Source of the DNA: Arthrobacter citreus
Lineage (GTDB): Bacteria > Bacillota > Bacilli > Bacillales > Bacillaceae_G
NCBI GenBank assembly: GCA_013200995.1
Contig: CP053688.1
Coordinates: forward strand, 2,790,001-2,854,000
DNA: 64,000 bases
Direction: 5' to 3'
In this document: in pieces, positions 1-64,000 of the stretch
How the letters are laid out: every line of letters starts with the position of its first letter
How positions within the stretch are numbered: position 1 is the stretch's first letter
Position numbers and translations under genes: made by a program
Notes under the pieces: generated by a model
Told to the model about the DNA's origin: nothing
The model's database searches: none
The model's input: only the letters and a program-made list of their open reading frames with translations

Positions 1-215
1 TTGGCTCTTTACGAACCCTACTTTAAAAACCTTGTAACGAAGGTCAATCGTTAAAACTCGAGAATAGATTAATCTAAACTTTCGCTTTACCACTCCCAGG
101 CAAGTTCAAAGTATCATTGGACTGCGTTGCACCAACCCGCAGCTCTCTTAACCGAACAATTATCTTTTACTACTCCTGATCTTTGCGTTTTGAAAAACAT
201 TTCTGAATATTTTTT
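1..215 (-). ncRNA. Partial T-box leader RNA (gene lies left of the window)
   Basis: Read on the minus strand, this stretch has the order of conserved T-box stem I elements: a GATCAGGAGTAGTA start, an AGAGAGCTGCGGGTTGGTG block followed by a CGCAG return arm, then GAACTTGCCTGGGAG. The antiterminator with its GGTGG bulge, and the regulated gene (usually an aminoacyl-tRNA synthetase, amino acid biosynthesis or transport gene), would lie beyond coordinate 1. The specifier codon could not be assigned with confidence: ACT, CTT or TTT directly before GAAC are the candidates. A good promoter sits just upstream at 228-256. Confidence 0.75.
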
Positions 216-227
216 ATAATAAATAAT

Positions 228-256
228 ACTATACGGATGAGAAACAGAGTTGTCAA
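228..256 (-). promoter_or_regulatory. SigA-type promoter for the T-box leader
   Basis: On the minus strand TTGACA (251-256) is followed after exactly 17 bases by TATAGT (228-233), directly ahead of the T-box leader. It is a near-consensus vegetative promoter. Confidence 0.7.
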
Positions 257-1090
257 CAGTTTTTTTAGAATAATAATTTCAAAGAAACAACTGCTCGGCG
301 AATTTTTTCATTACCCAGTTTTTGTGTAGTAATGTCATTTTCATTAAATTTACTAGACATTTTTAATTGTTCTAAACTGTAAAAAAAGACCGCTATAGCA
401 TTATTCACAATGTCCAACTAACACATATTTTATTTTTTCCCCAGTAATGTTAAATCGGCAAAATAAAACAAATGAAAAAGGTATAGACGCTGATAAAACC
501 CTATAAAAATTTATTTCTGAGGACTCTTTTAAATAAAAAAAATATAATACAACTACTTATACGAAAGTAATAATAAATTTATTTAACCTTTTTCTTATAT
601 CAATCCATTTCATATTTTTTAAATTTATTAATGTTAAAGTTAAGACATATACGAGAATAAACTAACAAAAATTACATAACCAAATACAAATTTAATGGCA
701 AATGAATGATCAAACCTACTACACCTAAAATTTCTTTTTTAGTCCTCATCATTACTATGTTTTTTTGATTCATCAAATTCATCCCCATATAGTTCTAATT
801 AACTTATAAATGCAGTAACAAATTAATTAAATCTAACCTATCAATTTTTGTAATTTGGGGGAATTTTACAGTTTCTCTATATTTTTTGAGTTCTCTTCTG
901 TAAATTATTTCTCTTATACAAATACATTTTTTTATTTTGCTTGATGTTTTTTTATTCAAATGAAAGCATCGTTCTTTTTTAATTTTTATCCCTTCAAAAG
1001 AAACCGATATTTATAATAAAATATGTTTTTTCTAAAATCAATAGAATATTTAATATCAATAATAATATAATAAAAAACAATAATGATTTA
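257..1090. other. AT-rich intergenic stretch without a convincing gene
   Basis: More than 800 bases of very AT-rich sequence between the divergent T-box promoter and the DUF2975 gene. The only candidate ORF is a 38-codon minus-strand frame (672-788) that starts shortly after a GGGGAT-like site. It resembles no family known to me and is too short to call. No RNA element was recognised. Confidence 0.5.
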
Positions 1091-1119
1091 TTGAAAAACG
1101 ATAATTCACATGTTAAAAT
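1091..1119 (+). promoter_or_regulatory. Promoter of the DUF2975/HTH pair with overlapping inverted repeat
   Basis: TTGAAA (1091-1096), a 17-base spacer, then TAAAAT (1114-1119), about 47 bases before the DUF2975 start. The -35 box is embedded in a short inverted repeat (TTAT-tgaaaaacg-ATAA). The small HTH protein encoded second in the operon could bind it, which would be autoregulation (inference). Confidence 0.45.
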
Positions 1120-1165
1120 CAACCTATCATTAATTTTGTGGAAAATTTAATTAACGAGGTGCTTT

Positions 1166-1648
1166 ATGAAAAAAGCTACGACACTCTTTTTAAAAATAGC
1201 TGTTATTTTTATAGGAATCCCAGTTCTTGCATTGTGCGTATTTTTGGTGCCTAAATTCGCAAATTTTGCTGGAGATTTGTATCCAAATCTTACTTATATG
1301 AAATCGCTTGTTTTAATTGATATATACGCAGCAACGATCCCTTTTTACTTTGCTCTGTATCAAGCTTTTAAACTTTTAGGCTATATTGATAAAAGCCAAG
1401 CGTTCTCGGAATTATCGGTACAAGCCTTAAAAAAAATAAAATACTGTGCCATTACGATCTGTGGATTGTACCTGCTTGGTATGCCACTTTACTATTTGAT
1501 GGCAAAAAAAATTGACCCACCTAGTGTCATGCCAATGGATTTTGTCATTATTTTCGCCTCTATGGTAATCGCAGTTTTTGCTGCAGTTCTTCAAAGACTT
1601 TTACAAGAAGCAATTAATATAAAATCGGAAAATGATTTAACGATCTGA
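1166..1648 (+). CDS. DUF2975 family four-span membrane protein
   Basis: A 160-residue integral membrane protein with four predicted hydrophobic spans (about residues 8-30, 44-66, 92-112 and 123-145), the usual size and topology of the DUF2975 family. The molecular role of the family is not known. Members are typically encoded directly before a small Cro/CI-like DNA-binding protein of the YozG type, and that is the case here: the stop codon overlaps the ribosome binding site of the next gene. This suggests a two-gene module in which the membrane protein may control or sense something for the regulator. The ATG follows an AACGAGGTG ribosome binding site. The family assignment rests on length, topology and partner gene, not on a diagnostic motif. 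Confidence 0.75.
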   Translation: MKKATTLFLKIAVIFIGIPVLALCVFLVPKFANFAGDLYPNLTYMKSLVLIDIYAATIPFYFALYQAFKLLGYIDKSQAFSELSVQALKKIKYCAITICGLYLLGMPLYYLMAKKIDPPSVMPMDFVIIFASMVIAVFAAVLQRLLQEAINIKSENDLTI

Positions 1649-1658
1649 GGTGACTATC

Positions 1659-1874
1659 ATGGCGATTATCATAAATGTTGATGTGATGTTGGCAAAAAGG
1701 AAAATGAGCCTAACGGAACTTTCGGAGAGAGTGGGAATTACTATGGCGAATCTTTCCATATTGAAAAATGGGAAGGCAAAAGCTGTTCGCTTCTCAACAT
1801 TAGAAGCGATCTGTAAGACTTTGGATTGTCAGCCGGGTGATATTTTGGAATATAAAAGTGAAGAAGACACTTAA
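1659..1874 (+). CDS. YozG-type small XRE-family transcriptional regulator
   Basis: A 71-residue protein that is essentially one Cro/CI helix-turn-helix domain: the turn lies around SLTELSERVGITMANLSILKNG and is followed by the family tail with LEAICKTLDCQPGDIL. It is the usual partner of DUF2975 proteins and probably represses its own operon. I chose ATG 1659, not the in-frame GTG at 1650, because the TGAGGTG ribosome binding site (1646-1652) covers that GTG and sits 6 bases before the ATG. The site also contains the TGA stop of the upstream gene, so the two genes are probably translationally coupled. Confidence 0.85.
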   Translation: MAIIINVDVMLAKRKMSLTELSERVGITMANLSILKNGKAKAVRFSTLEAICKTLDCQPGDILEYKSEEDT

Positions 1875-2037
1875 TAAAAACTGATAGGAACTTTCTTCAA
1901 CCAGCGGAATTAGATAGTCAAATTAAGATGAAGGGATAGCTATTAAGCTGTCCCTTCTCTGCGTTTATAAATGATATTTACTGTTCAATTAGTCCCTTAC
2001 CATATTAAGTTATTTAAAACCTGAATACAATTTATAA

Positions 2038-2223
2038 CTATTTGTTTTTAACGTCCTTCCTACCATATCTCGTTTTGATAATATAGATTATTAAGGCGAT
2101 GATTAGAGTTAAAATTGAAATAATATTTTCTATTTTTATATTATCTATAGTCATATAGAGTAAATTTACGATAATAATCAAAAAAAATAAAATCATTTTA
2201 TACTTTCGAGCAATAATTCCCAT
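2038..2223 (-). CDS. Small two-span membrane protein, unknown family
   Basis: Encodes 61 residues with two hydrophobic stretches (about residues 9-25 and 33-50) and a short basic tail. An AAGGAG ribosome binding site stands 8 bases upstream of the ATG, which is the main argument that it is translated. No homologous family is recognised. It lies alone between the DUF2975/HTH pair and a degraded gene, with no partner to suggest a role. Confidence 0.5.
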   Translation of the reverse strand: MGIIARKYKMILFFLIIIVNLLYMTIDNIKIENIISILTLIIALIIYIIKTRYGRKDVKNK

Positions 2224-2338
2224 GAATACAGCTCCTTTATTCCTTAAGTTACCTCATACTTATTCATTCTATTAACAGTTTAAGTAGTCCGGGTCTTTAA
2301 TCAATTAATCTACAGAGTGGCTACATGATTATTTTTTC

Positions 2339-2554
2339 AGAGAAGTAATAACTGAAAAAAAATCACCAAATCAAAAATATATATTTCGTTTATATGAAAC
2401 AAGTGGTGATGCAACAGTTGGCATTTGAAGAGTAGGAGAAGTCGAGAGTACGAAGGATAATAAAAGAAAAGTAATTTTTCAATGTTATCCAAATGAAAAT
2501 AATGAAATTAATTGGATTACAAATAACAAATTAATGGTTAATGAAAAACATTAA
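2339..2554 (+). pseudogene. Degraded DUF5412-like gene fragment
   Basis: One reading frame carries a protein-like sequence (EKKSPNQKYIFRLYETSGD ... VIFQCYPNENNEINWITNNK) ending in TAA, but with no plausible start and an in-frame TGA at 2426-2428 before RVGEV. The arrangement, SPN-x-KY near the start, an ARV-like middle and an IxW tail, resembles the secreted/membrane DUF5412 proteins of bacilli. The TGA may be a mutated Trp codon. The 5' part, with the expected membrane anchor, is missing. Confidence 0.5.
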
Positions 2555-2632
2555 ATGTGGAGAAGGATGTTTATAACTACAAAAGCATTTATATAATTTC
2601 TTCAAAGTGTTCTATACTAAGAATAAATAATT

Positions 2633-2676
2633 CACTTGTTATTCAACTAGATCATGCTCTAGTTGAATAACAAGTG
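2633..2676. repeat. Palindromic repeat, 19-bp perfect stem
   Basis: The arm at 2633-2651 pairs perfectly with 2658-2676 around a 6-base loop (TCATGC). The core CAACTAGA/TCTAGTTG is the most perfect member of a repeat family seen at five other places in the window. It lies just past the stop codon of the minus-strand glutamate synthase-like gene and could act as its RNA 3' hairpin. Confidence 0.8.
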
Positions 2677-2683
2677 ACAATCT

Positions 2684-4279
2684 TTAATCTACTTTTTCTA
2701 CCATTGATTGATAAATTTCCTTCAGTGACAACACTTTCCCTTTCTCATCTTTGTAAACGACATGTTCGCTTTGAAAGTGGACTGGGGAATCTAAACCCGC
2801 AGCTGCAGCTAATCGGAATAAACCTTCGCGCATTGAAATTAGATAATTTGCTGTTCGATATTTTTTTTCATCAATGACAAGGGCTTTTTGTAAATCGGGA
2901 TCTGTTGTGGCCACACCGACTGGACATGCATTGGAGTGACATTTTAATGCTTGAATACAACCGACCGTAATCATAAACCCTCTTGCGATATTAACAAGGT
3001 CAGCCCCCATTGCTAATGCAATCGCTACTCGATCTGGCGAAAATAATTTTCCTGAAGCTATGATTTTAACTTGGTCACGTACACCATATTTTCTTAAAGC
3101 ATGATCCAATAATGGTAATGCAGATTTAATTGGCAATCCTACACTGTCCGCCAGTTCTTGGTATGTTGCACCCGTCCCCCCTTCACCACCGTCTACAGTA
3201 ATAAAGTCAGGGCTCTTCCCAGTATTTTTTATATGTTTTGCTAGTTCATCAGCTTCATCACTACTTCCAATAACCACTTTCATTCCTACTGGTTTTCCTG
3301 TTTGTTCTCGGATTTGTTCTATAAAGTCAAACAAAGAAGGAAAATCTTGAAACTCTCTAAAACGATTAGGACTATCAATTGATTTATACGGTTCTACCAT
3401 TCTTATTCTAGCAATTTCCTCTGTTACCTTCTCGCCATCAATATGACCACCACGTGCTTTAGCACCTTGAGCTAGTTTCAGTTCAAAAGCCTTTATTTCA
3501 GGAATTTTACTTTTTTCTATCAATGCATCCCAATTAAAATTCCCTTCTTTATCTCTAACTCCAAATAAACCTGGGCCAATTTGCATGATAATATCAACAC
3601 CACCCTTTAGATGGTATTCCGACAAACCGCCCTCACCTGTATTCATCCATGTCCCCTTCGCAATTGCTAATCCCTCTGAGAGCGCAGTAATAGCATTTTC
3701 ACCTAAGGAGCCATAGCTCATAGCAGACATACCAATCTGACCTTTTACAATAAAAGGATACCTAGTGTTTTTACCGATCACAATTGCATCACTATCATCC
3801 AACAAATACGCAAGTGATTCATTCTTTTCTAATCGTTCTTCCTTCTGTGTAAATAAAGGCTCATTTATCAATAAATATCGGTTTGTTGTAACGTTTATTT
3901 CTTGGTCCATTTTTAATTCTTCTGACAGTTTTGGGAACATCGTATTTCTAATATAATATCCTCTTTCTTCAAAGTCTCTTTTAGACCCAAACCCAAGGAC
4001 ATCTCGTTTATATTTTGCTTTTTTGACAATATGCTCATATTCATCTCTAGAAAAAGGTTTACCTTCTAAGTCATTGTTAAATAAATACTGACGTAACTCC
4101 GGTCCAATAGTTTCTAAGAAGTACCTTACTCGTCCTATTACTGGGTAATTACGTAGTATTGGATGCTGCTTCTGTCTACGATCTATAAAAAACAAATATA
4201 GTGTACCCATTATTAAAATTAAAAGTACTAAGGCAGCAAATACGAATCCAAGGATAATTAAGCCATTTGTTATATTCAA
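2684..4279 (-). CDS. FMN-binding glutamate synthase-like protein (YerD-type)
   Basis: A 531-residue protein with an N-terminal membrane anchor (about residues 8-31) and a complete glutamate synthase FMN domain: SAMSYGSLGENAI, the TVDGGEGGTGATY motif and an iron-sulfur signature with Cys441, Cys447 and Cys452 followed by PVGVATTDPDLQ. It has neither the glutaminase domain nor the C-terminal beta-helix domain of full glutamate synthases. It matches the stand-alone membrane-anchored family typified by B. subtilis YerD, whose substrate is uncertain. The start is TTG at 4279, six bases after a GAGGGGGAT ribosome binding site. It is monocistronic, followed by the large palindromic hairpin. Confidence 0.85.
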   Translation of the reverse strand: MNITNGLIILGFVFAALVLLILIMGTLYLFFIDRRQKQHPILRNYPVIGRVRYFLETIGPELRQYLFNNDLEGKPFSRDEYEHIVKKAKYKRDVLGFGSKRDFEERGYYIRNTMFPKLSEELKMDQEINVTTNRYLLINEPLFTQKEERLEKNESLAYLLDDSDAIVIGKNTRYPFIVKGQIGMSAMSYGSLGENAITALSEGLAIAKGTWMNTGEGGLSEYHLKGGVDIIMQIGPGLFGVRDKEGNFNWDALIEKSKIPEIKAFELKLAQGAKARGGHIDGEKVTEEIARIRMVEPYKSIDSPNRFREFQDFPSLFDFIEQIREQTGKPVGMKVVIGSSDEADELAKHIKNTGKSPDFITVDGGEGGTGATYQELADSVGLPIKSALPLLDHALRKYGVRDQVKIIASGKLFSPDRVAIALAMGADLVNIARGFMITVGCIQALKCHSNACPVGVATTDPDLQKALVIDEKKYRTANYLISMREGLFRLAAAAGLDSPVHFQSEHVVYKDEKGKVLSLKEIYQSMVEKVD

Positions 4280-4449
4280 TTATAAATCCCCCTCGCAAAA
4301 GTTCCGTATCATTACTATCAAATTTATGCTAAATTAAAATACTTCATTCTAATTGTTAACAAATCTGTACTAGTTGAACATTCAATTTAAAAAAGATGAA
4401 TTTTAAACTTAAAAATCATTATTCAATCATTCATCTTAAACTGTTAACT

Positions 4450-4493
4450 TTAAGGAGCTTTCTAGAAAAAGAAAGTTATATAACTCTCCTTAA
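4450..4493. repeat. Imperfect inverted repeat (possible hairpin)
   Basis: TTAAGGAG (4450-4457) pairs with CTCCTTAA (4486-4493), and the inner CTTTC pairs with GAAAG. It lies in a 305-base gene-free gap between yerD-like and the spoVR fragment. Nothing else is recognised in the gap. Confidence 0.4.
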
Positions 4494-4562
4494 TCATTTT
4501 ATACTTTACACATTTCCTTCCAATTTATACGATGCTCGCATAAACTTCCTAATCCATTAAGA

Positions 4563-4583
4563 AAACCACCTAAAATAGGTGGC
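4563..4583 (-). terminator. Terminator copied with the spoVR fragment
   Basis: CCACCT (4567-4572) pairs with AGGTGG (4577-4582) directly after the spoVR-derived stop codon, the same position as the terminator of intact spoVR at 24.9 kb. The stem sequence belongs to the same CCACCT/AGGTGG type. Confidence 0.6.
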
Positions 4584-4584
4584 T

Positions 4585-4882
4585 TTAAATATACTTCCGA
4601 TGAATATTCTTCCCGTCATAACTAAACAAAACAGACTTACCCTCAATATTAGTCTCTAAATGAACCCCTCTACCCCACAACTGATGAATATAAAGCATTA
4701 CCTTCTCAACATACTTCACATCAAGTTCCATATTTTCATAGGAGTGCTTTAAATAAAGCTCCCCATTTTTTAAATAATCGCCCTCTTGACGCCCGCGTTT
4801 AGTTTTGCGTATTCGATTGCTTCGTTTGAGTCTAGGTTCAGTTCGCGCATGATGCGGTTGTGCCATTAACTTGCCCAGCCTT
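4585..4882 (-). pseudogene. spoVR 3' fragment with internal deletion
   Basis: Minus-strand sequence whose last about 67 codons match the C-terminus of intact SpoVR (ending [10 protein letters not shown]). Upstream of an internal deletion it matches the region encoding [18 protein letters not shown], now out of frame. The joined 93-codon frame is therefore a chimera and not a real protein. Compared with the 19.6 kb copy, about 350 bases are missing between the two parts. Homology to spoVR stops at 4882, but the next 18 bases (4883-4900) still match the sequence next to the 19.6 kb copy, so both fragments share one breakpoint and one origin. Confidence 0.9.
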
Positions 4883-5003
4883 GTTTCTTTTAAAGATCTT
4901 CTTTTTTAAGATTCTTCTATTCCTTATTCAACATAATGGCAGTTTAATTGAATTAGAAATGTTAGAATGAAGATATAATCATAATTGGTATGAGGAGAAT
5001 GAA

Positions 5004-5387
5004 ATGCTTAAAAAAATGAAAGATTGGGCGAAGAAATTAAAGAGACAAATATTTGTTCTTTACTTTGCTTGTAAAGATGAAAGAGTCCCTTGGTATGCGA
5101 AAGTATTTACAGCTTGTGTTGTAGCGTATGCATTTAGTCCGATTGATCTAATTCCTGATTTTATACCGATTTTGGGCTACTTAGATGATGTGATTCTCAT
5201 TCCGTTAGGGATAATGCTTGCATTAAAGATGATCCCAAAGAATGTAATAGCTGACTGCGAAGTGAAGGCAGAAGAAATGATGAAAAACGGTAAGCCAAAG
5301 AACTGGATTGTCGGTTCAATTATCGTATTGATCTGGGGCATAATTTTAATATGGGGTAGTTTGATTATTTATCGTTTATTGAACTAA
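5004..5387 (+). CDS. DUF1232 (YkvA-type) membrane protein
   Basis: A 127-residue protein with the DUF1232 core (PWYAKVFTACVVAYAFSPID then LIPDFIPILGYLDDV, about residues 28-70) and an added C-terminal transmembrane span (about residues 100-123). DUF1232 proteins are membrane-associated with unknown biochemical role, and one Xanthomonas member affects virulence. The ATG follows GAGGAGAATGAA at good spacing. The stop codon lies inside the left arm of a palindromic repeat (5381-5403), which probably forms the mRNA 3' hairpin. Confidence 0.8.
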   Translation: MLKKMKDWAKKLKRQIFVLYFACKDERVPWYAKVFTACVVAYAFSPIDLIPDFIPILGYLDDVILIPLGIMLALKMIPKNVIADCEVKAEEMMKNGKPKNWIVGSIIVLIWGIILIWGSLIIYRLLN

Positions 5388-5403
5388 ACGCATGCGTTAG
5401 TTG
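5381..5403. repeat. CAACTAA/TTAGTTG palindromic repeat
   Basis: GAACTAA-ACGCATGCGT-TAGTTG with a perfect 10-base centre (ACGCATGCGT) and one unpaired base in the outer arms. It overlaps the stop codon of the DUF1232 gene. Half-copies of the same arm occur nearby (for example TTCAACTAA near 5440). Confidence 0.7.
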
Positions 5404-5526
5404 TACAACAAGAGTTGCTTCGGCATTTCTTTTTTGTTCAACTAAATGGCAGTATAGTGCAATAATCATAATTAGGTTTTTTATACTTATAAATGGGAAA
5501 TTTCTCAAATAAAAAGGTGATGAAAA

Positions 5527-5694
5527 ATGATTAGTGTAATAACATTTTTTACTATATTAGGATTAATATTTTGTATTATAAAATCAATTAAAAAAGGTGT
5601 ATTATCGTTGGTTTTAATTGTCGTATTATTTGGAACAATTTTCGGTTATTTTGGTTTACCTACAATACTACACTATTTTTTCTTATTAAACTAA
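5527..5694 (+). CDS. 55-residue hydrophobic membrane protein
   Basis: A short frame, ATG 5527 to TAA 5694, encoding MISVITFFTILGLIF at the start and ending in HYFFLLN. It has two hydrophobic segments (about residues 3-18 and 25-45) separated by the basic stretch KSIKKG. An AAGGTGATG ribosome binding site precedes the ATG. The stop again overlaps a palindromic repeat, as with the neighbouring DUF1232 gene, which supports a real transcript end. No family is recognised. Confidence 0.5.
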   Translation: MISVITFFTILGLIFCIIKSIKKGVLSLVLIVVLFGTIFGYFGLPTILHYFFLLN

Positions 5695-5709
5695 CTCATG
5701 CTTTAGTTT
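5688..5709. repeat. CAACTAA/TTAGTTG palindromic repeat
   Basis: AAACTAACTCATGCTTTAGTTT, a degenerate copy of the palindrome family, overlapping the stop codon of the 55-residue ORF. Confidence 0.6.
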
Positions 5710-5786
5710 AAGAGCAATCGTAGTGGAATGTCAGTTCCTATCAATCTTTTTTAAATTAATAATGTTTTAAGGAGATATTGGGATAG

Positions 5787-6101
5787 ATGAGTATTATTTT
5801 AGAATTTATTTTAGATGTTATTGGGGATATGTTAACACCTTCTTCCTCTTCTAAGAAGTTTAAAGAGCAGCAAAATGACAGGATAAATCAGAATATCAAT
5901 TTATTATCAAATTTGCCTTGGTTTTCAACTTTATTGGAAAATGATAAAAATAAAAAAATAATTTCAAGAAACTCACGGGTTCAAGGAATGCTTAAAAATC
6001 AACCATTTGTAGACGCATTATTGGAAGATGATGAACGATGTAAAGAACTTTTTCTAAGGAAATTAGACGAAGCATCAAAAAAGCTTTTTAAATATTTTTA
6101 A
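5787..6101 (+). CDS. Hypothetical 104-residue protein
   Basis: Begins with a short hydrophobic helix (SIILEFILDVIGDML). The rest is charged: a Ser-rich linker, then helical segments ending in a Lys-rich C-terminus (KLDEASKKLFKYF). An AAGGAG motif lies 12 bases before the ATG, which is longer than ideal. No domain is recognised. It sits among other small genes and palindromic repeats in a low-density accessory patch, and another copy of the repeat follows 16 bases after the stop. Confidence 0.5.
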   Translation: MSIILEFILDVIGDMLTPSSSSKKFKEQQNDRINQNINLLSNLPWFSTLLENDKNKKIISRNSRVQGMLKNQPFVDALLEDDERCKELFLRKLDEASKKLFKYF

Positions 6102-6117
6102 TAATATAATTTAATTA

Positions 6118-6150
6118 TTATTCAACTAAACCATGTTTTAGTTAGATAAG
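6118..6150. repeat. CAACTAA/TTAGTTG palindromic repeat
   Basis: TTATTCAACTAAA-CCATG-TTTTAGTTAGATAA, again directly downstream of a gene (stop at 6101). Confidence 0.65.
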
Positions 6151-6166
6151 AATTTAAAAATAAAAT

Positions 6167-6199
6167 AAGAGAGAACTCTAGACAGGGAGTCTCTCTATA
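6167..6199. terminator. Hairpin between the repeats
   Basis: AGAGAGAACTC pairs with GGAGTCTCTCT around a short loop. It could terminate transcription from either side, but the T-runs are weak. The gap to the MFS gene (6200-6432) holds only another palindrome. Confidence 0.4.
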
Positions 6200-6288
6200 T
6201 AAATGTAACATTAATCAATGAAGATTACACAATTCAATTTATACAAATATAAAGTTAAAGTCTATTTTTTTAATCACAAACAAATTAT

Positions 6289-6316
6289 TGAACTAACGAA
6301 TGCATTAGTTGAGCAA
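6289..6316. repeat. CAACTAA/TTAGTTG palindromic repeat
   Basis: TGAACTAACGAATGCATTAGTTGAGCAA, a well preserved copy about 120 bases beyond the 3' end of the minus-strand MurNAc operon. Confidence 0.7.
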
Positions 6317-6432
6317 CATGATCAATTGTATTGCTGTTTTTTTTAGTTAAAAGAAGTTTTTTTCCAAAATGATATAATTTAACTTCATAGAAAAAGTTAC
6401 CATTTATTAAATCTGGAAACTGAAGGATAGTC

Positions 6433-7671
6433 CTAGGCAGTTACTATTTCAGTGTCGTTCTTATTTTTTGAAAATCCTTTTATATTAATCGATAAAATTG
6501 AAATAATACTCAACATCATTGCAAAGATTAAAAACCAAAATGCACCACTGTAACTACCATTAGAAGTACTAATTAAGAAGCCCATTACTGAAGGTGCAAC
6601 AACTCCTGCCATATTTCCACCAAAGTTCATTATCCCGGAAGCAATCCCTACTGTTTGATACGGGAAAATTTTTACTACCAAAACCCAAATTAGAGTAAGG
6701 TTAAAATATAACGGGAATATTGCTAATATTTGATATACGATAGATAATTTTAGTGATCCTGTATGAAACATTAAATAAAAGAATATCGTACTTAATATAC
6801 CAGCAATAACCATTGCAATCTTTTCACGACCAACTAAGAATTTATCTAAAAACCACCCACTTAAAATTTGAGCAAGTGCAGCTGCCATAAATGGAAACGA
6901 AGCATAAATTCCTGTGTCAACAAGGCTTATGTGGCGAACATTCATCAAATATGATGGTAACCAAGATGAGAACCCCCAAGAAACACATGATAATCCAAAA
7001 TCTAGAATTGCTAATTTCCAAATATCCCAATTACGAAGTGCATCTTTTGTACTTGTTCCATTGATAGAATTCTTTATACCTTTTTGCTGTACCACAGATA
7101 TTGGGTGAAAGTAAATAAAAAGGACAGCAATTAATGCGCCAACTACACCTATACCGATAAAAAGAGGTCTCCATCCTAGAGTTACCATAATCGTCGCAGC
7201 TAAAATAGGTGCTATAGTAGACGCAACTGGATTCGCAGACATTACAATCCCCTGTACTCTTCCTCTTTCTTTATAATGAATATTTTCAGCAATTGACTTA
7301 GCGGAAGATGCAGGATAGCCTCCTTGGGCAATCCCAAATATTACTCGTACTACAATTAGTGATGCAAATGACCAGACTACCCCAGTTAAAATAGTAAATA
7401 TTGACCACATAATTATTGAAAAAACTATTAATCTCTTTGAACCAATCCTGTCAGCTATCCACCCACTAGGTATTTGAATAAACGCATATCCTAAAAAAAA
7501 ACTACTCAAAATCAACCCTACTTGGGACGGATTTAATGAAAAATCTTTTGCTATTCCTGTAATGCCAAGACTTATCACCATTCGATCAAGATAATCGCAT
7601 AACCATCCCGAAAATAGCAGAGCAATCAGAATATACTTATTATTTTTATTAGAAATATAGTTTTCTTGCAT
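6433..7671 (-). CDS. MFS transporter, ACS (anion:cation symporter) type, probably amino-sugar uptake
   Basis: 412 residues with 12 predicted spans. The N-terminal signature (LDRMVISLGITGIAKDF and GYAFIQIPSGWIADRIGSKR) is that of the anion:cation symporter branch of the major facilitator superfamily, which carries sugar acids and other organic anions. It is the last gene of the operon that starts with murQ. MurNAc carries a lactyl carboxylate, so an ACS-type carrier is a plausible replacement for the MurP PTS permease that is absent here (inference). If so, the sugar would enter unphosphorylated, which fits the separate kinase encoded upstream. The substrate is not proven by sequence. A 148-base gap separates it from the dehydrogenase gene. 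Confidence 0.85.
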   Translation of the reverse strand: MQENYISNKNNKYILIALLFSGWLCDYLDRMVISLGITGIAKDFSLNPSQVGLILSSFFLGYAFIQIPSGWIADRIGSKRLIVFSIIMWSIFTILTGVVWSFASLIVVRVIFGIAQGGYPASSAKSIAENIHYKERGRVQGIVMSANPVASTIAPILAATIMVTLGWRPLFIGIGVVGALIAVLFIYFHPISVVQQKGIKNSINGTSTKDALRNWDIWKLAILDFGLSCVSWGFSSWLPSYLMNVRHISLVDTGIYASFPFMAAALAQILSGWFLDKFLVGREKIAMVIAGILSTIFFYLMFHTGSLKLSIVYQILAIFPLYFNLTLIWVLVVKIFPYQTVGIASGIMNFGGNMAGVVAPSVMGFLISTSNGSYSGAFWFLIFAMMLSIISILSINIKGFSKNKNDTEIVTA

Positions 7672-7819
7672 TTTCCCTCTCCTTTTAAGTATTTAAACTC
7701 TCAAACTATTATGAATCCGTTTGTATTTTTGCAATCATGACTACTATTTATGTATTCTTATATCCACTCCCGTAAAAACAAGGAATCATTCTACAGGAGT
7801 GAATTAACTTTATGATAGA

Positions 7820-8851
7820 TTAATATTCAACTTTTACAGCTTTTCCTGTATTAGCAGATTCTAAGATCGCAATAAGTACCAAACATGAATTTGCTGCCTC
7901 TTCTACACTCACTTGGAATGGCTTATCATCAATTAAACGATCTACAAAGCTTCTAATACTATTACTTGAGAATCCTGCCATTTTATCCTCAATAATTGGC
8001 TTAGCAAGGATATCTGGAGTGATTGTTCTTTTCTCATTGGAAATTTGTATAAGGTCATGACTTGAAGTATTGATATTAATCATTCCTTCTGAACCAAGTA
8101 CATTACATTTAAAATCAATGATTGCTGTATTACCATTAGGCGTAATCCATCCATTCTCCATTTGTACAATTGCGCCATTTTCAAATTCTAATGTAGTCTG
8201 ATACATATCAATAGTGTCTATACCTAAATTCTTTAACACACCGTCTCTCGCCACGCTGTAAACTTTATCAACTCGTGAGTTAACTAGCCAAGATATTGCA
8301 TCAAGACTATGGCTACCAAGGAACCATAAGATAGAAGAATTAGCAGACCATGCTAACATATCAGTCGCAACAAATTTATTATCATTCAGTCGAATATAAC
8401 CTGATCGAACTTCACCTATATCACCATTTTCAATTGCTCTCTTCGCTGTACTAAACGGCGGGCTCCATCGATTATGCAAGTCTACCATCGCTCGAACTTG
8501 GTTACGTTTAATTGCCTCTAACATATCAAAAATATCTTTTCGAGTAGTCGCAAATGGCTTTTCAATTAGTACATGTTTCTTAGCATTTGCACTATCAATT
8601 GTTACTTGAGCGTGTAGGTGATCAGGTGTTACGATAGCGACAAAATCACAATCACTCTTTTCTAGCATCTCTTTATGATCTGTATAAATCTCTTTTATTC
8701 CATATTTATTAGCCATTTCTTCTGCTCTAGATTTGTTTAAGTCACAAACTGCAACAATTTCTACATAAGGAATTTCACTCAAAGTTCTAGCATGAACCTC
8801 ACCTTGTTTCCCTGCTCCAATGATACTCGCTTTAATTTTTTCCATATTCAT
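7820..8851 (-). CDS. Gfo/Idh/MocA-family NAD(P)-dependent sugar dehydrogenase
   Basis: 343 residues. A Rossmann fold at the N-terminus (IIGAGKQGEVHARTL, about residues 9-23) precedes the family EKP motif (LIEKPFATTRKD, about residues 96-107) that contributes the catalytic lysine, followed by the C-terminal alpha/beta substrate domain. Family members oxidise or reduce sugars, inositols and sugar derivatives at a ring hydroxyl. Its place within the murQ operon suggests it acts on an amino sugar or an anhydro- or otherwise modified muropeptide sugar, but the exact reaction cannot be read from the sequence. The start at 8851 (ATG AAT ATG) has only a weak ribosome binding site; ATG 8845 is an alternative. 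Confidence 0.85.
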   Translation of the reverse strand: MNMEKIKASIIGAGKQGEVHARTLSEIPYVEIVAVCDLNKSRAEEMANKYGIKEIYTDHKEMLEKSDCDFVAIVTPDHLHAQVTIDSANAKKHVLIEKPFATTRKDIFDMLEAIKRNQVRAMVDLHNRWSPPFSTAKRAIENGDIGEVRSGYIRLNDNKFVATDMLAWSANSSILWFLGSHSLDAISWLVNSRVDKVYSVARDGVLKNLGIDTIDMYQTTLEFENGAIVQMENGWITPNGNTAIIDFKCNVLGSEGMININTSSHDLIQISNEKRTITPDILAKPIIEDKMAGFSSNSIRSFVDRLIDDKPFQVSVEEAANSCLVLIAILESANTGKAVKVEY

Positions 8852-8979
8852 TCATCTCTATTTGGACAAGAGATGAATACACCACCTTTCAAAAATTAGA
8901 TAAATTTATAATTTTAAAAATCAATTTTTTAACTTATGTAAAGAAAGTACTCTTTTTTATCAGTTGTTAATAAGTAACT

Positions 8980-9855
8980 TTAGTGATTATTTACATCCAA
9001 ATCTCGTTTAAGACTTCTTACTGCAATGACTTCCTTAGAACGATCTAAATATTTTTCAATATCCGCGTATTCCATACTAGCAACTCCTGAAAAAAGAATA
9101 TCGAGGATATATAATTGACCTATACGGGAACCCATAGCACTACTTCGTATAGTTGTATCAGGCGAAGAGAGGAATAGATTAATGTCAGACAATTTGCTTA
9201 GAGTATTTTCTCCAAACCTGGTTATCGAGATTACTGTAGCTCCTGTCTCTTTAGCTATATTTGCCATTTCAACAGTATCGGTTGTTTCACCTGAATATGA
9301 TATTGCAATTATTACGTCTCCATTAGAAATATTCGCAGTTGACATTCCTTGTAAATGGTAATCAGGGTAAAAAAAGGTTTTCTTATTAATTCGTAAAAAC
9401 TTTTGGAATGCATCCATGGCAACCAAACCTGATGCACCTACTCCATAGAAGGTAATAATTTTGGCTTTACATAGTGCCAAAACAGCATTTTCGATTTCAT
9501 TTATTTCTAAAACCAACTGAGTATCTTCAATTGACTGTTTGTGGTTATTTCCCACATTTCGAATAATTGATTTAATTGTGTCACCTGGTTTAATGTCAGT
9601 GTACTTATGTTCATTCTGTATTTGATTGGTAATATTCGATGCCAAATCTATACTAAACTCTCGATATCCCTTATAATTTAAACGTTTACACATTCTAATA
9701 ATTGCTGCCTTACTAGTTTTACTCTTAAGTGCCAGGTCATCTATTAACATACCTAAAACCGCTTCTGGAGAATTAAGTATATAATTGGCTACTTTCTTTT
9801 CAGATTCGGTTAAAGTATTTATAGACTCTTTTATTTTTAATAAAGTTCCTGCCAT
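8980..9855 (-). CDS. MurR/RpiR-family transcriptional regulator
   Basis: 291 residues: an N-terminal RpiR helix-turn-helix (about residues 1-77, with SKTSKAAIIRMCKRLNYKGY) and a SIS sugar-phosphate binding domain (about residues 125-255, with FYGVGASGLVAMD and AISYSGETTDTVEMA). In B. subtilis and E. coli MurR senses MurNAc-6-P and controls MurNAc catabolism. This gene sits inside the murQ operon between the kinase and the dehydrogenase, so it is most likely its local regulator with MurNAc-6-P or GlcNAc-6-P as effector (inference). A candidate operator lies upstream of murQ at 11860-11876. Confidence 0.85.
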   Translation of the reverse strand: MAGTLLKIKESINTLTESEKKVANYILNSPEAVLGMLIDDLALKSKTSKAAIIRMCKRLNYKGYREFSIDLASNITNQIQNEHKYTDIKPGDTIKSIIRNVGNNHKQSIEDTQLVLEINEIENAVLALCKAKIITFYGVGASGLVAMDAFQKFLRINKKTFFYPDYHLQGMSTANISNGDVIIAISYSGETTDTVEMANIAKETGATVISITRFGENTLSKLSDINLFLSSPDTTIRSSAMGSRIGQLYILDILFSGVASMEYADIEKYLDRSKEVIAVRSLKRDLDVNNH

Positions 9856-9889
9856 TGTTAACTTACCTTCCTAAACATTATGATAATAA

Positions 9890-10807
9890 TCAATATTCAG
9901 TTTTCTCTTTTGCTATCATTGCCGCACCCCATGCAGCATCTCTTTTCATAGGAATTACCTGCACCTTTGGATATGATTGATCAAGTAGGTGTTTAAACTC
10001 ATTTCTTATATAATCATTATGAGTTAATACGCCCCCACCTGTTGCCAGTAGGCCATCCTCTTGCCCTAAACGCTCAAGAACAGTAGTAGCAATTAAATAC
10101 AACTCTTCTGCAGTATTCTTAACGATAGAATAGGCTATTTCATCCCCGGCTGCACATCCTTCATAGGCAACCCTTGACAGACTAGCAATTTCCTTCTTAC
10201 CTATATTGCTTCTATAAATATATTGAATCAATTCATTATGGTCGCTTAGGCTCAAGCTATTAAGGAGTAGCTTTGTCATAATAGTTTGTGGTGATCTACC
10301 ATCAAAACTGCGCATTACACTGGAAATCACTTTCTTACCTATATCGTAGCCGCTACCCTCATCACCTATAATATGTCCCCATCCGCCACATCTGTGAGTT
10401 CTTCCTTTTGAATTTCTCCCAAATCCTATAGAGCCTGTACCTGCAATTATTACACTCCCTGTAGAGCAACCTACCCCTCCATAAAAAGCCGTCTCTACAT
10501 CATCTGTAACTGTTTTTTTCCCATTGAGACCAATTTCATTTAAGATTGTCTCTAGTATTATTCTTTCTTTAAACCTTCCTGCTCCAGCTGCTCCTATACA
10601 TACTGAGGCGCATTGCGATAAATTCATACCTGTCTTATCTAGTGCCCTCTGTATAAGTGTATATAAAACTTTTTTAACTTCATTTATAGGAGCCGAATGA
10701 ATATTTGACGGCCCAGCCTCACAAGTAACTAGTAGTTTATCTTGCATGTCTGTCATTACGAGACGAGTTTTGGTCCCCCCACCATCGATTCCAATAATGT
10801 ACTGCAT
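9890..10807 (-). CDS. BadF/BadG-type N-acetylhexosamine kinase (MurK/NagK-like)
   Basis: 305 residues from ATG 10807, chosen because GGAGG stands 6 bases before it and an upstream in-frame ATG at 10819 overlaps that site. The actin-like ATPase fold is clear: phosphate-1 loop GIDGGGTKTRLVMTD at the N-terminus, GTGSIGFG around residue 127, a HRCGGWGHIIGDEGSGYDIG segment and the adenosine motif GGGVLTHNDY. The BadF family includes the MurNAc/GlcNAc kinase MurK of Clostridium acetobutylicum. Its place directly after murQ fits a route in which free MurNAc, or GlcNAc, is phosphorylated in the cytoplasm at C-6. This kinase explains how the operon can work without a PTS permease. Confidence 0.85.
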   Translation of the reverse strand: MQYIIGIDGGGTKTRLVMTDMQDKLLVTCEAGPSNIHSAPINEVKKVLYTLIQRALDKTGMNLSQCASVCIGAAGAGRFKERIILETILNEIGLNGKKTVTDDVETAFYGGVGCSTGSVIIAGTGSIGFGRNSKGRTHRCGGWGHIIGDEGSGYDIGKKVISSVMRSFDGRSPQTIMTKLLLNSLSLSDHNELIQYIYRSNIGKKEIASLSRVAYEGCAAGDEIAYSIVKNTAEELYLIATTVLERLGQEDGLLATGGGVLTHNDYIRNEFKHLLDQSYPKVQVIPMKRDAAWGAAMIAKEKTEY

Positions 10808-10915
10808 AGTAGCCTCCATCTATTAATTACAAACTAAGTACATAAAAAAATAATTAAGATACTGCGATATACTAAATGCATCTATTAATTCTTAATCACA
10901 CAAAGTTCCCATTAT

Positions 10916-11836
10916 CTACCTAGGAGTTACTCTAGTCTTAAGAGCGATTGCCTTCTTAATAACTCCATCAGCTTTTAAAAGTAATTCCTCCGCTTCTTCT
11001 CTTTCAACAAGAGCTTGTACCATTACAATAGCCACCTTTGGATTGAATCCTGATTTCTCTAAATATTTTTGCGCATCACTTTCTTCCAACCCTGTAGCAT
11101 GCATAACAATGCGCACAGTGCGATCAATAAGTTTTTTATTGGTAGGCTGTAAATCAACCATTAAATTACCGTATATTTTTCCTAACTTGACCATCGTTGC
11201 TGTTGTTAGCATGTTAAGTACTAACTTTTGCGATGTACCTGATTTCATGCGAGTGGAACCCATAATTACCTCTGGTCCTACTTGTGGAGTTATTTCTATA
11301 TCCACTATTTCATTTATCTGAGATTGAATATTATTACTAATTCCAATTGTTAAGGCCCCGACTATTTTCGCTTCCTTTACAGCAGATATTACATATGGAG
11401 TTCTTCCGCTTGCCGTAATGCCTACTACCACATCTTTTTCGTTTATACTATTTTCATAAATAACTTCCTTACCTAAATCTTCACGATCTTCTGCACCTTC
11501 TACTGCAGAATGGATAGCCTCACTTCCACCTGCTATTAACCCTTGAATAAGTTCTGGATCTATTCCATATGTGGGTGGGCATTCAGAAGCGTCAAGTATT
11601 CCTAATCGTCCACTTGTCCCTGCACCTATATAAAACAGACGTCCTCCTATTTTTATTCGTTCGACAATTCCATAAACAGCTTTACTGATATTTTCTAGTT
11701 GGTCTCTAACAGCCAAGGGAACAAAAAAATCTTCTTCGTTAATCATTCTCAGAATCTCTGTTGTGCTTGCTGTGTCAATATTAATTGTTTTGTAGTTTAC
11801 CTGTTCGGTAGACAACTTTGAAAAGTTTTTATCCAC
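10916..11836 (-). CDS. murQ: N-acetylmuramic acid 6-phosphate etherase
   Basis: 306 residues, the usual MurQ length. The SIS domain shows FYIGAGTSGRLGILDASECP (about residues 69-88), with the catalytic Glu of the DASECPPTYG motif, then SGRTPYVISA, the MGSTRMKSGTSQKLVLNML block and a C-terminal helical domain. The enzyme splits the lactyl ether of MurNAc-6-P to give GlcNAc-6-P and D-lactate in the cytoplasm. It is the first gene of a five-gene minus-strand operon. The start is GTG 11836, nine bases after GGGGTG. No nagA or nagB is present in the operon, so GlcNAc-6-P must be handled by genes elsewhere. Confidence 0.95.
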   Translation of the reverse strand: MDKNFSKLSTEQVNYKTINIDTASTTEILRMINEEDFFVPLAVRDQLENISKAVYGIVERIKIGGRLFYIGAGTSGRLGILDASECPPTYGIDPELIQGLIAGGSEAIHSAVEGAEDREDLGKEVIYENSINEKDVVVGITASGRTPYVISAVKEAKIVGALTIGISNNIQSQINEIVDIEITPQVGPEVIMGSTRMKSGTSQKLVLNMLTTATMVKLGKIYGNLMVDLQPTNKKLIDRTVRIVMHATGLEESDAQKYLEKSGFNPKVAIVMVQALVEREEAEELLLKADGVIKKAIALKTRVTPR

Positions 11837-11859
11837 TTTAACACCCCAATTTAACTTTT

Positions 11860-11876
11860 ATTGTTCCGGATACAAT
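11860..11876. promoter_or_regulatory. Candidate operator upstream of murQ
   Basis: ATTGT-TCCGGAT-ACAAT inverted repeat 24 bases before the murQ start. It could be the MurR-type regulator site. No regulator site consensus was available to test it. Confidence 0.4.
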
Positions 11877-11879
11877 ACA

Positions 11880-12182
11880 ATGATAAGATTATTATTTTAA
11901 AAAATAAATTAAATAATAATTAACTATAATTAAGTGAAAATTATAGAATATGTTTAATTAAGTTTTTTTATATGTATGGCTACTCTAACTTTTAGTAAAT
12001 TTTAAAATAAATTTACTACTACTATATTTATTTGTAGAAAACTGATTATTGGCCAGCTATAAGTGCATATGTAAAGATTTTAAGTAAAGCTTTTATCGTC
12101 CTACCTAAACACTATTGTTCTATAACATTTCAAAAACAATCTTTAAAACTTACATAAAAGATTTATTCTGGACTTTTATTCT
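11880..12182. other. Gene-free region upstream of the murQ operon
   Basis: AT-rich, no ORF of note. It contains an inverted repeat at 11994-12017 (AGTAAATTT-taaaat-AAATTTACT) of unknown role. Confidence 0.4.
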
Positions 12183-12189
12183 ATATAAA

Positions 12190-12229
12190 AAAACAGCGGA
12201 CATTCTAATGTAAGAATGTCCGCTGTTAT
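12190..12229. terminator. Strong hairpin (15-bp stem) between cassettes
   Basis: AACAGCGGACATTCT and AGAATGTCCGCTGTT form a perfect stem with a 6-base loop, flanked by an A-run on the left. It could be a terminator or the end of a lost insertion sequence. It has no adjacent gene: the next is the spoVR scrap at 12400 on one side and murQ on the other. Confidence 0.6.
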
Positions 12230-12399
12230 GCTTATTCTAATTTTTTTCGGAATTGAGTACTTAATAAGAAATAGTTTATTGACGCACCTTATTATTTTAT
12301 TTTTAATATTCAAATGAACTAATAAATAATCCCGTTTCTATTTTTTAGAAGGAGAATTATTTTGACTAATTAATTTTTTGATTTTTTATTCTAAGTCTT

Positions 12400-12475
12400 T
12401 CAAATATATTTCCGATGAATATTCTTCCCATCATAACTAAACAACACAGACGTATTCTCAATATTCGTCTCTACA
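12400..12475 (-). pseudogene. Short spoVR 3'-end scrap (about 75 bases)
   Basis: Minus-strand sequence almost identical to the last about 24 codons of spoVR, including the run encoding [12 protein letters not shown] and a stop codon (TGA instead of TAA). Homology ends near 12475, only 84 bases from the stop codon of the GH1 gene. It is the shortest of three displaced spoVR 3' copies, and unlike the other two it has no adjoining CCACCT terminator. Confidence 0.85.
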
Positions 12476-12558
12476 ATGATATTATATTTTAAGCTGATAT
12501 TTATCTGATTGTTTCGTTCGAAAATAAGAGCAAACATTTTTGAAACAGTTTTTTACCA

Positions 12559-14058
<1,500 letters not shown>

Positions 14059-14203
14059 TCATTTCCTTTCTAAATGCAAAACGGATTAAATAGTATAAAC
14101 TACACATTTTTATTTTTCTTTAATTAAAAAACTATGGATTTAAATACATATTTCTCCCCTTAATATCTTTGCAAGAATTATTATCCGAGAATTATTTTGA
14201 ATA

Positions 14204-14232
14204 AAAAAAGCCCAAAAGTAGTTGGGCAATTC
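14204..14232 (-). terminator. Terminator between licA and the GH1 gene
   Basis: GCCCAA and TTGGGC form a stem followed on the minus strand by a run of seven T. It lies after the licA stop, 150 bases before the GH1 start, so it could attenuate or end the licBCA transcript. Confidence 0.7.
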
Positions 14233-14249
14233 TAGAGGAACGTTTTGTT

Positions 14250-14570
14250 TTATGCCTTTTTGATCAGTTTATGCAACTCGATGATTTCTCTGGCCATATC
14301 TTTAAGGGTCATTGAGTTCATCAAATGGTCTTGTGCATGAACCATAATAAGAGGAAATTCGACTTTCTCTCCCCCTGCTTCCTTTTGGATTAAGTCAGTT
14401 TGAACATGATGTGCTTCATTAAAGGCAGAATCTGCTTCGTTTAGTTTTTCTTCTGCTTCATCAAAATTGCCTTCTTTAGCTTTCTGCATCGCTTCCATCG
14501 CCAAACTTTTTGCATTCCCTGAATGTAGTATTAATTGAAATGCAAGATTGTATAGTTCTTCTTTATTCAT
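14250..14570 (-). CDS. licA: PTS lactose/cellobiose-family EIIA component
   Basis: 106 residues, an all-helical IIA of the lactose/cellobiose family. The phosphoryl-accepting His78 lies in the MVHAQDHLMNSM motif. It takes phosphate from HPr and passes it to the IIB protein encoded two genes upstream. The order licB-licC-licA and the lengths match the B. subtilis lichenan PTS. A 197-base gap with a small GAAGGG/CCCTTC hairpin (about 14601-14622) separates it from licC. Confidence 0.92.
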   Translation of the reverse strand: MNKEELYNLAFQLILHSGNAKSLAMEAMQKAKEGNFDEAEEKLNEADSAFNEAHHVQTDLIQKEAGGEKVEFPLIMVHAQDHLMNSMTLKDMAREIIELHKLIKKA

Positions 14571-14767
14571 GATTAACAGCCTTTCAAATGATTTACTAGG
14601 AAGGGGACATTCCCTTCTCCGTCCAATTTTGAATATATATTAAAATCCAGAAGTTTTATAACATCTCATCAAAGATCATTTTTCCAATTCTATCAGCAGA
14701 TTGACCTTCATTGTCATATTACTTGTTAGAGATAGGCTCTAGTTAAACTAATGCCCACCTCACTTTA

Positions 14768-16108
14768 CTACGCGATTATATTTTTTCTTTCACTTGCATT
14801 CATCACATCTTCTTCTCTCTTCTTCGCTTTATCATATATTCTGAAGAATGGAGTATAAATTACGAATGAAATAACAATGTTAACTAAATTCATGACTGCG
14901 CCTGAAATATGTCCGCCAGAAGCAAGATATCCTGAAATAATTGGCGGCATTGTCCAAGGGACTGCAATACCAGTTGGTTTTGCTACCAATCCCAAATCCA
15001 TACCAAGAAAAGTTACAACCACCGTAACGATTGAAGTAACGACGAATGGAATAATCATGACTGGGTTTAACACGATTGGCAAACCAAAGATTAATGGCTC
15101 GTTTATGTTAAAGATACCAGGAGCAAGTGCCAAACGACCAAGACTTTTCATTTGTTGTGATTTAGCAAACAATACCATTGAAAGAACTAAACCAAATGTT
15201 ACACCCGTTCCACCGATGTGAACGAAGTTATCCCAGAATTGTTGTGTAACAATGTGTGGTAGAGGTTGACCAGCTTGGTATGCTGTCATATTGTCACCCA
15301 TAGCACCAAACCAAATTGGTTCCATTACACTTTTAACGATGTTTGTACCATGTAATCCAGTAGCCCATAGTAAAGTTACGAATAATTCAGCAACAATTGA
15401 TCCTCCTAGAGTAAGTCCTACCAATTTAAGCGGGTCACCTAAAAGGGTCGTAACTAAACCGTTGATACTTTCATAAGGAGTCAACTCAACAAGTAAGCGT
15501 ATTACCCAAACCACAAGAAGAACAATAAATCCTGGTATTAAAGCTGCAAATGATTTACCAACACTTGGGGGTACACCTGCTGGCATTTTAATAACAATAT
15601 CTCTTTTAACAAGCCAACGATAAATTTCTGTTGATAAAATTGCAAAAAGTAATGCAACAAACAAACCTTTACTACTTAAGAAACCTTTTGAAATTGCACC
15701 AGTTACCATAACTCCTTTTTCAGCTCCAGCTGGAGTAAATAAGAAATTAAATGGTGTTGTTAATAGGAAAGCAGCAACTGAAATAGTACCCGCACTCATC
15801 GAGTCAAGCTTATAGCTTTCTGCTAATCTGTATGCCACCGCAAATGCTGCGATTAGTGACATGATATTGAATGTTGCATCTACTGGATAACTTAATTTAA
15901 CCGCCCAGTTTGGACCAAAAATTGAAGACATCCAATCAGCATAACCTGGAATTGGCAAGTTAGCCAAGATCAAGAATAATGAACCAATGACAATGAATGG
16001 CATCGTCGCAATTAGACCATCTCGAAGAGCCGTTAGGTGCCTTTGCGCACCAATCTTTGCTGCAATAGGCATGACTTTCTCTTCTAATATGGTGTTGAAT
16101 TTACTCAT
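14768..16108 (-). CDS. licC: PTS cellobiose-family EIIC permease
   Basis: 446 residues with about ten membrane spans. It has the typical start (FNTILEEKVMPIAAKIGAQR), RDGLIATMPFIVIGSLFLI and the NINEPLIFGLPIVLNPVMIIPF motif of lactose/cellobiose IIC proteins, whose Glu and surrounding residues line the sugar site. It moves cellobiose or short beta-glucan oligomers across the membrane with phosphorylation by IIB. It lies 21 bases downstream of licB. Confidence 0.93.
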   Translation of the reverse strand: MSKFNTILEEKVMPIAAKIGAQRHLTALRDGLIATMPFIVIGSLFLILANLPIPGYADWMSSIFGPNWAVKLSYPVDATFNIMSLIAAFAVAYRLAESYKLDSMSAGTISVAAFLLTTPFNFLFTPAGAEKGVMVTGAISKGFLSSKGLFVALLFAILSTEIYRWLVKRDIVIKMPAGVPPSVGKSFAALIPGFIVLLVVWVIRLLVELTPYESINGLVTTLLGDPLKLVGLTLGGSIVAELFVTLLWATGLHGTNIVKSVMEPIWFGAMGDNMTAYQAGQPLPHIVTQQFWDNFVHIGGTGVTFGLVLSMVLFAKSQQMKSLGRLALAPGIFNINEPLIFGLPIVLNPVMIIPFVVTSIVTVVVTFLGMDLGLVAKPTGIAVPWTMPPIISGYLASGGHISGAVMNLVNIVISFVIYTPFFRIYDKAKKREEDVMNASERKNIIA

Positions 16109-16129
16109 CTACTTTTTCCCCTTTTTTTA

Positions 16130-16438
16130 TTATTTATTATTTACTAAATCTATAGCTGTTTTTAGAACTTCTTCTCCATTACACATTCCGTAGTGAACTT
16201 GATTAATTGCCTCCACTGGAATGCCTTTTTCTTCACCTAACACTTTCAATTTTGGAAGCAAGTATCTTACTTGTGGTCCTAAAAGTAGAACATCAGCATT
16301 GTCAATGTGCTGATTGACTTGATTAGCTGGAACAGCCCAAATTTTTCCTTCTAAACTCTTTTCTTCTGCTGCTTTTTCCATCTTCGTCACTAGCAAACTT
16401 GTACTCATTCCTGCTGCACAACATAATAAAATATTCAT
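16130..16438 (-). CDS. licB: PTS cellobiose-family EIIB component
   Basis: 102 residues from ATG 16438, chosen over an upstream in-frame ATG at 16465 because AGGAGG stands 8 bases before it and the resulting length and [14 protein letters not shown] start match the family. The phospho-cysteine is Cys7 in the CAAGMSTS loop. It is the first structural gene of the PTS operon, downstream of a cre-like site and a large palindrome. Confidence 0.93.
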
Positions 16439-16483
16439 CTTTTTATTCCTCCTATTTATCCACAATAATATTTTTTTTTAACC

Positions 16484-16506
16484 AATTAGCCAATTAGCCA
16501 ATTAAT
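16484..16506. repeat. Short tandem repeat in the licB leader
   Basis: Nearly three copies of the 8-base unit CAATTAGC lie between the operator region and the licB ribosome binding site. Replication slippage could change leader length. Confidence 0.6.
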
Positions 16507-16569
16507 CTAAACAGTCTAATTTGGCAAATGCTTCAAAAGTACTTTAATCACCTACTTTTATAGTTTATT

Positions 16570-16584
16570 TTGAAAGCGTTTAAT
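16570..16584. promoter_or_regulatory. cre-like site upstream of licB
   Basis: TTGAAAGCGTTTAAT matches the catabolite-responsive element consensus except at the conserved C near its 3' end. A CcpA site here would fit a beta-glucoside operon repressed by glucose. Confidence 0.55.
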
Positions 16585-16596
16585 TTTACAGAAATG

Positions 16597-16622
16597 ATTT
16601 TTCCGTTACGTAACGGAAAAAT
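16597..16622. promoter_or_regulatory. Perfect 26-bp palindrome, candidate LicR operator
   Basis: The half-site ATTTTTCCGTTAC is repeated inverted without a spacer. It lies upstream of licB and next to the cre-like site, where the PRD activator LicR is known to need an inverted repeat in B. subtilis. Its perfection suggests a protein-binding site rather than an RNA hairpin. Confidence 0.6.
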
Positions 16623-16680
16623 GTTTAAATACTTAAAATAAAGTTTAACAAATTAAATTATCCTCCAATAACATGCCGAT

Positions 16681-16716
16681 AAAATAAAAAGGGTATTCCT
16701 ATTTTGGAATACCCTC
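16681..16716 (-). terminator. Terminator of licR
   Basis: GGGTATTCC and GGAATACCC form a 9-bp stem with loop, followed on the minus strand by TTTTTATTTT. It separates licR from the licBCA promoter. Confidence 0.85.
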
Positions 16717-16763
16717 ATTTTTTCCCTATTCTGTTGTAAAAAGACGTATTTCCTATTAATGTT

Positions 16764-18701
16764 TCATATCAATTTCGTATCATTTAAAATCCTTATAATT
16801 TCTTCAGCAGACTTACCTTTTAGTATTTTTTTAACTGTTGCACTGTTTTCAATTAGAGCCAAGAGCCTTTTATACATACCTTCCAGATCATCCTCATTAG
16901 GTTCTTTTTTTACATTTAACAAGCAGATAAATTGAACCATTTGTTTATCAGTCCATTCGATGGGCTTCCTTAACGTGCATATAGTCCAAAATGTGTCCTC
17001 TGTTTCCGGTGTAAGTGCATGAGGGATGGCCACCAGATTCCCAAAGCTGGTTGGAGCAAGCGACTCCCTTTCCAACACAGAATTTATGTAATCTTTGGAG
17101 ACGAGCTTTTGTTTATATAATTCTTCACATAAAAAACGGATAGCGCTTTCTTTATCCCCAAAGTCTTTATGAATAAAAACTCTTGATTCATCTAAATAAC
17201 TTTTTTCCCCATTCTTTTTAACATGTAATAAGCCTTCTCGGATATTTTCAATATCTTCTTCTCCTAAAAATGTGTTGACCACTTGTACTGGAACAACTAT
17301 AACTTCTTTTATTGGAATCGTACTAATAATAAAATCAATAGAGGAAAGGTCGTATTCTTTTAATTGATAATAATTGGTTGAAGCTACAATATCGATTTCA
17401 TCTTTAAACACATTTTGCAAACGATAATACAATAGTCTTGCACTTCCAACGCCAGAAGCACACACCACAATCACCCGTTTTGGCCTTTTCTGCCTTGTCT
17501 TCATTTTTTCTAATGCCACACCTATGTGCAATGCAATATAAGCAATCTCGTTTTCTCCTACCTCAATCTCCAAATATTCCTCAATGCATCTGCTGGCAAT
17601 GGCAGCACCTTCAAAGGCGCTAGGATATTTCCTTTTAATTTCGTTTAATAATGGATTACGAATGTTTAAGTTATAACGCAACCGGTTCATTGCTGGCCGT
17701 ATATGTAAAGTCATCGATTGAATGAATTCTTCATCATCATGAAAATCCCAATTTAATTCATTTTTCAATCTTTCCAGCATGCAATGAATTATGTTATCTA
17801 ACTCATCAAAATGACTAAATTCTTTCAACGTATTCTTGTGAATTAATTTTGTCCCCAACAAATGGACAATAATATAATTAATTTCAGATTGCGGGAATTT
17901 AAAGCCTGTAAACTCCTCAACTTCTTTGACAATTTCATTGGCAACAATTTTTTCTAAGGGATATTTTCCTGTTAAATCGTGTTCGAGGCTTTCAATGACA
18001 AAACCTTCTTCAATTCTCTTACATCCAATTGTAATATGGGTTGCCAAATTTTCGAGTGCAATGTCGGATATTTCAATTTTGTATTCATTCACTTTTTTTA
18101 CGATGATTTCTTTTATCTTTTCAAACAGGTTTTCATCCAAAACATGAAAAGAATTACTTTCAATGATTAAGTTGCTATTTCGGCTTAACATAAAACTTGA
18201 TAAACATAGCCGCTTCATATATTCATCGCCTTCAACCTGCGTACCATAATGTGGTCTGGTAACTAACTTCAATTGATATCTTTCCAATATTTCACGGACA
18301 ATTTTCAAGTCATTTTGAACCTTAGGCTTTGAAACAAATAGCTCCCCCTCAAGGTTTTCTATTTTGATTGGTCTCTTTTCTAATAAAAAGCGTTTTAATA
18401 TATACATAACCCGATTTTCCTTTTCAGAAAAATCCGATTTATTTTCATCTATCGCTTCATTCTCATTAGAATTATACTCCTTTTCAAACACTTCATAATC
18501 TTTTATATCTAATATATATCCTTTTCCTCGAACCGACTCAATGATTATTCCTAACGACGAGCATTGTGATTGAAGTTCTTTAATCTCGTTGCGAATGGTT
18601 CTATCACTAAAACCAAGTTCTTTTGCCATCCATTCAGCTGTAACAGGTTCTTTTGCTTTCATTAAAGACATCACGATGTCTTTTTGTCGTTTCGAAATCA
18701 C
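16764..18701 (-). CDS. licR: LicR-type PRD-containing transcriptional activator
   Basis: 645 residues with the LicR/MtlR domain order: N-terminal HTH (AEWMAKELGFSDRTIRNEIK), a second HTH-like segment (about residues 90-160), PRD1 and PRD2 with the regulatory histidines in THITIGCKRI, VHLLGTKL, LHIRPAM and LHIGVALEK, an EIIB-like domain (VIVVCASGVGSARLL, about residue 410) and a C-terminal EIIA-like domain with the His of VAIPHALTP. In B. subtilis LicR activates licBCAH; phosphorylation by HPr activates it, and phosphorylation by LicA/LicB in the absence of substrate inhibits it. Placed immediately upstream of licBCA in the same orientation, with its own terminator. Confidence 0.93.
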   Translation of the reverse strand: MISKRQKDIVMSLMKAKEPVTAEWMAKELGFSDRTIRNEIKELQSQCSSLGIIIESVRGKGYILDIKDYEVFEKEYNSNENEAIDENKSDFSEKENRVMYILKRFLLEKRPIKIENLEGELFVSKPKVQNDLKIVREILERYQLKLVTRPHYGTQVEGDEYMKRLCLSSFMLSRNSNLIIESNSFHVLDENLFEKIKEIIVKKVNEYKIEISDIALENLATHITIGCKRIEEGFVIESLEHDLTGKYPLEKIVANEIVKEVEEFTGFKFPQSEINYIIVHLLGTKLIHKNTLKEFSHFDELDNIIHCMLERLKNELNWDFHDDEEFIQSMTLHIRPAMNRLRYNLNIRNPLLNEIKRKYPSAFEGAAIASRCIEEYLEIEVGENEIAYIALHIGVALEKMKTRQKRPKRVIVVCASGVGSARLLYYRLQNVFKDEIDIVASTNYYQLKEYDLSSIDFIISTIPIKEVIVVPVQVVNTFLGEEDIENIREGLLHVKKNGEKSYLDESRVFIHKDFGDKESAIRFLCEELYKQKLVSKDYINSVLERESLAPTSFGNLVAIPHALTPETEDTFWTICTLRKPIEWTDKQMVQFICLLNVKKEPNEDDLEGMYKRLLALIENSATVKKILKGKSAEEIIRILNDTKLI

Positions 18702-18885
18702 TTTTCTATCCTCCTTAATTTATGCTCTATTTGAATTGATTCATGCTACTTTATTTATTCTTCACTTGGGTCGTTCTGTCAAGGGCGAGCGGAACTCATA
18801 TACTTATGTTACAGTTCACTGTCCTTGATATTGAACTAACTACCCAATAATAAAAAAAGAGCAAATCATTCAGACCCAAGTTTTA
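18702..18885. other. Upstream region of licR
   Basis: No gene recognised. It presumably holds the licR promoter; no near-consensus boxes were picked out. Confidence 0.4.
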
Positions 18886-18914
18886 TTCAACTATCGCATT
18901 GCGTTAGTTGAGCA
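18886..18914. repeat. CAACTAA/TTAGTTG palindromic repeat
   Basis: TTCAACTATCGCATTGCGTTAGTTGAGCA, the only member of the family found outside 2.6-6.4 kb. It flanks the degraded 18994-19167 fragment. Confidence 0.7.
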
Positions 18915-18993
18915 GTGTTATATTACTAAATCTATAATTTGATTTTTAATCTTTTTCCAAATACCCATTTGAATAGATAAGACTTTAATCTGT

Positions 18994-19167
18994 TTAAAAT
19001 AGTTCTGTAACTTGATTATCCTCCCCATCATGCATATAACAAAAGTGGTCTAAGGCAATTCCCCATTCATTATATTCCAATACCATGAAGTGATCGCGTT
19101 TTGGTAAACCATCTATATGTTCAACTATTGATTCTATCTCTATTTCAACATTCGTAATTAGCCCACC
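18994..19167 (-). pseudogene. 5'-truncated gene fragment, unknown family
   Basis: A minus-strand frame of 57 codons ending in TAA, encoding an acidic protein-like tail (KRDHFMVLEYNEWGIALDHF, then CYMHDGEDNQVTELF). A TAG precedes the frame and no start codon is available before the internal Met, so it is the 3' remnant of a longer gene. The acidic, Trp/Tyr-rich composition recalls immunity-type proteins of bacilli, but I cannot assign a family. Confidence 0.35.
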
Positions 19168-19366
19168 CTATATGTGTTAGTAGTATAACAAATTTTATAT
19201 AATTAGTTTATTAACCTTGTCCTGAATCTACACTTTTCTAGAACTTATATCTTCGAATTAAATAGATAAGAGACTTCTATTTTTAAAATACGAGACTCAA
19301 ATTGTCGGGAATTTTTGCTCTCTGTACATTGGTTTAAAAAGAGTAAGGCATCGTAAAATCCATAAC

Positions 19367-19552
19367 CTAATAATCACGATAAGCCATGTTTGTTTCCACT
19401 TCTTCAATCGTTTTACGCATGGAGCGAATGCCAAATTTATTTTGAATAAAGGTTAACTTAATTAAAATAACAGGATCAATGCACGGGCGATCCACAGGAG
19501 AATACATGTCTTCCACTAATTTATAAATATATTTTAAAACAAAAAAGACTGT
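19367..19552 (-). mobile_element. IS1182-family transposase remnant
   Basis: The minus-strand translation contains YKLVEDMYSPVDRPCIDPVI, then LIKLTFIQ and RSMRKTIEEVETNMAYR, the conserved N-terminal part of IS1182-type DDE transposases. It lacks the true N-terminus and everything after the NMAYR segment (a full protein has over 400 residues). The 5' side is fused directly to a hairpin of the type found at the ends of these elements, so the element has suffered both internal and terminal deletions and is inactive. Confidence 0.85.
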
Positions 19553-19585
19553 AGACAAACTCGAATTTCATTGAGTTTGTCTACA
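19547..19585. repeat. IS-end type hairpin
   Basis: GACTGTAGACAAACTC pairs with GAGTTTGTCTACAGTC around a short loop. It abuts the transposase remnant and probably represents the surviving end or flanking terminator of the insertion sequence. Confidence 0.7.
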
Positions 19586-19589
19586 GTCT

Positions 19590-19611
19590 GAAACCACCTT
19601 AAAAAGGTGGT
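19590..19611 (-). terminator. Terminator copied with the second spoVR fragment
   Basis: ACCACCTT pairs with AAGGTGGT immediately after the spoVR-derived stop codon, as at intact spoVR and the 4.6 kb copy. Confidence 0.7.
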
Positions 19612-19612
19612 C

Positions 19613-20244
19613 TTAAATATACTTCCGATGAATATTCTTCCCATCATAACTAAACAAAACAGACTTACCTTCTATATGCGTCTCCAAATGAACACCTCTA
19701 CCCCACAACTGATGAATATAAGGCATAACCTTCTCAACATACTTCACATCAAGTTCCATATGTTCATAAGAGTGCTTCAAATAAAGTTCACCATTTTTTA
19801 AATAATCTCCTTCTTTTACAACGATGTATGGAAATCCACCATTTACCCTGCTAACAACTAACTGATCCCAAACATTTTCCCATGCTTTATCAGTGACTTT
19901 ATACTCCTTACCTTGTCACTGGAATAAATACATATCTTCACGCATGACAAGATCTTTAGTTAAGTAGTTTCGTATAAATGAGCTATCAGATTCTAACTCA
20001 CGTACTTCAAACATTTTTTCTCGACCGCTTCCAGGTTTAACACCTAACTCACGCATTTCTTTTGTTGGGTGATTGTACCGCTCTTCAATGTCTTCAAACA
20101 TTCTTAGTCCTAAATAATATGGATTAATGCTTGTTTTAGATGGTTGAACAACACCCGCGTTTAGTTTTGCGTATTCAATTGCTTCGTTTGAGTCTAGGTT
20201 CAGTTCGCGCATGATGCGGATGTGCCAATAACTTGCCCAGCCTT
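19613..20244 (-). pseudogene. Large spoVR 3' fragment (about 210 codons) with a nonsense mutation
   Basis: Matches the last about 210 codons of the intact gene at 24.9 kb over its whole length, mostly with third-position differences, from [18 protein letters not shown] to the C-terminus. The frame is open except for one TGA at 19916-19918, where intact spoVR has AGA (Arg) after MREDMYLFQ. Homology stops abruptly at 20244 in the codons before the conserved GWASYWH segment, and the next 18 bases match the flank of the 4.6 kb fragment. It has no start codon or promoter of its own and is a displaced copy of the 3' half of spoVR. Confidence 0.92.
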
Positions 20245-20309
20245 GTTTCTCTCAAAGATCTTAAATGTTCTTCTTAATTTAAGAGAAATATAGTGTAACC
20301 ATATATAAT

Positions 20310-21290
20310 TTACATTCTTACGTATTTATTTTGAAGCCCATCTTTATACTCACGTATTTCACCTTTTGCAACTAAATAACTTAAATAGGCATTAGTCTCT
20401 CCTAGTGCAATCCACTTTTCTAGTACACTTGAACCTATTGGAATTAAAGTATTTGATACTTGATAAGCACTCATCTCTCCTGTAATCTGCTCGAGTACGA
20501 AACCAATTCGTTCTTCATAATGATGTAGTAATTCGTTAATTCTCTCTTGTGCATCCATAAAAATGGGACCATGTCCTGGTAAAACTAATGAAATTTCCAT
20601 TAATTGCATCGTTTTTAATGTCTCAAGATACATACTTAATGGATTTTTATTTCCGTAGCCATGATATGAAATATAAGGAATAGTTTCTCTAGTCAAATGA
20701 TCTCCTGACAGAAGAATCTGTTCTTCACTATTATAAAAACAGATGTGCCCATCCGAATGACCAGGCATTTGTATAGCTTCAAATAGAAGCTCACCAATAG
20801 GATAAAACCTATTTGTTTCTATGGTACACACGTTGTTCGGAAATCTGTTAGTTGATGTGTTCACAGGGTGTAATTGCTTTATTAGATCATGCGGCATGCC
20901 TGCTGATAAGTAAAATGTTGAAAATGCTTCCGCTTCTAGAACATTCCGGGCGACGGCTTGTTCTTTCTCACTTAGAAAAACATCCGCTCCAGTTTGCTGT
21001 TGTAATTCTTTTACGTATTCAAAATGATCAGGGTGATGATGTGTTATCAAGATACGCTCAACATCACGATGTGGTTCAACACCGTATTTATTAAACGCAA
21101 CTTTCCAGGCAAGACGTGTTTCATTACGATTCATTGCCGTATCGATGATTGTCCACATTCCTTCTCTACGAGCTAAGTAACAATGAACATTATCATTCCA
21201 GAAAGGTAGTGGAATTGTTACTTGATAGATGCCGTATCCATTCATTTTTTCGATTCCTTCATTAATTAATTGCATAATGGAATTTTGCAC
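20310..21290 (-). CDS. Metallo-beta-lactamase-fold hydrolase
   Basis: 326 residues with the zinc-binding signature THHHPDHFEY (about residues 87-96), further metal ligands in QMPGHSDGH and LLSGDHLT, and the C-terminal LPGHGPIF motif. Enzymes of this fold hydrolyse thioesters, lactones, beta-lactams or phosphodiesters. The substrate is not evident. It is the last gene of a three-gene minus-strand operon with an MFS carrier and an alpha/beta hydrolase, suggesting stepwise breakdown of an imported ester, amide or lactone (inference). Confidence 0.88.
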   Translation of the reverse strand: MQNSIMQLINEGIEKMNGYGIYQVTIPLPFWNDNVHCYLARREGMWTIIDTAMNRNETRLAWKVAFNKYGVEPHRDVERILITHHHPDHFEYVKELQQQTGADVFLSEKEQAVARNVLEAEAFSTFYLSAGMPHDLIKQLHPVNTSTNRFPNNVCTIETNRFYPIGELLFEAIQMPGHSDGHICFYNSEEQILLSGDHLTRETIPYISYHGYGNKNPLSMYLETLKTMQLMEISLVLPGHGPIFMDAQERINELLHHYEERIGFVLEQITGEMSAYQVSNTLIPIGSSVLEKWIALGETNAYLSYLVAKGEIREYKDGLQNKYVRM

Positions 21291-21343
21291 CTCTACTTTA
21301 GCCGTTTATTTTTTTGGTATGAGGCTTTAACCTAAAATTTATT

Positions 21344-22669
21344 TCATACAATCTGATTATTTACAGCGTTTTTAACTATTTCATTGGTTTGGACTGGTTT
21401 TTCTTTTAGGAAAAGAGCACTTACTGCTGCTATAGCTGCAAGAACTGAGAAAAATATAAATACTTTAGTGAAATCAAAACTTCCACCTGTACGAACTGTT
21501 ATTAAATAACCGGCTACTAACGGGGTTACAAATGCCCCCAACTGACCACAACCATTAACCATTCCCGTTACACTACCGACAACTTCACTAGGGTATCTTT
21601 TTTGAAGTGCAGCTGTAAGAGAACCAGAGTTAAATGCTACAAAAAATCCTGAAGCCAATAGTAAAGTTAATAGCATAGGTGTATTTCCCTTACTAACAGA
21701 TCCGAGCATCCAAAGTACAGGAATACATCCAATATAAGCGATTAGAGCAATCGGCTTCATTTTGTTAAATTTATCCATCAACCAACCACCCATTAAAATA
21801 CTGATGATACTAATTATTGGAGGTAATGCTGAGACAAATCCCATTTCCTTAATATTAAAGTTGTGTTGTTGAACTAAGAAAGTGCTAAGCCAAGTTGTGA
21901 ACCCCCAAAGAATACCGATCTGACAAAACATCATCAAGCAAATCACATAGAAGGTACGATCTTTCAAGTAAATTTTGTGGTTAACTTTTTCCTTCGTAGT
22001 TACTTGTAGAGTTGCCTCTTTATTCAGATTTATAAAGTCTAATTCACTTTTACTTATTCTGCCTTTTTTATACATTTCTTCTGGTGTATCTTTAAAGAAC
22101 AACCAAAGTAGTAAAATACCAATTACACCAGGAATAGCTAATGTGAAGAATACAGGTCTCCACTGACCGTCAAATAAAGAAGCAGAGAGATTAGTTAAGA
22201 TGATAGGTACTAGTGCTAATCCAACGTAATTTGAAGTATTAAAAATTGAAAGGGCTTTACCACGTTCTGAATATGGGAACCAATTACTAATTGCTTTAGC
22301 CGAAGGTGGAAAATGATGTGCTTCTCCAAGCCCTAAACCTATTCGCAAAGCAATAAACTGGGTAAAATTTTTGACAAATCCAGTAACTACACTTACTAAA
22401 GTAAAAACAATTATGGCAACATTCATGACCTTTTTGGGTCCGAATTTATCCGCTAAAAATCCCGAAGTAACCTGACCGACTGCATACGCGAAAAAGAACG
22501 CAGAAGCGATTTGCCCAACTTGGACTGGCGTTAAATTCATATCTTTTTGTATGAATGGTAAGAAAGTTAACACAGCTACACGATCAAAGTAATTGATTAT
22601 ATATAGTAGCCAAACGATAAACAGTATAACGTATTTATATCCCCATAATTTCCTTACTGCATTTGACAT
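21344..22669 (-). CDS. MFS transporter, ACS type
   Basis: 441 residues with 12 predicted spans and the anion:cation symporter signature (IINYFDRVAVLTFLPFIQKD and GYAVGQVTSGFLADKFGPKK-like segments). It is related to, but clearly distinct from, the carrier at 6.4 kb. It probably imports an organic anion that the two neighbouring hydrolases degrade. It lies 40 bases downstream of the alpha/beta hydrolase gene and 53 bases upstream of the MBL-fold gene. Confidence 0.87.
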   Translation of the reverse strand: MSNAVRKLWGYKYVILFIVWLLYIINYFDRVAVLTFLPFIQKDMNLTPVQVGQIASAFFFAYAVGQVTSGFLADKFGPKKVMNVAIIVFTLVSVVTGFVKNFTQFIALRIGLGLGEAHHFPPSAKAISNWFPYSERGKALSIFNTSNYVGLALVPIILTNLSASLFDGQWRPVFFTLAIPGVIGILLLWLFFKDTPEEMYKKGRISKSELDFINLNKEATLQVTTKEKVNHKIYLKDRTFYVICLMMFCQIGILWGFTTWLSTFLVQQHNFNIKEMGFVSALPPIISIISILMGGWLMDKFNKMKPIALIAYIGCIPVLWMLGSVSKGNTPMLLTLLLASGFFVAFNSGSLTAALQKRYPSEVVGSVTGMVNGCGQLGAFVTPLVAGYLITVRTGGSFDFTKVFIFFSVLAAIAAVSALFLKEKPVQTNEIVKNAVNNQIV

Positions 22670-22709
22670 CTATTTTTACTCCCCTTCCTTTATTGGCTTT
22701 TCTTATTTT

Positions 22710-23546
22710 TTAATCCTTCAATAAATTCATAACCTCATTAACAATGTTGTCCCATACCTTAGAATTTGGATCAATAATTTCAAAATGTTCGACATTAGGT
22801 AACGTAATCATCTTAACTTGGTCACCTGCTTTTTCGGCAAGTTCTTTATATAGGACACTTAATTTTACTGGAACATTTACATCTAAATCACCATGAATCA
22901 ATACTTGGGGAACTTTTAACGGAAGCAATTGAACTGGTGAAACCTCAGCATATCTTTCAGGTACTTCAAATGGTGTACCCCCTACATAGTCAGTTACTGG
23001 GTTATCAATTTTCATATTTTTTACTATTCTTTGTTTGTAATTAATCAGGTTATTCATAAGTTCTAAGTCAATTATGCCACCTAAACTGACTACTCCTTTA
23101 AGTAATAGGGGGGCACTGGATGTTTTTAATATACTATCTTCTTGTAGACGATAACGGCCCGCTAACCAGAAAGCAAGCTGGCCTCCAGCTGAATGGCCCA
23201 TTGCAACCACTTTTGTTAAATCCAAATCATATTGTTCGCCTATTGTTTCTATAAAGTCTGTTGCATTGGCAACATCATTTAAAGTACCAGGATAAGCACC
23301 TCCAATGTTACCTACCCTTCTATATTCAATATTCCAAGTTGCTATTCCACGTTTAGTAAGATCTTCTGCAACGGCATCCATTAAATCTACCGCAAACATC
23401 GATTTCCAAAATCCTCCATGAATAACGACAGCTACAGGATGTGGTCCTGTACCTTCAGGAATACGTAATTCTCCGTATTGCCACTGATCATCACCATAAT
23501 TCAACCGTATCTTTTTTGTGTTTCCAATTTCACTATCAACTCTCAT
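22710..23546 (-). CDS. Alpha/beta hydrolase (BD-FAE/kynurenine formamidase-like)
   Basis: 278 residues with the esterase oxyanion motif VIHGGFWKS (about residues 41-49), nucleophile Ser in MGHSAGGQLAFW (about residue 118), and the catalytic Asp and His in HGDLDVNVPV and PNVEHFEI. The HGGFW motif and size resemble arylformamidases and feruloyl-type esterases that cleave small esters or formamides. First gene of the operon, divergent from the TrmB-type regulator. Confidence 0.87.
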   Translation of the reverse strand: MRVDSEIGNTKKIRLNYGDDQWQYGELRIPEGTGPHPVAVVIHGGFWKSMFAVDLMDAVAEDLTKRGIATWNIEYRRVGNIGGAYPGTLNDVANATDFIETIGEQYDLDLTKVVAMGHSAGGQLAFWLAGRYRLQEDSILKTSSAPLLLKGVVSLGGIIDLELMNNLINYKQRIVKNMKIDNPVTDYVGGTPFEVPERYAEVSPVQLLPLKVPQVLIHGDLDVNVPVKLSVLYKELAEKAGDQVKMITLPNVEHFEIIDPNSKVWDNIVNEVMNLLKD

Positions 23547-23655
23547 GTAAACGCCTCCATTTTTCTGGGTACCTAAGGATTAACTTAAATTATTACACTC
23601 ACATCTCTCCTCCTTTTTCCATTTGTAATACAAATTAAAAACAGCTTTAAAAATA

Positions 23656-23677
23656 AGTAGTATTATATAATACTACT
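23656..23677. promoter_or_regulatory. Perfect 22-bp palindrome, candidate TrmB-type operator 1
   Basis: AGTAGTATTAT followed by its exact inverse, in the divergent region between the hydrolase operon and the regulator, about 110 bases from the hydrolase start. A second, degenerate version lies exactly 200 bases away. Confidence 0.6.
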
Positions 23678-23855
23678 CTTATTAAATGTATTATAGTTAT
23701 TTTTCAGAATATTATCAATATTAATTTTAAAAATAGAAGTATTTTTCGGTACCACTATATACCAGACACATCTACTCATTCATGTAGCATTCACACAAAG
23801 ATTGAAAACTTAAAAATTATGAATTGCTGTATAGCTTGATTATTTTGTTCAATCT

Positions 23856-23877
23856 AGTAGTATTTATATATACTCAT
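23856..23877. promoter_or_regulatory. Degenerate palindrome, candidate operator 2
   Basis: AGTAGTATTTATATATACTCAT, the same half-site as the 23656 palindrome with an imperfect second arm, 47 bases before the regulator start. Confidence 0.5.
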
Positions 23878-23924
23878 CTACAATTAACAACAAATAAATA
23901 TAATAATTGTAAAAGGAGGTACAT

Positions 23925-24716
23925 ATGGTTGAACTTTTAAAAAAAATAGGATTATCTGACCTTGAAGCACGTTGCTATTTGGCATTACATGAAGAGCCTG
24001 GAATATCAGGTTATGAAGTAGCTAAAAGAGTATCAGTTTCACGTACTAATGTTTATTCTGCTTTGAGATCATTAACGGACAAGGGTGCTTGTCGATGCAT
24101 AGAAGGAGATCCAGCTAGATACGATGCTGTTCCCATAGAACAATTAACAAAACATTTACAAACGGAATTTGAACAAGTAACAAAAGTATTAGTAAATCAA
24201 TTAAAGTCTCCAACTATAATTGCTCCTTCTTTTTATAATTGGCAAGGAGATAAGCAACTTAGTACAACTATTCGTCGAATAATTGCCAACGCAAAAGATT
24301 TCATTGTAATAGACATATGGTCAGAAGATTTACATTGGGTTGAAGATGACTTACTTGATGCTGAAAATAGAGGTGTCAACGTGATACTTATTACAATTGG
24401 AGAATGTCAAACATCACTTAAGAACATTTTTGTCCATATTCGAAGTGAAGATTGGAGCATTTCTAGTTTAAGAAATTTTTCTATTTTATGCGATTCAAAA
24501 AAAGCTTTAATCGGTGGTTTTGGAAATTCAACAAAACTCACTGCCTTAGAAACTGACCATCCATCAGTAGTTGGAATGTTAAAAACTGCTTTTTACCATG
24601 ATCTAATCATGCAACATATTGAAAAAGATTTTCAAACTGAACTTCTGGAGAGATATGGTGAAAAATACAAAAAAATATTAGATTTTTATGCTTTTGAAAA
24701 AGGTTGGAATATCTAA
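23925..24716 (+). CDS. TrmB-family transcriptional regulator
   Basis: 263 residues. The N-terminal winged helix (LSDLEARCYLALHEEPGISG, GYEVAKRVSVSRTNVYSALRSL, about residues 9-50) is typical of TrmB regulators, followed by a C-terminal sensing domain with PLD-like features (IRRIIANAKDFIVIDIWSED). TrmB proteins bind sugars or other metabolites and repress or activate adjacent transport operons. It is transcribed divergently from the hydrolase/MFS cassette and is probably its regulator, acting through two related palindromes in the 378-base gap. AAAGGAGGT precedes the ATG. Confidence 0.87.
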   Translation: MVELLKKIGLSDLEARCYLALHEEPGISGYEVAKRVSVSRTNVYSALRSLTDKGACRCIEGDPARYDAVPIEQLTKHLQTEFEQVTKVLVNQLKSPTIIAPSFYNWQGDKQLSTTIRRIIANAKDFIVIDIWSEDLHWVEDDLLDAENRGVNVILITIGECQTSLKNIFVHIRSEDWSISSLRNFSILCDSKKALIGGFGNSTKLTALETDHPSVVGMLKTAFYHDLIMQHIEKDFQTELLERYGEKYKKILDFYAFEKGWNI

Positions 24717-24752
24717 GTTAATGTTCTTTCCTTTAATTAATCAATCATATAG

Positions 24753-24784
24753 AAAAGGTTGCTTCCGCAACCTTTTCTTTTTTT
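24753..24784 (+). terminator. Terminator of the TrmB-type gene
   Basis: AAAAGGTTGC and GCAACCTTTT form a 10-bp stem with a TTCC loop, followed by CTTTTTTTT. Confidence 0.9.
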
Positions 24785-24883
24785 CCCATCCAATCGGATT
24801 CTGCAGTTATCTGGCTAAAGGATCGCCAACTTTCTAAAAGTGCTGAGCGGTTTATTGAGGCACTACATACAGAACCAGCATGA
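24785..24883 (+). pseudogene. LysR-family regulator C-terminal fragment (possibly citR)
   Basis: A plus-strand frame of 32 codons ending in TGA encodes SAVIWLKDRQLSKSAERFIE followed by ALHTEPA, typical of the extreme C-terminus of LysR-type regulators. No other part of the gene is present; the fragment begins right at the TrmB-type gene's terminator. In B. subtilis the LysR regulator gene citR lies close to spoVR, so this may be the remnant of citR removed when the cassettes were inserted (inference). Confidence 0.7.
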
Positions 24884-24908
24884 CTTCGGCTTTGTATTTG
24901 ATGAAAAA

Positions 24909-24933
24909 AAATACCACCTCTAAGAGGTGGTAT
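24909..24933 (-). terminator. Terminator of spoVR
   Basis: ATACCACCTCT and AGAGGTGGTAT flank a 3-base loop just after the spoVR stop, with a T-run on the minus strand. Related CCACCT hairpins follow two of the displaced spoVR fragments. Confidence 0.88.
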
Positions 24934-26354
24934 TATATATACTTCCGATGAATATTCTTCCCATCATAACTAAACAACACAGACTTACCTTCTATATTCG
25001 TCTCTAAATGAACCCCTCTACCCCACAACTGATGAATATAAGGCACTACCTTCTCCACATACTTCACATCTAATTCCATATTTTCATAGGAATGCTTCAA
25101 ATAAAGCTCACCATTTTTTAAATAATCTCCTTCTTGTACAACGATATATGGAAATCCTCCATTTACCCTGCTAACTACAAGTTGGTCTCTAACATTTTCC
25201 CATGCCTTATCAGTGACTTTATATTCCTTACCTTGTCTCTGGAATAAATACATATCTTCACGCATGACAAGATCTTTAGTTAAGTAGTTTCGTATAAATG
25301 AGCTATCAGATTCTAACTCACGGACTTCAAACATTTTTTCTCGACCGCTTCCAGGTTTAACACCTAACTCACGCATTTCTTTTGTTGGGTGATTGTATCG
25401 CTCTTCGATGTCTTCAAACATTCTTAGTCCTAAATAATATGGATTAATGCTTGTTTTAGATGGTTGAACAACACCCGCGTTTAGTTTTGCGTATTCAATT
25501 GCTTCATTTGAATCAAGATTTAGTTCACGCATAATTCTTATATGCCAATAACTTGCCCAGCCTTCATTCATAATTTTCGTCTCAAGCTGTGGCCAGAAAT
25601 ACAGCATTTCCTCCCGTAACATTGTCAAAATGTCACGTTGCCATTCTTCTAGTTCTCTTGAGTATTCTTCAATAAATAAGAGGATATCTTTTTCTGGTTG
25701 AGGTGGGAATTGTTTACGTTTAATAGGGATAAGATTTGAGTCATTTTTCTTTTCTTTACTGTGATCCATATTCCAAAGATCATCATATGGTGTAACTCTT
25801 TTCTTCTCTTTAAGTGGAAAATCATTTTCTAAATCATATGCCAGTTTTGGTCTCATTAATGATGGATCAATATGTTCTTGAATAGAGAGAACTGCATCTA
25901 GGAAATTTTCTACTTCTTGTTTTCCGTAAATATGTTCATAGTGCTTAATTCGTTCAGCAGTAGCTGCCATACTTTCAACCATATCTCTCTTTGTATTTGA
26001 GAAACGTATGTTATTTTTAAAGAAGTCACAATGGGCTAAAACGTGTGCAACGATTAATTTATTTTGAACGAGAGAGTTTGTATCTAATAAAAACGCGTAA
26101 CATGGGTCAGAGTTAATAACCAATTCGTAAATTTTACTTAATCCCAAATCGTAATGAAGCTTCATCTTATAAAACTGTTTTCCGAAGCTCCAGTGGGAGA
26201 ATCTTGTAGGCATACCATATGCGCCGAAAGTATAAATGATATCTGCAGGACAGATTTCATAGCGCATTGGGTAAAAATCTAGCCCAAATCCTCTCGCAAT
26301 TTCTGTTATTTCATCGATTGCATATTCCAAAGCCCTATAATCACTTGCCTTCAT
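24933..26354 (-). CDS. spoVR: Stage V sporulation protein R
   Basis: 473 residues from ATG 26354 (AGGAGGA stands 7 bases upstream; the in-frame GTG at 26357 overlaps the spacing). The length matches SpoVR of other bacilli. Conserved segments include [20 protein letters not shown] near the N-terminus and [18 protein letters not shown] around residue 265. In B. subtilis SpoVR is made under SigE control and is needed for normal spore cortex formation; its biochemical activity is not known. This is the intact member of a set of four related sequences in the window. The others are 3'-end fragments in the same orientation at 4.6, 12.4 and 19.6 kb. Confidence 0.95.
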
Positions 26355-26474
26355 CACACTCTCCTCCTGTCTCTTCTTATATTATTCTATGAACAGTAAA
26401 TTGAATTAATGTAAAAATAGTCATATCTCTACTACATTCATAAGCTTTATTCGAAATTGAAAAATGCAAAAAAA

Positions 26475-26495
26475 CGTATGAAAAAATTTCATACG
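26475..26495 (-). terminator. Orphan hairpin with T-run
   Basis: CGTATGAAA and TTTCATACG form a 9-bp stem followed on the minus strand by TTTTTTT. There is no minus-strand gene directly upstream of it before 27340, so it may insulate spoVR from upstream transcription or be left from a lost gene. Confidence 0.6.
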
Positions 26496-27025
26496 GTAGT
26501 TCATTTTATTTTTTCAATGCGATGGATATAACTTGTTTTTGAAATTTTTTATTTTTTGTAGCATTTCCATTTTAAGGGTCATAATTTCCCTAGTGTTTAG
26601 CTTTAAATTTATTTAATGTTAGTATCTCTAGTTTTAATAAAAATATTCTTATGATCAGGAAAGAAAGGTTGCTGAAAATAGCGCAGTCATATTCCGGGAT
26701 CAAGATTAAAATCTGGAATCGCAATTAATTTGGGGTGGCTTCAGACAAACCTTAAAAATGACTGGAAATCACTAAAAATCAGCTCATTTCCACCTTATTT
26801 TGATTCGGCCGAACCAAAATTAAGCCATTTCTTTAATAAATTAATCAAAATCGACCAGAAATGAACTAATTTACTTAAATATTCTACCTTCCCAAACCCC
26901 CGGCACCATCTGCTTTTCCAACCACTAAAATATCCATCCTTATTTTACCTAACCACTACACTAGCACTTTGTCAAATTCTCTCAAGGCTAATTATTTTTT
27001 TTCGCCATAAACTATGTGTACCCTC
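26496..27025. other. Gene-free region between spoVR and yhdB
   Basis: About 530 bases with no convincing ORF. The middle (about 26660-26850) is less AT-rich and contains the near-palindrome TTTTGATTCGGCCGAACCAAAA (26810-26835 region) and a GAAAATAGCGCAG motif. Both look like decayed repetitive or mobile DNA, but neither could be assigned. Confidence 0.35.
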
Positions 27026-27041
27026 TAAAAGGAGGTTCACA

Positions 27042-27302
27042 ATGCAAGCACAATCCGATTATGATTTAGCATTGTATTACACTTATTGTTGTCAATGGGA
27101 TAAGCTTCTCGTGTTAATGGTAAATACGAAAGACGAGCTTTTTTCAAAGCGTATAGAACATTTTCTTCATGCCTTTAAATACGAGAGGGACTTAGCGATT
27201 ATTGATGAAAAATTAAAAGGAATGTTCCAGCATATTGAGCATGCTACTAGGGATGAAAGTGCCCAGGAACAATCTTTCATATCATCATTAGAACATCTTT
27301 AA
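27042..27302 (+). CDS. yhdB: YhdB-like conserved protein
   Basis: 86 residues, no known domain; rich in aromatic residues and charge (DYDLALYYTYCCQWDKLLVL, SKRIEHFLHAFKYERDLAII). It resembles the small Bacillus protein YhdB, whose gene lies in the same chromosomal neighbourhood as pgcA and spoVR in B. subtilis. Function unknown. AAAAGGAGGTTCACA precedes the ATG. Converges with pgcA over a shared terminator. Confidence 0.7.
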   Translation: MQAQSDYDLALYYTYCCQWDKLLVLMVNTKDELFSKRIEHFLHAFKYERDLAIIDEKLKGMFQHIEHATRDESAQEQSFISSLEHL

Positions 27303-27308
27303 ATAGAC

Positions 27309-27340
27309 AAAAAGAGCGACAAAATAGTCGCTCTTTTTTT
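27309..27340. terminator. Bidirectional terminator between yhdB and pgcA
   Basis: AGAGCGAC and GTCGCTCT form an 8-bp stem with A-run on one side and eight T on the other, usable by both convergent genes. Confidence 0.88.
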
Positions 27341-29064
27341 TAGACTAATACTTCAATTTTTTCCATAAATGCTTGTTGTAAACTATCCAATTTTTGGATG
27401 CTGTTTTCACGAGATTGTCCAACGATCCCAAAATAGAATTTAATTTTTGGTTCAGTTCCTGATGGACGTAAGCATACCCATGAGCCGTCTTCAAGGTGAT
27501 ACTTTAATACATTTGATTTTGGTAGAAGAATTTGTTCTTTCTCTCCAGTATCTAATGTTGTTTTCTCTTGAAGTTTGTAGTCTTCAACAGTAACTACTTT
27601 TAAGCCATTAATATCAGTAGGCGGGTTTTGACGGTAATTAGTTAAAATCGATTGGATTTTTTCTGTTCCTTCAATCCCTTTTAATGTTAATGATTTTAAC
27701 CCTTCTAAGTAGTAACCATATTGCTCGTATAGGCTATTTAGACCTTCATATAAAGTCATACCTTTTGTTTTATAATAAGTTGCAATTTCTGCAGCAAGTA
27801 CTGTTGCTTGGATTGCATCTTTATCGCGAACAAATGGCTTAATTAAATAACCGTAACTTTCTTCATATCCAAATAAGAATGAATATTCGTTTGTTTGTTC
27901 ATATTCTTTAATTTTCTCACCGATAAATTTAAATCCAGTAAGTGTATCAATTGTTTTAACACCAAATTTAGATGCGATTACTTGACCGAATTCTGAAGTT
28001 ACGATTGTTTTTAGCAATAACGCGTTCGAAGGAACATCTTGTTGGCTTAATATATAATGAAGCATTAATGCTCCTGTTTGATTTCCTGTTAAAACTACAT
28101 ATTCACCGTTTTCATTTTTTGTAGCAATTCCTAAACGGTCTGCATCTGGATCAGTTGCAATTAATACGTCTGCATCAATTTCTTTACCGTAACGAATTGC
28201 ATATTCAAATGCAGCGTGTTCTTCAGGGTTTGGTGATTTTACTGTTGTAAAATTCGGATCTGCTATTGCTTGTTCTTTCACAATTGTTACATTTTCAAAG
28301 CCAACAGCTTTTAATGACATTGTTGCAGGTATTAAAGCTGTGCCGTGTAATGGAGTGAAAACTATTTTTAAATCCTTACCATGTTCTTGAACTAAATCAT
28401 TGTTTACAACAACTGTTTTTAATTGCTCTACATATAATTTGTCCATCTCTTCATCTAATCTATGTATTAAGCCTTTTTCATCTAATTCGTATTCAGAAGA
28501 TACTTCAATTTCTAACTCATTTTCAAATGAATTAACGTAATCAATTACTTGGTCAGCAGCAGCTGGAGGTAATTGGCCCCCGTCATCTCCGTAAACTTTA
28601 AATCCATTATATTCAGGTGGATTATGACTAGCTGTTATAACAATTCCACCGAAACAGTTTAAGTTGCGCACAGCAAATGATAATTCTGGTGTTGGACGTA
28701 ATTCATTGAATACATATGCTTTAATACCATGTGTTGCTAATGTTTTTGCTGCTTCCATTGCAAATTCAGGACTTTTATGACGTGAATCGAAAGCAATTGC
28801 GACGCCACGGTTTTTAGCTTCTTCACCAAAGCTTTCAATATATTTTGCAAAACCCGCAGATGCTTTGCGAATTGTATAGATGTTCATACGATTCGTACCT
28901 GGTCCGATTTCTCCGCGCATACCACCAGTTCCGAATTCTAAATTTTGATAGAAACTTTCCTTAAGTATAAGCTGATTATTCTCAAGTTTAATTAATTGCT
29001 CTTTTAGTTCTTGATCTAATGTCGGTGATTGAATCCATTTTTCGTAAGTTGTTTCCCAATTCAT
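27340..29064 (-). CDS. pgcA: Alpha-phosphoglucomutase
   Basis: 574 residues, the normal length of the Firmicutes enzyme. The phosphoserine loop [11 protein letters not shown] (Ser146), the metal-binding loop TDPDADRLG, the sugar loop [10 protein letters not shown] and the C-terminal phosphate loop [13 protein letters not shown] are all present. It interconverts glucose-6-P and glucose-1-P, feeding UDP-glucose synthesis for teichoic acid and glycolipid anchors. AGGAGGAGAACAAAT precedes the ATG. Confidence 0.96.
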
Positions 29065-29237
29065 ATTTGTTCTCCTCCTATACTTAATCAGAGTTTGATT
29101 CGATAAAAGTCTTCGTAACTCCTTCTATCTTGATAAAAGTTTACAATATTCTCATTAAAAATTCTACAATGGTCCTACTTTAAATCTGAATGAGATTACA
29201 AAGTATGTAGAAAATAAAAACAAAGGAGGGCGAGTTC

Positions 29238-29450
29238 ATGCCAGAAATAAGATGTAGTGTCGCTAATTGTAATTTTTGGGGACAAGGAAACTTTTGCCAA
29301 GCAGATTCAATTCTTGTTCAAACTGAAGCTTATGAATACTCAAATGACGTTGATTTAACAATTCAAAATGCAGTATTAGACGGTCAAATTACTACTTCTG
29401 CCGTTCATAGTGGTGAAACTTGCTGTCACACATTTCGACCTAAATATTAA
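29238..29450 (+). CDS. DUF1540 cysteine-rich small protein
   Basis: 70 residues with paired cysteines: C6, C11 and C20 within RCSVANCNFWGQGNFCQAD near the N-terminus and the CC pair of ETCCHTFRP near the C-terminus. The spacing is that of DUF1540 proteins, small presumed metal-binding proteins common in spore formers, of unknown role. GGAGGGCGAGTTC precedes the ATG. Monocistronic, convergent with the SDR gene. Confidence 0.82.
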   Translation: MPEIRCSVANCNFWGQGNFCQADSILVQTEAYEYSNDVDLTIQNAVLDGQITTSAVHSGETCCHTFRPKY

Positions 29451-29455
29451 TGAAG

Positions 29456-29492
29456 TGGTGCCATGTACATAAAACGTATATGGCACCTTTTT
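29456..29492. terminator. Terminator between DUF1540 and SDR genes
   Basis: GGTGCCATGTAC pairs with GTATATGGCACC, followed by TTTTTATTT. It serves the plus-strand gene and possibly both. Confidence 0.82.
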
Positions 29493-29497
29493 ATTTA

Positions 29498-30364
29498 TTA
29501 TCCGTTCACAATGACTCCACCATTTACGTGAATCATTTGTCCTGTAATAAAGGAAGCTTCATTACTAGCTAAGTATAGATAAGCAGGTGCGAGCTCTACT
29601 GGTTGTCCTGCTCGTTTCATCGGTGTTGTGCTACCAAACTTCGCTACTTCTTGTTCATCAAAGCTTGCTGGTATTAATGGTGTCCATATTGGCCCAGGAG
29701 CTACACCATTCACACGAATTCCTTTTTGGGCAAGATTCGTAGAAAGTGAGCGAGTAAACGTTACGATTGCTCCTTTAGTCGCTGAATAATCTATTAATTG
29801 ATCATGTCCCTTATATGCAGTTATTGATGCTGTATTAATGATGGAATCACCTTGCTTCATATGCGGAAGGCATGCTTTTGATAAAAAGAACATTGAAAAA
29901 ATATTTGTTTCAAATGTTCGTCTTAATTGTTCTTCGGTAATGTCTTCCAAATTCTTTTGTGGATACTGAACAGCAGCATTGTTCACTAAAATGTTAATCT
30001 TTCCGAATAATTGAATGGCATTTTGAACGACTTGTTTACAAACTTCTTCAGTTCGAAGATCACATCTCATGATTTCACATTTGCCGCCAAAGTCATTAAT
30101 GAATTTTTTTGTATCTTCAGCGTCGACATCTTCGTCAAAATATGGAATAAAGACAGACGCTCCTTCTTTTGCAAATAAGATGGAAACTGCTCTACCGATT
30201 CCGCTATCCCCACCAGTAATAACGGCCACTTTATCCTTTAATTTACCACTTGGTACGTAATTTGGATCATCCGATAAAGGAATTGGTGTCATTTCCTTTT
30301 CAATACCTGGTTGCTTATTTTGATGCTGCGGGATAAATTTAGTCGGAAACTGTTTTTGAGTCAT
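29498..30364 (-). CDS. Short-chain dehydrogenase/reductase (YhdF/YhxC-like)
   Basis: 288 residues with the SDR cofactor motif TGGDSGIGRAVS (about residues 50-61), NNAA, and the catalytic Ser/Tyr/Lys in NTASITAYKG and DYSATKGAIV. The long N-terminal extension (QPGIEKEMTPIPLSDDPNY) is shared by the B. subtilis YhdF and YhxC general stress group. Substrate unknown; NAD(P)-dependent alcohol or aldehyde oxidoreduction is expected. YhdF is also encoded near spoVR/citR in B. subtilis, consistent with the backbone order. Confidence 0.88.
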   Translation of the reverse strand: MTQKQFPTKFIPQHQNKQPGIEKEMTPIPLSDDPNYVPSGKLKDKVAVITGGDSGIGRAVSILFAKEGASVFIPYFDEDVDAEDTKKFINDFGGKCEIMRCDLRTEEVCKQVVQNAIQLFGKINILVNNAAVQYPQKNLEDITEEQLRRTFETNIFSMFFLSKACLPHMKQGDSIINTASITAYKGHDQLIDYSATKGAIVTFTRSLSTNLAQKGIRVNGVAPGPIWTPLIPASFDEQEVAKFGSTTPMKRAGQPVELAPAYLYLASNEASFITGQMIHVNGGVIVNG

Positions 30365-30486
30365 TTACTACATCCTCCTTATAAATAATTCAGATTTAGC
30401 TTACCCAAATCATACTTTTAGGAATACTAAACATAAGTCAATTGTTAAAAGATGTTAAATTCTAAAAAAGTATTGCACTTTTAGCA

Positions 30487-30531
30487 TAAAACGAATATTA
30501 TTAATAACTGTTGAGTATATCATTCGTATTT
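30487..30531. promoter_or_regulatory. Candidate PurR box pair upstream of the purine permease
   Basis: TAAAACGAATATTA and, inverted 25-30 bases on, the complement of AATACGAATGATA. Both resemble the CGAA-centred PurBox arms that flank purine genes in bacilli. No purine riboswitch was found in the 186-base leader. Spacing is looser than in B. subtilis. Confidence 0.35.
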
Positions 30532-30550
30532 TTTAACAAGGAGAACGATT

Positions 30551-31870
30551 ATGTTTAAATTAAAAGAGGCTAACACCACCGTTAAAACAGAAATTATAGC
30601 CGGCTTTACTACTTTTTTAACTATGGCTTATATAATTATTGTAAATCCTATTATATTATCCGCTGCTGGCGTTCCATTTAACCAAGCATTTACAGCAACA
30701 ATCATTGCAACATTGGTTGGAACATTATTTATGGCATTGTTCGGAAACTACCCTATTGCGATTGCTCCTGGTATGGGAATGAATGCATATTTTGCTTATT
30801 CAGTTGTTTCAAAAGCACACGGTATTTCTTATCATTTAGCATTTTCAGCAGTATTTGTTACTGGTATTTTATTTGTTATTTTATCTTTAACTAAATTTAG
30901 AACTCATTTAATAGAAGCAATTCCAAATACACTAAAACATGCAATTAGTGTTGGAATTGGATTATTTATCGCTTTTATAGGCTTACGTCTTTCTGGTATT
31001 ATCGTTGCTAACAAAGATAATCTTGTTGGATTAGGCGATCTACATTCTAAAGGTGTAGTCCTTACATTAGTCGGTATTGCAATTACAGTTATATTATTTG
31101 CTTTAAATGTAAATGGAGCTTTATTCTTTGGAATGGTTTCAACAGCAATCATCGCAGGCTTCGCTGGAATGTTACACATTAAAGGGAGTATCTTCTCTTT
31201 CCGAAGCATCTTCTCTTTTCCTAAATTACCTGAGCATATCATTGTTTCTAATCCAATAACTGCATTTTCAGACGTGATTCATTATGGACTATATTCAGTT
31301 GTCTTTTCATTCTTATTAGTTACAATTTTTGATACGACAGGTACATTCTTAGGTGTTGCTTCACAAGCGGGATTATTAAATAAGAAGGATGAGAAACGTA
31401 CTGGTCGTGCGATGTTATCTGATTCTCTTGGTACAACAATTGGTGCAATGTTCGGTACTTCACCAACAACTGCTTATATCGAATCTACAGCTGGTGTTGC
31501 AGCTGGAGGGAGAACAGGTTTAACAGCACTTGTAGTTGCATTACTATTCGTTTTTGCAGCATTCTTTAGCCCACTTGTTAATTCAATTTCTGATGTTGCA
31601 GCAATTACATCACCATCACTAATCGTAGTAGGTTGCTTAATGATGGGTAGCGTTCGTCATATTGAGTGGGATAACTTTGAGGAGGCATTCCCAGCATTCC
31701 TAGTAATTCTCTCAATGCCACTTACTTCAAGTATTGCAACAGGTATTGCTCTTGGATTTATTACGTATCCACTATTAAAAATTGTTAAAGGGAAAGCAAA
31801 AAAAGTTAAACCAGTTATTTATATATTTGGAATTTTATTCTTAATCCAATTAGCTTTCTTCCAACACTAA
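30551..31870 (+). CDS. NCS2/AzgA-type purine (guanine/hypoxanthine) permease
   Basis: 439 residues with 12 predicted spans. The AzgA-branch signatures GMGMNAYFAYSVV (about residues 75-87) and TSPTTAYIESTAGVAAGGRTG (about residue 305) are present. Length and motifs match B. subtilis PbuG and PbuO, proton symporters for guanine and hypoxanthine. I cannot decide between the two. AAGGAGAACGATT precedes the ATG; the terminator follows at 31884. Confidence 0.9.
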   Translation: MFKLKEANTTVKTEIIAGFTTFLTMAYIIIVNPIILSAAGVPFNQAFTATIIATLVGTLFMALFGNYPIAIAPGMGMNAYFAYSVVSKAHGISYHLAFSAVFVTGILFVILSLTKFRTHLIEAIPNTLKHAISVGIGLFIAFIGLRLSGIIVANKDNLVGLGDLHSKGVVLTLVGIAITVILFALNVNGALFFGMVSTAIIAGFAGMLHIKGSIFSFRSIFSFPKLPEHIIVSNPITAFSDVIHYGLYSVVFSFLLVTIFDTTGTFLGVASQAGLLNKKDEKRTGRAMLSDSLGTTIGAMFGTSPTTAYIESTAGVAAGGRTGLTALVVALLFVFAAFFSPLVNSISDVAAITSPSLIVVGCLMMGSVRHIEWDNFEEAFPAFLVILSMPLTSSIATGIALGFITYPLLKIVKGKAKKVKPVIYIFGILFLIQLAFFQH

Positions 31871-31883
31871 TTTCAAATCATTC

Positions 31884-31925
31884 AAAGCACATAATCTTTA
31901 AAAGATTAATGTGCTTTTTTATTTT
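31884..31925 (+). terminator. Terminator of the purine permease gene
   Basis: AAGCACATAATCTTT pairs with AAAGATTAATGTGCTT with one bulge, followed by TTTTTATTTTTT. Confidence 0.88.
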
Positions 31926-32005
31926 TTATTTAGGTACTAGCCTTTCCTCGATAGGACATCTATGCATACCTTGTATATGTAGATTAATCAAGGAGGTGTT
32001 CTACG

Positions 32006-32263
32006 ATGTGGAACAACCAAGACCAAGTCAACATGAACTCAAGCAGATGTCGTAATCGTTGTGATTGCGATGATTGTCATCGTGATCGTTGCGATTGCCA
32101 TAACCATGATAACCACTGTGGATGCAGATGCTGTTGCTTCAGAAGAAGAAGTAACTGTGGATGTATGAATCCATGTTTAGGTGTCGATATGGTAATGTTT
32201 GAAATGATGATGAAAAACATGATGAACAATAATAACAAAAACAACAACAATAATAAGGATTAA
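32006..32263 (+). CDS. Cysteine/histidine-rich small protein, possibly spore surface
   Basis: 85 residues of unusual composition: about 18 Cys and several His in the first two thirds (for example RCDCDDCHRDRCDCHNHDNH and CGCRCCCFRRRSNCGC), a short Met-rich helix (VDMVMFEMMMKNMMN) and a poly-Asn/Lys tail. AAGGAGGTGTTCTACG precedes the ATG, so it is translated. Such composition is seen in spore coat or exosporium crust proteins and in metal-binding proteins. No specific family recognised. Confidence 0.6.
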   Translation: MWNNQDQVNMNSSRCRNRCDCDDCHRDRCDCHNHDNHCGCRCCCFRRRSNCGCMNPCLGVDMVMFEMMMKNMMNNNNKNNNNNKD

Positions 32264-32450
32264 TTATTCTTCTCTCTTCCCCCTATATTAGCGGCCTAAA
32301 TTATAGGTCGATCACACTGTTGACGAACGCTCGAATTTCTCCGCTGTTTCATTAGTATCAAATTAACCAATAAGCAAATCTACATCTCATAATGTTTCAC
32401 GCCTTGGAAGACAAGCGTTTTTAATCAGTCTGTATTGCTTTTCAATAGAT
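32264..32450. other. Intergenic region without recognised elements
   Basis: Nothing identifiable apart from a short inverted GCGGCCTAAATTATAGG(TCG) patch; convergent 3' ends on both sides. Confidence 0.3.
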
Positions 32451-32457
32451 AAAAAAA

Positions 32458-32487
32458 ACGACCTGCATTTTAACAGGTCGTTTTTGC
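32458..32487 (-). terminator. Terminator of the patatin gene
   Basis: AACGACCTG and CAGGTCGTT with an 8-base loop and T-run on the minus strand. It overlaps the end of the coding region. Confidence 0.8.
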
Positions 32488-33342
32488 GTAAGAAATAAAT
32501 TCTTGGATTTGTTCACTAAGACGTTTTGCATCTTCATAGCCCTCTTTATATAACTCTAAAAGCCGAGCTTTGTTTCGTTCGATTCGCCCAACCTTTAACT
32601 TGTTTAAAGGACGAATAACTAAAATATTTCCAGCCTTCTCTTGCTCCTCAATATAATCAAGTTGTTTATTATAATGCTCATATCGATTTAAAACCGCCTG
32701 AATAAGTCCTGGATACTCTTTATATTTTTTCTGCAAATACCAAGTTCCTTTTGAAGGCTTTTTACGATATCCAGCATTTCGGGTTAAAACTACTATATTT
32801 TTCTTATTTCCATCAGCTTCTGACTTACGAATAGGAATCGGATCAGCAATGCCACCATCCATTAAGAAATGCCCATTAAACTCAATAATCGGAGCCATTA
32901 AAGGTAGCGAGCTTGAAGCCCGAATAATATTTAACATATCAGTTGGATCTACAATTTCATCTTTATCAAAATAAACTGGTTCTCCCGTAACACAATCAGT
33001 CGTACCAACCACAAATTTTTGCTCAGCATTATAAAATGAATCAAAATCAAATGGATCTAATTCATTTGGAATAATATCAAATAATAAGTCCATACCAAAA
33101 AGCTGCTTATTACGAATTAAATTTTTAAAAGATATATAATCTGGATGCTGTAAAAATTCCGTATTCACTCGTTTATTACGTCCGTGTTGTTTCGATAGAT
33201 AAGAAGTTCCCATACAAGCACCTGCAGAAACACCTATTACATAAGGAGCTTCAATATTTTGTTCTAAAAAATAATCAAGAACCCCAGCAGTATAAATCCC
33301 TCTCATTCCGCCACCTTCGAGAACTAAGCCCATTCCATCCAT
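32470..33342 (-). CDS. Patatin-like phospholipase
   Basis: 290 residues with the glycine-rich oxyanion motif GGGMRGIYTAGVLD (about residues 10-23), nucleophile Ser39 in GVSAGA and the catalytic Asp of LMDGGIADPIP, i.e. the Ser-Asp dyad of bacterial patatins (YqhO/RssA-like). Cytoplasmic acyl hydrolase activity on phospholipids is expected; physiological role unknown. No signal peptide. Monocistronic. Confidence 0.9.
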   Translation of the reverse strand: MDGMGLVLEGGGMRGIYTAGVLDYFLEQNIEAPYVIGVSAGACMGTSYLSKQHGRNKRVNTEFLQHPDYISFKNLIRNKQLFGMDLLFDIIPNELDPFDFDSFYNAEQKFVVGTTDCVTGEPVYFDKDEIVDPTDMLNIIRASSSLPLMAPIIEFNGHFLMDGGIADPIPIRKSEADGNKKNIVVLTRNAGYRKKPSKGTWYLQKKYKEYPGLIQAVLNRYEHYNKQLDYIEEQEKAGNILVIRPLNKLKVGRIERNKARLLELYKEGYEDAKRLSEQIQEFISYAKTTC

Positions 33343-33394
33343 TAATTACAGCCCCCCTTTTTTCAAGTTGATTTAAATAATCTACTTAAATATT

Positions 33395-33526
33395 TTAGTA
33401 TATGGCGTGAGGAAAGGGAAGAAATTCGTGTTGAGATACTGGTTGTGTTTCTGTGATATTATGAACTGCAAATAAAATCAGCAAAAGTGCAATTATACTG
33501 AAATTAACATAACGTTTTTCTCTCAA
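33395..33526 (-). CDS. 43-residue single-span membrane peptide
   Basis: A minus-strand frame with TTG start at 33526, GGGTGATG just upstream, encoding MREKRYVNFSIIALLLILFA then a polar tail ending FPHAIY. One clear transmembrane helix follows a basic N-terminus, the pattern of a small inner-membrane protein. No family recognised; translation is supported only by the ribosome binding site and hydrophobic pattern. It lies between patatin and penicillin acylase genes in the same orientation. Confidence 0.4.
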   Translation of the reverse strand: MREKRYVNFSIIALLLILFAVHNITETQPVSQHEFLPFPHAIY

Positions 33527-33642
33527 ACATCACCCTATTAACTGATTTCCACCCAAATCTAATCAATTACATAATTAATTGACCATATTTCCTAAAAAAA
33601 ATCGCCCAGTTCCACCTATTTACCTTACCTCTTGCAAAAAAA

Positions 33643-33669
33643 AAAACAGACCTCCACGAGGTCTGTCCA
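33643..33669 (-). terminator. Terminator of the penicillin acylase gene
   Basis: ACAGACCTC and GAGGTCTGT form a 9-bp stem with a CAC loop, followed on the minus strand by a T-run. Confidence 0.88.
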
Positions 33670-33678
33670 CAACTTCTT

Positions 33679-36066
33679 TTACTTTTTCCCAGGTTCCAAA
33701 ACCTCTTTCACACCGTCAACATTTTTCAACGAAGTAGTATGATAAGTTCCGTTTGCCCAATCTTCCATTTGGTCGCTATACCATTTGCTTCCGAGGTTGC
33801 CAGATTGTCCGGGACCAACTATGTTTGTTGATTTACTTAAGTCTGCGAAGTCTACTACAGTTCTCCAAGACGCACCGTGGTCTACTATTCCTTGGTCGTC
33901 ATACCCTGCAGCTTTAACGGTTGTTGCACTACCACCTACCGGGATTGGGTTTTTTGCGTTAAAGAAATAGCTTAAAATTTTTATGCTTGATAGTGGGTGT
34001 TCAAACGCAACTTTATGGTGATCTCCCCAGTTCCAATTGGATACTTTTTTACCATCTTCTTTACTAATATTTTTAATTGTTGTTTTGAATGTTTTTAATA
34101 AAAATTTGTCAATTCCGCCTTGTTCATCAATCCAGATTACTTTTTTACCGCTTAAACTGTCGCGTAATAGTTGATCAACCACGACTTTTTGATCCCCAAA
34201 TAAATCCATCATGTCTTTTGAGATTTGTTTATCGAATAGTGCTTTATTAATTTCTGTCATCCACATTTGGAATATAAGGGGTGATGCTTCATCTTTATCA
34301 TCTACAAAATTCCATTTATCGAGATCTTTTAAAGCTGCCTTTTCTACAGATGTTAGTTGGTTTTCATTTTGTTTTAGTGATTTTATAAACTTCGGCGCGT
34401 GCTCTTTTGCTTGTAAGTTCATTTCATCCATTTGCAGGTTTTGCATATCTTTTACGGTCAGTTTATCATTTGATTTTAATACTTCTTGAATGCGTAATTG
34501 ACGATAAGGTTGTGCCCATGAATTTGAGATGTGGTATGGATACGAATCATCTACTACTTTATTATTAGCAGATGAAATAAATCCTTCTTTTGGATTTACG
34601 GTCGTTGGTAAATTATCGTATGGAATATATCCTTTCCAACCGTAATCACTAGTCCAACCTGGCACCGGCATTAGACCATTACCTTTTTTACGAATTGGAA
34701 TTTTTCCGTTTGCTCGGTATGCAATTGTGCCGTCATCTGAGGCAAAGACGAAATTTTGTGCAGGTGCTTCAAATAAAGCTAACCCTTCTTTAAAGGTATT
34801 CCAATCCTTTGCAACATCAAACTTTAACACTGCTTCGAGCTCAGTTGTTGGTTGTAGCGCTGTCCATTGTAATGAAAATACAGTTTTCTTTCCAGCATCG
34901 CTTGCAAATTCTGAAATCACTGGTCCATGTCTAGTGATCATGACAGGTAAAACTTTACTCTTTTTACCTTTAATTTTGATAGTTTCATTTATGACCTGTG
35001 CTTTTTCCCATTTACCGTCATACAAAAATTCGTCTGACTTGCTAGGATTTCGTTTTTCAATATATAAATCCTGTACATCTGGGCCAACATTCGTTACTCC
35101 CCAGGCAATATGTTCATTATGACCGACGATAATACCTGGCACTCCTGCAAAAATTACACCGCTAACATTCATATCACCAGATTTTAATTGCGTTTCATAC
35201 CAAACAGCTGGCGTTGCTAATCCTAGATGTGGGTCATCTGCCAATATTGGTTTGCCGGACTTAGTTTTAGAGCCGCTGACTACCCAATCATTACTTCCGT
35301 TCCAAATAGGAGGAATGATTGCGCTCGCAAAGCTTTTTTCAACATCTACTTTTGCAGTATTACTTGGAATAATATACGGGTCTAAATCATTATTAGCTGG
35401 GAATAGCTCTAAAGCCTTGTCTTTTGGGAATTTATTCATAGCATAATATCGAAATGCTTGCTCATTCCAATGCCCGCCTAAATCGAACGCCATATATTTA
35501 CCAATTACGAGCGAATCAATTGCCGACCATTTAGTTGGTTTATATTTTAAAATTTTAAATTCGATCGGTAGTTTATTTTCCTTATTTGCATAGTTAATGT
35601 ACGCATTCACTCCTTCTGCGTACCAATTTAAAACATTTTGAGCATTTTTATCGTATTTACTATACGAAGCTTCTGCAGCTCTTCTTAAGCCAAGGGTTCG
35701 AAAATATGAGTCACGATCTACTGTTGCGTCGCCGATTACTTCACTTAATTGCCCCGATGCTTGTCTCCTGCTTAAGTCCATTTGAAATAAACGATCCTGT
35801 GCAGTTACATATCCCTGTGCCACATATAAATCATGCAAATTTTTAGCACTTATATGAGGTACTCCTTTAACATCCCGAGCGACCTCTACTTTATGATTCA
35901 ATAGATTAATCGTTAGATCTCCATTAATACTTGGTAATGATTTTTTTGTTAAGTAAAGACCTGTTCCCGCAACGATCAAGATGATAACACTTAAGACTGC
36001 GGATGTAATTTTAATCCACTTCGGTAAGCGCTTTCGATTATTAGATATCTCAATTGGCGTACTCAT
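33679..36066 (-). CDS. Penicillin acylase family Ntn-hydrolase
   Basis: 795 residues from ATG 36066, chosen because AGGAGGGAG stands 5 bases before it; an upstream in-frame ATG (36123) has none. An N-terminal membrane anchor (about residues 15-38) is followed by the alpha part (HISAKNLHDLYVAQGYVTAQDRLFQMD region), a processing site and nucleophile Ser258 at NGSNDWVVSG, and the beta part with PILADDPHLGLATPA and HNEHIAWGVTN. The enzyme matures autocatalytically and cleaves amide-linked acyl groups outside the cytoplasmic membrane. Members act on penicillins, N-acyl homoserine lactones or aromatic amides; the natural substrate is not deducible. Confidence 0.93.
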   Translation of the reverse strand: MSTPIEISNNRKRLPKWIKITSAVLSVIILIVAGTGLYLTKKSLPSINGDLTINLLNHKVEVARDVKGVPHISAKNLHDLYVAQGYVTAQDRLFQMDLSRRQASGQLSEVIGDATVDRDSYFRTLGLRRAAEASYSKYDKNAQNVLNWYAEGVNAYINYANKENKLPIEFKILKYKPTKWSAIDSLVIGKYMAFDLGGHWNEQAFRYYAMNKFPKDKALELFPANNDLDPYIIPSNTAKVDVEKSFASAIIPPIWNGSNDWVVSGSKTKSGKPILADDPHLGLATPAVWYETQLKSGDMNVSGVIFAGVPGIIVGHNEHIAWGVTNVGPDVQDLYIEKRNPSKSDEFLYDGKWEKAQVINETIKIKGKKSKVLPVMITRHGPVISEFASDAGKKTVFSLQWTALQPTTELEAVLKFDVAKDWNTFKEGLALFEAPAQNFVFASDDGTIAYRANGKIPIRKKGNGLMPVPGWTSDYGWKGYIPYDNLPTTVNPKEGFISSANNKVVDDSYPYHISNSWAQPYRQLRIQEVLKSNDKLTVKDMQNLQMDEMNLQAKEHAPKFIKSLKQNENQLTSVEKAALKDLDKWNFVDDKDEASPLIFQMWMTEINKALFDKQISKDMMDLFGDQKVVVDQLLRDSLSGKKVIWIDEQGGIDKFLLKTFKTTIKNISKEDGKKVSNWNWGDHHKVAFEHPLSSIKILSYFFNAKNPIPVGGSATTVKAAGYDDQGIVDHGASWRTVVDFADLSKSTNIVGPGQSGNLGSKWYSDQMEDWANGTYHTTSLKNVDGVKEVLEPGKK

Positions 36067-36193
36067 TTTTCTCCCTCCTGCTAAAACTGCATATAAAATA
36101 TATACTGTATATACATTCTTCAATACTTATTACATTCCTTCTTATTACGAATACGGTATAATACTATTTATCAACTATAAAGGAGTGTTTACA

Positions 36194-36748
36194 ATGGCGT
36201 TAAATACTTGGTTCGAAAAAGGAATGACTTTTCAAGAATATGTAGAAGCAATGAATGTAAACAAGGAAGAACTCTTACAAATCTATAATGAGGTTACAAT
36301 TCCTGAAAATACACAATTAAAACTTGAGCAACTTAAAAATCGTCATTGGAAAGTTGTAACTTTAACAGCAGATTGGTGTGGCGATGCATTACTTAATGTA
36401 CCAGTTATTCAAAAAATGATGGAAATAGCAAATGTAGATACTAGATTCCTAATTCGAGATGAAAACTTAGAATTAATGGATCAGTATTTAACAAATGGGA
36501 AATCTCGTTCAATTCCAATATTTGTTTTTATGGATGAGCAAGGAAAAGAAGTAAATGTATGGGGTCCACGTTCTGCAGAGATTGAAGAAATTGTAATTGA
36601 AATGAAAAAAGAATTACCAGATAAAGAAGATCCAAATTTCCAAGAAAAACAAACTGCAGTATTTAAAGCCATCAGAACAAACTTTGTAGAAGATAAAAAA
36701 TACTGGGATTCAGTTATTAGTAGTGTAGAAGATAAATTATTTTCATAA
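36194..36748 (+). CDS. Thioredoxin-family protein
   Basis: 184 residues from ATG 36194, preceded by AAAGGAGTG; an upstream in-frame extension overlaps the divergent penicillin acylase promoter and is not used. The thioredoxin fold is recognisable at VVTLTADWCGDALLNVPVIQ (about residues 55-74), SIPIFVFMDEQGKE with the cis-Pro and GPRSAEI. The active-site motif is WCGDA, with only one cysteine, so it is not a classic dithiol oxidoreductase; monothiol chemistry or a role in bacillithiol metabolism is possible (inference). Confidence 0.83.
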   Translation: MALNTWFEKGMTFQEYVEAMNVNKEELLQIYNEVTIPENTQLKLEQLKNRHWKVVTLTADWCGDALLNVPVIQKMMEIANVDTRFLIRDENLELMDQYLTNGKSRSIPIFVFMDEQGKEVNVWGPRSAEIEEIVIEMKKELPDKEDPNFQEKQTAVFKAIRTNFVEDKKYWDSVISSVEDKLFS

Positions 36749-36807
36749 TTAAATAAGTAGGGGTTATTTAGTTGAGGGACATTTCAATTAAATAGCCTTT
36801 TTTTCAT

Positions 36808-37578
36808 TCATCCAAAAATTGAAAGATAAATTTCTAATAGTTTTTCGCTATAAAAGTAACTAACGATTCCTCCTGCTGCAATGAATGGTCCAAAAGGAAT
36901 TGGACTTCGTTTCTTTGATCGATCCTTCATTATTAGAAGTATTCCGAACATACTGCCTAAGAAGCATGAAAGCATAAATGTAATGAGCGTTAATTTCCAC
37001 CCTAAAATAATTCCAAGCACACCAAATAATTTTATATCTCCCCCTCCCATTCCACCTTTACTAATGATTGAAATAAGAAGCATAACTATGAAAGCTCCTA
37101 CCGCTCCAATAACACTACTCCACCATGAATCCAACGGAATAAAAATTCGTTCAAGTATAAAAAGAAACAAAAAGAATAGTAGAATCCGATTTGGGATCAT
37201 CATAAACCTACTATCTGATACTACAATAATCATCAATAAAGCAATTAAAGACAATGAAATTATTAATTCTTTATGAAAGCCGATTTCATGGATTGCTAAT
37301 ACGAATAAGGAGCCTGTTAGTAGTTCAATTAAAATATACATCCTGGAAATTGGTAGCTTACAACTTTTACACCTCCCTCTTTGGAATAGAAAAAAAAGTA
37401 CAGGTATTAACTCTACAGCACCTAGTTTATGAGAACAATTTGGGCAAGATGAACATGGTGAGATCATTGATTTCCCCAATGGAACTCTTACTCCTACCAC
37501 ATTAAAAAAAGAACCAAACACAAGTCCTAGTAGAAAAAAAGATAGGTAGTTTATGGATATGTTTACCATCTCCTTCAA
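36808..37578 (-). CDS. comC: Type IV prepilin peptidase (ComC-like)
   Basis: About 256 residues, a polytopic A24 aspartic peptidase. The N-terminal domain has the tetracysteine zinc motif (CSSCPNCSHK ... RCKSCKLPISRMY), followed by the catalytic aspartates in VVSDSRFMMIPN and GGGDIKLFG. It cleaves and methylates pseudopilins such as ComGC for DNA uptake. The start is uncertain: AAGGAG directly abuts an ATG at 37569, so the TTG at 37578 or a downstream start may be used. Confidence 0.9.
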   Translation of the reverse strand: MKEMVNISINYLSFFLLGLVFGSFFNVVGVRVPLGKSMISPCSSCPNCSHKLGAVELIPVLFFLFQRGRCKSCKLPISRMYILIELLTGSLFVLAIHEIGFHKELIISLSLIALLMIIVVSDSRFMMIPNRILLFFLFLFILERIFIPLDSWWSSVIGAVGAFIVMLLISIISKGGMGGGDIKLFGVLGIILGWKLTLITFMLSCFLGSMFGILLIMKDRSKKRSPIPFGPFIAAGGIVSYFYSEKLLEIYLSIFG

Positions 37579-37670
37579 AATTTAATTAAATGTTGAATGA
37601 ATCTCATTATAACATTCGGGGATCTTCTACCAGTTTCATAAAATGGAACATTCTATGAAATATAAAAAAA

Positions 37671-37704
37671 AGCAATCTACATTTCTTAAGAAAAGTAAAT
37701 TGCT
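37671..37704 (-). terminator. Terminator of the NlpC/P60 gene
   Basis: AGCAATCTACATTTCTT pairs with AAGAAAAGTAAATTGCT, with AT-rich flanks and T-run on the minus strand. Confidence 0.75.
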
Positions 37705-37720
37705 CTATTATTATGTTAGT

Positions 37721-38179
37721 TTATTTAATTACACTACCTGAGCCCGCGAATTTTGGTTTCCAATATGAATTAGAAAGACTTACAACAGCTACTCCCTTAC
37801 TTGAAGTCGCTGAAATAAAATTGTTATTTCCCATGAAAATTCCTACGTGGCTAATACCTTTTTTATATGTATTTTTGAAAAAAACTAAATCTCCAGGAAC
37901 TGGTTTTTTAACAATCGAACTAACAGTATACATTGACGAAGCAGTACGAGGTAATTTAGTCCCTACTTTGTTAAACACATACCCCACGTAACCTGAACAG
38001 TCAAAACCTTTAGTACTTGTACCACCAAAACGATAAGGTACTCCAGTATACTTTTTAGCGATTACCGTTACCTGATTTTTCTTTGAGTACGGGTTATATG
38101 TAGATGCTGCTTGTGATTTAGTCGTAAAAAATACCATGCTCAGTAAGCATACGAAAGCTATCATTAATTGCTTTTTCAT
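37721..38179 (-). CDS. Secreted NlpC/P60 peptidoglycan endopeptidase
   Basis: 152 residues from ATG 38179 (AGGGGGAG upstream; ATG 38197 overlaps that site). Signal peptide of about 24 residues ending at SQAA, then one NlpC/P60 catalytic domain with Cys61 (GFDCSGY), His111 (SHVGIF) and a third polar residue. It has no wall-binding repeats, so it is a minimal D,L-endopeptidase cutting stem peptides. Downstream of comC on the minus strand, own terminator. Confidence 0.92.
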   Translation of the reverse strand: MKKQLMIAFVCLLSMVFFTTKSQAASTYNPYSKKNQVTVIAKKYTGVPYRFGGTSTKGFDCSGYVGYVFNKVGTKLPRTASSMYTVSSIVKKPVPGDLVFFKNTYKKGISHVGIFMGNNNFISATSSKGVAVVSLSNSYWKPKFAGSGSVIK

Positions 38180-38390
38180 CACTTTCTCCCCCTTCATTGA
38201 TAATGTAAGTCTAGCAAAATACGATATTGAAAGCCATTACAGGATTGTTACAAATTGTCGAAGTGTTTGTAATACTATAAAACAATGTAGTTTTTTGCCA
38301 AAGAGTGCAACAAAAAACAACTGCCATTCGACAGTCATTTTTCAGAGTGATGAAGTGTAGCACTATGCATGTGGGGAATGCGAACACTAA

Positions 38391-38493
38391 GTGAACTTTA
38401 TTGATATAGTTGTGAACTTTGTTGATATAACGAGGGTTTTTGTTGATATATTAGTGATTTTTGTTGATATAACGAGGATATTTGTTGCTAAGG
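38391..38493. repeat. Imperfect tandem repeat, about 21-22 bp unit, five units
   Basis: Units built on GTGAACTTTGTTGATATAACGAG repeat five times with decay. It lies in the 645-base gene-free gap between the NlpC and oligo-1,6-glucosidase genes. No protein frame covers it. Confidence 0.75.
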
Positions 38494-38622
38494 TGATCTG
38501 ACCCTTCTTTGAATGCGTATTTCAGTGTGGGAATTTATAGATTTAATGGAGCTTCTTTAGTTTTTATTGTTTCCCCTTCTATTTTTTGATGATTTCATTC
38601 TATTTCTTTATGATTCTTGCCC

Positions 38623-38735
38623 TTATTTGCAGTTATACTGATTTTAATTACAGTTTCACCTTTTTCATTTGCACTTCCCCTGATTTTAATTTCAGTTTCA
38701 GCCTTTTTATTTGCACTCCCTCTGATTACTTTTTT
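38623..38735. repeat. Tandem 43-bp repeat (2.5 units)
   Basis: Two and a half units of about 43 bases containing ATTTGCA ... CTGATTTTAATTTCAGTTTCA. A related motif reappears about 21 kb away at 60071-60119. Confidence 0.7.
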
Positions 38736-38793
38736 ATTCGAGCTCTTTTACCATGCAATATTAATTAGCAATCTCATTTTTCAGCCATAAAAA

Positions 38794-38817
38794 AAAACTG
38801 TCATATGACAGTTTTTT
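38794..38817. terminator. Terminator of the oligo-1,6-glucosidase gene
   Basis: AACTGTCATATGACAGTT, a perfect palindrome with A-run and T-run flanks, downstream of the minus-strand gene and usable in both directions. Confidence 0.88.
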
Positions 38818-38843
38818 AAGTCTACTCTATTTCAGCATTAGAA

Positions 38844-40520
38844 TTATACTAATCGATAAACTCTTGCTTCAAAAGGTTTAAATTCCATTTTTTCAACTAA
38901 TTTCTGATTTGCTTGATTGATATTCGATAAACATAATTCGGTAGTCTTGTTCGTAAGTTCTTTTGGTAATACAAATCTTTGTTTTTCTGATGATAAGTTA
39001 GAGATTACTAAGAATGTTTCATTTTCTCCATTACGAGTGTAAGCATAAATAGGTTCGTTTTTTACATCTAGGTATTCGTATGGCGCATGAACTAATGTCT
39101 TATTTTGCTTACGTAATGTAATCATCTTTTTATAGAATGATAAAATTGAGTCAGCATCTTTTAGTTGAGTTTCAACATTAATCTCTTTAAAGTTCTCATT
39201 CGTTTTAAGCCAAGGTTTACCAGTTGTAAATCCGGCGTTTTCTTCGCTATTCCATTGCATAGGTGTACGGGAGTTATCACGGCCCGTTTTCCATAGGATG
39301 TCTAAAACAGCTTGTTCTGTTGAACCATTTTCAATCATTGAATTGTACATATTTTTTGCACTTACATCATTATAGTCGTTGATTGATGTGTAATGTACAT
39401 TTGTCATTCCAATTTCTTGCCCTTGGTAAATGAATGGTGTTCCTTGCATAAAGAAATACATTAATCCAATTGCTTTAGCGGAATTTTTCCAATAAGCCTC
39501 GTCATCATTTCCTAATGTGCTTACTGCTCTTGGTATATCATGGTTTTCTATAAATAACGCATTCCATCCGAAACCTTCTAGCCCAGTTTGCCATTTAGTA
39601 AGAACTTCTTTTAAGTCAGCAATTGACGTTTCAGAATCGTCAGTTTTCTTCCAAAGGTCTAAGCTTTCGAATTGGAAAATCATATTGAACTTACCTTCTT
39701 TTTCTCCAACCCATAGGTGAGCATCTTTCGTCGTTACACCGTTTGCTTCACCAACTGTCATAATGTCATATTTATCAAAGGTTTCACGCTTTAATTCGTC
39801 TAAATATTTGTGAATTCCTTCTTGGTTCATATGCATATCGAAGCTTGCGACATATTTTTCTTTCTTAGTATTTGGCATATCGGGAAAACCTGGTCTTTTC
39901 TTAATATGACTTATTGCATCCACACGGAAACCGTCTATTCCTTTATCTAACCACCAGTTAATCATGTCATATATTTTTTGTCTTACTTCTTTGTTTTCCC
40001 AATTTAAATCAGGTTGCTTTTTTGAAAATAAATGTAGGAAGTATTCATCTGTATTTTCATCGAACTCCCATGCAGATCCACCAAAAATACTTTCCCAGTT
40101 ATTAGGCTCTTGATCTGATTTATTTCCTTCTCTCCAGATATAGTAGTCTCTGTAAGGATTATCCTTAGACTTTTTAGATTCCAAGAACCAAGGATGCTCA
40201 TCACTTGTGTGATTGACGACTAAATCTAAAATGAGCTTCATTCCTCTTTGATGAACGCCTTCTAAAAGCTCATCAAAATCAGCCATTGTTCCGAATTCAT
40301 CCATAATGTCCTGATAGTCTGAGATATCATAACCATTATCATCATTTGGTGATTTATAAAATGGACAAATCCATATAACATCTATTCCTAATTCTTTTAA
40401 ATAATCTAATTTTGAAATTACCCCTCTTAAGTCACCGATTCCATCACCGTTTGAATCCATGAAACTACGTGGATAAATTTGGTAGGCAACCGCTTCCTTC
40501 CACCAACTTTGATTCGTCAT
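38844..40520 (-). CDS. malL: Oligo-1,6-glucosidase (GH13)
   Basis: 558 residues from ATG 40520 (GGAGGAGAG upstream), the same length as the B. cereus enzyme. GH13 features: YQIYPRSFMDSNGDGIGDL near the N-terminus, catalytic nucleophile Asp201 (GFRVDAI), acid Glu258 (TVGEANGV) and FIENHDIPR. It hydrolyses alpha-1,6 bonds of isomaltose, panose and other isomalto-oligosaccharides inside the cell. A cre-like site and a palindromic operator lie in its promoter region. Confidence 0.94.
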   Translation of the reverse strand: MTNQSWWKEAVAYQIYPRSFMDSNGDGIGDLRGVISKLDYLKELGIDVIWICPFYKSPNDDNGYDISDYQDIMDEFGTMADFDELLEGVHQRGMKLILDLVVNHTSDEHPWFLESKKSKDNPYRDYYIWREGNKSDQEPNNWESIFGGSAWEFDENTDEYFLHLFSKKQPDLNWENKEVRQKIYDMINWWLDKGIDGFRVDAISHIKKRPGFPDMPNTKKEKYVASFDMHMNQEGIHKYLDELKRETFDKYDIMTVGEANGVTTKDAHLWVGEKEGKFNMIFQFESLDLWKKTDDSETSIADLKEVLTKWQTGLEGFGWNALFIENHDIPRAVSTLGNDDEAYWKNSAKAIGLMYFFMQGTPFIYQGQEIGMTNVHYTSINDYNDVSAKNMYNSMIENGSTEQAVLDILWKTGRDNSRTPMQWNSEENAGFTTGKPWLKTNENFKEINVETQLKDADSILSFYKKMITLRKQNKTLVHAPYEYLDVKNEPIYAYTRNGENETFLVISNLSSEKQRFVLPKELTNKTTELCLSNINQANQKLVEKMEFKPFEARVYRLV

Positions 40521-40541
40521 AATCTCTCTCCTCCAAATACA

Positions 40542-40555
40542 TAAAAGCGTTTTCA
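40542..40555. promoter_or_regulatory. cre-like site at malL
   Basis: On the minus strand TGAAAACGCTTTTA, one mismatch from the cre consensus, 22 bases before the malL start. It supports CcpA repression by glucose. Confidence 0.6.
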
Positions 40556-40604
40556 ATATTAGTCACAATAATAAATACCTTAAAAAAGATGATTACTAAT
40601 TTCA

Positions 40605-40619
40605 TTGCAATCGTTTGCA
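40605..40619. promoter_or_regulatory. LacI-family operator-like palindrome upstream of malL
   Basis: TTGCAATCGTTTGCA with matching TGCAA/TTGCA arms, similar to MalR-type operators. No LacI-family gene is in the window. Confidence 0.5.
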
Positions 40620-40691
40620 CAATAATATCTTAACATTCTACTAGTTATAGTTCAATAACTGAAATCGACGCCAGCTTGCACATAATAGAAA

Positions 40692-40725
40692 AAAGCGGCT
40701 AGAAATTACCCAAGCCGCTTTTCGA
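40692..40725 (-). terminator. Terminator of the bactofilin gene
   Basis: AAGCGGCT and AGCCGCTT with T-runs on both sides, in the gap between the bactofilin gene and the malL promoter region. Confidence 0.85.
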
Positions 40726-40735
40726 CTACTTATAT

Positions 40736-41548
40736 TTATTGTTCTAATTTTTTTACATCGTTTACTTTTGCAGAAGGATGTATTTGCACATCTTCTGTAT
40801 ATTCAACAAGTTCAATTACACATTTTGGTCCAATCGTTACAGCATCGCCTCTTACGACACTCGCTGTCGTATAATCAATCTTTACAGCACTACCCTCAAT
40901 CACGTCTGCTTTAAAATTCAACCGATTATTAAAAAGTTTAGAAAAAAGTCGTGAAAATATATTGTTATCATCGAATCGACTAATTTCAATTGTTTCTCCA
41001 CCAATTTCAGGAATATAGCTAAATCCATTGTGAGGTAAATAGCCAAATCCACCATGTGTAATTTTTACGTTTTCAGCATTTAATAAACCATTCATTGATA
41101 AGTGACCTTTAGCTGTAAATACTTCACATTCAGATCCTTTTTCCGTTGAAAGCGATCCTTTTACAGTAATTACTTCTGCCTTTACTATACCTGTCGTTTT
41201 CATTGAACCTGAAACATTAATACTTTTAACGTTTAAGTCACCTTTTGTTTTAAAGCTTCCACTAACATTGACATCTCCACCTGAAACTTTACCATCAATC
41301 GAAGCCGAGCCACTGACACTGATTTTTTTCGCATCAACGTCACTTAAACATTTAGCGCTTCCGCTACAATTAAAATATTCAGTTTCAACTTTTCCATTGA
41401 ATTTAGCTGAACCACTTACTTTCACTTCATGACAAAAAATATCTCCAAGTATTCGTCCGCTTCCACTAATCCTAACGTCATCATATTTACCAGTACCGAT
41501 TGTTCCTGAACCATTTATAACCGCATCTTGCCTTGATTGCACGCTCAC
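40736..41548 (-). CDS. Polymer-forming cytoskeletal protein (bactofilin/YhbE-like)
   Basis: 270 residues dominated by a beta-helical repeat with Ser-Gly-Ser turns (INGSGTIG, ISGSGRI, VSGSAKF, CSGSAKC, VSGSASI, VSGSFK, VSGSMK), which is the bactofilin pattern. Its C-terminal part (about residues 160-270) is not repetitive. In B. subtilis YhbE and YhbF are a pair of bactofilins encoded after yhbD and affect motility. Here a single, longer protein follows the YhbD homologue. AGGAGAGATTATA precedes the start. Confidence 0.85.
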   Translation of the reverse strand: MSVQSRQDAVINGSGTIGTGKYDDVRISGSGRILGDIFCHEVKVSGSAKFNGKVETEYFNCSGSAKCLSDVDAKKISVSGSASIDGKVSGGDVNVSGSFKTKGDLNVKSINVSGSMKTTGIVKAEVITVKGSLSTEKGSECEVFTAKGHLSMNGLLNAENVKITHGGFGYLPHNGFSYIPEIGGETIEISRFDDNNIFSRLFSKLFNNRLNFKADVIEGSAVKIDYTTASVVRGDAVTIGPKCVIELVEYTEDVQIHPSAKVNDVKKLEQ

Positions 41549-41568
41549 TATAATCTCTCCTCCATTAT

Positions 41569-42186
41569 TTATTTAACCGATTTATTTAAATAGCTTGAAA
41601 GAGCAACATTGATTATGATCGAGTCCTTTTGATCAACAAATGTTTCATGTCGATTACCAATTATCCAATTGCCCATGCCAAATTTTCGAATATAAATTAC
41701 AATCGCTTCATCTAACTTAATTTCTTTTTTATGTGTTTCTACTAAATTTAAAAATTGTGTTGCTTCATCAATCGTTAAAGTTCCTTTGGAAAGCCAGTCG
41801 TTCACGCAAAGTAACGAACTTAGTTGAACCGTACCTAAATGCTCTAACTTATTATTTGGAAAAAGTGTTTGATATATTTGTAGGACTTGCTGAGGGACTT
41901 GCTCCAAAGATAAAGTAGCATGCCCGCGATCAGAAACGATTTCTTCATTGATTGAAAACACTCTCGCAATATCATCTAATGATTGATCATCCTTCAACTC
42001 TTTTATTTTTTCAATCCGATCCAAAATTTGCTTCTTCGGAAAAAACGTTTCCTGTCCAGTAAAGCTTGATTTTTTCATAAACCACTCTTCAGGAATGATG
42101 TTTTTTCTTTTCCATCTATAAAGCTGTCCGTACGATATGCCTGTAAGTTGTAGTAAATCTTTTTTTGAAATTAATTCTTCACTCAT
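41569..42186 (-). CDS. yhbD: YhbD-like (DUF4004) MerR-type helix-turn-helix protein
   Basis: 205 residues from ATG 42186, six bases after AGGAGG. The N-terminal MerR-like helix-turn-helix (SKKDLLQLTGISYGQLYRWK, about residues 5-24) is followed by a long helical domain. It is encoded directly upstream of the bactofilin, the gene order of the B. subtilis yhbD operon. Exact function unknown. Confidence 0.8.
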   Translation of the reverse strand: MSEELISKKDLLQLTGISYGQLYRWKRKNIIPEEWFMKKSSFTGQETFFPKKQILDRIEKIKELKDDQSLDDIARVFSINEEIVSDRGHATLSLEQVPQQVLQIYQTLFPNNKLEHLGTVQLSSLLCVNDWLSKGTLTIDEATQFLNLVETHKKEIKLDEAIVIYIRKFGMGNWIIGNRHETFVDQKDSIIINVALSSYLNKSVK

Positions 42187-42414
42187 ATGACATTCCTCCT
42201 GACACGAGTATAACAAAACAATGTTTTATTGTAAAGTATTCACACAAAACACAATTGACACTAACTTTTCTCTTTTTACAACAATATTATGCGTAACAAT
42301 GTTCTAATTATAGTCTTATTGATAAAAAAAAATACCCAAAATCCATTAATCTGTGAATTTTGAGTAGTACTTCATTTCAATTTTTGCGATATTAAATTAT
42401 ATTTGTTGCTTCTA

Positions 42415-42750
42415 CTAAATTAAGTCGACATCTTCCTTTTCAAGAACAAGAGCCACTTGATAAACATTTAAATCAATTGTTTTCTCATCTATAAATTTAA
42501 CCCCTTCGTTTTGTAAGAGCTCCTTTTGCTTTAGTGCTCCAACTTCATCTTGAATTCCAATTTTCCCTTTCGAATTCAATACCCTATGCCATGGCAATTG
42601 ATATTTTTGCGTCATTGAATGTAAGATTCTCACAATTTGTCTAGCGCCTCTTGGACTTCCGGCTAATTTGGCAACTTGACCATAAGTCATTACTTTACCT
42701 GCTGGGATATTTTTAATAATCTCGATTGCTCTACTTGTAAAAGATTCCAT
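42415..42750 (-). CDS. Alkyltransferase-like protein (ATL, MGMT family without catalytic Cys)
   Basis: 111 residues, the DNA-binding domain of the O6-alkylguanine transferase family (GKVMTYGQVAKLAGSPRGARQI). The catalytic PCHR motif is replaced by PWHR (Trp54). ATL proteins bind alkylated guanines without repairing them and recruit nucleotide excision repair. No N-terminal domain. Monocistronic; ATG preceded by AGGTGAAACT. Confidence 0.92.
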   Translation of the reverse strand: MESFTSRAIEIIKNIPAGKVMTYGQVAKLAGSPRGARQIVRILHSMTQKYQLPWHRVLNSKGKIGIQDEVGALKQKELLQNEGVKFIDEKTIDLNVYQVALVLEKEDVDLI

Positions 42751-42889
42751 AGTTTCACCTGATTGCTTTATTTTATATTAATTTTACCATAATTACTGAC
42801 ACTTATATTTTATGAAAACTGTGTCCGATTCTACTAATTAAGAATAATCTAGTTAGCAGGTTTAAATATATGAAGGGGATGGTAGTAAT

Positions 42890-43588
42890 TTGAATGCTAA
42901 TTTTTTTATAGCCTTGCGAGAAGGTCTAGAAGTATCCTTAGTAATTGGATTTTTACTCATTGCTTTAATTCAGAGTAAAAAGCAGCATTTAATTAAGTCA
43001 GTAGTTTACGGGACGATTTTAGGTGTGATCATTAGTATTTTTGCCGGATATTTCTTATTTACAGCATTCGGTGATTTGAAGCCAAATGTTGAGCATAATA
43101 TTGAAGGTGTAATTCAATTAATTGCAGCAATGTTAATCTTCTATTTTATCTATTGGTTAAGTAAACAAAGTAGTATTAATATATCAGAAAAAATGAAATC
43201 AGAATTTAAAATAAAAGATAATAACTTTTCATTATTTTTAATGGCTAGCGTGTTTGTGATCCGTGAAGGCTTAGAGCTTGTACTGTTTGTTTTATCAAAC
43301 GCACAAACAATTGCATTTGCAGGAATGATTTCTATTTTACTAGGTATTATCGCGGCTGTTTTAATTGCGTATGTCTTTATCAAAACAACGGTTAATTTAA
43401 ATATAAAAATCATCTTTACTCTACTAGGTATTCTTTTAATTTTCTTTGGAGGGAAAGTATTCACTGAAGGACTTTTCTCCTTTGTCGATACTACACCACT
43501 CATCGAAAAATTCGCATATTATGGATTCGTTGTCATTTCACTATTTGTTTTATTTAAAAACAACTTACTAGCATACTTCAAAAAGTAG
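42890..43588 (+). CDS. FTR1-family iron permease
   Basis: 232 residues with seven predicted spans and two REGLE iron-binding motifs (LREGLEVSLVIG at about residues 8-19 and IREGLELVLF in the middle). The TTG at 42890 is the only usable start; GGGGAT stands 8 bases before it, and the overlapping ATG leads to a stop. The EfeO and EfeB partners found with the related EfeU are not adjacent, so the system is either standalone or completed elsewhere. Confidence 0.85.
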   Translation: MNANFFIALREGLEVSLVIGFLLIALIQSKKQHLIKSVVYGTILGVIISIFAGYFLFTAFGDLKPNVEHNIEGVIQLIAAMLIFYFIYWLSKQSSINISEKMKSEFKIKDNNFSLFLMASVFVIREGLELVLFVLSNAQTIAFAGMISILLGIIAAVLIAYVFIKTTVNLNIKIIFTLLGILLIFFGGKVFTEGLFSFVDTTPLIEKFAYYGFVVISLFVLFKNNLLAYFKK

Positions 43589-43600
43589 AATAGCATGAGG

Positions 43601-43645
43601 AATACCCACGGAATACTCTATTACCTCGTGGGTTTTCTTTTCATT
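43601..43645 (+). terminator. Terminator of the FTR1 gene
   Basis: ACCCACGG/CTCGTGGGT stem with a loop and a short T-run, starting about 20 bases past the stop. Confidence 0.7.
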
Positions 43646-43731
43646 TAATATCCTTTCCTTCATCACTTTTCTGTATAGTTTTTCACATTCATACTATAAT
43701 ACTTTTATAAGATATTGAAAGGACGGTTGGA

Positions 43732-44022
43732 ATGAAAATTACAATTACTGATGACGCAATAAAATGGTTCCAAGATGAGATGAATGTGAAAGAAGGAGAT
43801 ACAGTTCGTTTTTTCGCAAGATATGGTGGAAATAGTACAATACATAAAGGTTATTCATTAGGCGTAACAATAGAACAGCCAGTTAATATTGGAGAATCTA
43901 TTACGATTAATAATGTTGTTTATTTTATTAATGAAACTGATTTATGGTATTTCAAAGACTATAATTTGAATGTAATTATAGACGATCAAAAAGAATTACA
44001 CTTTAGTTATGAACCTAAATAA
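43732..44022 (+). CDS. HesB/YneR-type iron-sulfur biogenesis-like protein lacking Cys ligands
   Basis: 96 residues with the A-type/HesB fold (ITITDDAIKWFQDEM, RYGGNSTIHKGYSLGV, WYFKDYNLNVIID) as in Bacillus YneR. The conserved C-terminal CG-C cysteines of true A-type carriers are absent, as in the YneR subgroup, so it is unlikely to carry clusters itself. Possible accessory role, unknown. AAGGACGGTTGG precedes ATG. Confidence 0.82.
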   Translation: MKITITDDAIKWFQDEMNVKEGDTVRFFARYGGNSTIHKGYSLGVTIEQPVNIGESITINNVVYFINETDLWYFKDYNLNVIIDDQKELHFSYEPK

Positions 44023-44066
44023 AAAATGAGCTTAGGTAACACCTATCCCATTTTTTGTTTCAATTG

Positions 44067-44106
44067 AAAAGAGTGCCTCACAATTTATGTGAGACACTCT
44101 TTTTGT
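44067..44106. terminator. Bidirectional terminator between HesB-like and RND genes
   Basis: AAAGAGTGCCTCACA and TGTGAGACACTCTTTTTG, stem of about 14 bp with one mismatch and T-run on both strands. Confidence 0.88.
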
Positions 44107-47100
44107 TTATTCTTCTATTTTTTTCTTTTTACTTACTAATTTGTAGATAACTGGAATGATGATTAATGTTAAGAATGTTGAAGTTGTTAAACCACCGATT
44201 ACAGTTACTGCTAGGCCTTTCGAAATTAAACCAGATGTTGAATTTGAAAGTGCCATTGGAACTAATGCAAGGATTGTTGCTAATGCTGTCATTAGGATTG
44301 GGCGTAATCTTGTTTTTGAAGCTTCGATTAATGCGTCAGTTACTTCTAATCCTTTTTTACGGTTGTGTTCAACACGGTCTAATAATACAACTGCGTTTGT
44401 TACAACGATACCAATCAACATTAATAATCCGATCATTGCACTCATTGATAGTGTTTGCTTTCCGATATAAAGTGCTAAGAAAGCTCCTACTGGAACGAAG
44501 ATTAATGACGATAAAATGACAAACGGTGTTCTTAAGCCACCAAATGTCATGCTCATGATTAGGAATACTAATCCAACAGCAACTACCATTGCAATACCAA
44601 GGCTGCTGAATCCATCTGTAATCATATCTAACCCGCCGCCAATTTTCATATCGACACTATTAGGTAAATCAATTTTCTTTAATTGTTTTGTTACGTCTTT
44701 TGTAATTGCTGCAGTGTCTTTACCTTTTACTTCAGCACTTACTGATGCATACATTTTTCCATCATCATGGTTGATTGAAACCGGTGCATCCTTTTGAGAA
44801 ATTGTTACATAGTCTTTTATTTCTTTTGGACCTGTAGCAGTCATAATTTTGATGTTTTCAAGGTCTTCTTTTGTACTTGCTTTATCTTTATAACCAACAG
44901 TTAGTTTATTTGTTTCACCGTTTAAATCATAATCGCCGATTTCAACGTCGTTAATTTTTTCGTTAATTGCTCCCATTACTTGGAACATTGAAATATTTTC
45001 ATCACGTGCTTTATCGTTTAATGTTATTTCTAATTTTGGTTGTACATCTTTTAAATTATTCGTAACATTTTTTAAACGATCATCATTATTTAATTCTTTC
45101 TCAATTTTTGATGCTGCATCTTTTAACTCAGTAAAGTTAGCAGAGTATAGATTTACATCAATATTGTTTCCTGTTGGAGGACCATTTTGAGAAAGCTCTT
45201 TTGCTACAATTGTTGTACCTTTAACTTTCGCATCGACAATTGAAGGAACTTCTTTTGTGATTTTTGAAAGTTCTTTATCCATATTCTTTCCATTTTTTAG
45301 ATTAACTTGGAAGACCGCTTTATTTTTACCGCCATCCATATTCATCATAAAATCACGTTTACCACCGACAGTAGCTTGTACACTATCAATTAAGTCAGAA
45401 TCAGCAAAGTATTTTTCGATTTCTTTTGCAACTAAATTAGATTGTGCAACTGTACTATTTGATGGAAGAGTAGCTGTAACTTGAAGTGTTTTATTTACAC
45501 TTCCAGGTAAGAATGAGAATCCTAATAAAGGAATCATCGATAATGAACCTGCTAATAAAACGATTGATAATAAAAGAACAATCCATTTACGTTTTAATGC
45601 AGAACGAAGTATTTTTTCGTATCTTCTCATAAAACGTGTATCATTACTATGCTCTTTTAATGGTTTAGATAAGAATTTTGCTCCTAAAGTTGGAATTAGA
45701 ATAATCGCAACGATTAAAGAAGTTAAAATTGAAACTACTACTGAAATCGCAAACGGTCTAAAGAATTCTCCAATAATTCCACTTACAAATGCTAACGGTA
45801 AAAATACTACTACTGTTGCAAATGTAGAAGAGGCAATTGCTCCGATAACTTCTTTTGTTGCAAATAGAGCCAATTCTTTTTTCTTAAATTGATTAGCTTT
45901 TTGTTGCTTCCATCTGTATATATTTTCAATTACAACGATACTATCATCAACGATACGTCCAATTGCAACAACTAGACCACCTAAAGTCATGATATTCAAA
46001 GTATAGCCCAATGAGTTTAATACTGAGATCGTTGCAAAGATTGAGATTGGTAAAGATAAAATTGAAATTAAAGTCGCTCTAATATTTCTTAAGAATAACA
46101 GAATAACAACGACTGTAAATAAAGCTCCAAGTAGACCTTCTTTAATTAAAGAACTAACGGATTTTTCAATTTCTTTACCGTTATCCATAATTACATGTGT
46201 TTCTACACTATTATCCTTCTTAAATGATTTAATTTCTTTCTTAACAGCTGTTGCAACGTCTGCTGTATTTGAATCTTGTGTTTGAGAAACTGATAAAATA
46301 TAACTTTCTTTTCCGTTATATCTTGAAATTTGATCTTGAACTGAAACCACTTTTACATCTGCAATATCAGCAACTGTTACATTTTTTGGCACTAAGTTTT
46401 GAGCTTGTCCTGCACCTTTACCCAATTGTGCACTACCGGCCGTAGCTCCCATTTGTGCACTTTGGCTAGCAGAACTAGATAAAACTGTTTTTTTGATTTG
46501 ATCGATTGAGTTTAACGTACCTTTCATTCGAACAGATACAGTTTTACCATTATTTTCAACAGAACCTAGTGGTACTGCGTAATCAAGGCCTTGAATTGCT
46601 GTTTTAATTGTATCTAAAGAGATTCCTTTTTCTTCTGCCTTTTTGTTATCTACAACGATTTGAATTTCTTCTTCTTTTGTTCCTTGAAGACTTACATCAC
46701 TAACACCAGTTATTTTTTTAATTTGAGGAAGTAAATCATTTTCTATTGATTGCTGTAAATTTTTAGCTTGACCATTATTTGCAATCGCTACTTGATAAAT
46801 TGGAGCAGAGTCCATCGCAATTCGTTGAACTGTTGCTTCAGCTTTGTCAGGTAATTTCGTTTTGTTGATTACGTTATCTACGTCTTTTTCAATTTTATCC
46901 ATATCCGTTCCAAAAGGATAAATTAAAAAGATTGAAGCCATATTTTCACTTGAAGTACTAGTTAACTGATCATAGTTCTCAAGCTTCATTAAACCAGATT
47001 CGATTGGCTTTGTGACCTCTGACTCTATATCCTCAGATGATGCCCCAGGATATACTACCTGAACTGCAACTGCTGGGAATGAAACATCTGGAAATGTTTC

Positions 47101-47208
47101 AATTTGTATTTTTTGGGCTGAATAAATTCCGCCAACTAAAACAAGAACACTTAATATAATCACTGAGATCGTATTCTTTAAACTTAATTTCGTTAAGCCT
47201 GCAAACAT
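44107..47208 (-). CDS. RND-family efflux pump (SwrC-like)
   Basis: 1033 residues, the full RND architecture: a first span at residues 13-30, large periplasm-equivalent loops (about residues 32-330 and 560-860), 12 spans, the VVGAIGRIVDDSIVVIENI-type motif in span 4 and MIGLLMLIGIVVTNAVVLLDRV late. In Gram-positives SwrC/YerP exports antimicrobial lipids, surfactants and some drugs. Divergent from nothing, but directly downstream (minus strand) of a two-component pair that is its likely regulator. GAAGGAGAAAT precedes the ATG. Confidence 0.92.
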   Translation of the reverse strand: MFAGLTKLSLKNTISVIILSVLVLVGGIYSAQKIQIETFPDVSFPAVAVQVVYPGASSEDIESEVTKPIESGLMKLENYDQLTSTSSENMASIFLIYPFGTDMDKIEKDVDNVINKTKLPDKAEATVQRIAMDSAPIYQVAIANNGQAKNLQQSIENDLLPQIKKITGVSDVSLQGTKEEEIQIVVDNKKAEEKGISLDTIKTAIQGLDYAVPLGSVENNGKTVSVRMKGTLNSIDQIKKTVLSSSASQSAQMGATAGSAQLGKGAGQAQNLVPKNVTVADIADVKVVSVQDQISRYNGKESYILSVSQTQDSNTADVATAVKKEIKSFKKDNSVETHVIMDNGKEIEKSVSSLIKEGLLGALFTVVVILLFLRNIRATLISILSLPISIFATISVLNSLGYTLNIMTLGGLVVAIGRIVDDSIVVIENIYRWKQQKANQFKKKELALFATKEVIGAIASSTFATVVVFLPLAFVSGIIGEFFRPFAISVVVSILTSLIVAIILIPTLGAKFLSKPLKEHSNDTRFMRRYEKILRSALKRKWIVLLLSIVLLAGSLSMIPLLGFSFLPGSVNKTLQVTATLPSNSTVAQSNLVAKEIEKYFADSDLIDSVQATVGGKRDFMMNMDGGKNKAVFQVNLKNGKNMDKELSKITKEVPSIVDAKVKGTTIVAKELSQNGPPTGNNIDVNLYSANFTELKDAASKIEKELNNDDRLKNVTNNLKDVQPKLEITLNDKARDENISMFQVMGAINEKINDVEIGDYDLNGETNKLTVGYKDKASTKEDLENIKIMTATGPKEIKDYVTISQKDAPVSINHDDGKMYASVSAEVKGKDTAAITKDVTKQLKKIDLPNSVDMKIGGGLDMITDGFSSLGIAMVVAVGLVFLIMSMTFGGLRTPFVILSSLIFVPVGAFLALYIGKQTLSMSAMIGLLMLIGIVVTNAVVLLDRVEHNRKKGLEVTDALIEASKTRLRPILMTALATILALVPMALSNSTSGLISKGLAVTVIGGLTTSTFLTLIIIPVIYKLVSKKKKIEE

Positions 47209-47347
47209 ATTGTATTTATTTCTCCTTCCATTAGTTACATTTCTAATACTTGATTATTTTATCAAAACTATATGAACAGAATATGAACAATTAGGAACAT
47301 ATTATGAACTTTTAAATTTACCTTATATTGAAAAAAATGGTATAAAG

Positions 47348-48679
47348 TTAAATGGATTTAGGTAACTTGATCATAAAGCTAGTCCCTATACCAGCAGCAC
47401 TTTCAACTTCAATTTTGCCATGATGCATTTCTACTATTTTTTGGACAATCGAAAGACCAAGCCCAGTTCCTTTTTTATTTCTAGAACGATCTGCCTGATA
47501 AAAGCGTTCAAATATCCGCTCTACATCTTCCTTACTAATGCCTAATCCATTATCGCTAATGGTAACTTGAATATCTCGTTCCAAAGTCATTATATCAACC
47601 TTAATGTAACCAGCTATATTCGAAAACTTAATCGCGTTTTGTAGTAAATTAATCCATACTTGTTCAAGCAGTAAGCGATCAGCTAATATTTCTGTCTCCG
47701 GCAAATTCAACACTAATTGAAGCTTTTTACTTTCCCAATGAGGCTCTAGTGCCAATATAATTTTTCGAATTTGTTCGTCTAATTTATATGTCATAGGCTG
47801 GAATGGGTGCTGTTCAGAATCTAAAGAAGCTAATTTTAAAAGTCGTTCACTCATAATTGAAAGTCGTTCACTTTCTGCCTCTATGATAGATAAATAATGA
47901 TCTTGTTTTTCTTCAATTAACTCTTTGTTTCTTAGTACCTTTGCAAATCCTTTAATAGATGTTAAAGGAGATTGAATTTCATGAGATACATTTGAAACAA
48001 ATTCACTTCTCATCTCTTCTAGCTTATTTAATTTATTCGTCATTAAATTAAAGTTTGAAGCAAGCAAACCAATTTCATCTTTACGTTTAATAGTTACTTG
48101 AACATCATAATTTCCCTTTGCTAATTCCTTTGTAGCACGAATTAGCTCTTTTACAGGTTTTACTAATAATTTTGCAACGAATAAAAAAGTGAGTGATCCG
48201 ATTATTAAAGTCGTGAGTAAACTAAAAAAAAGTACTCTCCTCATTTTAAAGAACCCTCGATCAATATTCGGTTGAATAAATAAAGCGTATTTATGCCCAT
48301 CTTTTTCAAAAGGCAGACCTACAAGATTAGAATTATTTCTTAATTGGACATTATTGTTGTTCAGTGTTTTAATTACTTGTTTCTTTTTTATATTTTTCTT
48401 TTTAGGTGTTGTATTTTTCAAAATAATTTTACCGGACTCATTATACATCGTTATATAGTAATTTTTACTAAGAATGTTCAAAGTAGAATTAACTTCGTAT
48501 TGATCATCATGCGTTGAGTATACGGCAATAAAGTTTTCTCCAACGTCTTTTAAATCTCTTTGCACTTCTGTTTCAACATGTTTAATAAAGTATTTTGATG
48601 CAATAAAAAAAGTTATAACTAAACTCAGTAAAATGACTGATATGAAAATCAAGACGAGTCTTGTATACATACTTTTCAT
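47348..48679 (-). CDS. OmpR-type sensor histidine kinase
   Basis: 443 residues: span 1 (about 8-28), extracytoplasmic segment, span 2 (about 150-170), HAMP (KLLVKPVKELIRATKELAKG), HisKA with the phosphorylated His in NVSHEIQSPLTSIKG and HATPase_c with NAIKFS (N box), DNGLGIS and GTGLGLSIV. The start ATG overlaps the response regulator stop by 4 bases (ATGA), so it is co-translated with it. It probably responds to envelope stress and controls the pump. Confidence 0.92.
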   Translation of the reverse strand: MKSMYTRLVLIFISVILLSLVITFFIASKYFIKHVETEVQRDLKDVGENFIAVYSTHDDQYEVNSTLNILSKNYYITMYNESGKIILKNTTPKKKNIKKKQVIKTLNNNNVQLRNNSNLVGLPFEKDGHKYALFIQPNIDRGFFKMRRVLFFSLLTTLIIGSLTFLFVAKLLVKPVKELIRATKELAKGNYDVQVTIKRKDEIGLLASNFNLMTNKLNKLEEMRSEFVSNVSHEIQSPLTSIKGFAKVLRNKELIEEKQDHYLSIIEAESERLSIMSERLLKLASLDSEQHPFQPMTYKLDEQIRKIILALEPHWESKKLQLVLNLPETEILADRLLLEQVWINLLQNAIKFSNIAGYIKVDIMTLERDIQVTISDNGLGISKEDVERIFERFYQADRSRNKKGTGLGLSIVQKIVEMHHGKIEVESAAGIGTSFMIKLPKSI

Positions 48680-49359
48680 GTATTATTTTCCTCTAACTTG
48701 TAACCTAATCCTCTGATTGTAACGATTTCAACAGTAGCCTTTAACTCTCTAAGACGTTCTCTTACTCTTTTAATATGTACATCAACTGTACGCTCATCCC
48801 CCTCATAATCAAGGCCCCAAATTTGTTCAATTAAGTCGTTTCTCGTAAAAATTCTTCCAGATTGACTAGCAAGCTTAAACAGTAACTCGAATTCCTTTAA
48901 AGGGAGTGTAATCGATTGCTCATGAACAGCAATTTCATATTTTATTTGATTAATCGCTAAATTTCCTAAAAGGATATTTTTATCAGAAATTAATTGAAAC
49001 CTTCTTAAAAGAGCTTTAACACGAGCAACAATTTCTAACGGATCAAACGGCTTCACTACATAATCATCTACCCCAAGATCAAAGCCTTTAAGTTTATCCT
49101 GTGATTCACCTTTAGCAGTAACCATTAAAATCGGAATATCATAATACTTTTTAATTTCTTTTGTAAGTTCATATCCATCTATTTCAGGCATCATCACATC
49201 AACTACTGCGATTTGAATACTGTTTTTTTCTAAAAGCATTAATGCTTCTTCTCCGTTTTCAGCCTCAATTACTGAGTAACCTTCAGCATTTAAAAAAATA
49301 GAGATCAACTCTCGAATATTTGCGTCATCATCAACAACTAAAACTTTTACATGATTCAA
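48676..49359 (-). CDS. OmpR-family response regulator
   Basis: 227 residues from TTG 49359, preceded by AAGGTGG; an earlier in-frame ATG at 49413 gives an unrelated extension. Receiver domain with the phospho-acceptor Asp in VVDVMMPEIDG (about residue 51) and KP at position 101 (VVKPFDPLE), then an OmpR winged helix. First gene of the pair with the kinase, then the pump 138 bases further: a likely single regulatory unit for RND efflux. Confidence 0.9.
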   Translation of the reverse strand: MNHVKVLVVDDDANIRELISIFLNAEGYSVIEAENGEEALMLLEKNSIQIAVVDVMMPEIDGYELTKEIKKYYDIPILMVTAKGESQDKLKGFDLGVDDYVVKPFDPLEIVARVKALLRRFQLISDKNILLGNLAINQIKYEIAVHEQSITLPLKEFELLFKLASQSGRIFTRNDLIEQIWGLDYEGDERTVDVHIKRVRERLRELKATVEIVTIRGLGYKLEENNT

Positions 49360-49494
49360 AAAAGCCACCTTCTTACATTTACAATTAATTATATTCCTAT
49401 TATATAAATTCATTATGAACTAAATATGAATTATGAAACCAAAACTTAAAATGAGTAAGAAAACTCACCGATTGGTCTACTTTGTTTTTTTATG

Positions 49495-49529
49495 CGAAAA
49501 AAGAGAGTGGTCTGATTGACCACCCTCCT
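49495..49529 (-). terminator. Terminator after the c-di-AMP-controlled small gene
   Basis: GGGTGGTC and GACCACTC around AATCA, followed on the minus strand by TCTTTTTTCG. It separates the small gene from the two-component operon. Confidence 0.8.
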
Positions 49530-49555
49530 ATAGAAGGTTATATGTATCAAATTAA

Positions 49556-49729
49556 TTATTTAAACTCGGTATTCCCTACTACTTTACCAGCTTTTCGTTC
49601 CCTTGCTATTCTAATCCTATTAGCTCTTTTCTTACTATACTCACTATTACCAGAATCTTTACGAGTAAAATAAACTGCTGTTAACATTGTTATAATAAGA
49701 ATTCCGCCAAACGTATACATATCTAACAC
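49556..49729 (-). CDS. 57-residue single-span membrane protein under a c-di-AMP riboswitch
   Basis: GTG 49729 to TAA 49556. GGGGGA stands 6 bases before the GTG. The protein has one transmembrane helix (YTFGGILIITMLTAVYF, about residues 5-21) and then a strongly basic cytoplasmic tail (SKKRANRIRIARERKAGK). It is the only gene between the c-di-AMP riboswitch/terminator and the following terminator, so it should be produced when c-di-AMP is low. No family recognised. The basic tail and control by c-di-AMP suggest an accessory peptide of a potassium or osmolyte transporter, or a membrane-wall link (inference). An alternative start is ATG 49720. Confidence 0.65.
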   Translation of the reverse strand: MLDMYTFGGILIITMLTAVYFTRKDSGNSEYSKKRANRIRIARERKAGKVVGNTEFK

Positions 49730-49773
49730 GTCATTTCCCCCGTTTTATAAATTGTTTTTTCAAAAAATGGATG

Positions 49774-49803
49774 CAAAAAGACACTGGAAGAATCTCCAGT
49801 GCC
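49774..49803 (-). terminator. Intrinsic terminator of the c-di-AMP riboswitch
   Basis: CACTGGA and TCCAGTG with a 6-base loop, followed on the minus strand by TCTTTTTG. It is the expression platform between aptamer and gene. Confidence 0.85.
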
Positions 49804-49832
49804 TAAAAATCCACGTGGAAACCTTCTCCTTA

Positions 49833-50015
49833 CACGCCTACGAGGTTAGCTGTCGGATTCGGACCTAAAAAGTAGCCCTACCTAAAAAGGATTCACCCCA
49901 AAGTGCAATTGCACAAAAATCGGTTCCCCCGCTTCAATGTTGAAAAAACATTCCGATAAAATAGTAAGGAAGGTCTTCAACAGAACTCAGCGATCAACGG
50001 TCATTTATTTATTTA
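49833..50015 (-). ncRNA. c-di-AMP riboswitch (ydaO/yuaA type)
   Basis: On the minus strand the conserved parts appear in order: CGCTGAGTTCTGTTGAAGAC, GAAGCGGGGGAACC, GGGGTGAATCC, GGTAGGGCTAC, and GTCCGAATCCGACAGCTAAC followed by CTCGTAGGCG. These are the invariant segments of the ydaO-yuaA aptamer, which binds two c-di-AMP molecules and then favours termination. The terminator at 49774-49803 follows and the 57-residue ORF comes right after it. Confidence 0.95.
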
Positions 50016-50488
50016 TATTACTTAAATTACAATTCAACTACTAAATTGTATACTATTTTGTTACATTTTGAAACTCTAAAGCTTTGATAAAGGGTAAAGG
50101 TAAGCGAAATATGTTCAAAAAATGGAAAAATCCATCTCAATTGGAACAACTCAGGAGGATTTTTAAAAATTTTTTTGATTTTTCCCTCTATCTCTAGTTG
50201 CCACATTTAAGGCCTCCCGATGAGAAATACGGTAATCCTTAACACTCATCTCGCCCCTATGAAATGCGAGTACATATAGTGCAATCAATGTACTTCCATG
50301 TCAGAAATTAAGTCACTAAAACCAATCTTAAAGTTAAAATCTAATTAACTTTTTTTCTTCATAATAATAAGTAATTAAATTTTCTACTTCTTGTTCATAT
50401 TATTCTTGTTATATAGTGGAATAATATGGAATACTAAAGCTAAATATTATTATTTATTTTGTTAATTTTATAACTTCAGGAGTGTCTT
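50016..50488. other. Divergent region between riboswitch and mprF
   Basis: About 470 bases. It should contain the promoters of the riboswitch (minus) and mprF (plus), but no near-consensus pair is clear. It also contains a patch (about 50205-50300) with the words CTCCCGATGAGAAATACGG and CTCGCCCC that resembles decayed repeat DNA. Confidence 0.4.
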
Positions 50489-53011
50489 ATGAATAAGATT
50501 CGGATTAGTAAAGTAGGTTTGTTTAAACTATTTTTCATTTCAATATTACTAGTTACATTCATCTTTGTTGGAAAAAACGTACTTTTAAATTTCGACTTTC
50601 AAATGTTCTTTAACTATATGGAGTCTCTTACATTAATACAATATTTTCTAATTTTTGCATTAGGTATTATTGCTGTTTCTCCAATGTTTTTATATGATTT
50701 CGTCCTTGTTAGACTATTAAAATTAGATTTCAGTTTTCGTAAAATTTTAATGGTAGCTTGGCTAGCAAACACTTCCTCTAACTTAATTGGACTCGGTGGT
50801 GTCGCTGGTACTACTATTCGTACTCTTTTTTATCGACAAGAGCGCACTGGACCAGAAATTGTTAAAGCGGTAAGTAGTGTAACAATCTTCTTACTTTCTG
50901 GATTATCGATATTGAGTTTAGTTTTATTTACAGGGATCTTTGATTTATCATTTTTAAATGAATATAAGTACTTATATGTCGCAATCGTCATTGCCATTTG
51001 TTATTTCCCGTTAATGTTTTTAGTTGTTTATATGAAGCGAAATTTTTTCTCGGAAAACTTTTCCGCAAAATATATGATCTCATTGGTTACCATTTCCTTA
51101 TGTGAATGGTCCTTTATATTTTTATTTATTTACTTTATTTGTTTATTTTTAAATATTGATATTTCGATTATTGAAGTTTTGCCCGTTTTTTTAGTGGCCT
51201 CTGTAGCAGCACTGTTAAGTATGATCCCTGGCGGATTAGGTTCATTTGATTTTATTTTTCTATTAGGGTTCACATATTTTGGGATTGATAAAGAAACAAC
51301 ACTACTAGTTTTATTAATCTATCGTTTCAGTTATTTCTTCTTCCCATTTGCTTGTGGTATTGTTTTAGCACTCAAACTATTATGGAACAAAATCAATCAA
51401 TCATTTAATAATATTCCAAACCAAATATCAACATATTTGGGCCATAAGATTTTAACAATTTTAATTTTCTTGTCTGGGGTAATTCTTTTAGTTTCCGCAG
51501 CTGTACCAAGCATGCTTTTAAGAATTAGTCTTTTAAATTTAATTTTACCTTCAACAATTATTAATCTTTCACATTTAATTTCTGTCACAACAGGCTTTAC
51601 ATTATTAGGGCTTTCGCGAGGAATTGATTATAAAGTGAAAAGAGCGTGGTATATTACTTTATTCATGCTAATTGTTGGAGCAATTACAACTTATTCAAAA
51701 GGATTAGATTATGAAGAAGCACTTTTTGTACTAGCAGTAGCATTTATATTATTTGCTTCAAAGAAACAATTTTATAGAGAAAGCTTTGTTTTAACATGGG
51801 GAAAGCTGATCGTTGATAATTTTATATTGTTTTTCTTTTTAGGTAGCTATTTACTAATTGCTTATATTAATCTTCCACATACAAATGTACGGATCCCTGC
51901 CAAATATTTGCCTTATATCCTTGTCAATTCGAGGGATATCGTAATAAGTGCAGTGCTTGGTTTTGTAGCTGCTTTTCTATTTTTTTATATCGCTTTTTTC
52001 AAAGTTAAAAGAAAAGAATTTAATTTTATAGGCACAAAAAATGAAGAAGAAAAAATAAGAGTCCATTTAAATACATATGGTGGAACTGAACTTTCCCATT
52101 TAGTTTTTTTACATGATAAATATTTATTTTGGGCTCAGGATGAAACAGTATTATTTATTTTCCAACCATATGCAGACAAACTAGTTATTTTAGGTGACCC
52201 AATTGGGGAAAAGTCCCGTATCTATCCTGCTATTGAAGAATTATTAAATTATGCTGATCAATTTGGATATAATCTCGTTTTCTATCAAGTAAACTCAAAT
52301 TCTTTAGCGTACTTACATGAAAATGGATTTGATTTCTTTAAACTTGGTGAAGAAGGGTTTACGGATATTTCAACGTTCTCTTTATCTGGAAAACGTAATA
52401 AAGGTATTCGCGCCCTTTACAATAAGTTTGAACGTGAAGAATATAGTTTTGAAATGATTGAACCTCCGTTCTCAAATGAGTTCTTTGCAGATTTACAGAA
52501 TTTATCTACTGAGTGGCTAAAAGGTAGAAAAGAAAAAGGTTTTTCACTTGGCTATTTTGATGAAGATTATATCAAACTTGCACCTGTAGCTGTTATTAAA
52601 AATAATGAAAATAAGTTAATTGCTTTCGCGTCTATTATGCCTAACTATAATGACCATACAATTTCAATTGATTTAATGCGCCATAAAATAGATGCACCAA
52701 AGGGAATTATGGATTATATGTTTATTAATTTAATTGAATCATTTAGATTGAAAGATTTTCACTACTTTAATATCGGAATGACACCTTTAGCAAATGTTGG
52801 ACTTTCTAAATATTCATTTACTAGTGAAAAAATTGCAGCACAGATTTATGAATATGGACAGTTCTTGTATCATTTTCAAGGTTTAAGAAGCTTTAAAGAA
52901 AAATACGTGGATTCTTGGACACCGAAGTTTTTGGCATATCATAAAAAAACTTCTTTACCGATTACTATGTTACAAATTACTTCATTAATTTCTAAAACTA
53001 GAAAGCCGTAA
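50489..53011 (+). CDS. mprF: Lysylphosphatidylglycerol synthase/flippase
   Basis: 840 residues: an N-terminal flippase of about 14 spans (residues 1-510; the GLGGVAGTTIRTLFYRQERTG and SMIPGGLGSFDFIFLLG motifs are typical), and a C-terminal cytoplasmic DUF2156 domain (about 530-840, HDKYLFWAQDETVLFIFQPY, VILGDPIGEKSRIY, RNKGIRALYNKFEREEY, FHYFNIGMTPLANVGLSKYS). It transfers lysine from Lys-tRNA to phosphatidylglycerol and flips the product outwards, lowering surface negative charge and increasing resistance to cationic peptides. CAGGAGTGTCTT precedes the ATG. Confidence 0.95.
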   Translation: MNKIRISKVGLFKLFFISILLVTFIFVGKNVLLNFDFQMFFNYMESLTLIQYFLIFALGIIAVSPMFLYDFVLVRLLKLDFSFRKILMVAWLANTSSNLIGLGGVAGTTIRTLFYRQERTGPEIVKAVSSVTIFLLSGLSILSLVLFTGIFDLSFLNEYKYLYVAIVIAICYFPLMFLVVYMKRNFFSENFSAKYMISLVTISLCEWSFIFLFIYFICLFLNIDISIIEVLPVFLVASVAALLSMIPGGLGSFDFIFLLGFTYFGIDKETTLLVLLIYRFSYFFFPFACGIVLALKLLWNKINQSFNNIPNQISTYLGHKILTILIFLSGVILLVSAAVPSMLLRISLLNLILPSTIINLSHLISVTTGFTLLGLSRGIDYKVKRAWYITLFMLIVGAITTYSKGLDYEEALFVLAVAFILFASKKQFYRESFVLTWGKLIVDNFILFFFLGSYLLIAYINLPHTNVRIPAKYLPYILVNSRDIVISAVLGFVAAFLFFYIAFFKVKRKEFNFIGTKNEEEKIRVHLNTYGGTELSHLVFLHDKYLFWAQDETVLFIFQPYADKLVILGDPIGEKSRIYPAIEELLNYADQFGYNLVFYQVNSNSLAYLHENGFDFFKLGEEGFTDISTFSLSGKRNKGIRALYNKFEREEYSFEMIEPPFSNEFFADLQNLSTEWLKGRKEKGFSLGYFDEDYIKLAPVAVIKNNENKLIAFASIMPNYNDHTISIDLMRHKIDAPKGIMDYMFINLIESFRLKDFHYFNIGMTPLANVGLSKYSFTSEKIAAQIYEYGQFLYHFQGLRSFKEKYVDSWTPKFLAYHKKTSLPITMLQITSLISKTRKP

Positions 53012-53016
53012 ATTAG

Positions 53017-53056
53017 AAGTCAGTTAATGTACTTATCACATTAACTGACTTTTTTA
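53017..53056 (+). terminator. Terminator of mprF
   Basis: AGTCAGTTAATGT and ACATTAACTGACT, a 13-bp perfect stem with a 7-base loop, followed by TTTTTT. Confidence 0.92.
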
Positions 53057-53105
53057 GTCCGAAAAAATTTATCAATTTTTCAATGTAAAAAAAACGATAT
53101 GATGT

Positions 53106-53168
53106 TAATTTCCACTACAGGATTCTCGCTTTCCATGGGGCGAGACATGAGCCTCCTTTCGTTCCAAT
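53106..53168. repeat. Dispersed Bacillaceae-type intergenic repeat
   Basis: Read on the minus strand it contains AAAGGAGGCTCATGTCTCGC, ATGGAAAGCGAGAATCC and TGTAGTGGAAATTAACA, with a CTCGC/GCGAG stem. Such words are familiar to me from repetitive intergenic sequences of several Bacillaceae, but only this copy is in the window. Confidence 0.5.
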
Positions 53169-53261
53169 CAACTTCTTCTAATTAAAGAAGCATACAAAAA
53201 AAAATCATTAATCATTTTCATAATTTTAAATTTCTAATCAAAATATAAAAATTGGTAAAAA

Positions 53262-53279
53262 ATAATAATCATTATCGCT
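53262..53279. promoter_or_regulatory. Fur/PerR-like box upstream of ohrR
   Basis: ATAATAATCATTATCG, close to the 7-1-7 Fur consensus TGATAAT-N-ATTATCA. It is unexpected ahead of an OhrR-Ohr unit and suggests an extra layer of control by Fur or PerR. Confidence 0.4.
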
Positions 53280-53354
53280 TGCAAAATTATTTCCTATCAA
53301 CTATGATTGTGTCATATTAAATTGTGCACAACTAATATATAAGGATGTTGACAT

Positions 53355-53801
53355 ATGAATAAAGAAAACCAGCTTTTGCTTGAAAATCAATTATGCTTTT
53401 CGATTTATGCTTGCTCTCGAGAAATTACGAAATTATATCGCCCAATATTAGATGAAATTGGCATTACTTACCCACAATACCTGGCACTACTTTCTCTTTG
53501 GGAAAAAGACCAACAAACTGTAAAAGAGCTTGGTGGAACTCTTTTTCTTGATTCAGGTACACTTACACCAATGCTAAAGCGCATGGAATCTGCCGGATTA
53601 ATTTATCGCAAACGTGATTCAAGCGATGAGAGAAAAGTATTTATTACATTAACTGAAGATGGAAAAGCATTAAAAGAAAAAGCTTATTGTATTCCAGAGA
53701 AGTTTTTTAATGAAAGTGACACTACTCAAGAGGAATTTTTGACAATATTAAGTCAAATAAAGGCATTATTACAGAAAGTTCAATCTGCAAATGAAAATTA
53801 A
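53355..53801 (+). CDS. ohrR: Organic hydroperoxide sensor, MarR family
   Basis: 148 residues, MarR-type winged helix. The peroxide-sensing cysteine is Cys14 in LENQLCFSIYACSREI, and the downstream Tyr residues that contact it are in YRPILDEIGITYPQYLAL. A second Cys at residue 20 is less usual. Repressor of ohr, released on oxidation by organic hydroperoxides. Encoded 26 bases before ohr on the same strand; the weak palindrome ATTGTGCACAACT at about 53322 may be the operator. Confidence 0.92.
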   Translation: MNKENQLLLENQLCFSIYACSREITKLYRPILDEIGITYPQYLALLSLWEKDQQTVKELGGTLFLDSGTLTPMLKRMESAGLIYRKRDSSDERKVFITLTEDGKALKEKAYCIPEKFFNESDTTQEEFLTILSQIKALLQKVQSANEN

Positions 53802-53827
53802 TAAGTTATATAAAGGAGAAATTTAAA

Positions 53828-54247
53828 ATGGAAAAATTATATACTGCTACAGCAACTGCAACGGGTGGACGTGACGGAAGAGTAATTTCATCAGATGATT
53901 TTATTAATTTAGCGCTTAAACCACCAGTAGAATTAGGTGGTCCTGGTGGTGCAACAAATCCTGAACAACTTTTCGCAGCTGGTTATTCAGCTTGCTTCGA
54001 TAGTGCCTTAAACTTAGTAGCTCGTCAGAAAAGTATTAAATTAGAAGCTACATCTGTAACCGCAAACATAACAATTGGTAAAGATCCCGCTGACGGAGGG
54101 TTTAAATTAGCTGCTCAACTTGATGTAAAAGTGCAAGGAGTACCAACAGAAGTAGCAGTAGAACTAGTAAAGGCAGCACACGGTGTATGTCCATACTCTA
54201 AAGCGACTAGAGGAAACATGGACGTTCAATTGAGAGTTATTGGATAA
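53828..54247 (+). CDS. ohr: Organic hydroperoxide resistance peroxidase
   Basis: 139 residues, OsmC/Ohr family. The catalytic cysteines are in GYSACFDSAL (about residue 59) and HGVCPYSKATRGN (about residue 123); the arginine pocket is typical. It detoxifies fatty acid hydroperoxides using lipoylated partners. AAGGAGAAATTTAAA precedes the ATG. Confidence 0.95.
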   Translation: MEKLYTATATATGGRDGRVISSDDFINLALKPPVELGGPGGATNPEQLFAAGYSACFDSALNLVARQKSIKLEATSVTANITIGKDPADGGFKLAAQLDVKVQGVPTEVAVELVKAAHGVCPYSKATRGNMDVQLRVIG

Positions 54248-54268
54248 GAGTTAATGTTAAAGGTAAAA

Positions 54269-54303
54269 AAGGGAATAGGCAAAAAATTAACCTATTCCCT
54301 TCT
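54269..54303. terminator. Terminator shared by ohr and the FetB-like gene
   Basis: GGGAATAGG and CCTATTCCC, 9-bp stem with A- and T-runs on both sides. Confidence 0.85.
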
Positions 54304-54304
54304 T

Positions 54305-55081
54305 CTACCCCTCTAGTATCGTTTCGTATTTTAATGAGTCGTCTTTTGTAAAGAACTTTCGATAAGATAGAAGTGTTGAGGAAAATACGCTTATTGCAAT
54401 TGCTCCGATTAAGATGCATTCAATTAATAATTGATATTTAATTGCATATAAGGGACTAATGCCTGCAAAAATCATACCAGTCATTGAACCTGGCAATGTA
54501 ACGATTCCAACTGTTTTAGCACGATCAATTGATGGAATTAATGCTGCTTTAATTGAATTTTTTATGACATGATTTGATGCTTGCTTAGTTGTTGCACCTA
54601 AGCATAGTGCAGCTTCAATTTGATTTTTATTCGCTTGAATTTCAGCTCTAAGTCTAGTTAGTGCTAAACTATTTGCGTTCATTGATGTACTAATAATCAT
54701 ACTTGAAATTGGAATAACATATTGAGCTTTTAACGAAATTTTATTTGCTACCAGTACAATTCCTAAAGAAATCATAACGCCTAGAAAAATACTAATAAAT
54801 GAAATAAAAAATGCTCCTTCAATATGATGCGACCGTTTACTTGAAGTATGAGCACCAAATAAAATCATACAAAATAAAATAATGATGACAATGAAAAAAT
54901 GTTCAATTTTAAGGATGTATTCAAGTACATAACCCATTATCATTAATTGAATTACTGTCCTAACAGAAGAAACACCAATATCTTTTTCAACGCCAAGTTT
55001 TTGATAATATGATAATGCAATCGCAATAATAATTAATAGAAATGTTAGCGATACACCTGTTATATGCAAATTGCCTTCCAT
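54305..55081 (-). CDS. FetB/YjkA-type ABC permease (UPF0014)
   Basis: 258 residues from ATG 55081, seven predicted spans, with the UPF0014 motifs GVSSVRTVIQLMIMGYVLEY and the ALTRLRAEIQANKNQIEAAL-LGAT block. In E. coli FetAB exports iron and protects against peroxide; in B. subtilis the pair is YjkA/YjkB. Starts 13 bases after the ATPase stop with GAGGG as ribosome binding site. Position next to ohrR-ohr and the Fur-controlled siderophore operon fits a role in iron and peroxide homeostasis. Confidence 0.85.
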   Translation of the reverse strand: MEGNLHITGVSLTFLLIIIAIALSYYQKLGVEKDIGVSSVRTVIQLMIMGYVLEYILKIEHFFIVIIILFCMILFGAHTSSKRSHHIEGAFFISFISIFLGVMISLGIVLVANKISLKAQYVIPISSMIISTSMNANSLALTRLRAEIQANKNQIEAALCLGATTKQASNHVIKNSIKAALIPSIDRAKTVGIVTLPGSMTGMIFAGISPLYAIKYQLLIECILIGAIAISVFSSTLLSYRKFFTKDDSLKYETILEG

Positions 55082-55094
55082 CATTCCACCCTCT

Positions 55095-55817
55095 TTAAGC
55101 AATTGTAGAAAGGAAATTCTTCCCTAATTCAGTGCTTGGATTGTTAAAAAACTCATTAACTGTACTTACTTCTACTAATTTACCATCAATTAATAACCCT
55201 ACTCGATCTGCAATTTGTTGAACTAAATCCATATTATGGGTGACAAGAATAATGGACATATTTTCCTCTACTTTTAAGTTTACTAGAAGATCCTGAATAT
55301 GTAGGGTAGATTGTGGATCTAAAGCCGAAGTAATTTCATCACATAATAATATATTTGGTTTCATTGCTAGTGCTCTTGCGATTGATACTCTTTGCTGTTG
55401 CCCAATCGATAGGGATAAAGAATTTCGATTAAATAAATCAGCTTCTAGTCCAACTTTTTCTAATAAAGTCTTCGCAACTAAAACGGAATCATTCTTACTA
55501 TAGTTACCATTTAATTTTAGCCCATACAAAATATTATCCTCTACGGTTCCTTCAAATAGAGATGGAGTTTGTAAGATCATGACCGCACTTTTTCGTAGAT
55601 TTTGAGGCGTCATTTTATGAATTGATTGCCCATCTATATGGATTTCACCTTTACTAATCGTTTGTAGTCGATTTAGTGCACGAAGTAAAGTCGATTTTCC
55701 AGCTCCTGAAGTTCCTATTAAACAAAAGATTTCGCCTTTTTTAGCCACAAAACTGATATTTTTAAGGATTGAACTACCGTTAATGTCTACGCATACTTCG
55801 TTGATTAATAATGTCAT
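55095..55817 (-). CDS. FetA/YjkB-type ABC ATPase
   Basis: 240 residues with Walker A GTSGAGKSTLLRAL (about residues 34-47), signature LSIGQQQRVSIARAL, Walker B ILLCDEITSAL and switch His in ILVTHNMD. Partner of the downstream UPF0014 permease. Confidence 0.88.
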   Translation of the reverse strand: MTLLINEVCVDINGSSILKNISFVAKKGEIFCLIGTSGAGKSTLLRALNRLQTISKGEIHIDGQSIHKMTPQNLRKSAVMILQTPSLFEGTVEDNILYGLKLNGNYSKNDSVLVAKTLLEKVGLEADLFNRNSLSLSIGQQQRVSIARALAMKPNILLCDEITSALDPQSTLHIQDLLVNLKVEENMSIILVTHNMDLVQQIADRVGLLIDGKLVEVSTVNEFFNNPSTELGKNFLSTIA

Positions 55818-55847
55818 TTTAACCTCACCTCTTACTAAGCCTTAAAA

Positions 55848-55880
55848 ACTAAGGTGCCCTTAATAGGACACCTTTTTAGT
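55848..55880 (-). terminator. Terminator of the siderophore ABC operon
   Basis: AGGTGTCC and GGGCACCT with T-run on the minus strand, between the FetA-like gene and the ATPase gene of the siderophore system. Confidence 0.8.
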
Positions 55881-55886
55881 AAATAA

Positions 55887-56687
55887 TTAGATTATTTTTC
55901 TTCCGCGGCCGTGTGGGATGCAAAGTGGTGTTCCAAACAATGGGTCCTTTACAATATCACAGTTCATACAAAAAACATCGCAAATTAAATCTTGGTTTAT
56001 GATTTTCTCTGGGTCCCCTTCTGCATAAACTTCTCCGCCTGAAATCGCAACTACATTATGTGCATAACGACATGCTAAATTAATATCATGTAGTACCATA
56101 ACAATTGTACGTTGCTCTTTTTCATTTAATTCATAAAGTAAGTCTAAAATCTCAATTTGATGTGTTAAATCTAAATATGTTGTTGGTTCATCCAATAGAA
56201 TTGTATCTGTGTCTTGAGCCAAAGTCATCGCAATCCAAGCACGTTGGCGTTGCCCTCCAGATAGCGAATCTACTAATTGATCTTTCAAATCGTACATATT
56301 TGTTATTTTTAAAGCATTATTTACTTTTTCTTCATCTTCTTTAGACCACTGTTTTAACCAAGTTTGATACGGGTATCTCCCTTGTTTCACTAATTGAAAT
56401 ACTGTTAAACCTTCAGGTGCAATGGGACTTTGTGGTAGGATAGAAAGATTTCGAGCAATTTCCTTTGTAGGCCTTTTACTTATTTCTTTTCCATCAAGTA
56501 AAATCGTTCCACTTTTTGGTTGTAGTAATCTTGCAAGGGATCGAAGTAAAGTTGATTTTCCACAACCATTTGCTCCAATTAAAACCGTAATCTTCCCTTT
56601 TGGAACTTGAAAGTTTAATTCATTTATAATTGTACGATCATCATACGATAACGTTAATTTTTCTGTTTCTATTGCGCTCGTTGACAT
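55887..56687 (-). CDS. Iron-siderophore ABC transporter ATPase
   Basis: 266 residues from ATG 56687 (AAAGGTGATAAG upstream; the ATG at 56741 overlaps the previous gene). Walker A GANGCGKSTLLRSLA, signature LSGGQRQRAWIAMTLA, Walker B TILLDEPTTYLDL and His in VLHDIN. FecE-type ATPase; the C-terminus carries a Cys pair (DVFCMNCDIV). Energises the two FecCD permeases encoded upstream. Confidence 0.92.
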   Translation of the reverse strand: MSTSAIETEKLTLSYDDRTIINELNFQVPKGKITVLIGANGCGKSTLLRSLARLLQPKSGTILLDGKEISKRPTKEIARNLSILPQSPIAPEGLTVFQLVKQGRYPYQTWLKQWSKEDEEKVNNALKITNMYDLKDQLVDSLSGGQRQRAWIAMTLAQDTDTILLDEPTTYLDLTHQIEILDLLYELNEKEQRTIVMVLHDINLACRYAHNVVAISGGEVYAEGDPEKIINQDLICDVFCMNCDIVKDPLFGTPLCIPHGRGRKII

Positions 56688-56691
56688 CTTA

Positions 56692-57744
56692 TCACCTTTT
56701 TCCAGTCTTAAATAATAAATAGATAAAATATGGTGCGCCAATTACGGCCGTAAAAACACCAGCAGGGATTTGAATCGGACTAAACGCTGTTCTTCCGATT
56801 GTATCAGCCGCTAATACCATAATTGCCCCAATGATTCCAGATAAAGGAATTAATACACCGTAAGAAGCACCAACTAATTTGCGAGCAATATGCGGCGCAA
56901 TTAATCCAACAAATGCGATTGCTCCTGCAAATGCAACTGCACCTGCTACTAATGCTGTACTAATAAATAATAAAATTAAACGATTCTTCTCTACTTGAAC
57001 TCCTAAACTTGTTGAAACATCGTCTCCAAGTTGTTGTGTATTTATATGTCTAATAAACAATAAAGCTAGCACAATAAAAATGAAAGTCCAGACTGATATG
57101 ATTTTAACTTGTTCCCAGTTTGCTCCGTATACGCTCCCTGTTAACCACATATTTGCTTCAGTCGCTCTAAAAATTGGTCCGATGATCATAAAGAATGAAG
57201 TTGTTGCTTGAGCTAATGCAGAAAATCCAACGCCAACCAAAACTAATCTTAATGGCCTTAACTCTCCATTCTTATAAGCAAAACCATAGACAAATAGTAA
57301 ACTGATAATGGCACCAATAAACGCTGCTAAAGGTAACCATTTTATGCTTACTGTTAATTGATTCGTACGGTCATTACTAAAAATCGCTAAAAATAAAACA
57401 ACGGCAGCTCCTGCCCCTCCTGTAATCCCTAAAATATCCGGAGAAGCAAGTGGATTTCTTACTAAGCCTTGAAGAATAGCTCCTGCAATTGCTAAAGATA
57501 TTCCAGCAAAAATGGCAATGATTATTCGAGGCATTCGAAACGCTTGAATGAATAATTCATCTATTTTTTCACCTTCACCAAAAATAACAGATAATACTTT
57601 TGGAATTGAGATGTATCGGTCTCCTAACGTTAAACTCACTACAAATGAACTGATCAGTAAAATAAGTGCAATCGTTAAAACGAAAATTGAATGTTTATTA
57701 AATAGTAATGAAAAATACTTGTTTCGTATTTTGAGCATGTTCAT
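56692..57744 (-). CDS. Siderophore ABC permease (FecCD family), second subunit
   Basis: 350 residues from ATG 57744, which overlaps the TGA of the preceding permease (ATGA). A longer frame exists upstream but its residues lie inside the other gene and lack hydrophobic logic. Ten spans; typical GLVRNPLASPDILGITGGAG and SLGVQVEKNR motifs. Forms a heterodimeric channel with the upstream permease. Confidence 0.92.
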   Translation of the reverse strand: MNMLKIRNKYFSLLFNKHSIFVLTIALILLISSFVVSLTLGDRYISIPKVLSVIFGEGEKIDELFIQAFRMPRIIIAIFAGISLAIAGAILQGLVRNPLASPDILGITGGAGAAVVLFLAIFSNDRTNQLTVSIKWLPLAAFIGAIISLLFVYGFAYKNGELRPLRLVLVGVGFSALAQATTSFFMIIGPIFRATEANMWLTGSVYGANWEQVKIISVWTFIFIVLALLFIRHINTQQLGDDVSTSLGVQVEKNRLILLFISTALVAGAVAFAGAIAFVGLIAPHIARKLVGASYGVLIPLSGIIGAIMVLAADTIGRTAFSPIQIPAGVFTAVIGAPYFIYLLFKTGKR

Positions 57745-58742
57745 TTTACTGTACCGCCTTTTCTTGCTAAATAAATAAAAAATGGTGCACCGATTACTGC
57801 GGTCATAATTCCAACTGGAGTCTCTTCTGGCATTAATATATAACGAGAAGCTACGTCTGCTAATAGTAATAAAATTGCCCCGAAAATACCGCAAAATGGA
57901 ATCATCCATCGGTAATCATTTTTAACGAACATTCTAACTATTTGTGGAACAATTATTCCGACCAAACCTATTGGTCCTGAAATACTGACAGCACCACCTG
58001 CTAGTATAATAACTAATACTACTAATGTAACTTTTAAGAGAGCCGTATTTTGACCTAAAGCTTTCGATACATCGTCTCCAAGCATGAATGTGTTAATTTT
58101 CCCACCAATTGCAAGTGAAATAACCCAAGCGATCACAATATAAGGTAACACCATATGTAAAGAATCGAGTGAACGACCTTGAACTGAGCCTGCTAACCAA
58201 AAAAGGACTTGCTCTAATGCTACTTCATTTGTTACTAGTAAGCCTTGGGTAATCGAGCTAAACATAGCGGCAATTGAAACCCCAGCTAAAGTAATCTTTA
58301 TTGGAGTCGCACCATCTTTTCCTAAAGAACTTAATCCAAATACGAATACTGCTGATATTGTAGCACCTAAAAATGCTAGCCAAATAGTAGCATTAGGTGA
58401 CTGTAAATGAAAAAATGTAATACTAAGAACGATCAACATTGAAGCACCAGCATTTATCCCTAAAACGCTCGGCGATGCTAAAGGATTCTTTGTTAAAACT
58501 TGCATGAATAAACCAGCAATCGCTAAGCTTGCACCTACTATCGATGCAATGATTGCTCTTGGAATACGAACATTTTGAATAACTAAATGTTCATTAGATC
58601 CATTAAATTGTGTAAATGAATGAACTAGGCTTGAAAAACTAGTATTTGTGTATCCTAGTAAAATACTAGAAAAAAAACAAATGACTAATAATAAAACACA
58701 AGCGATAAATACGATAATTCTTGATCTTGGGTGAATAAGCAT
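57741..58742 (-). CDS. Siderophore ABC permease (FecCD family), first subunit
   Basis: 333 residues, YfiZ-like length. FecCD features: VLTKNPLASPSVLGINAGASML, LGDDVSKALGQNT, GLVGIIVPQIVRM. First gene of the minus-strand operon, translationally coupled to the second permease. Divergent from the binding protein gene with Fur boxes between them. Confidence 0.92.
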   Translation of the reverse strand: MLIHPRSRIIVFIACVLLLVICFFSSILLGYTNTSFSSLVHSFTQFNGSNEHLVIQNVRIPRAIIASIVGASLAIAGLFMQVLTKNPLASPSVLGINAGASMLIVLSITFFHLQSPNATIWLAFLGATISAVFVFGLSSLGKDGATPIKITLAGVSIAAMFSSITQGLLVTNEVALEQVLFWLAGSVQGRSLDSLHMVLPYIVIAWVISLAIGGKINTFMLGDDVSKALGQNTALLKVTLVVLVIILAGGAVSISGPIGLVGIIVPQIVRMFVKNDYRWMIPFCGIFGAILLLLADVASRYILMPEETPVGIMTAVIGAPFFIYLARKGGTVK

Positions 58743-58805
58743 TATTATTTCTCCTAATATTCTATTCTCTTTTTTTAGTCTAAATGATATGAATTATCAA
58801 GTCAA

Positions 58806-58820
58806 TGAGAATGATAATCA
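58806..58820. promoter_or_regulatory. Fur box 1
   Basis: TGAGAATGATAATCA, close to the 7-1-7 consensus, nearer the permease operon. Confidence 0.75.
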
Positions 58821-58828
58821 ATTTCTTG

Positions 58829-58858
58829 TTGACTTCTAATAAAATCTTAATCTATAAT
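58829..58858 (+). promoter_or_regulatory. Promoter of the siderophore-binding protein gene
   Basis: TTGACT (58829-58834), 18-base spacer, TATAAT (58853-58858), between the two Fur boxes. Confidence 0.7.
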
Positions 58859-58876
58859 ACATGTTGTCGAGAGAAA

Positions 58877-58891
58877 TGATAATCATTATCA
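58877..58891. promoter_or_regulatory. Fur box 2 (perfect 7-1-7)
   Basis: TGATAATCATTATCA, exact inverted repeat, overlapping the expected transcription start of the binding-protein gene. Confidence 0.88.
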
Positions 58892-58912
58892 ATATAAAGG
58901 GAGAGTAAAGAA

Positions 58913-59872
58913 ATGAGAAAACTAAAATTCTCTTCATTAATTGCACTATTTATTGCAGCAATTATGGTATTAGGTGCTTGTGGCACTAAAAAATCAGATG
59001 AAACTTCTGGTAATGAGAGCAAAGATTCAAATACAATTACGATTCAACACGCTATGGGAACAACTAAAGTTCCAGCAAATCCAAAACGCGTTGTTATTTT
59101 AACTAACGAAGGAACAGAAGCTTTACTTGCTTTAGGAGTTAAACCAGTAGGTGCTGTTCAATCTTGGACAGGAAACCCTTGGTATGATCATATTGCTAAA
59201 GACATGGATGGCGTTCAAGTTGTAGGTTTAGAAAGTGAAGTTAACCTTGAGAAAATCGCTGATTTAAAACCAGACTTAATTATTGGTAATAAAATGCGTC
59301 AAGAAAAAGTATATGAGCAATTAAGTGCAATTGCACCAACAGTATTCGCTGAAACACTACGTGGAGACTGGCAAGAGAATTTCAAATTTTACGCAAAAGT
59401 TTTAAATAAAGAAGAACAAGGAAACACAGTATTAGCTGATTATACAAAACGTGTAGATGACCTAAAAGCTAAATTAGGCGATAAATTAAATCAAAAAATT
59501 TCAATGGTACGTTTCATGGGTGCTGATGTTCGAATCTATCACCAAGATACTTTCTCAGGTGTAATTCTTAAACAATTAGGCTTCCAACGTCCAGAAGAAC
59601 AAAATGCACCTGATTTTGCTGAGCAGGGTGTTACAAAAGAAAGAATTCCAGCAATGGACGGAGATTACATATTCTACTTCACATATGATAACGGAAAAGA
59701 ATCTGGTACTGCTCTTGAAAAACAATTTACAGAAGATCCATTATTCAAAAAGTTAAATGCTTATAAAAATGGACATGTTATTAAAGTAAGTGATGTTATT
59801 TGGAACACTGCAGGTGGAATCAAAGCTGCTTACTTAATGTTAGATGACATTGAAAAAACTTTTACTAAATAA
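58913..59872 (+). CDS. Iron-siderophore ABC substrate-binding lipoprotein
   Basis: 319 residues with a lipobox (MVLGACG, Cys23) and a two-lobed periplasmic-binding fold. Sequence features (KRVVILTNEGTEALLALGVK, VGLESEVNLEKIADLKPDL, QENFKFYAKVL) resemble B. subtilis YfiY, which binds hydroxamate siderophores such as schizokinen and arthrobactin. It delivers Fe(III)-siderophore to the divergent permeases. GGGAGAGTAAAG precedes the ATG. Fur-repressed. Confidence 0.92.
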   Translation: MRKLKFSSLIALFIAAIMVLGACGTKKSDETSGNESKDSNTITIQHAMGTTKVPANPKRVVILTNEGTEALLALGVKPVGAVQSWTGNPWYDHIAKDMDGVQVVGLESEVNLEKIADLKPDLIIGNKMRQEKVYEQLSAIAPTVFAETLRGDWQENFKFYAKVLNKEEQGNTVLADYTKRVDDLKAKLGDKLNQKISMVRFMGADVRIYHQDTFSGVILKQLGFQRPEEQNAPDFAEQGVTKERIPAMDGDYIFYFTYDNGKESGTALEKQFTEDPLFKKLNAYKNGHVIKVSDVIWNTAGGIKAAYLMLDDIEKTFTK

Positions 59873-59880
59873 TTAAAACT

Positions 59881-59922
59881 AAAAAAGGATTACCTTAATT
59901 TGATTAAGGTGATCCTTTTTTA
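59881..59922 (+). terminator. Terminator of the binding-protein gene
   Basis: AAAAGGATTACCTTAAT and ATTAAGGTGATCCTTTTTT, long stem with one mismatch and T-run. Confidence 0.92.
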
Positions 59923-59924
59923 GT

Positions 59925-60119
59925 TCAGGGAGAAGAAATAACTTAAATTTAATTCGCTGCCTCTGCCTTCGACTTAAATTTCGAGAAATATTGTTGAAAT
60001 ATGTCTGTTTAGAAGAACCCTAACCGGTATAGGGATTATCCTACCTAATTTGGGATTCTAAGAAATTTAATTGCAGTTTTGTCCATTTTAATTTCAGTTT
60101 TACTGATTTTAATTCAGTA
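59925..60119. repeat. Gene-free gap with dispersed repeat words
   Basis: The end (60071-60119) contains CATTTTAATTTCAGTTT and ACTGATTTTAATTCAGT, the same words as the 43-bp tandem repeat at 38.6 kb. Otherwise nothing recognised. Confidence 0.45.
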
Positions 60120-60122
60120 TCT

Positions 60123-60641
60123 CTAACTTCCTACACTTTCCGTCTCTAACATAAGTATCATATGCTCTTGGTCCCAATATTCATTGTCCAACTTCAAACT
60201 ATTAGGTGTTTTAGCAAATGTTTTGAATCCTAGTTTTTCATACAGTTTTTTTACTGTTTCGTTTCCTTCTATGATATTTAATGTAAGTTGTTCAAGTCCA
60301 AGACTTTTCGCTAAATGGATTGCCTCTTCAATTAAAAGATAGCCTGCACCCATTTTTCGAGCTCTAGAAGAAACATAGACAGATTCTATTTTTCCTTTAT
60401 GCTCTGCTTTAACTTTTTCAAACGTTCTTAAAGTGGCTACTCCAATTAATTCACCTTTGTCCGTAAATGCACCGATCGTATAATTTTTATCTAATATTTC
60501 TGCTTTGTATTCAATTGGGTCATCTTGATCAAGTATTTCATCCATAGTAGTACTAAAAACTTCAGGATTCTCTTTTAAACCTTCTAAACGAATATTAAGA
60601 TAGATTTCTGCATCTTCTTTTGTTAATAAACGTATCTTCAT
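60123..60641 (-). CDS. GNAT-family N-acetyltransferase
   Basis: 172 residues with the acetyl-CoA binding motif (VSSRARKMGAGYLLIEEAIHLA, about residues 87-108) and a C-terminal NIIEGNETVKKLYEKLGF segment. N-terminal part YLNIRLEGLKENPEVFST. Substrate unknown. AGGTTTAGAA precedes the ATG. Confidence 0.88.
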   Translation of the reverse strand: MKIRLLTKEDAEIYLNIRLEGLKENPEVFSTTMDEILDQDDPIEYKAEILDKNYTIGAFTDKGELIGVATLRTFEKVKAEHKGKIESVYVSSRARKMGAGYLLIEEAIHLAKSLGLEQLTLNIIEGNETVKKLYEKLGFKTFAKTPNSLKLDNEYWDQEHMILMLETESVGS

Positions 60642-60767
60642 TTCTAAACCTCCGTAGTTATTGCAAAGTATAGTTTATAGAACAAACGGAAAATTTTCAA
60701 CGCTTACACTAGCCATACTCTTGTAGACTAGCAATGTCATAGACTTGTAAAAAACATACAAAAACGC

Positions 60768-60794
60768 TTGTATATCAAGCGTTTATATACTTCT
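60768..60794. terminator. Hairpin between GNAT and citrate-type response regulator genes
   Basis: AAACGCTTG and CAAGCGTTT around TATAT; weak T-runs, possible terminator for the upstream minus-strand operon. Confidence 0.6.
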
Positions 60795-60863
60795 CTTATT
60801 ATAAAATAGTGCTCTTTCTGTTACAGAATTGTTAGGTTTGTCATAGTCATTGAGGAACTTTAC

Positions 60864-61568
60864 TTAGCTTTTGACCAAATAAACTCTTTCTGGTCTTCCA
60901 ATCGTTCCATACGCTAAATCTGCTGAAACTTTACCTTCCGAAACTAAATATTCTAAATATCTTCGCGCAGTTGTGCGACTAACGCCAATTTCTAGCCCGA
61001 TATTCTCAGCAGTCATTCCGTTTCGAACTTCTCTTATCGCGAGTAACACCTTATCTAAAGTGAGTTTATCTATTCCTTTAGGGTATAGACTTTGCTCTTC
61101 AATTATTGTATTATTCTTTCCTATTAATCCATCGATTTCATCCTGCGTAATATATGCACTTTTTGATTGTAAGCTTTTCACTTTATTAGAATAGTTTACA
61201 TAGCGAATTAGCGACTTTTTAAAACGATCAAAAATGACTGGCTTTATAATAAAATCAAATACGCCATAATGCAAAGCTTTATTAACTGAATCGATTTCTT
61301 TCGATGCAGTGATCATGATGACATCTGCCATAATCGAATGTTTCTTCATCCATTGTAAAAAATCTAAGCCATTCATATCCGGAAAATACACATCTAGCAA
61401 AACTAGTTGAGGATTTAAAATTTCAACTAAATCAACTGCTTCTTGATAATTTGTAGCAATACCAATAACCTTAAACCCTTCAATTCTATCAATAAATCGC
61501 TGATGGATTTCTGCAATCCTACTATCATCTTCAACAATTAACACTTCTATTAAATTCTTTTTCATCAT
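60864..61568 (-). CDS. CitT/DcuR-type response regulator
   Basis: About 234 residues from ATG 61568 (AAAGGAG upstream; the frame further left overlaps the kinase). Receiver domain with VLIVEDDSR, the phospho-Asp in VLLDVYFPDMNG (about residue 58) and KP (IIKPVIFDRFK), and a C-terminal HTH (TAENIGLEIGVSRTTARRYLEYL). Cognate to the kinase whose gene it overlaps by 38 bases. Likely activates the tricarboxylate transporter genes upstream. Confidence 0.9.
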   Translation of the reverse strand: MMKKNLIEVLIVEDDSRIAEIHQRFIDRIEGFKVIGIATNYQEAVDLVEILNPQLVLLDVYFPDMNGLDFLQWMKKHSIMADVIMITASKEIDSVNKALHYGVFDFIIKPVIFDRFKKSLIRYVNYSNKVKSLQSKSAYITQDEIDGLIGKNNTIIEEQSLYPKGIDKLTLDKVLLAIREVRNGMTAENIGLEIGVSRTTARRYLEYLVSEGKVSADLAYGTIGRPERVYLVKS

Positions 61569-63165
61569 ATCCGTTACTCTCCTTTTGGCGTTTCGGAATT
61601 GCAACAATAAATGTAGTTCCCCCATGTTCGTTTGAATGAAAAGTAATTTGTCCGTTTAATTTATGGAGTAGCCTTTGAACAAGGTGAAGTCCAATCCCTG
61701 AATTATGAGATTGATCCTTAGACGTAACACCGTATTCAAAAATCTCATCAATTAATTCTTCAGGGATTCCATTTGCATTATCTTCAATTTCAATCACTAA
61801 GTCATCACCTAAATCAGTAAGAAACAGTGAAACAATCTTTTCAGACTTATTCGTTTCTAATACTGCATCAAATGCGTTATTTAATAGATTTCCGATAATT
61901 GTGATTAAGTCTTCCCGATTTACTTCCTTCGGGACATTAACAAAACTACTATTATAGTCAATGTTAAAATCTACTTTTAGCTCATTAGCTAAACTTATTT
62001 TCCCTAGTAGGAGTCCCGCAACGACTGGATCCGAAATTTCTTCCATAATAAAATGGATGATATTTTGAGTTATATTAGATTCCTTTGAAATTAATTCAAT
62101 CGCTTCTTGATAGGATTCAAGTTGTATTAACCCCAAGATTGTATGTAATTTATTCGAATATTCATGTGCCTGTGCTCGAAGTCCTTCTGAATATGCTTTT
62201 ATTTGTGATAATTCATTTAGTAATTTATTCAATTCCGATTTTTCCCTAAAAGTCGTTACCGCTCCAACAATTTTAGAATCGACTCCAATTATCGGTATAC
62301 AATTAATAATCACCATTTTTTCATTAATTAAAAACTCTAAATCATAAATTGGCTCGCCAGTTTCAACTACTTTCTTTAAATGAGAATTATGCAATACTTC
62401 TTCTATTTTTAATCCTCTAAGCTTAATATTATTTGGAATAGAAAGTACTTTATGGGCATTTTCATTTACTACAGTAATCTCTCCATATTCATCAATAGCG
62501 ATGATTCCTTCATGAATTGATTCTAATATGGCGTGTTTTTCTTTGTACATCCTTCCGATTTCTTTCGGTTCCAAACCAAAGATTGATTTTTTAATATTAA
62601 ACGAAATAAAAAAAGCTGCTCCGATTCCAAGTATTAATATGACAATACTATTTTTTAATAGTTTTTTACTAAAGACTTTTGCCTCATGATCAATATCCTT
62701 TATTAAATAGCCTACAGAAACAACTCCAATCACTTTGTCGTTATCATCAAAAATAGGAGTTTTCCCTCTTAAGGAAGGGCCTAGTGTACCAGTGGATTCT
62801 GATACGATCTCCTGTCCTTTAAATACTTTATCATTGTCTCCCCCAACCATTTTCTTTCCAATTAATGCTTGATTTGGATGTGAATAACGTACTTCGTTTT
62901 TATTCCCAACTACGATAAATTCAGCTCCAACTTTTTTTCGGATATTTTCAACGATTGGCTGAATAGTGTCAGAAGGATTTTCGTTTGAAAATGCTTCACG
63001 TATTTCAGGCATATTCGCCACAGTTTGAGAGATAGCTAGAGCCTTTAATCCTTTTTCATGTTTAAGGTTCTTTAGAAACATTTCTTGAGATACTATTTCA
63101 AAAACACTACTTATTATTAGAATAAGAACTGATATAAAGATGATTAACTTATAATGTAAACGCAT
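61531..63165 (-). CDS. CitA/DcuS-type sensor histidine kinase
   Basis: 544 residues: span 1 (about 6-24), extracytoplasmic PAS-like (sCache) domain (about 30-165), span 2 (about 172-192), cytoplasmic PAS (about 210-320), then SpoOB-type dimerisation domain with phospho-His in RAQAHEYSNKLHTILGLI and an ATPase domain with EDNANGIPEE and SHNSGIGLHLVQRL. Such kinases sense C4-dicarboxylates or citrate outside the cell. Located next to a tripartite tricarboxylate permease gene. Confidence 0.92.
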   Translation of the reverse strand: MRLHYKLIIFISVLILIISSVFEIVSQEMFLKNLKHEKGLKALAISQTVANMPEIREAFSNENPSDTIQPIVENIRKKVGAEFIVVGNKNEVRYSHPNQALIGKKMVGGDNDKVFKGQEIVSESTGTLGPSLRGKTPIFDDNDKVIGVVSVGYLIKDIDHEAKVFSKKLLKNSIVILILGIGAAFFISFNIKKSIFGLEPKEIGRMYKEKHAILESIHEGIIAIDEYGEITVVNENAHKVLSIPNNIKLRGLKIEEVLHNSHLKKVVETGEPIYDLEFLINEKMVIINCIPIIGVDSKIVGAVTTFREKSELNKLLNELSQIKAYSEGLRAQAHEYSNKLHTILGLIQLESYQEAIELISKESNITQNIIHFIMEEISDPVVAGLLLGKISLANELKVDFNIDYNSSFVNVPKEVNREDLITIIGNLLNNAFDAVLETNKSEKIVSLFLTDLGDDLVIEIEDNANGIPEELIDEIFEYGVTSKDQSHNSGIGLHLVQRLLHKLNGQITFHSNEHGGTTFIVAIPKRQKESNGYDEKEFNRSVNC

Positions 63166-63198
63166 AAAATTTCCCCTTATGTTTTTATAATAATCAAA

Positions 63199-63225
63199 AA
63201 ACTCCTTTTGTTAAAGGAGTTTTGT
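63199..63225 (-). terminator. Terminator of tctA
   Basis: AAACTCC and GGAGTTT with an A/T-rich loop and T-run on the minus strand, immediately after the tctA stop. Confidence 0.85.
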
Positions 63226-63233
63226 TAGAATTT

Positions 63234-64000
63234 TTAAGCTTCTACATTTATGACTACTTCTTTTCCTTTCAATTTCATCAAAATTGGAACTAAGATCCAA
63301 AGTGCTCCAATTATTAAAAATACTAATGAAATAGGATGTCTAAAGAAAATACTATAATCACCATTTGATACTGTTAATGCTCTTCTTAAATTATTTTCAA
63401 TCATTGGTCCTAAAACGATTCCTAATACTAATGGTGCGATTGGAAAATCATTTTTTGATAGGAAATATCCAAAAATTCCACATGCAATTAATAGTAGTAA
63501 ATCATTTACGGATACTTGTACTGCATAAACACCAAATATTGAAATGGCTACTATTAGTGGCAATAAATACTTCTTCGGCGTTTGAATAATCTTTGCAAAT
63601 ATTTTTACTAAAGGCATGTTTAAAATGATAAGCATTACGTTTCCGATAAACATACTTGCAATTAATCCCCATGCTACGTCAGGATGCTCATCGAATAATA
63701 GTGGTCCCGGTTGTATGTTATACATCATTAATGCACCCATTAAGATTGCAGTTGTTCCTGAACTCGGAATTCCTAAAGTTAATAAAGGAATCATCGCTCC
63801 TCCAGATGCTGCATTATTTGCAGATTCAGGAGATGCAACCCCGGCAATTGTACCTGTACCAAACTTTTCAGGCGTTTTACTAACTTTCTTTTCTAATATA
63901 TAGGCAAAGAACGAAGCTAAAATGGCACCTGCTCCAGGTAATAAACCAACGAAAAATCCTAATACTGAGCCCCTAGCAATTGGAGCCACACTTTCCTTTA
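63234..64000 (-). CDS. tctA: TctA-family tripartite tricarboxylate transporter permease (partial)
   Basis: The C-terminal about 255 residues; the reading frame stays open at the window edge and the N-terminal half (a full protein has about 500 residues) lies to the right. Conserved segments: SVAPIARGSVLGFFVGLLPG, GAGAILASFFAYILEK, EKFGTGTIAGVASPESANNAASGG, IPLLTLGIPSSGTTAILMGAL, QPGPLLF. It is the large membrane subunit of the TctABC citrate/tricarboxylate transporter. Its downstream position to a CitA/DcuS-type two-component pair fits regulation by citrate. Confidence 0.93.
   Translation of the reverse strand, partial: KESVAPIARGSVLGFFVGLLPGAGAILASFFAYILEKKVSKTPEKFGTGTIAGVASPESANNAASGGAMIPLLTLGIPSSGTTAILMGALMMYNIQPGPLLFDEHPDVAWGLIASMFIGNVMLIILNMPLVKIFAKIIQTPKKYLLPLIVAISIFGVYAVQVSVNDLLLLIACGIFGYFLSKNDFPIAPLVLGIVLGPMIENNLRRALTVSNGDYSIFFRHPISLVFLIIGALWILVPILMKLKGKEVVINVEA

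Follow-up and report, generated by a model that had tools for sequence, protein, structure and literature searches.

Introduction

In staphylococcal cassette chromosomes, which use serine recombinases, cassettes are stacked at the 3' part of the conserved gene rlmH; some of them carry no recombinase, and no more than a few bases at the end of the gene are exchanged. In Bacillus cereus, gerE houses gin, a non-phage element with several serine recombinases, according to the part of PMC5595907 drawn on here, in which the staphylococcal cassette chromosome is also named. The element vrin splits spoVR in Geobacillus thermoglucosidasius, and skin, SPbeta in spsM and vfbin are further intervening elements of sporulation genes (PMC4191935, PMC6957869, in the portions used here). 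An earlier note on the DNA analysed here, which knew of no described integration hot-spot at spoVR, had therefore missed vrin (PMC4191935). The note had proposed repeated integration into the 3' part of spoVR, each element bringing a replacement end, with ectopic recombination among the copies as the alternative. The window analysed is a stretch of 64,000 nucleotides of Arthrobacter citreus contig CP053688.1.

Results

Displaced spoVR ends and cassettes in the window

The intact spoVR gene (24933..26354, minus strand; 473 codons, 473 aa) was accompanied downstream by three fragments of its 3' end on the same strand, located by sequence comparison. Displaced end 1 (19593..20244, minus strand, terminator included) aligned with the intact gene over 652 nt without a gap at 93.1% identity and contained one TGA. 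Displaced end 2 (12404..12479, minus strand) was a remnant of 76 nt (90.8% identity) without either end; in G007, a full-length displaced 3' end was found behind the same block. Displaced end 3 (4559..4882, minus strand, terminator included) consisted of 4559-4788 (90.0%) and 4789-4882 (84.0%), the intervening 334 nt being deleted. These lengths and identities excluded a chance origin. The three fragments, the internal deletion and the single nonsense codon had all been reported in the earlier note and were borne out by alignment, although its coordinates left out the terminators. In addition, the genome carried another spoVR gene (74%) and, at a distance of about 1.2 Mb, one more 3' fragment.

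The fragments ending at 4882 and 20244 began at the identical base of spoVR (window 25564, nt 791, codon 264). This base belongs to the core of the proposed attachment site, AAGGCTGGGCAAGTTA (25549..25564, minus strand; nt 791-806 of the intact gene), which was placed from fragment boundaries and from split genes elsewhere and checked for position. The likeness of displaced ends 1 and 3 extended about 18 nt outside spoVR (4789-4900 versus 20151-20262, 94.6%), and an arm motif adjoined the core of each (20245..20266 and 4883..4904, both minus strand).

Three cassettes lay between the copies. Cassette 1 (20267..24906) encoded a TrmB-type regulator, an alpha/beta hydrolase, an MFS transporter and a metallo-beta-lactamase-fold protein, as assigned by Pfam, and its block was also present in G007, G011 and G012. 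Cassette 2 (12480..19592, minus strand) contained the lic PTS locus, a GH1 glycosidase and a PRD regulator by domain matches, and the five genes that it shares with G007 were 96.4-99.4% identical. Cassette 3 (4905..12403) held a DUF1232 gene and the MurNAc operon, a label taken from the earlier note for an operon in which the domain scan covered the MFS and Gfo/Idh/MocA genes only. The earlier note called the cassettes catabolic; elsewhere the cargo was not catabolic alone. No PF00589 or PF00239 match to a recombinase was found in the cassettes of the window, and no PF00589 match to a tyrosine integrase in the array loci.

A transposase remnant (DUF772, 19367-19558) in cassette 2, beside displaced end 1, favored the idea that an insertion sequence or small inverted-repeat element picked up a spoVR end and spreads it. 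A repeat like CTGCCATTATGTTGAATAAGG also bordered some fragments as inverted copies on either side, with 25 matches in 0.54 Mb of array loci and 0 for the reversed control. However, the remnant was absent beside the same cassette in G007, many fragments lacked the repeat, which also occurred at other places in the arrays, and the arm and core were common to displaced ends of other genera. The spread of the ends by such an element is thus very improbable.

A fixed boundary and a common motif across Gottfriedia

Displaced spoVR 3' fragments occurred in 12 of 13 Gottfriedia genomes. Among the retrieved loci 42 were counted, two of them opposite ends of one contig, after six weak protein matches (E 4e-8 to 2e-4) had been left out. 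All 42 were confined to the 3' part of spoVR and none extended into the 5' part; none of the partial SpoVR protein matches started before residue 244. The start lay within 6 nt of nt 791 in 22 of the 42 fragments, most of which were preceded by a common short motif, and a search of the 13 genomes for the arm motif (at most 3 mismatches) gave 14 matches, all at such fragments. The remaining 20 fragments started away from the core and were mostly truncated. Four of the 42 started 22-46 nt upstream of the core, which the integration model does not explain.

Decay of spoVR duplicates that arose in tandem and lost their 5' part, without any mobile mechanism, would agree with these four starts and with the same-strand, mostly downstream position of the fragments. 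It is nevertheless the least credible explanation, since the fragments share a start base with a motif foreign to spoVR, foreign genes lie between the copies, and cassettes are more alike across species than core genes are.

Split spoVR genes and serine recombinases in other genera

In seven genomes of other genera, spoVR was split by elements at the same base, the core, and the right-hand junctions of these genes consisted of arm, core and 3' end, as in the displaced ends. Large serine recombinases of one family were encoded in six of the seven splitting elements, with a mutual identity of 52-95%; the element of G179 carried three serine recombinases and that of G166 at least two. The same fragment start point with related arms was found in several families, where it coincided with serine-recombinase elements. 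An order sample of 159 genomes, from which G070 (paralogue) and G120 (frameshift) were left out, contained 12 genomes, from eight families, in which a displaced end accompanied a spoVR that was whole or nearly so, and 5 in which spoVR was split. The 13 Gottfriedia genomes yielded only distant relatives of the splitting-family recombinase (best 26-30% identity).

Arm agreement within a genus looked strong on first impression and proved weak once scored. Among 12 displaced ends, taken from three genera in which a splitting element is found as well, four arms best matched the same-genus arm, four tied with other genera, three fitted another genus better and one end was armless, which slightly lowered our confidence in integration. 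In searches for a carrier, the exact junction pattern was unmatched in IMG/VR; in phages and plasmids, SpoVR-like places were distant and recombinase relatives few and distant. Two single-protein scans of viral contigs found no recombinase relatives, and an alignment scan yielded 106; the 80 of these that were kept had neither a spoVR part nor the spoVR core.

A divergence step inside intact spoVR

In Gottfriedia and the genus g49, intact spoVR genes showed a sharp rise in divergence at the core, whereas control genera had hardly any. In eight Gottfriedia genomes, a set that left out G000, G012 and three outgroups, the largest step in third-position divergence fell at nt 802-805 (shuffle p 2e-4). 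The 5' part was more alike than the 3' part in 28 of 28 Gottfriedia pairs, with a mean difference of 3.9 points, and in 42 of 45 pairs of a ten-genome set. In g49, where the 23 of 136 pairs reaching 88% in the 5' part were used, this held for 22 pairs with a mean difference of 6.4 points, and pairs without present-day displaced ends also had the step (17 of 18). The difference was 0.35 points in the 16 of 58 control pairs selected in this way, four of which showed a dip of at least 5 points after the core. A second rise was seen at nt 1113-1266. The spoVR genes of G013 and G016 were identical over nt 1-794, differed at 23 positions in nt 795-888 and then at one in 528, and the cassettes behind their stop codons were different.

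Movement of cassettes and reshuffling of 3' ends

Some window cassettes were 94.6-99.4% identical to those of one relative, against 90.4% for core genes, whereas other shared blocks were as alike as core genes or less. By this comparison, some cassettes between the copies have evidently moved between species. The displaced 3' ends were mosaic, with a history decoupled from the adjoining cassettes, a pattern that clearly points to reshuffling by homologous recombination. The lic block was considered as a clean before-and-after pair and set aside; its cassette matched and its 3' end did not. Dating the copies by pairwise identity, a check suggested earlier, is unreliable because the 3' ends have been reshuffled, and nearest neighbors followed neither genome nor cassette. 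The companion check, comparison of the spoVR interval in relatives, turned up a swap of cassettes (G013/G016) and no clean empty site. Gene blocks were also compared by Mantel tests, with no significant pair in eight genomes; in ten genomes correlation was seen only among some blocks within the 5' part.

Homologous recombination might by itself account for the arrays if a spoVR end had been captured once in an ancestor and RecA crossovers then took place at any point of the 658-bp repeats, the common start and motif being a matter of inheritance. The mosaic ends, the failure to find a splitting-family recombinase in the 13 Gottfriedia genomes and the recurrence of the flanks after the terminators of displaced ends agree with this, as does an 8.9-kb contig bearing the repeat at both ends with a 20-bp overlap, which fits a circle or a tandem. 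Yet divergence of the intact genes peaks beside the core, where a crossover within the repeat would leave resident sequence, and the shared start with related arms recurs in several families together with serine-recombinase elements. We consider this explanation unlikely. Ectopic recombination, the alternative raised earlier, also takes part, as the decoupling of 3' ends from cassettes shows, but is not the best sole reading.

Discussion

The best-supported reading, which we hold to be probably correct, is repeated site-specific integration, with a replacement end, at one site in the 3' part of the gene spoVR, because the 5' boundary is fixed, the layout is attR-like, the site is shared with recombinase elements, cassettes have been exchanged between species and divergence steps up at the core. 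The 3' region of spoVR would be the integration site, with codons near 264 recognized as attB by a member of the large serine recombinase family responsible for spoVR splitting in other Bacillales. The integrating units in Gottfriedia would be recombinase-free cassettes that bring along, adjacent to the site, a separate copy of the last 210 codons with a terminator. Integration would make spoVR whole again from the old 5' part and the incoming 3' part, leaving the previous 3' end beyond the cassette, behind the arm of the element, as in an attR. Repetition would build the array, in which homologous recombination between the 658-bp repeats would later remove and reshuffle cassettes and 3' ends.

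The fixed boundary, the attR-like layout and the divergence step partly sustain the earlier proposal of repeated integration with a replacement end; its agent does not emerge from the cassettes, which have no recombinase. Since none of the family was found in the 13 genomes of the genus either, we infer the recombinase as the agent in Gottfriedia, its action in trans and the exact reaction. A normal attP has a right half that the cassettes lack, and a reaction of arm+B' with B+B' would therefore depart from the textbook one. More tentatively, spoVR may be an integron-like platform of spore formers, where recombinase-free cassettes with a full replacement end are gained at a serine-recombinase core, passing splitting elements mobilize them in trans and homologous recombination removes them, past cycles being recorded as patches beside the core; this broader picture is possible but somewhat doubtful. 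If true, a conserved sporulation gene would be a lasting hot spot of accessory genes, itself unbroken and with a readable record of gain and loss, and splitting elements such as vrin would be tied to wider traffic at spoVR. New serine-recombinase sites were also obtained.

A literature search turned up no account of displaced spoVR ends or of such arrays. In the vrin class, as proposed here, a mother-cell sporulation gene is targeted by site-specific recombination; spoVR is among the known targets, and the split genes found here resemble this class as far as the consulted part of its description goes. Insertion of the vrin type near codon 264 was seen, as judged by the core of the seven split genes rather than by vrin's own site. 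The vrin type encodes its own serine recombinase and splits a gene that is rejoined by excision, whereas the window's cassettes have none, bring a replacement 3' end and leave spoVR whole. The splitting elements of G179 and G166 resemble gin in having several serine recombinases, but gin splits gerE and no array of displaced ends is reported in the portion of PMC5595907 used. An integron cassette array has the tyrosine integrase IntI, to which no PF00589 match in the array loci corresponded. The staphylococcal cassette chromosome differs in its target, rlmH rather than spoVR, and in replacing a few bases rather than about 630 coding bases; the ccr genes and rlmH insertion that define it have no counterpart among the window's cassettes, which lie at spoVR and lack a serine recombinase. 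In rhs/CDI loci and T6SS immunity arrays, as here, past replacements are recorded by displaced 3' ends that lie downstream of an intact gene; in those systems, as the parts of PMC3150448 and PMC5361080 drawn on present them, the new end is the changing trait, whereas at spoVR it is the cargo that changes and the end of the protein that is conserved.

Displaced 3' ends of spoVR in Gottfriedia

The four spoVR copies that the earlier note had listed in the window proved to be real, and all of them lay on the minus strand; the genome to which the window belongs comprised 5.47 Mb in three contigs. The two longer fragments started at the identical spoVR base, each retained the terminator, and they had a common motif directly outside spoVR. 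A protein search of 13 Gottfriedia genomes with a DNA recount on the loci revealed 42 fragments in 12 genomes and none in G008. None of the 42 reached the 5' part of spoVR; 22 started within 6 nt of nt 791, at the proposed attachment site (core, nt 791-806, codon 264), and 21 ended directly after the terminator, with truncation in most of the others. Four fragments in G000 (the window's genome), G001, G009, and G011 (loci L037 5737-6339, L055, L067, and L073) did not fit the pattern: their starts lay 22-46 nt upstream of the core, and some 5'-side sequence stood in place of the arm, the non-spoVR motif adjoining the core. Those of G000, G009, and G011 had neighbouring genes in common. An armless displaced end similar to these four was seen at L197. 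In the Gottfriedia maps, yhdB, phosphohexomutase, and other genes recurred upstream of spoVR; the gene blocks downstream varied by genome, with 3' ends dividing them.

The motif AAAGAAGATCTTTGAGAGAAAC, allowing up to 3 mismatches, matched 14 times in the 13 genomes, always at spoVR fragments (14/14). Its reversed control matched 26 times in the 13 genomes, so the motif was informative through its position and not its rarity. Looser forms were found at several of the 23 fragment starts compared. When the GTDB collection was searched with an exact junction pattern, the 11 matching stretches came exclusively from five records (Gottfriedia luciferensis CH01, G. acidiceleris 1-17, Bacillus sp. FJAT-25509, AFS088145, and AFS001701). 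A repeat like CTGCCATTATGTTGAATAAGG was also present in the tail and flank of several fragments (for example, window 4922, L043 8875, and L046 7406), in opposite orientation on either side of some; it matched 25 times in 0.54 Mb of array loci versus 0 in the reversed control.

A second full-length spoVR (protein 74% identical) was located at G000:C1:1491952-1493355 (loci L002 and L068). Similar second copies were present in other Gottfriedia genomes, and those of G007 and G010 (81-82%) adjoined displaced 3' ends. A c-di-AMP riboswitch (ydaO/yuaA leader, RF00379) lay at window 49819-49960 on the minus strand.

The same site in other genera

In the sample of 159 genomes covering the order, 153 had a spoVR match. 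Counts made after follow-up of 17 genomes showed that a displaced 3' end accompanied a whole or nearly whole spoVR in 12 of the 159, from eight families and including three Gottfriedia, and that spoVR was split near codon 264-270 in five (the halves in G046 were on two contigs). Genus searches added two split genes, in G179 (13-kb splitting element, three displaced ends below) and G187 (45-kb insert, more displaced ends below). The right junction of the split genes consisted of arm, core, and 3' end, a layout also found at displaced ends in other genera. At the left junction, six of the seven had a similar arm in inverted orientation, which agreed at 8-10 of 10 bases when scored by script; the seventh, G046, was ambiguous. 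When 12 displaced ends were scored against the seven arms, the own-genus arm was best for 4, 4 were ties, 3 matched another genus better, and 1 was armless, which showed a shared arm type but did not establish the own-genus element as the maker of the arrays. Six of the seven splitting elements encoded large serine recombinases that belonged to a single family (52-95% identical); the element of G167 was read over 16.5 kb of about 41 kb.

Divergence at the core

The cassettes might have entered by crossover inside the repeat, in which case the intact gene would retain its own sequence beside the core; the reverse was observed. Among eight Gottfriedia genomes, mean identity was 96.0% in the 5' part of spoVR and 92.1% in the 3' part; the 5' part was more alike in 28/28 pairs, and in 24/28 identity was higher over the 200 nt preceding the core than over the 200 nt following it. 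The largest step in third-position divergence fell at nt 802-805 (shuffle p 2e-4), and divergence rose from 0.10-0.17 before the core to 0.35 beside it, fell to 0.13 about 200 nt farther, and climbed again to 0.25 at nt 1113-1266. The spoVR genes of G013 and G016 were identical over the first 794 nt, and 23 of their 24 differences fell within nt 795-888; the blocks after the stop codon differed, and a displaced end and the sequence beyond it were in common. Sixteen pairs served as controls and came from genera in which each sampled genome gave a single spoVR match; their 5' and 3' parts differed by 0.35 points, the difference across the core was 1.5 points, and 4 of the pairs dipped by 5 points or more. 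Outgroup comparisons had no divergence peak at the core. In another genus (g49), the step was present in 22/23 pairs, including 17/18 pairs of genomes now without displaced ends, for which earlier gains and losses may account. A divergence picture of this kind would result if cassettes had been gained at the core and later lost via homologous recombination at a variable point.

Movement and cargo of the cassettes

Sequence identities indicate that some cassettes were transferred between species. In the window's genome and G011 the hydrolase/MFS block came directly after the intact spoVR, but G007 and G012 had it between fragments. The lic block lay directly after the intact gene in G007 and one step farther downstream in the window. 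Core genes near spoVR were 90.4% identical between the window and G007, versus 96.4-99.4% for five lic genes and 94.6-98.3% for four hydrolase-block genes. Another block common to G007 and G012 was 97.9-98.8% identical (baseline 90.5%). Blocks C44, C12, and C50 of G003 and G005, at 69.6-86.8%, were below the 95.9% baseline, and C14-C17, C25, C26, C43, and other blocks were equal to baseline or lower. In the hydrolase block, high similarity extended from roughly the final 50-100 nt of the 3' end on the left as far as the core on the right, beyond which identity dropped to 86-90%.

Array cargo included PTS and other catabolic genes, a Rieske dioxygenase with permease, an Ig-repeat protein, subtilase, reverse transcriptase, a weak ParE match, CorA, AAA ATPases, the defence candidate PDC-S30, and transporters. 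The gene after spoVR in G116 (L100 2131-3000) matched PDC-S30 in PADLOC (E 1.8e-96). L056, a contig of 8944 bases carrying reverse transcriptase and subtilase, had a spoVR repeat at each end with a 20-bp overlap, which would fit either a circle or a tandem.

Proposed mechanism and known systems

In the proposed mechanism, a splitting element would provide the recombinase, and a putative circle of arm, 3' end, and cargo would recombine with the core of the intact spoVR, whose frame would be restored by the circle's own 3' end. Imprecise excision is one possible origin of that 3' end. Literature searches that covered few subscription journals turned up no publication on displaced ends of spoVR or on arrays. 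The earlier note knew of no integration hot-spot at spoVR; however, the element vrin in spoVR had already been published, with Geobacillus thermoglucosidasius given as its host (PMC4191935), and another paper ascribes a spoVR insertion to B. weihenstephanensis (PMC6957869). The splitting element of G166 contained a second serine recombinase and that of G179 a second and a third; several such recombinases are likewise present in gin, the element in gerE of Bacillus cereus.
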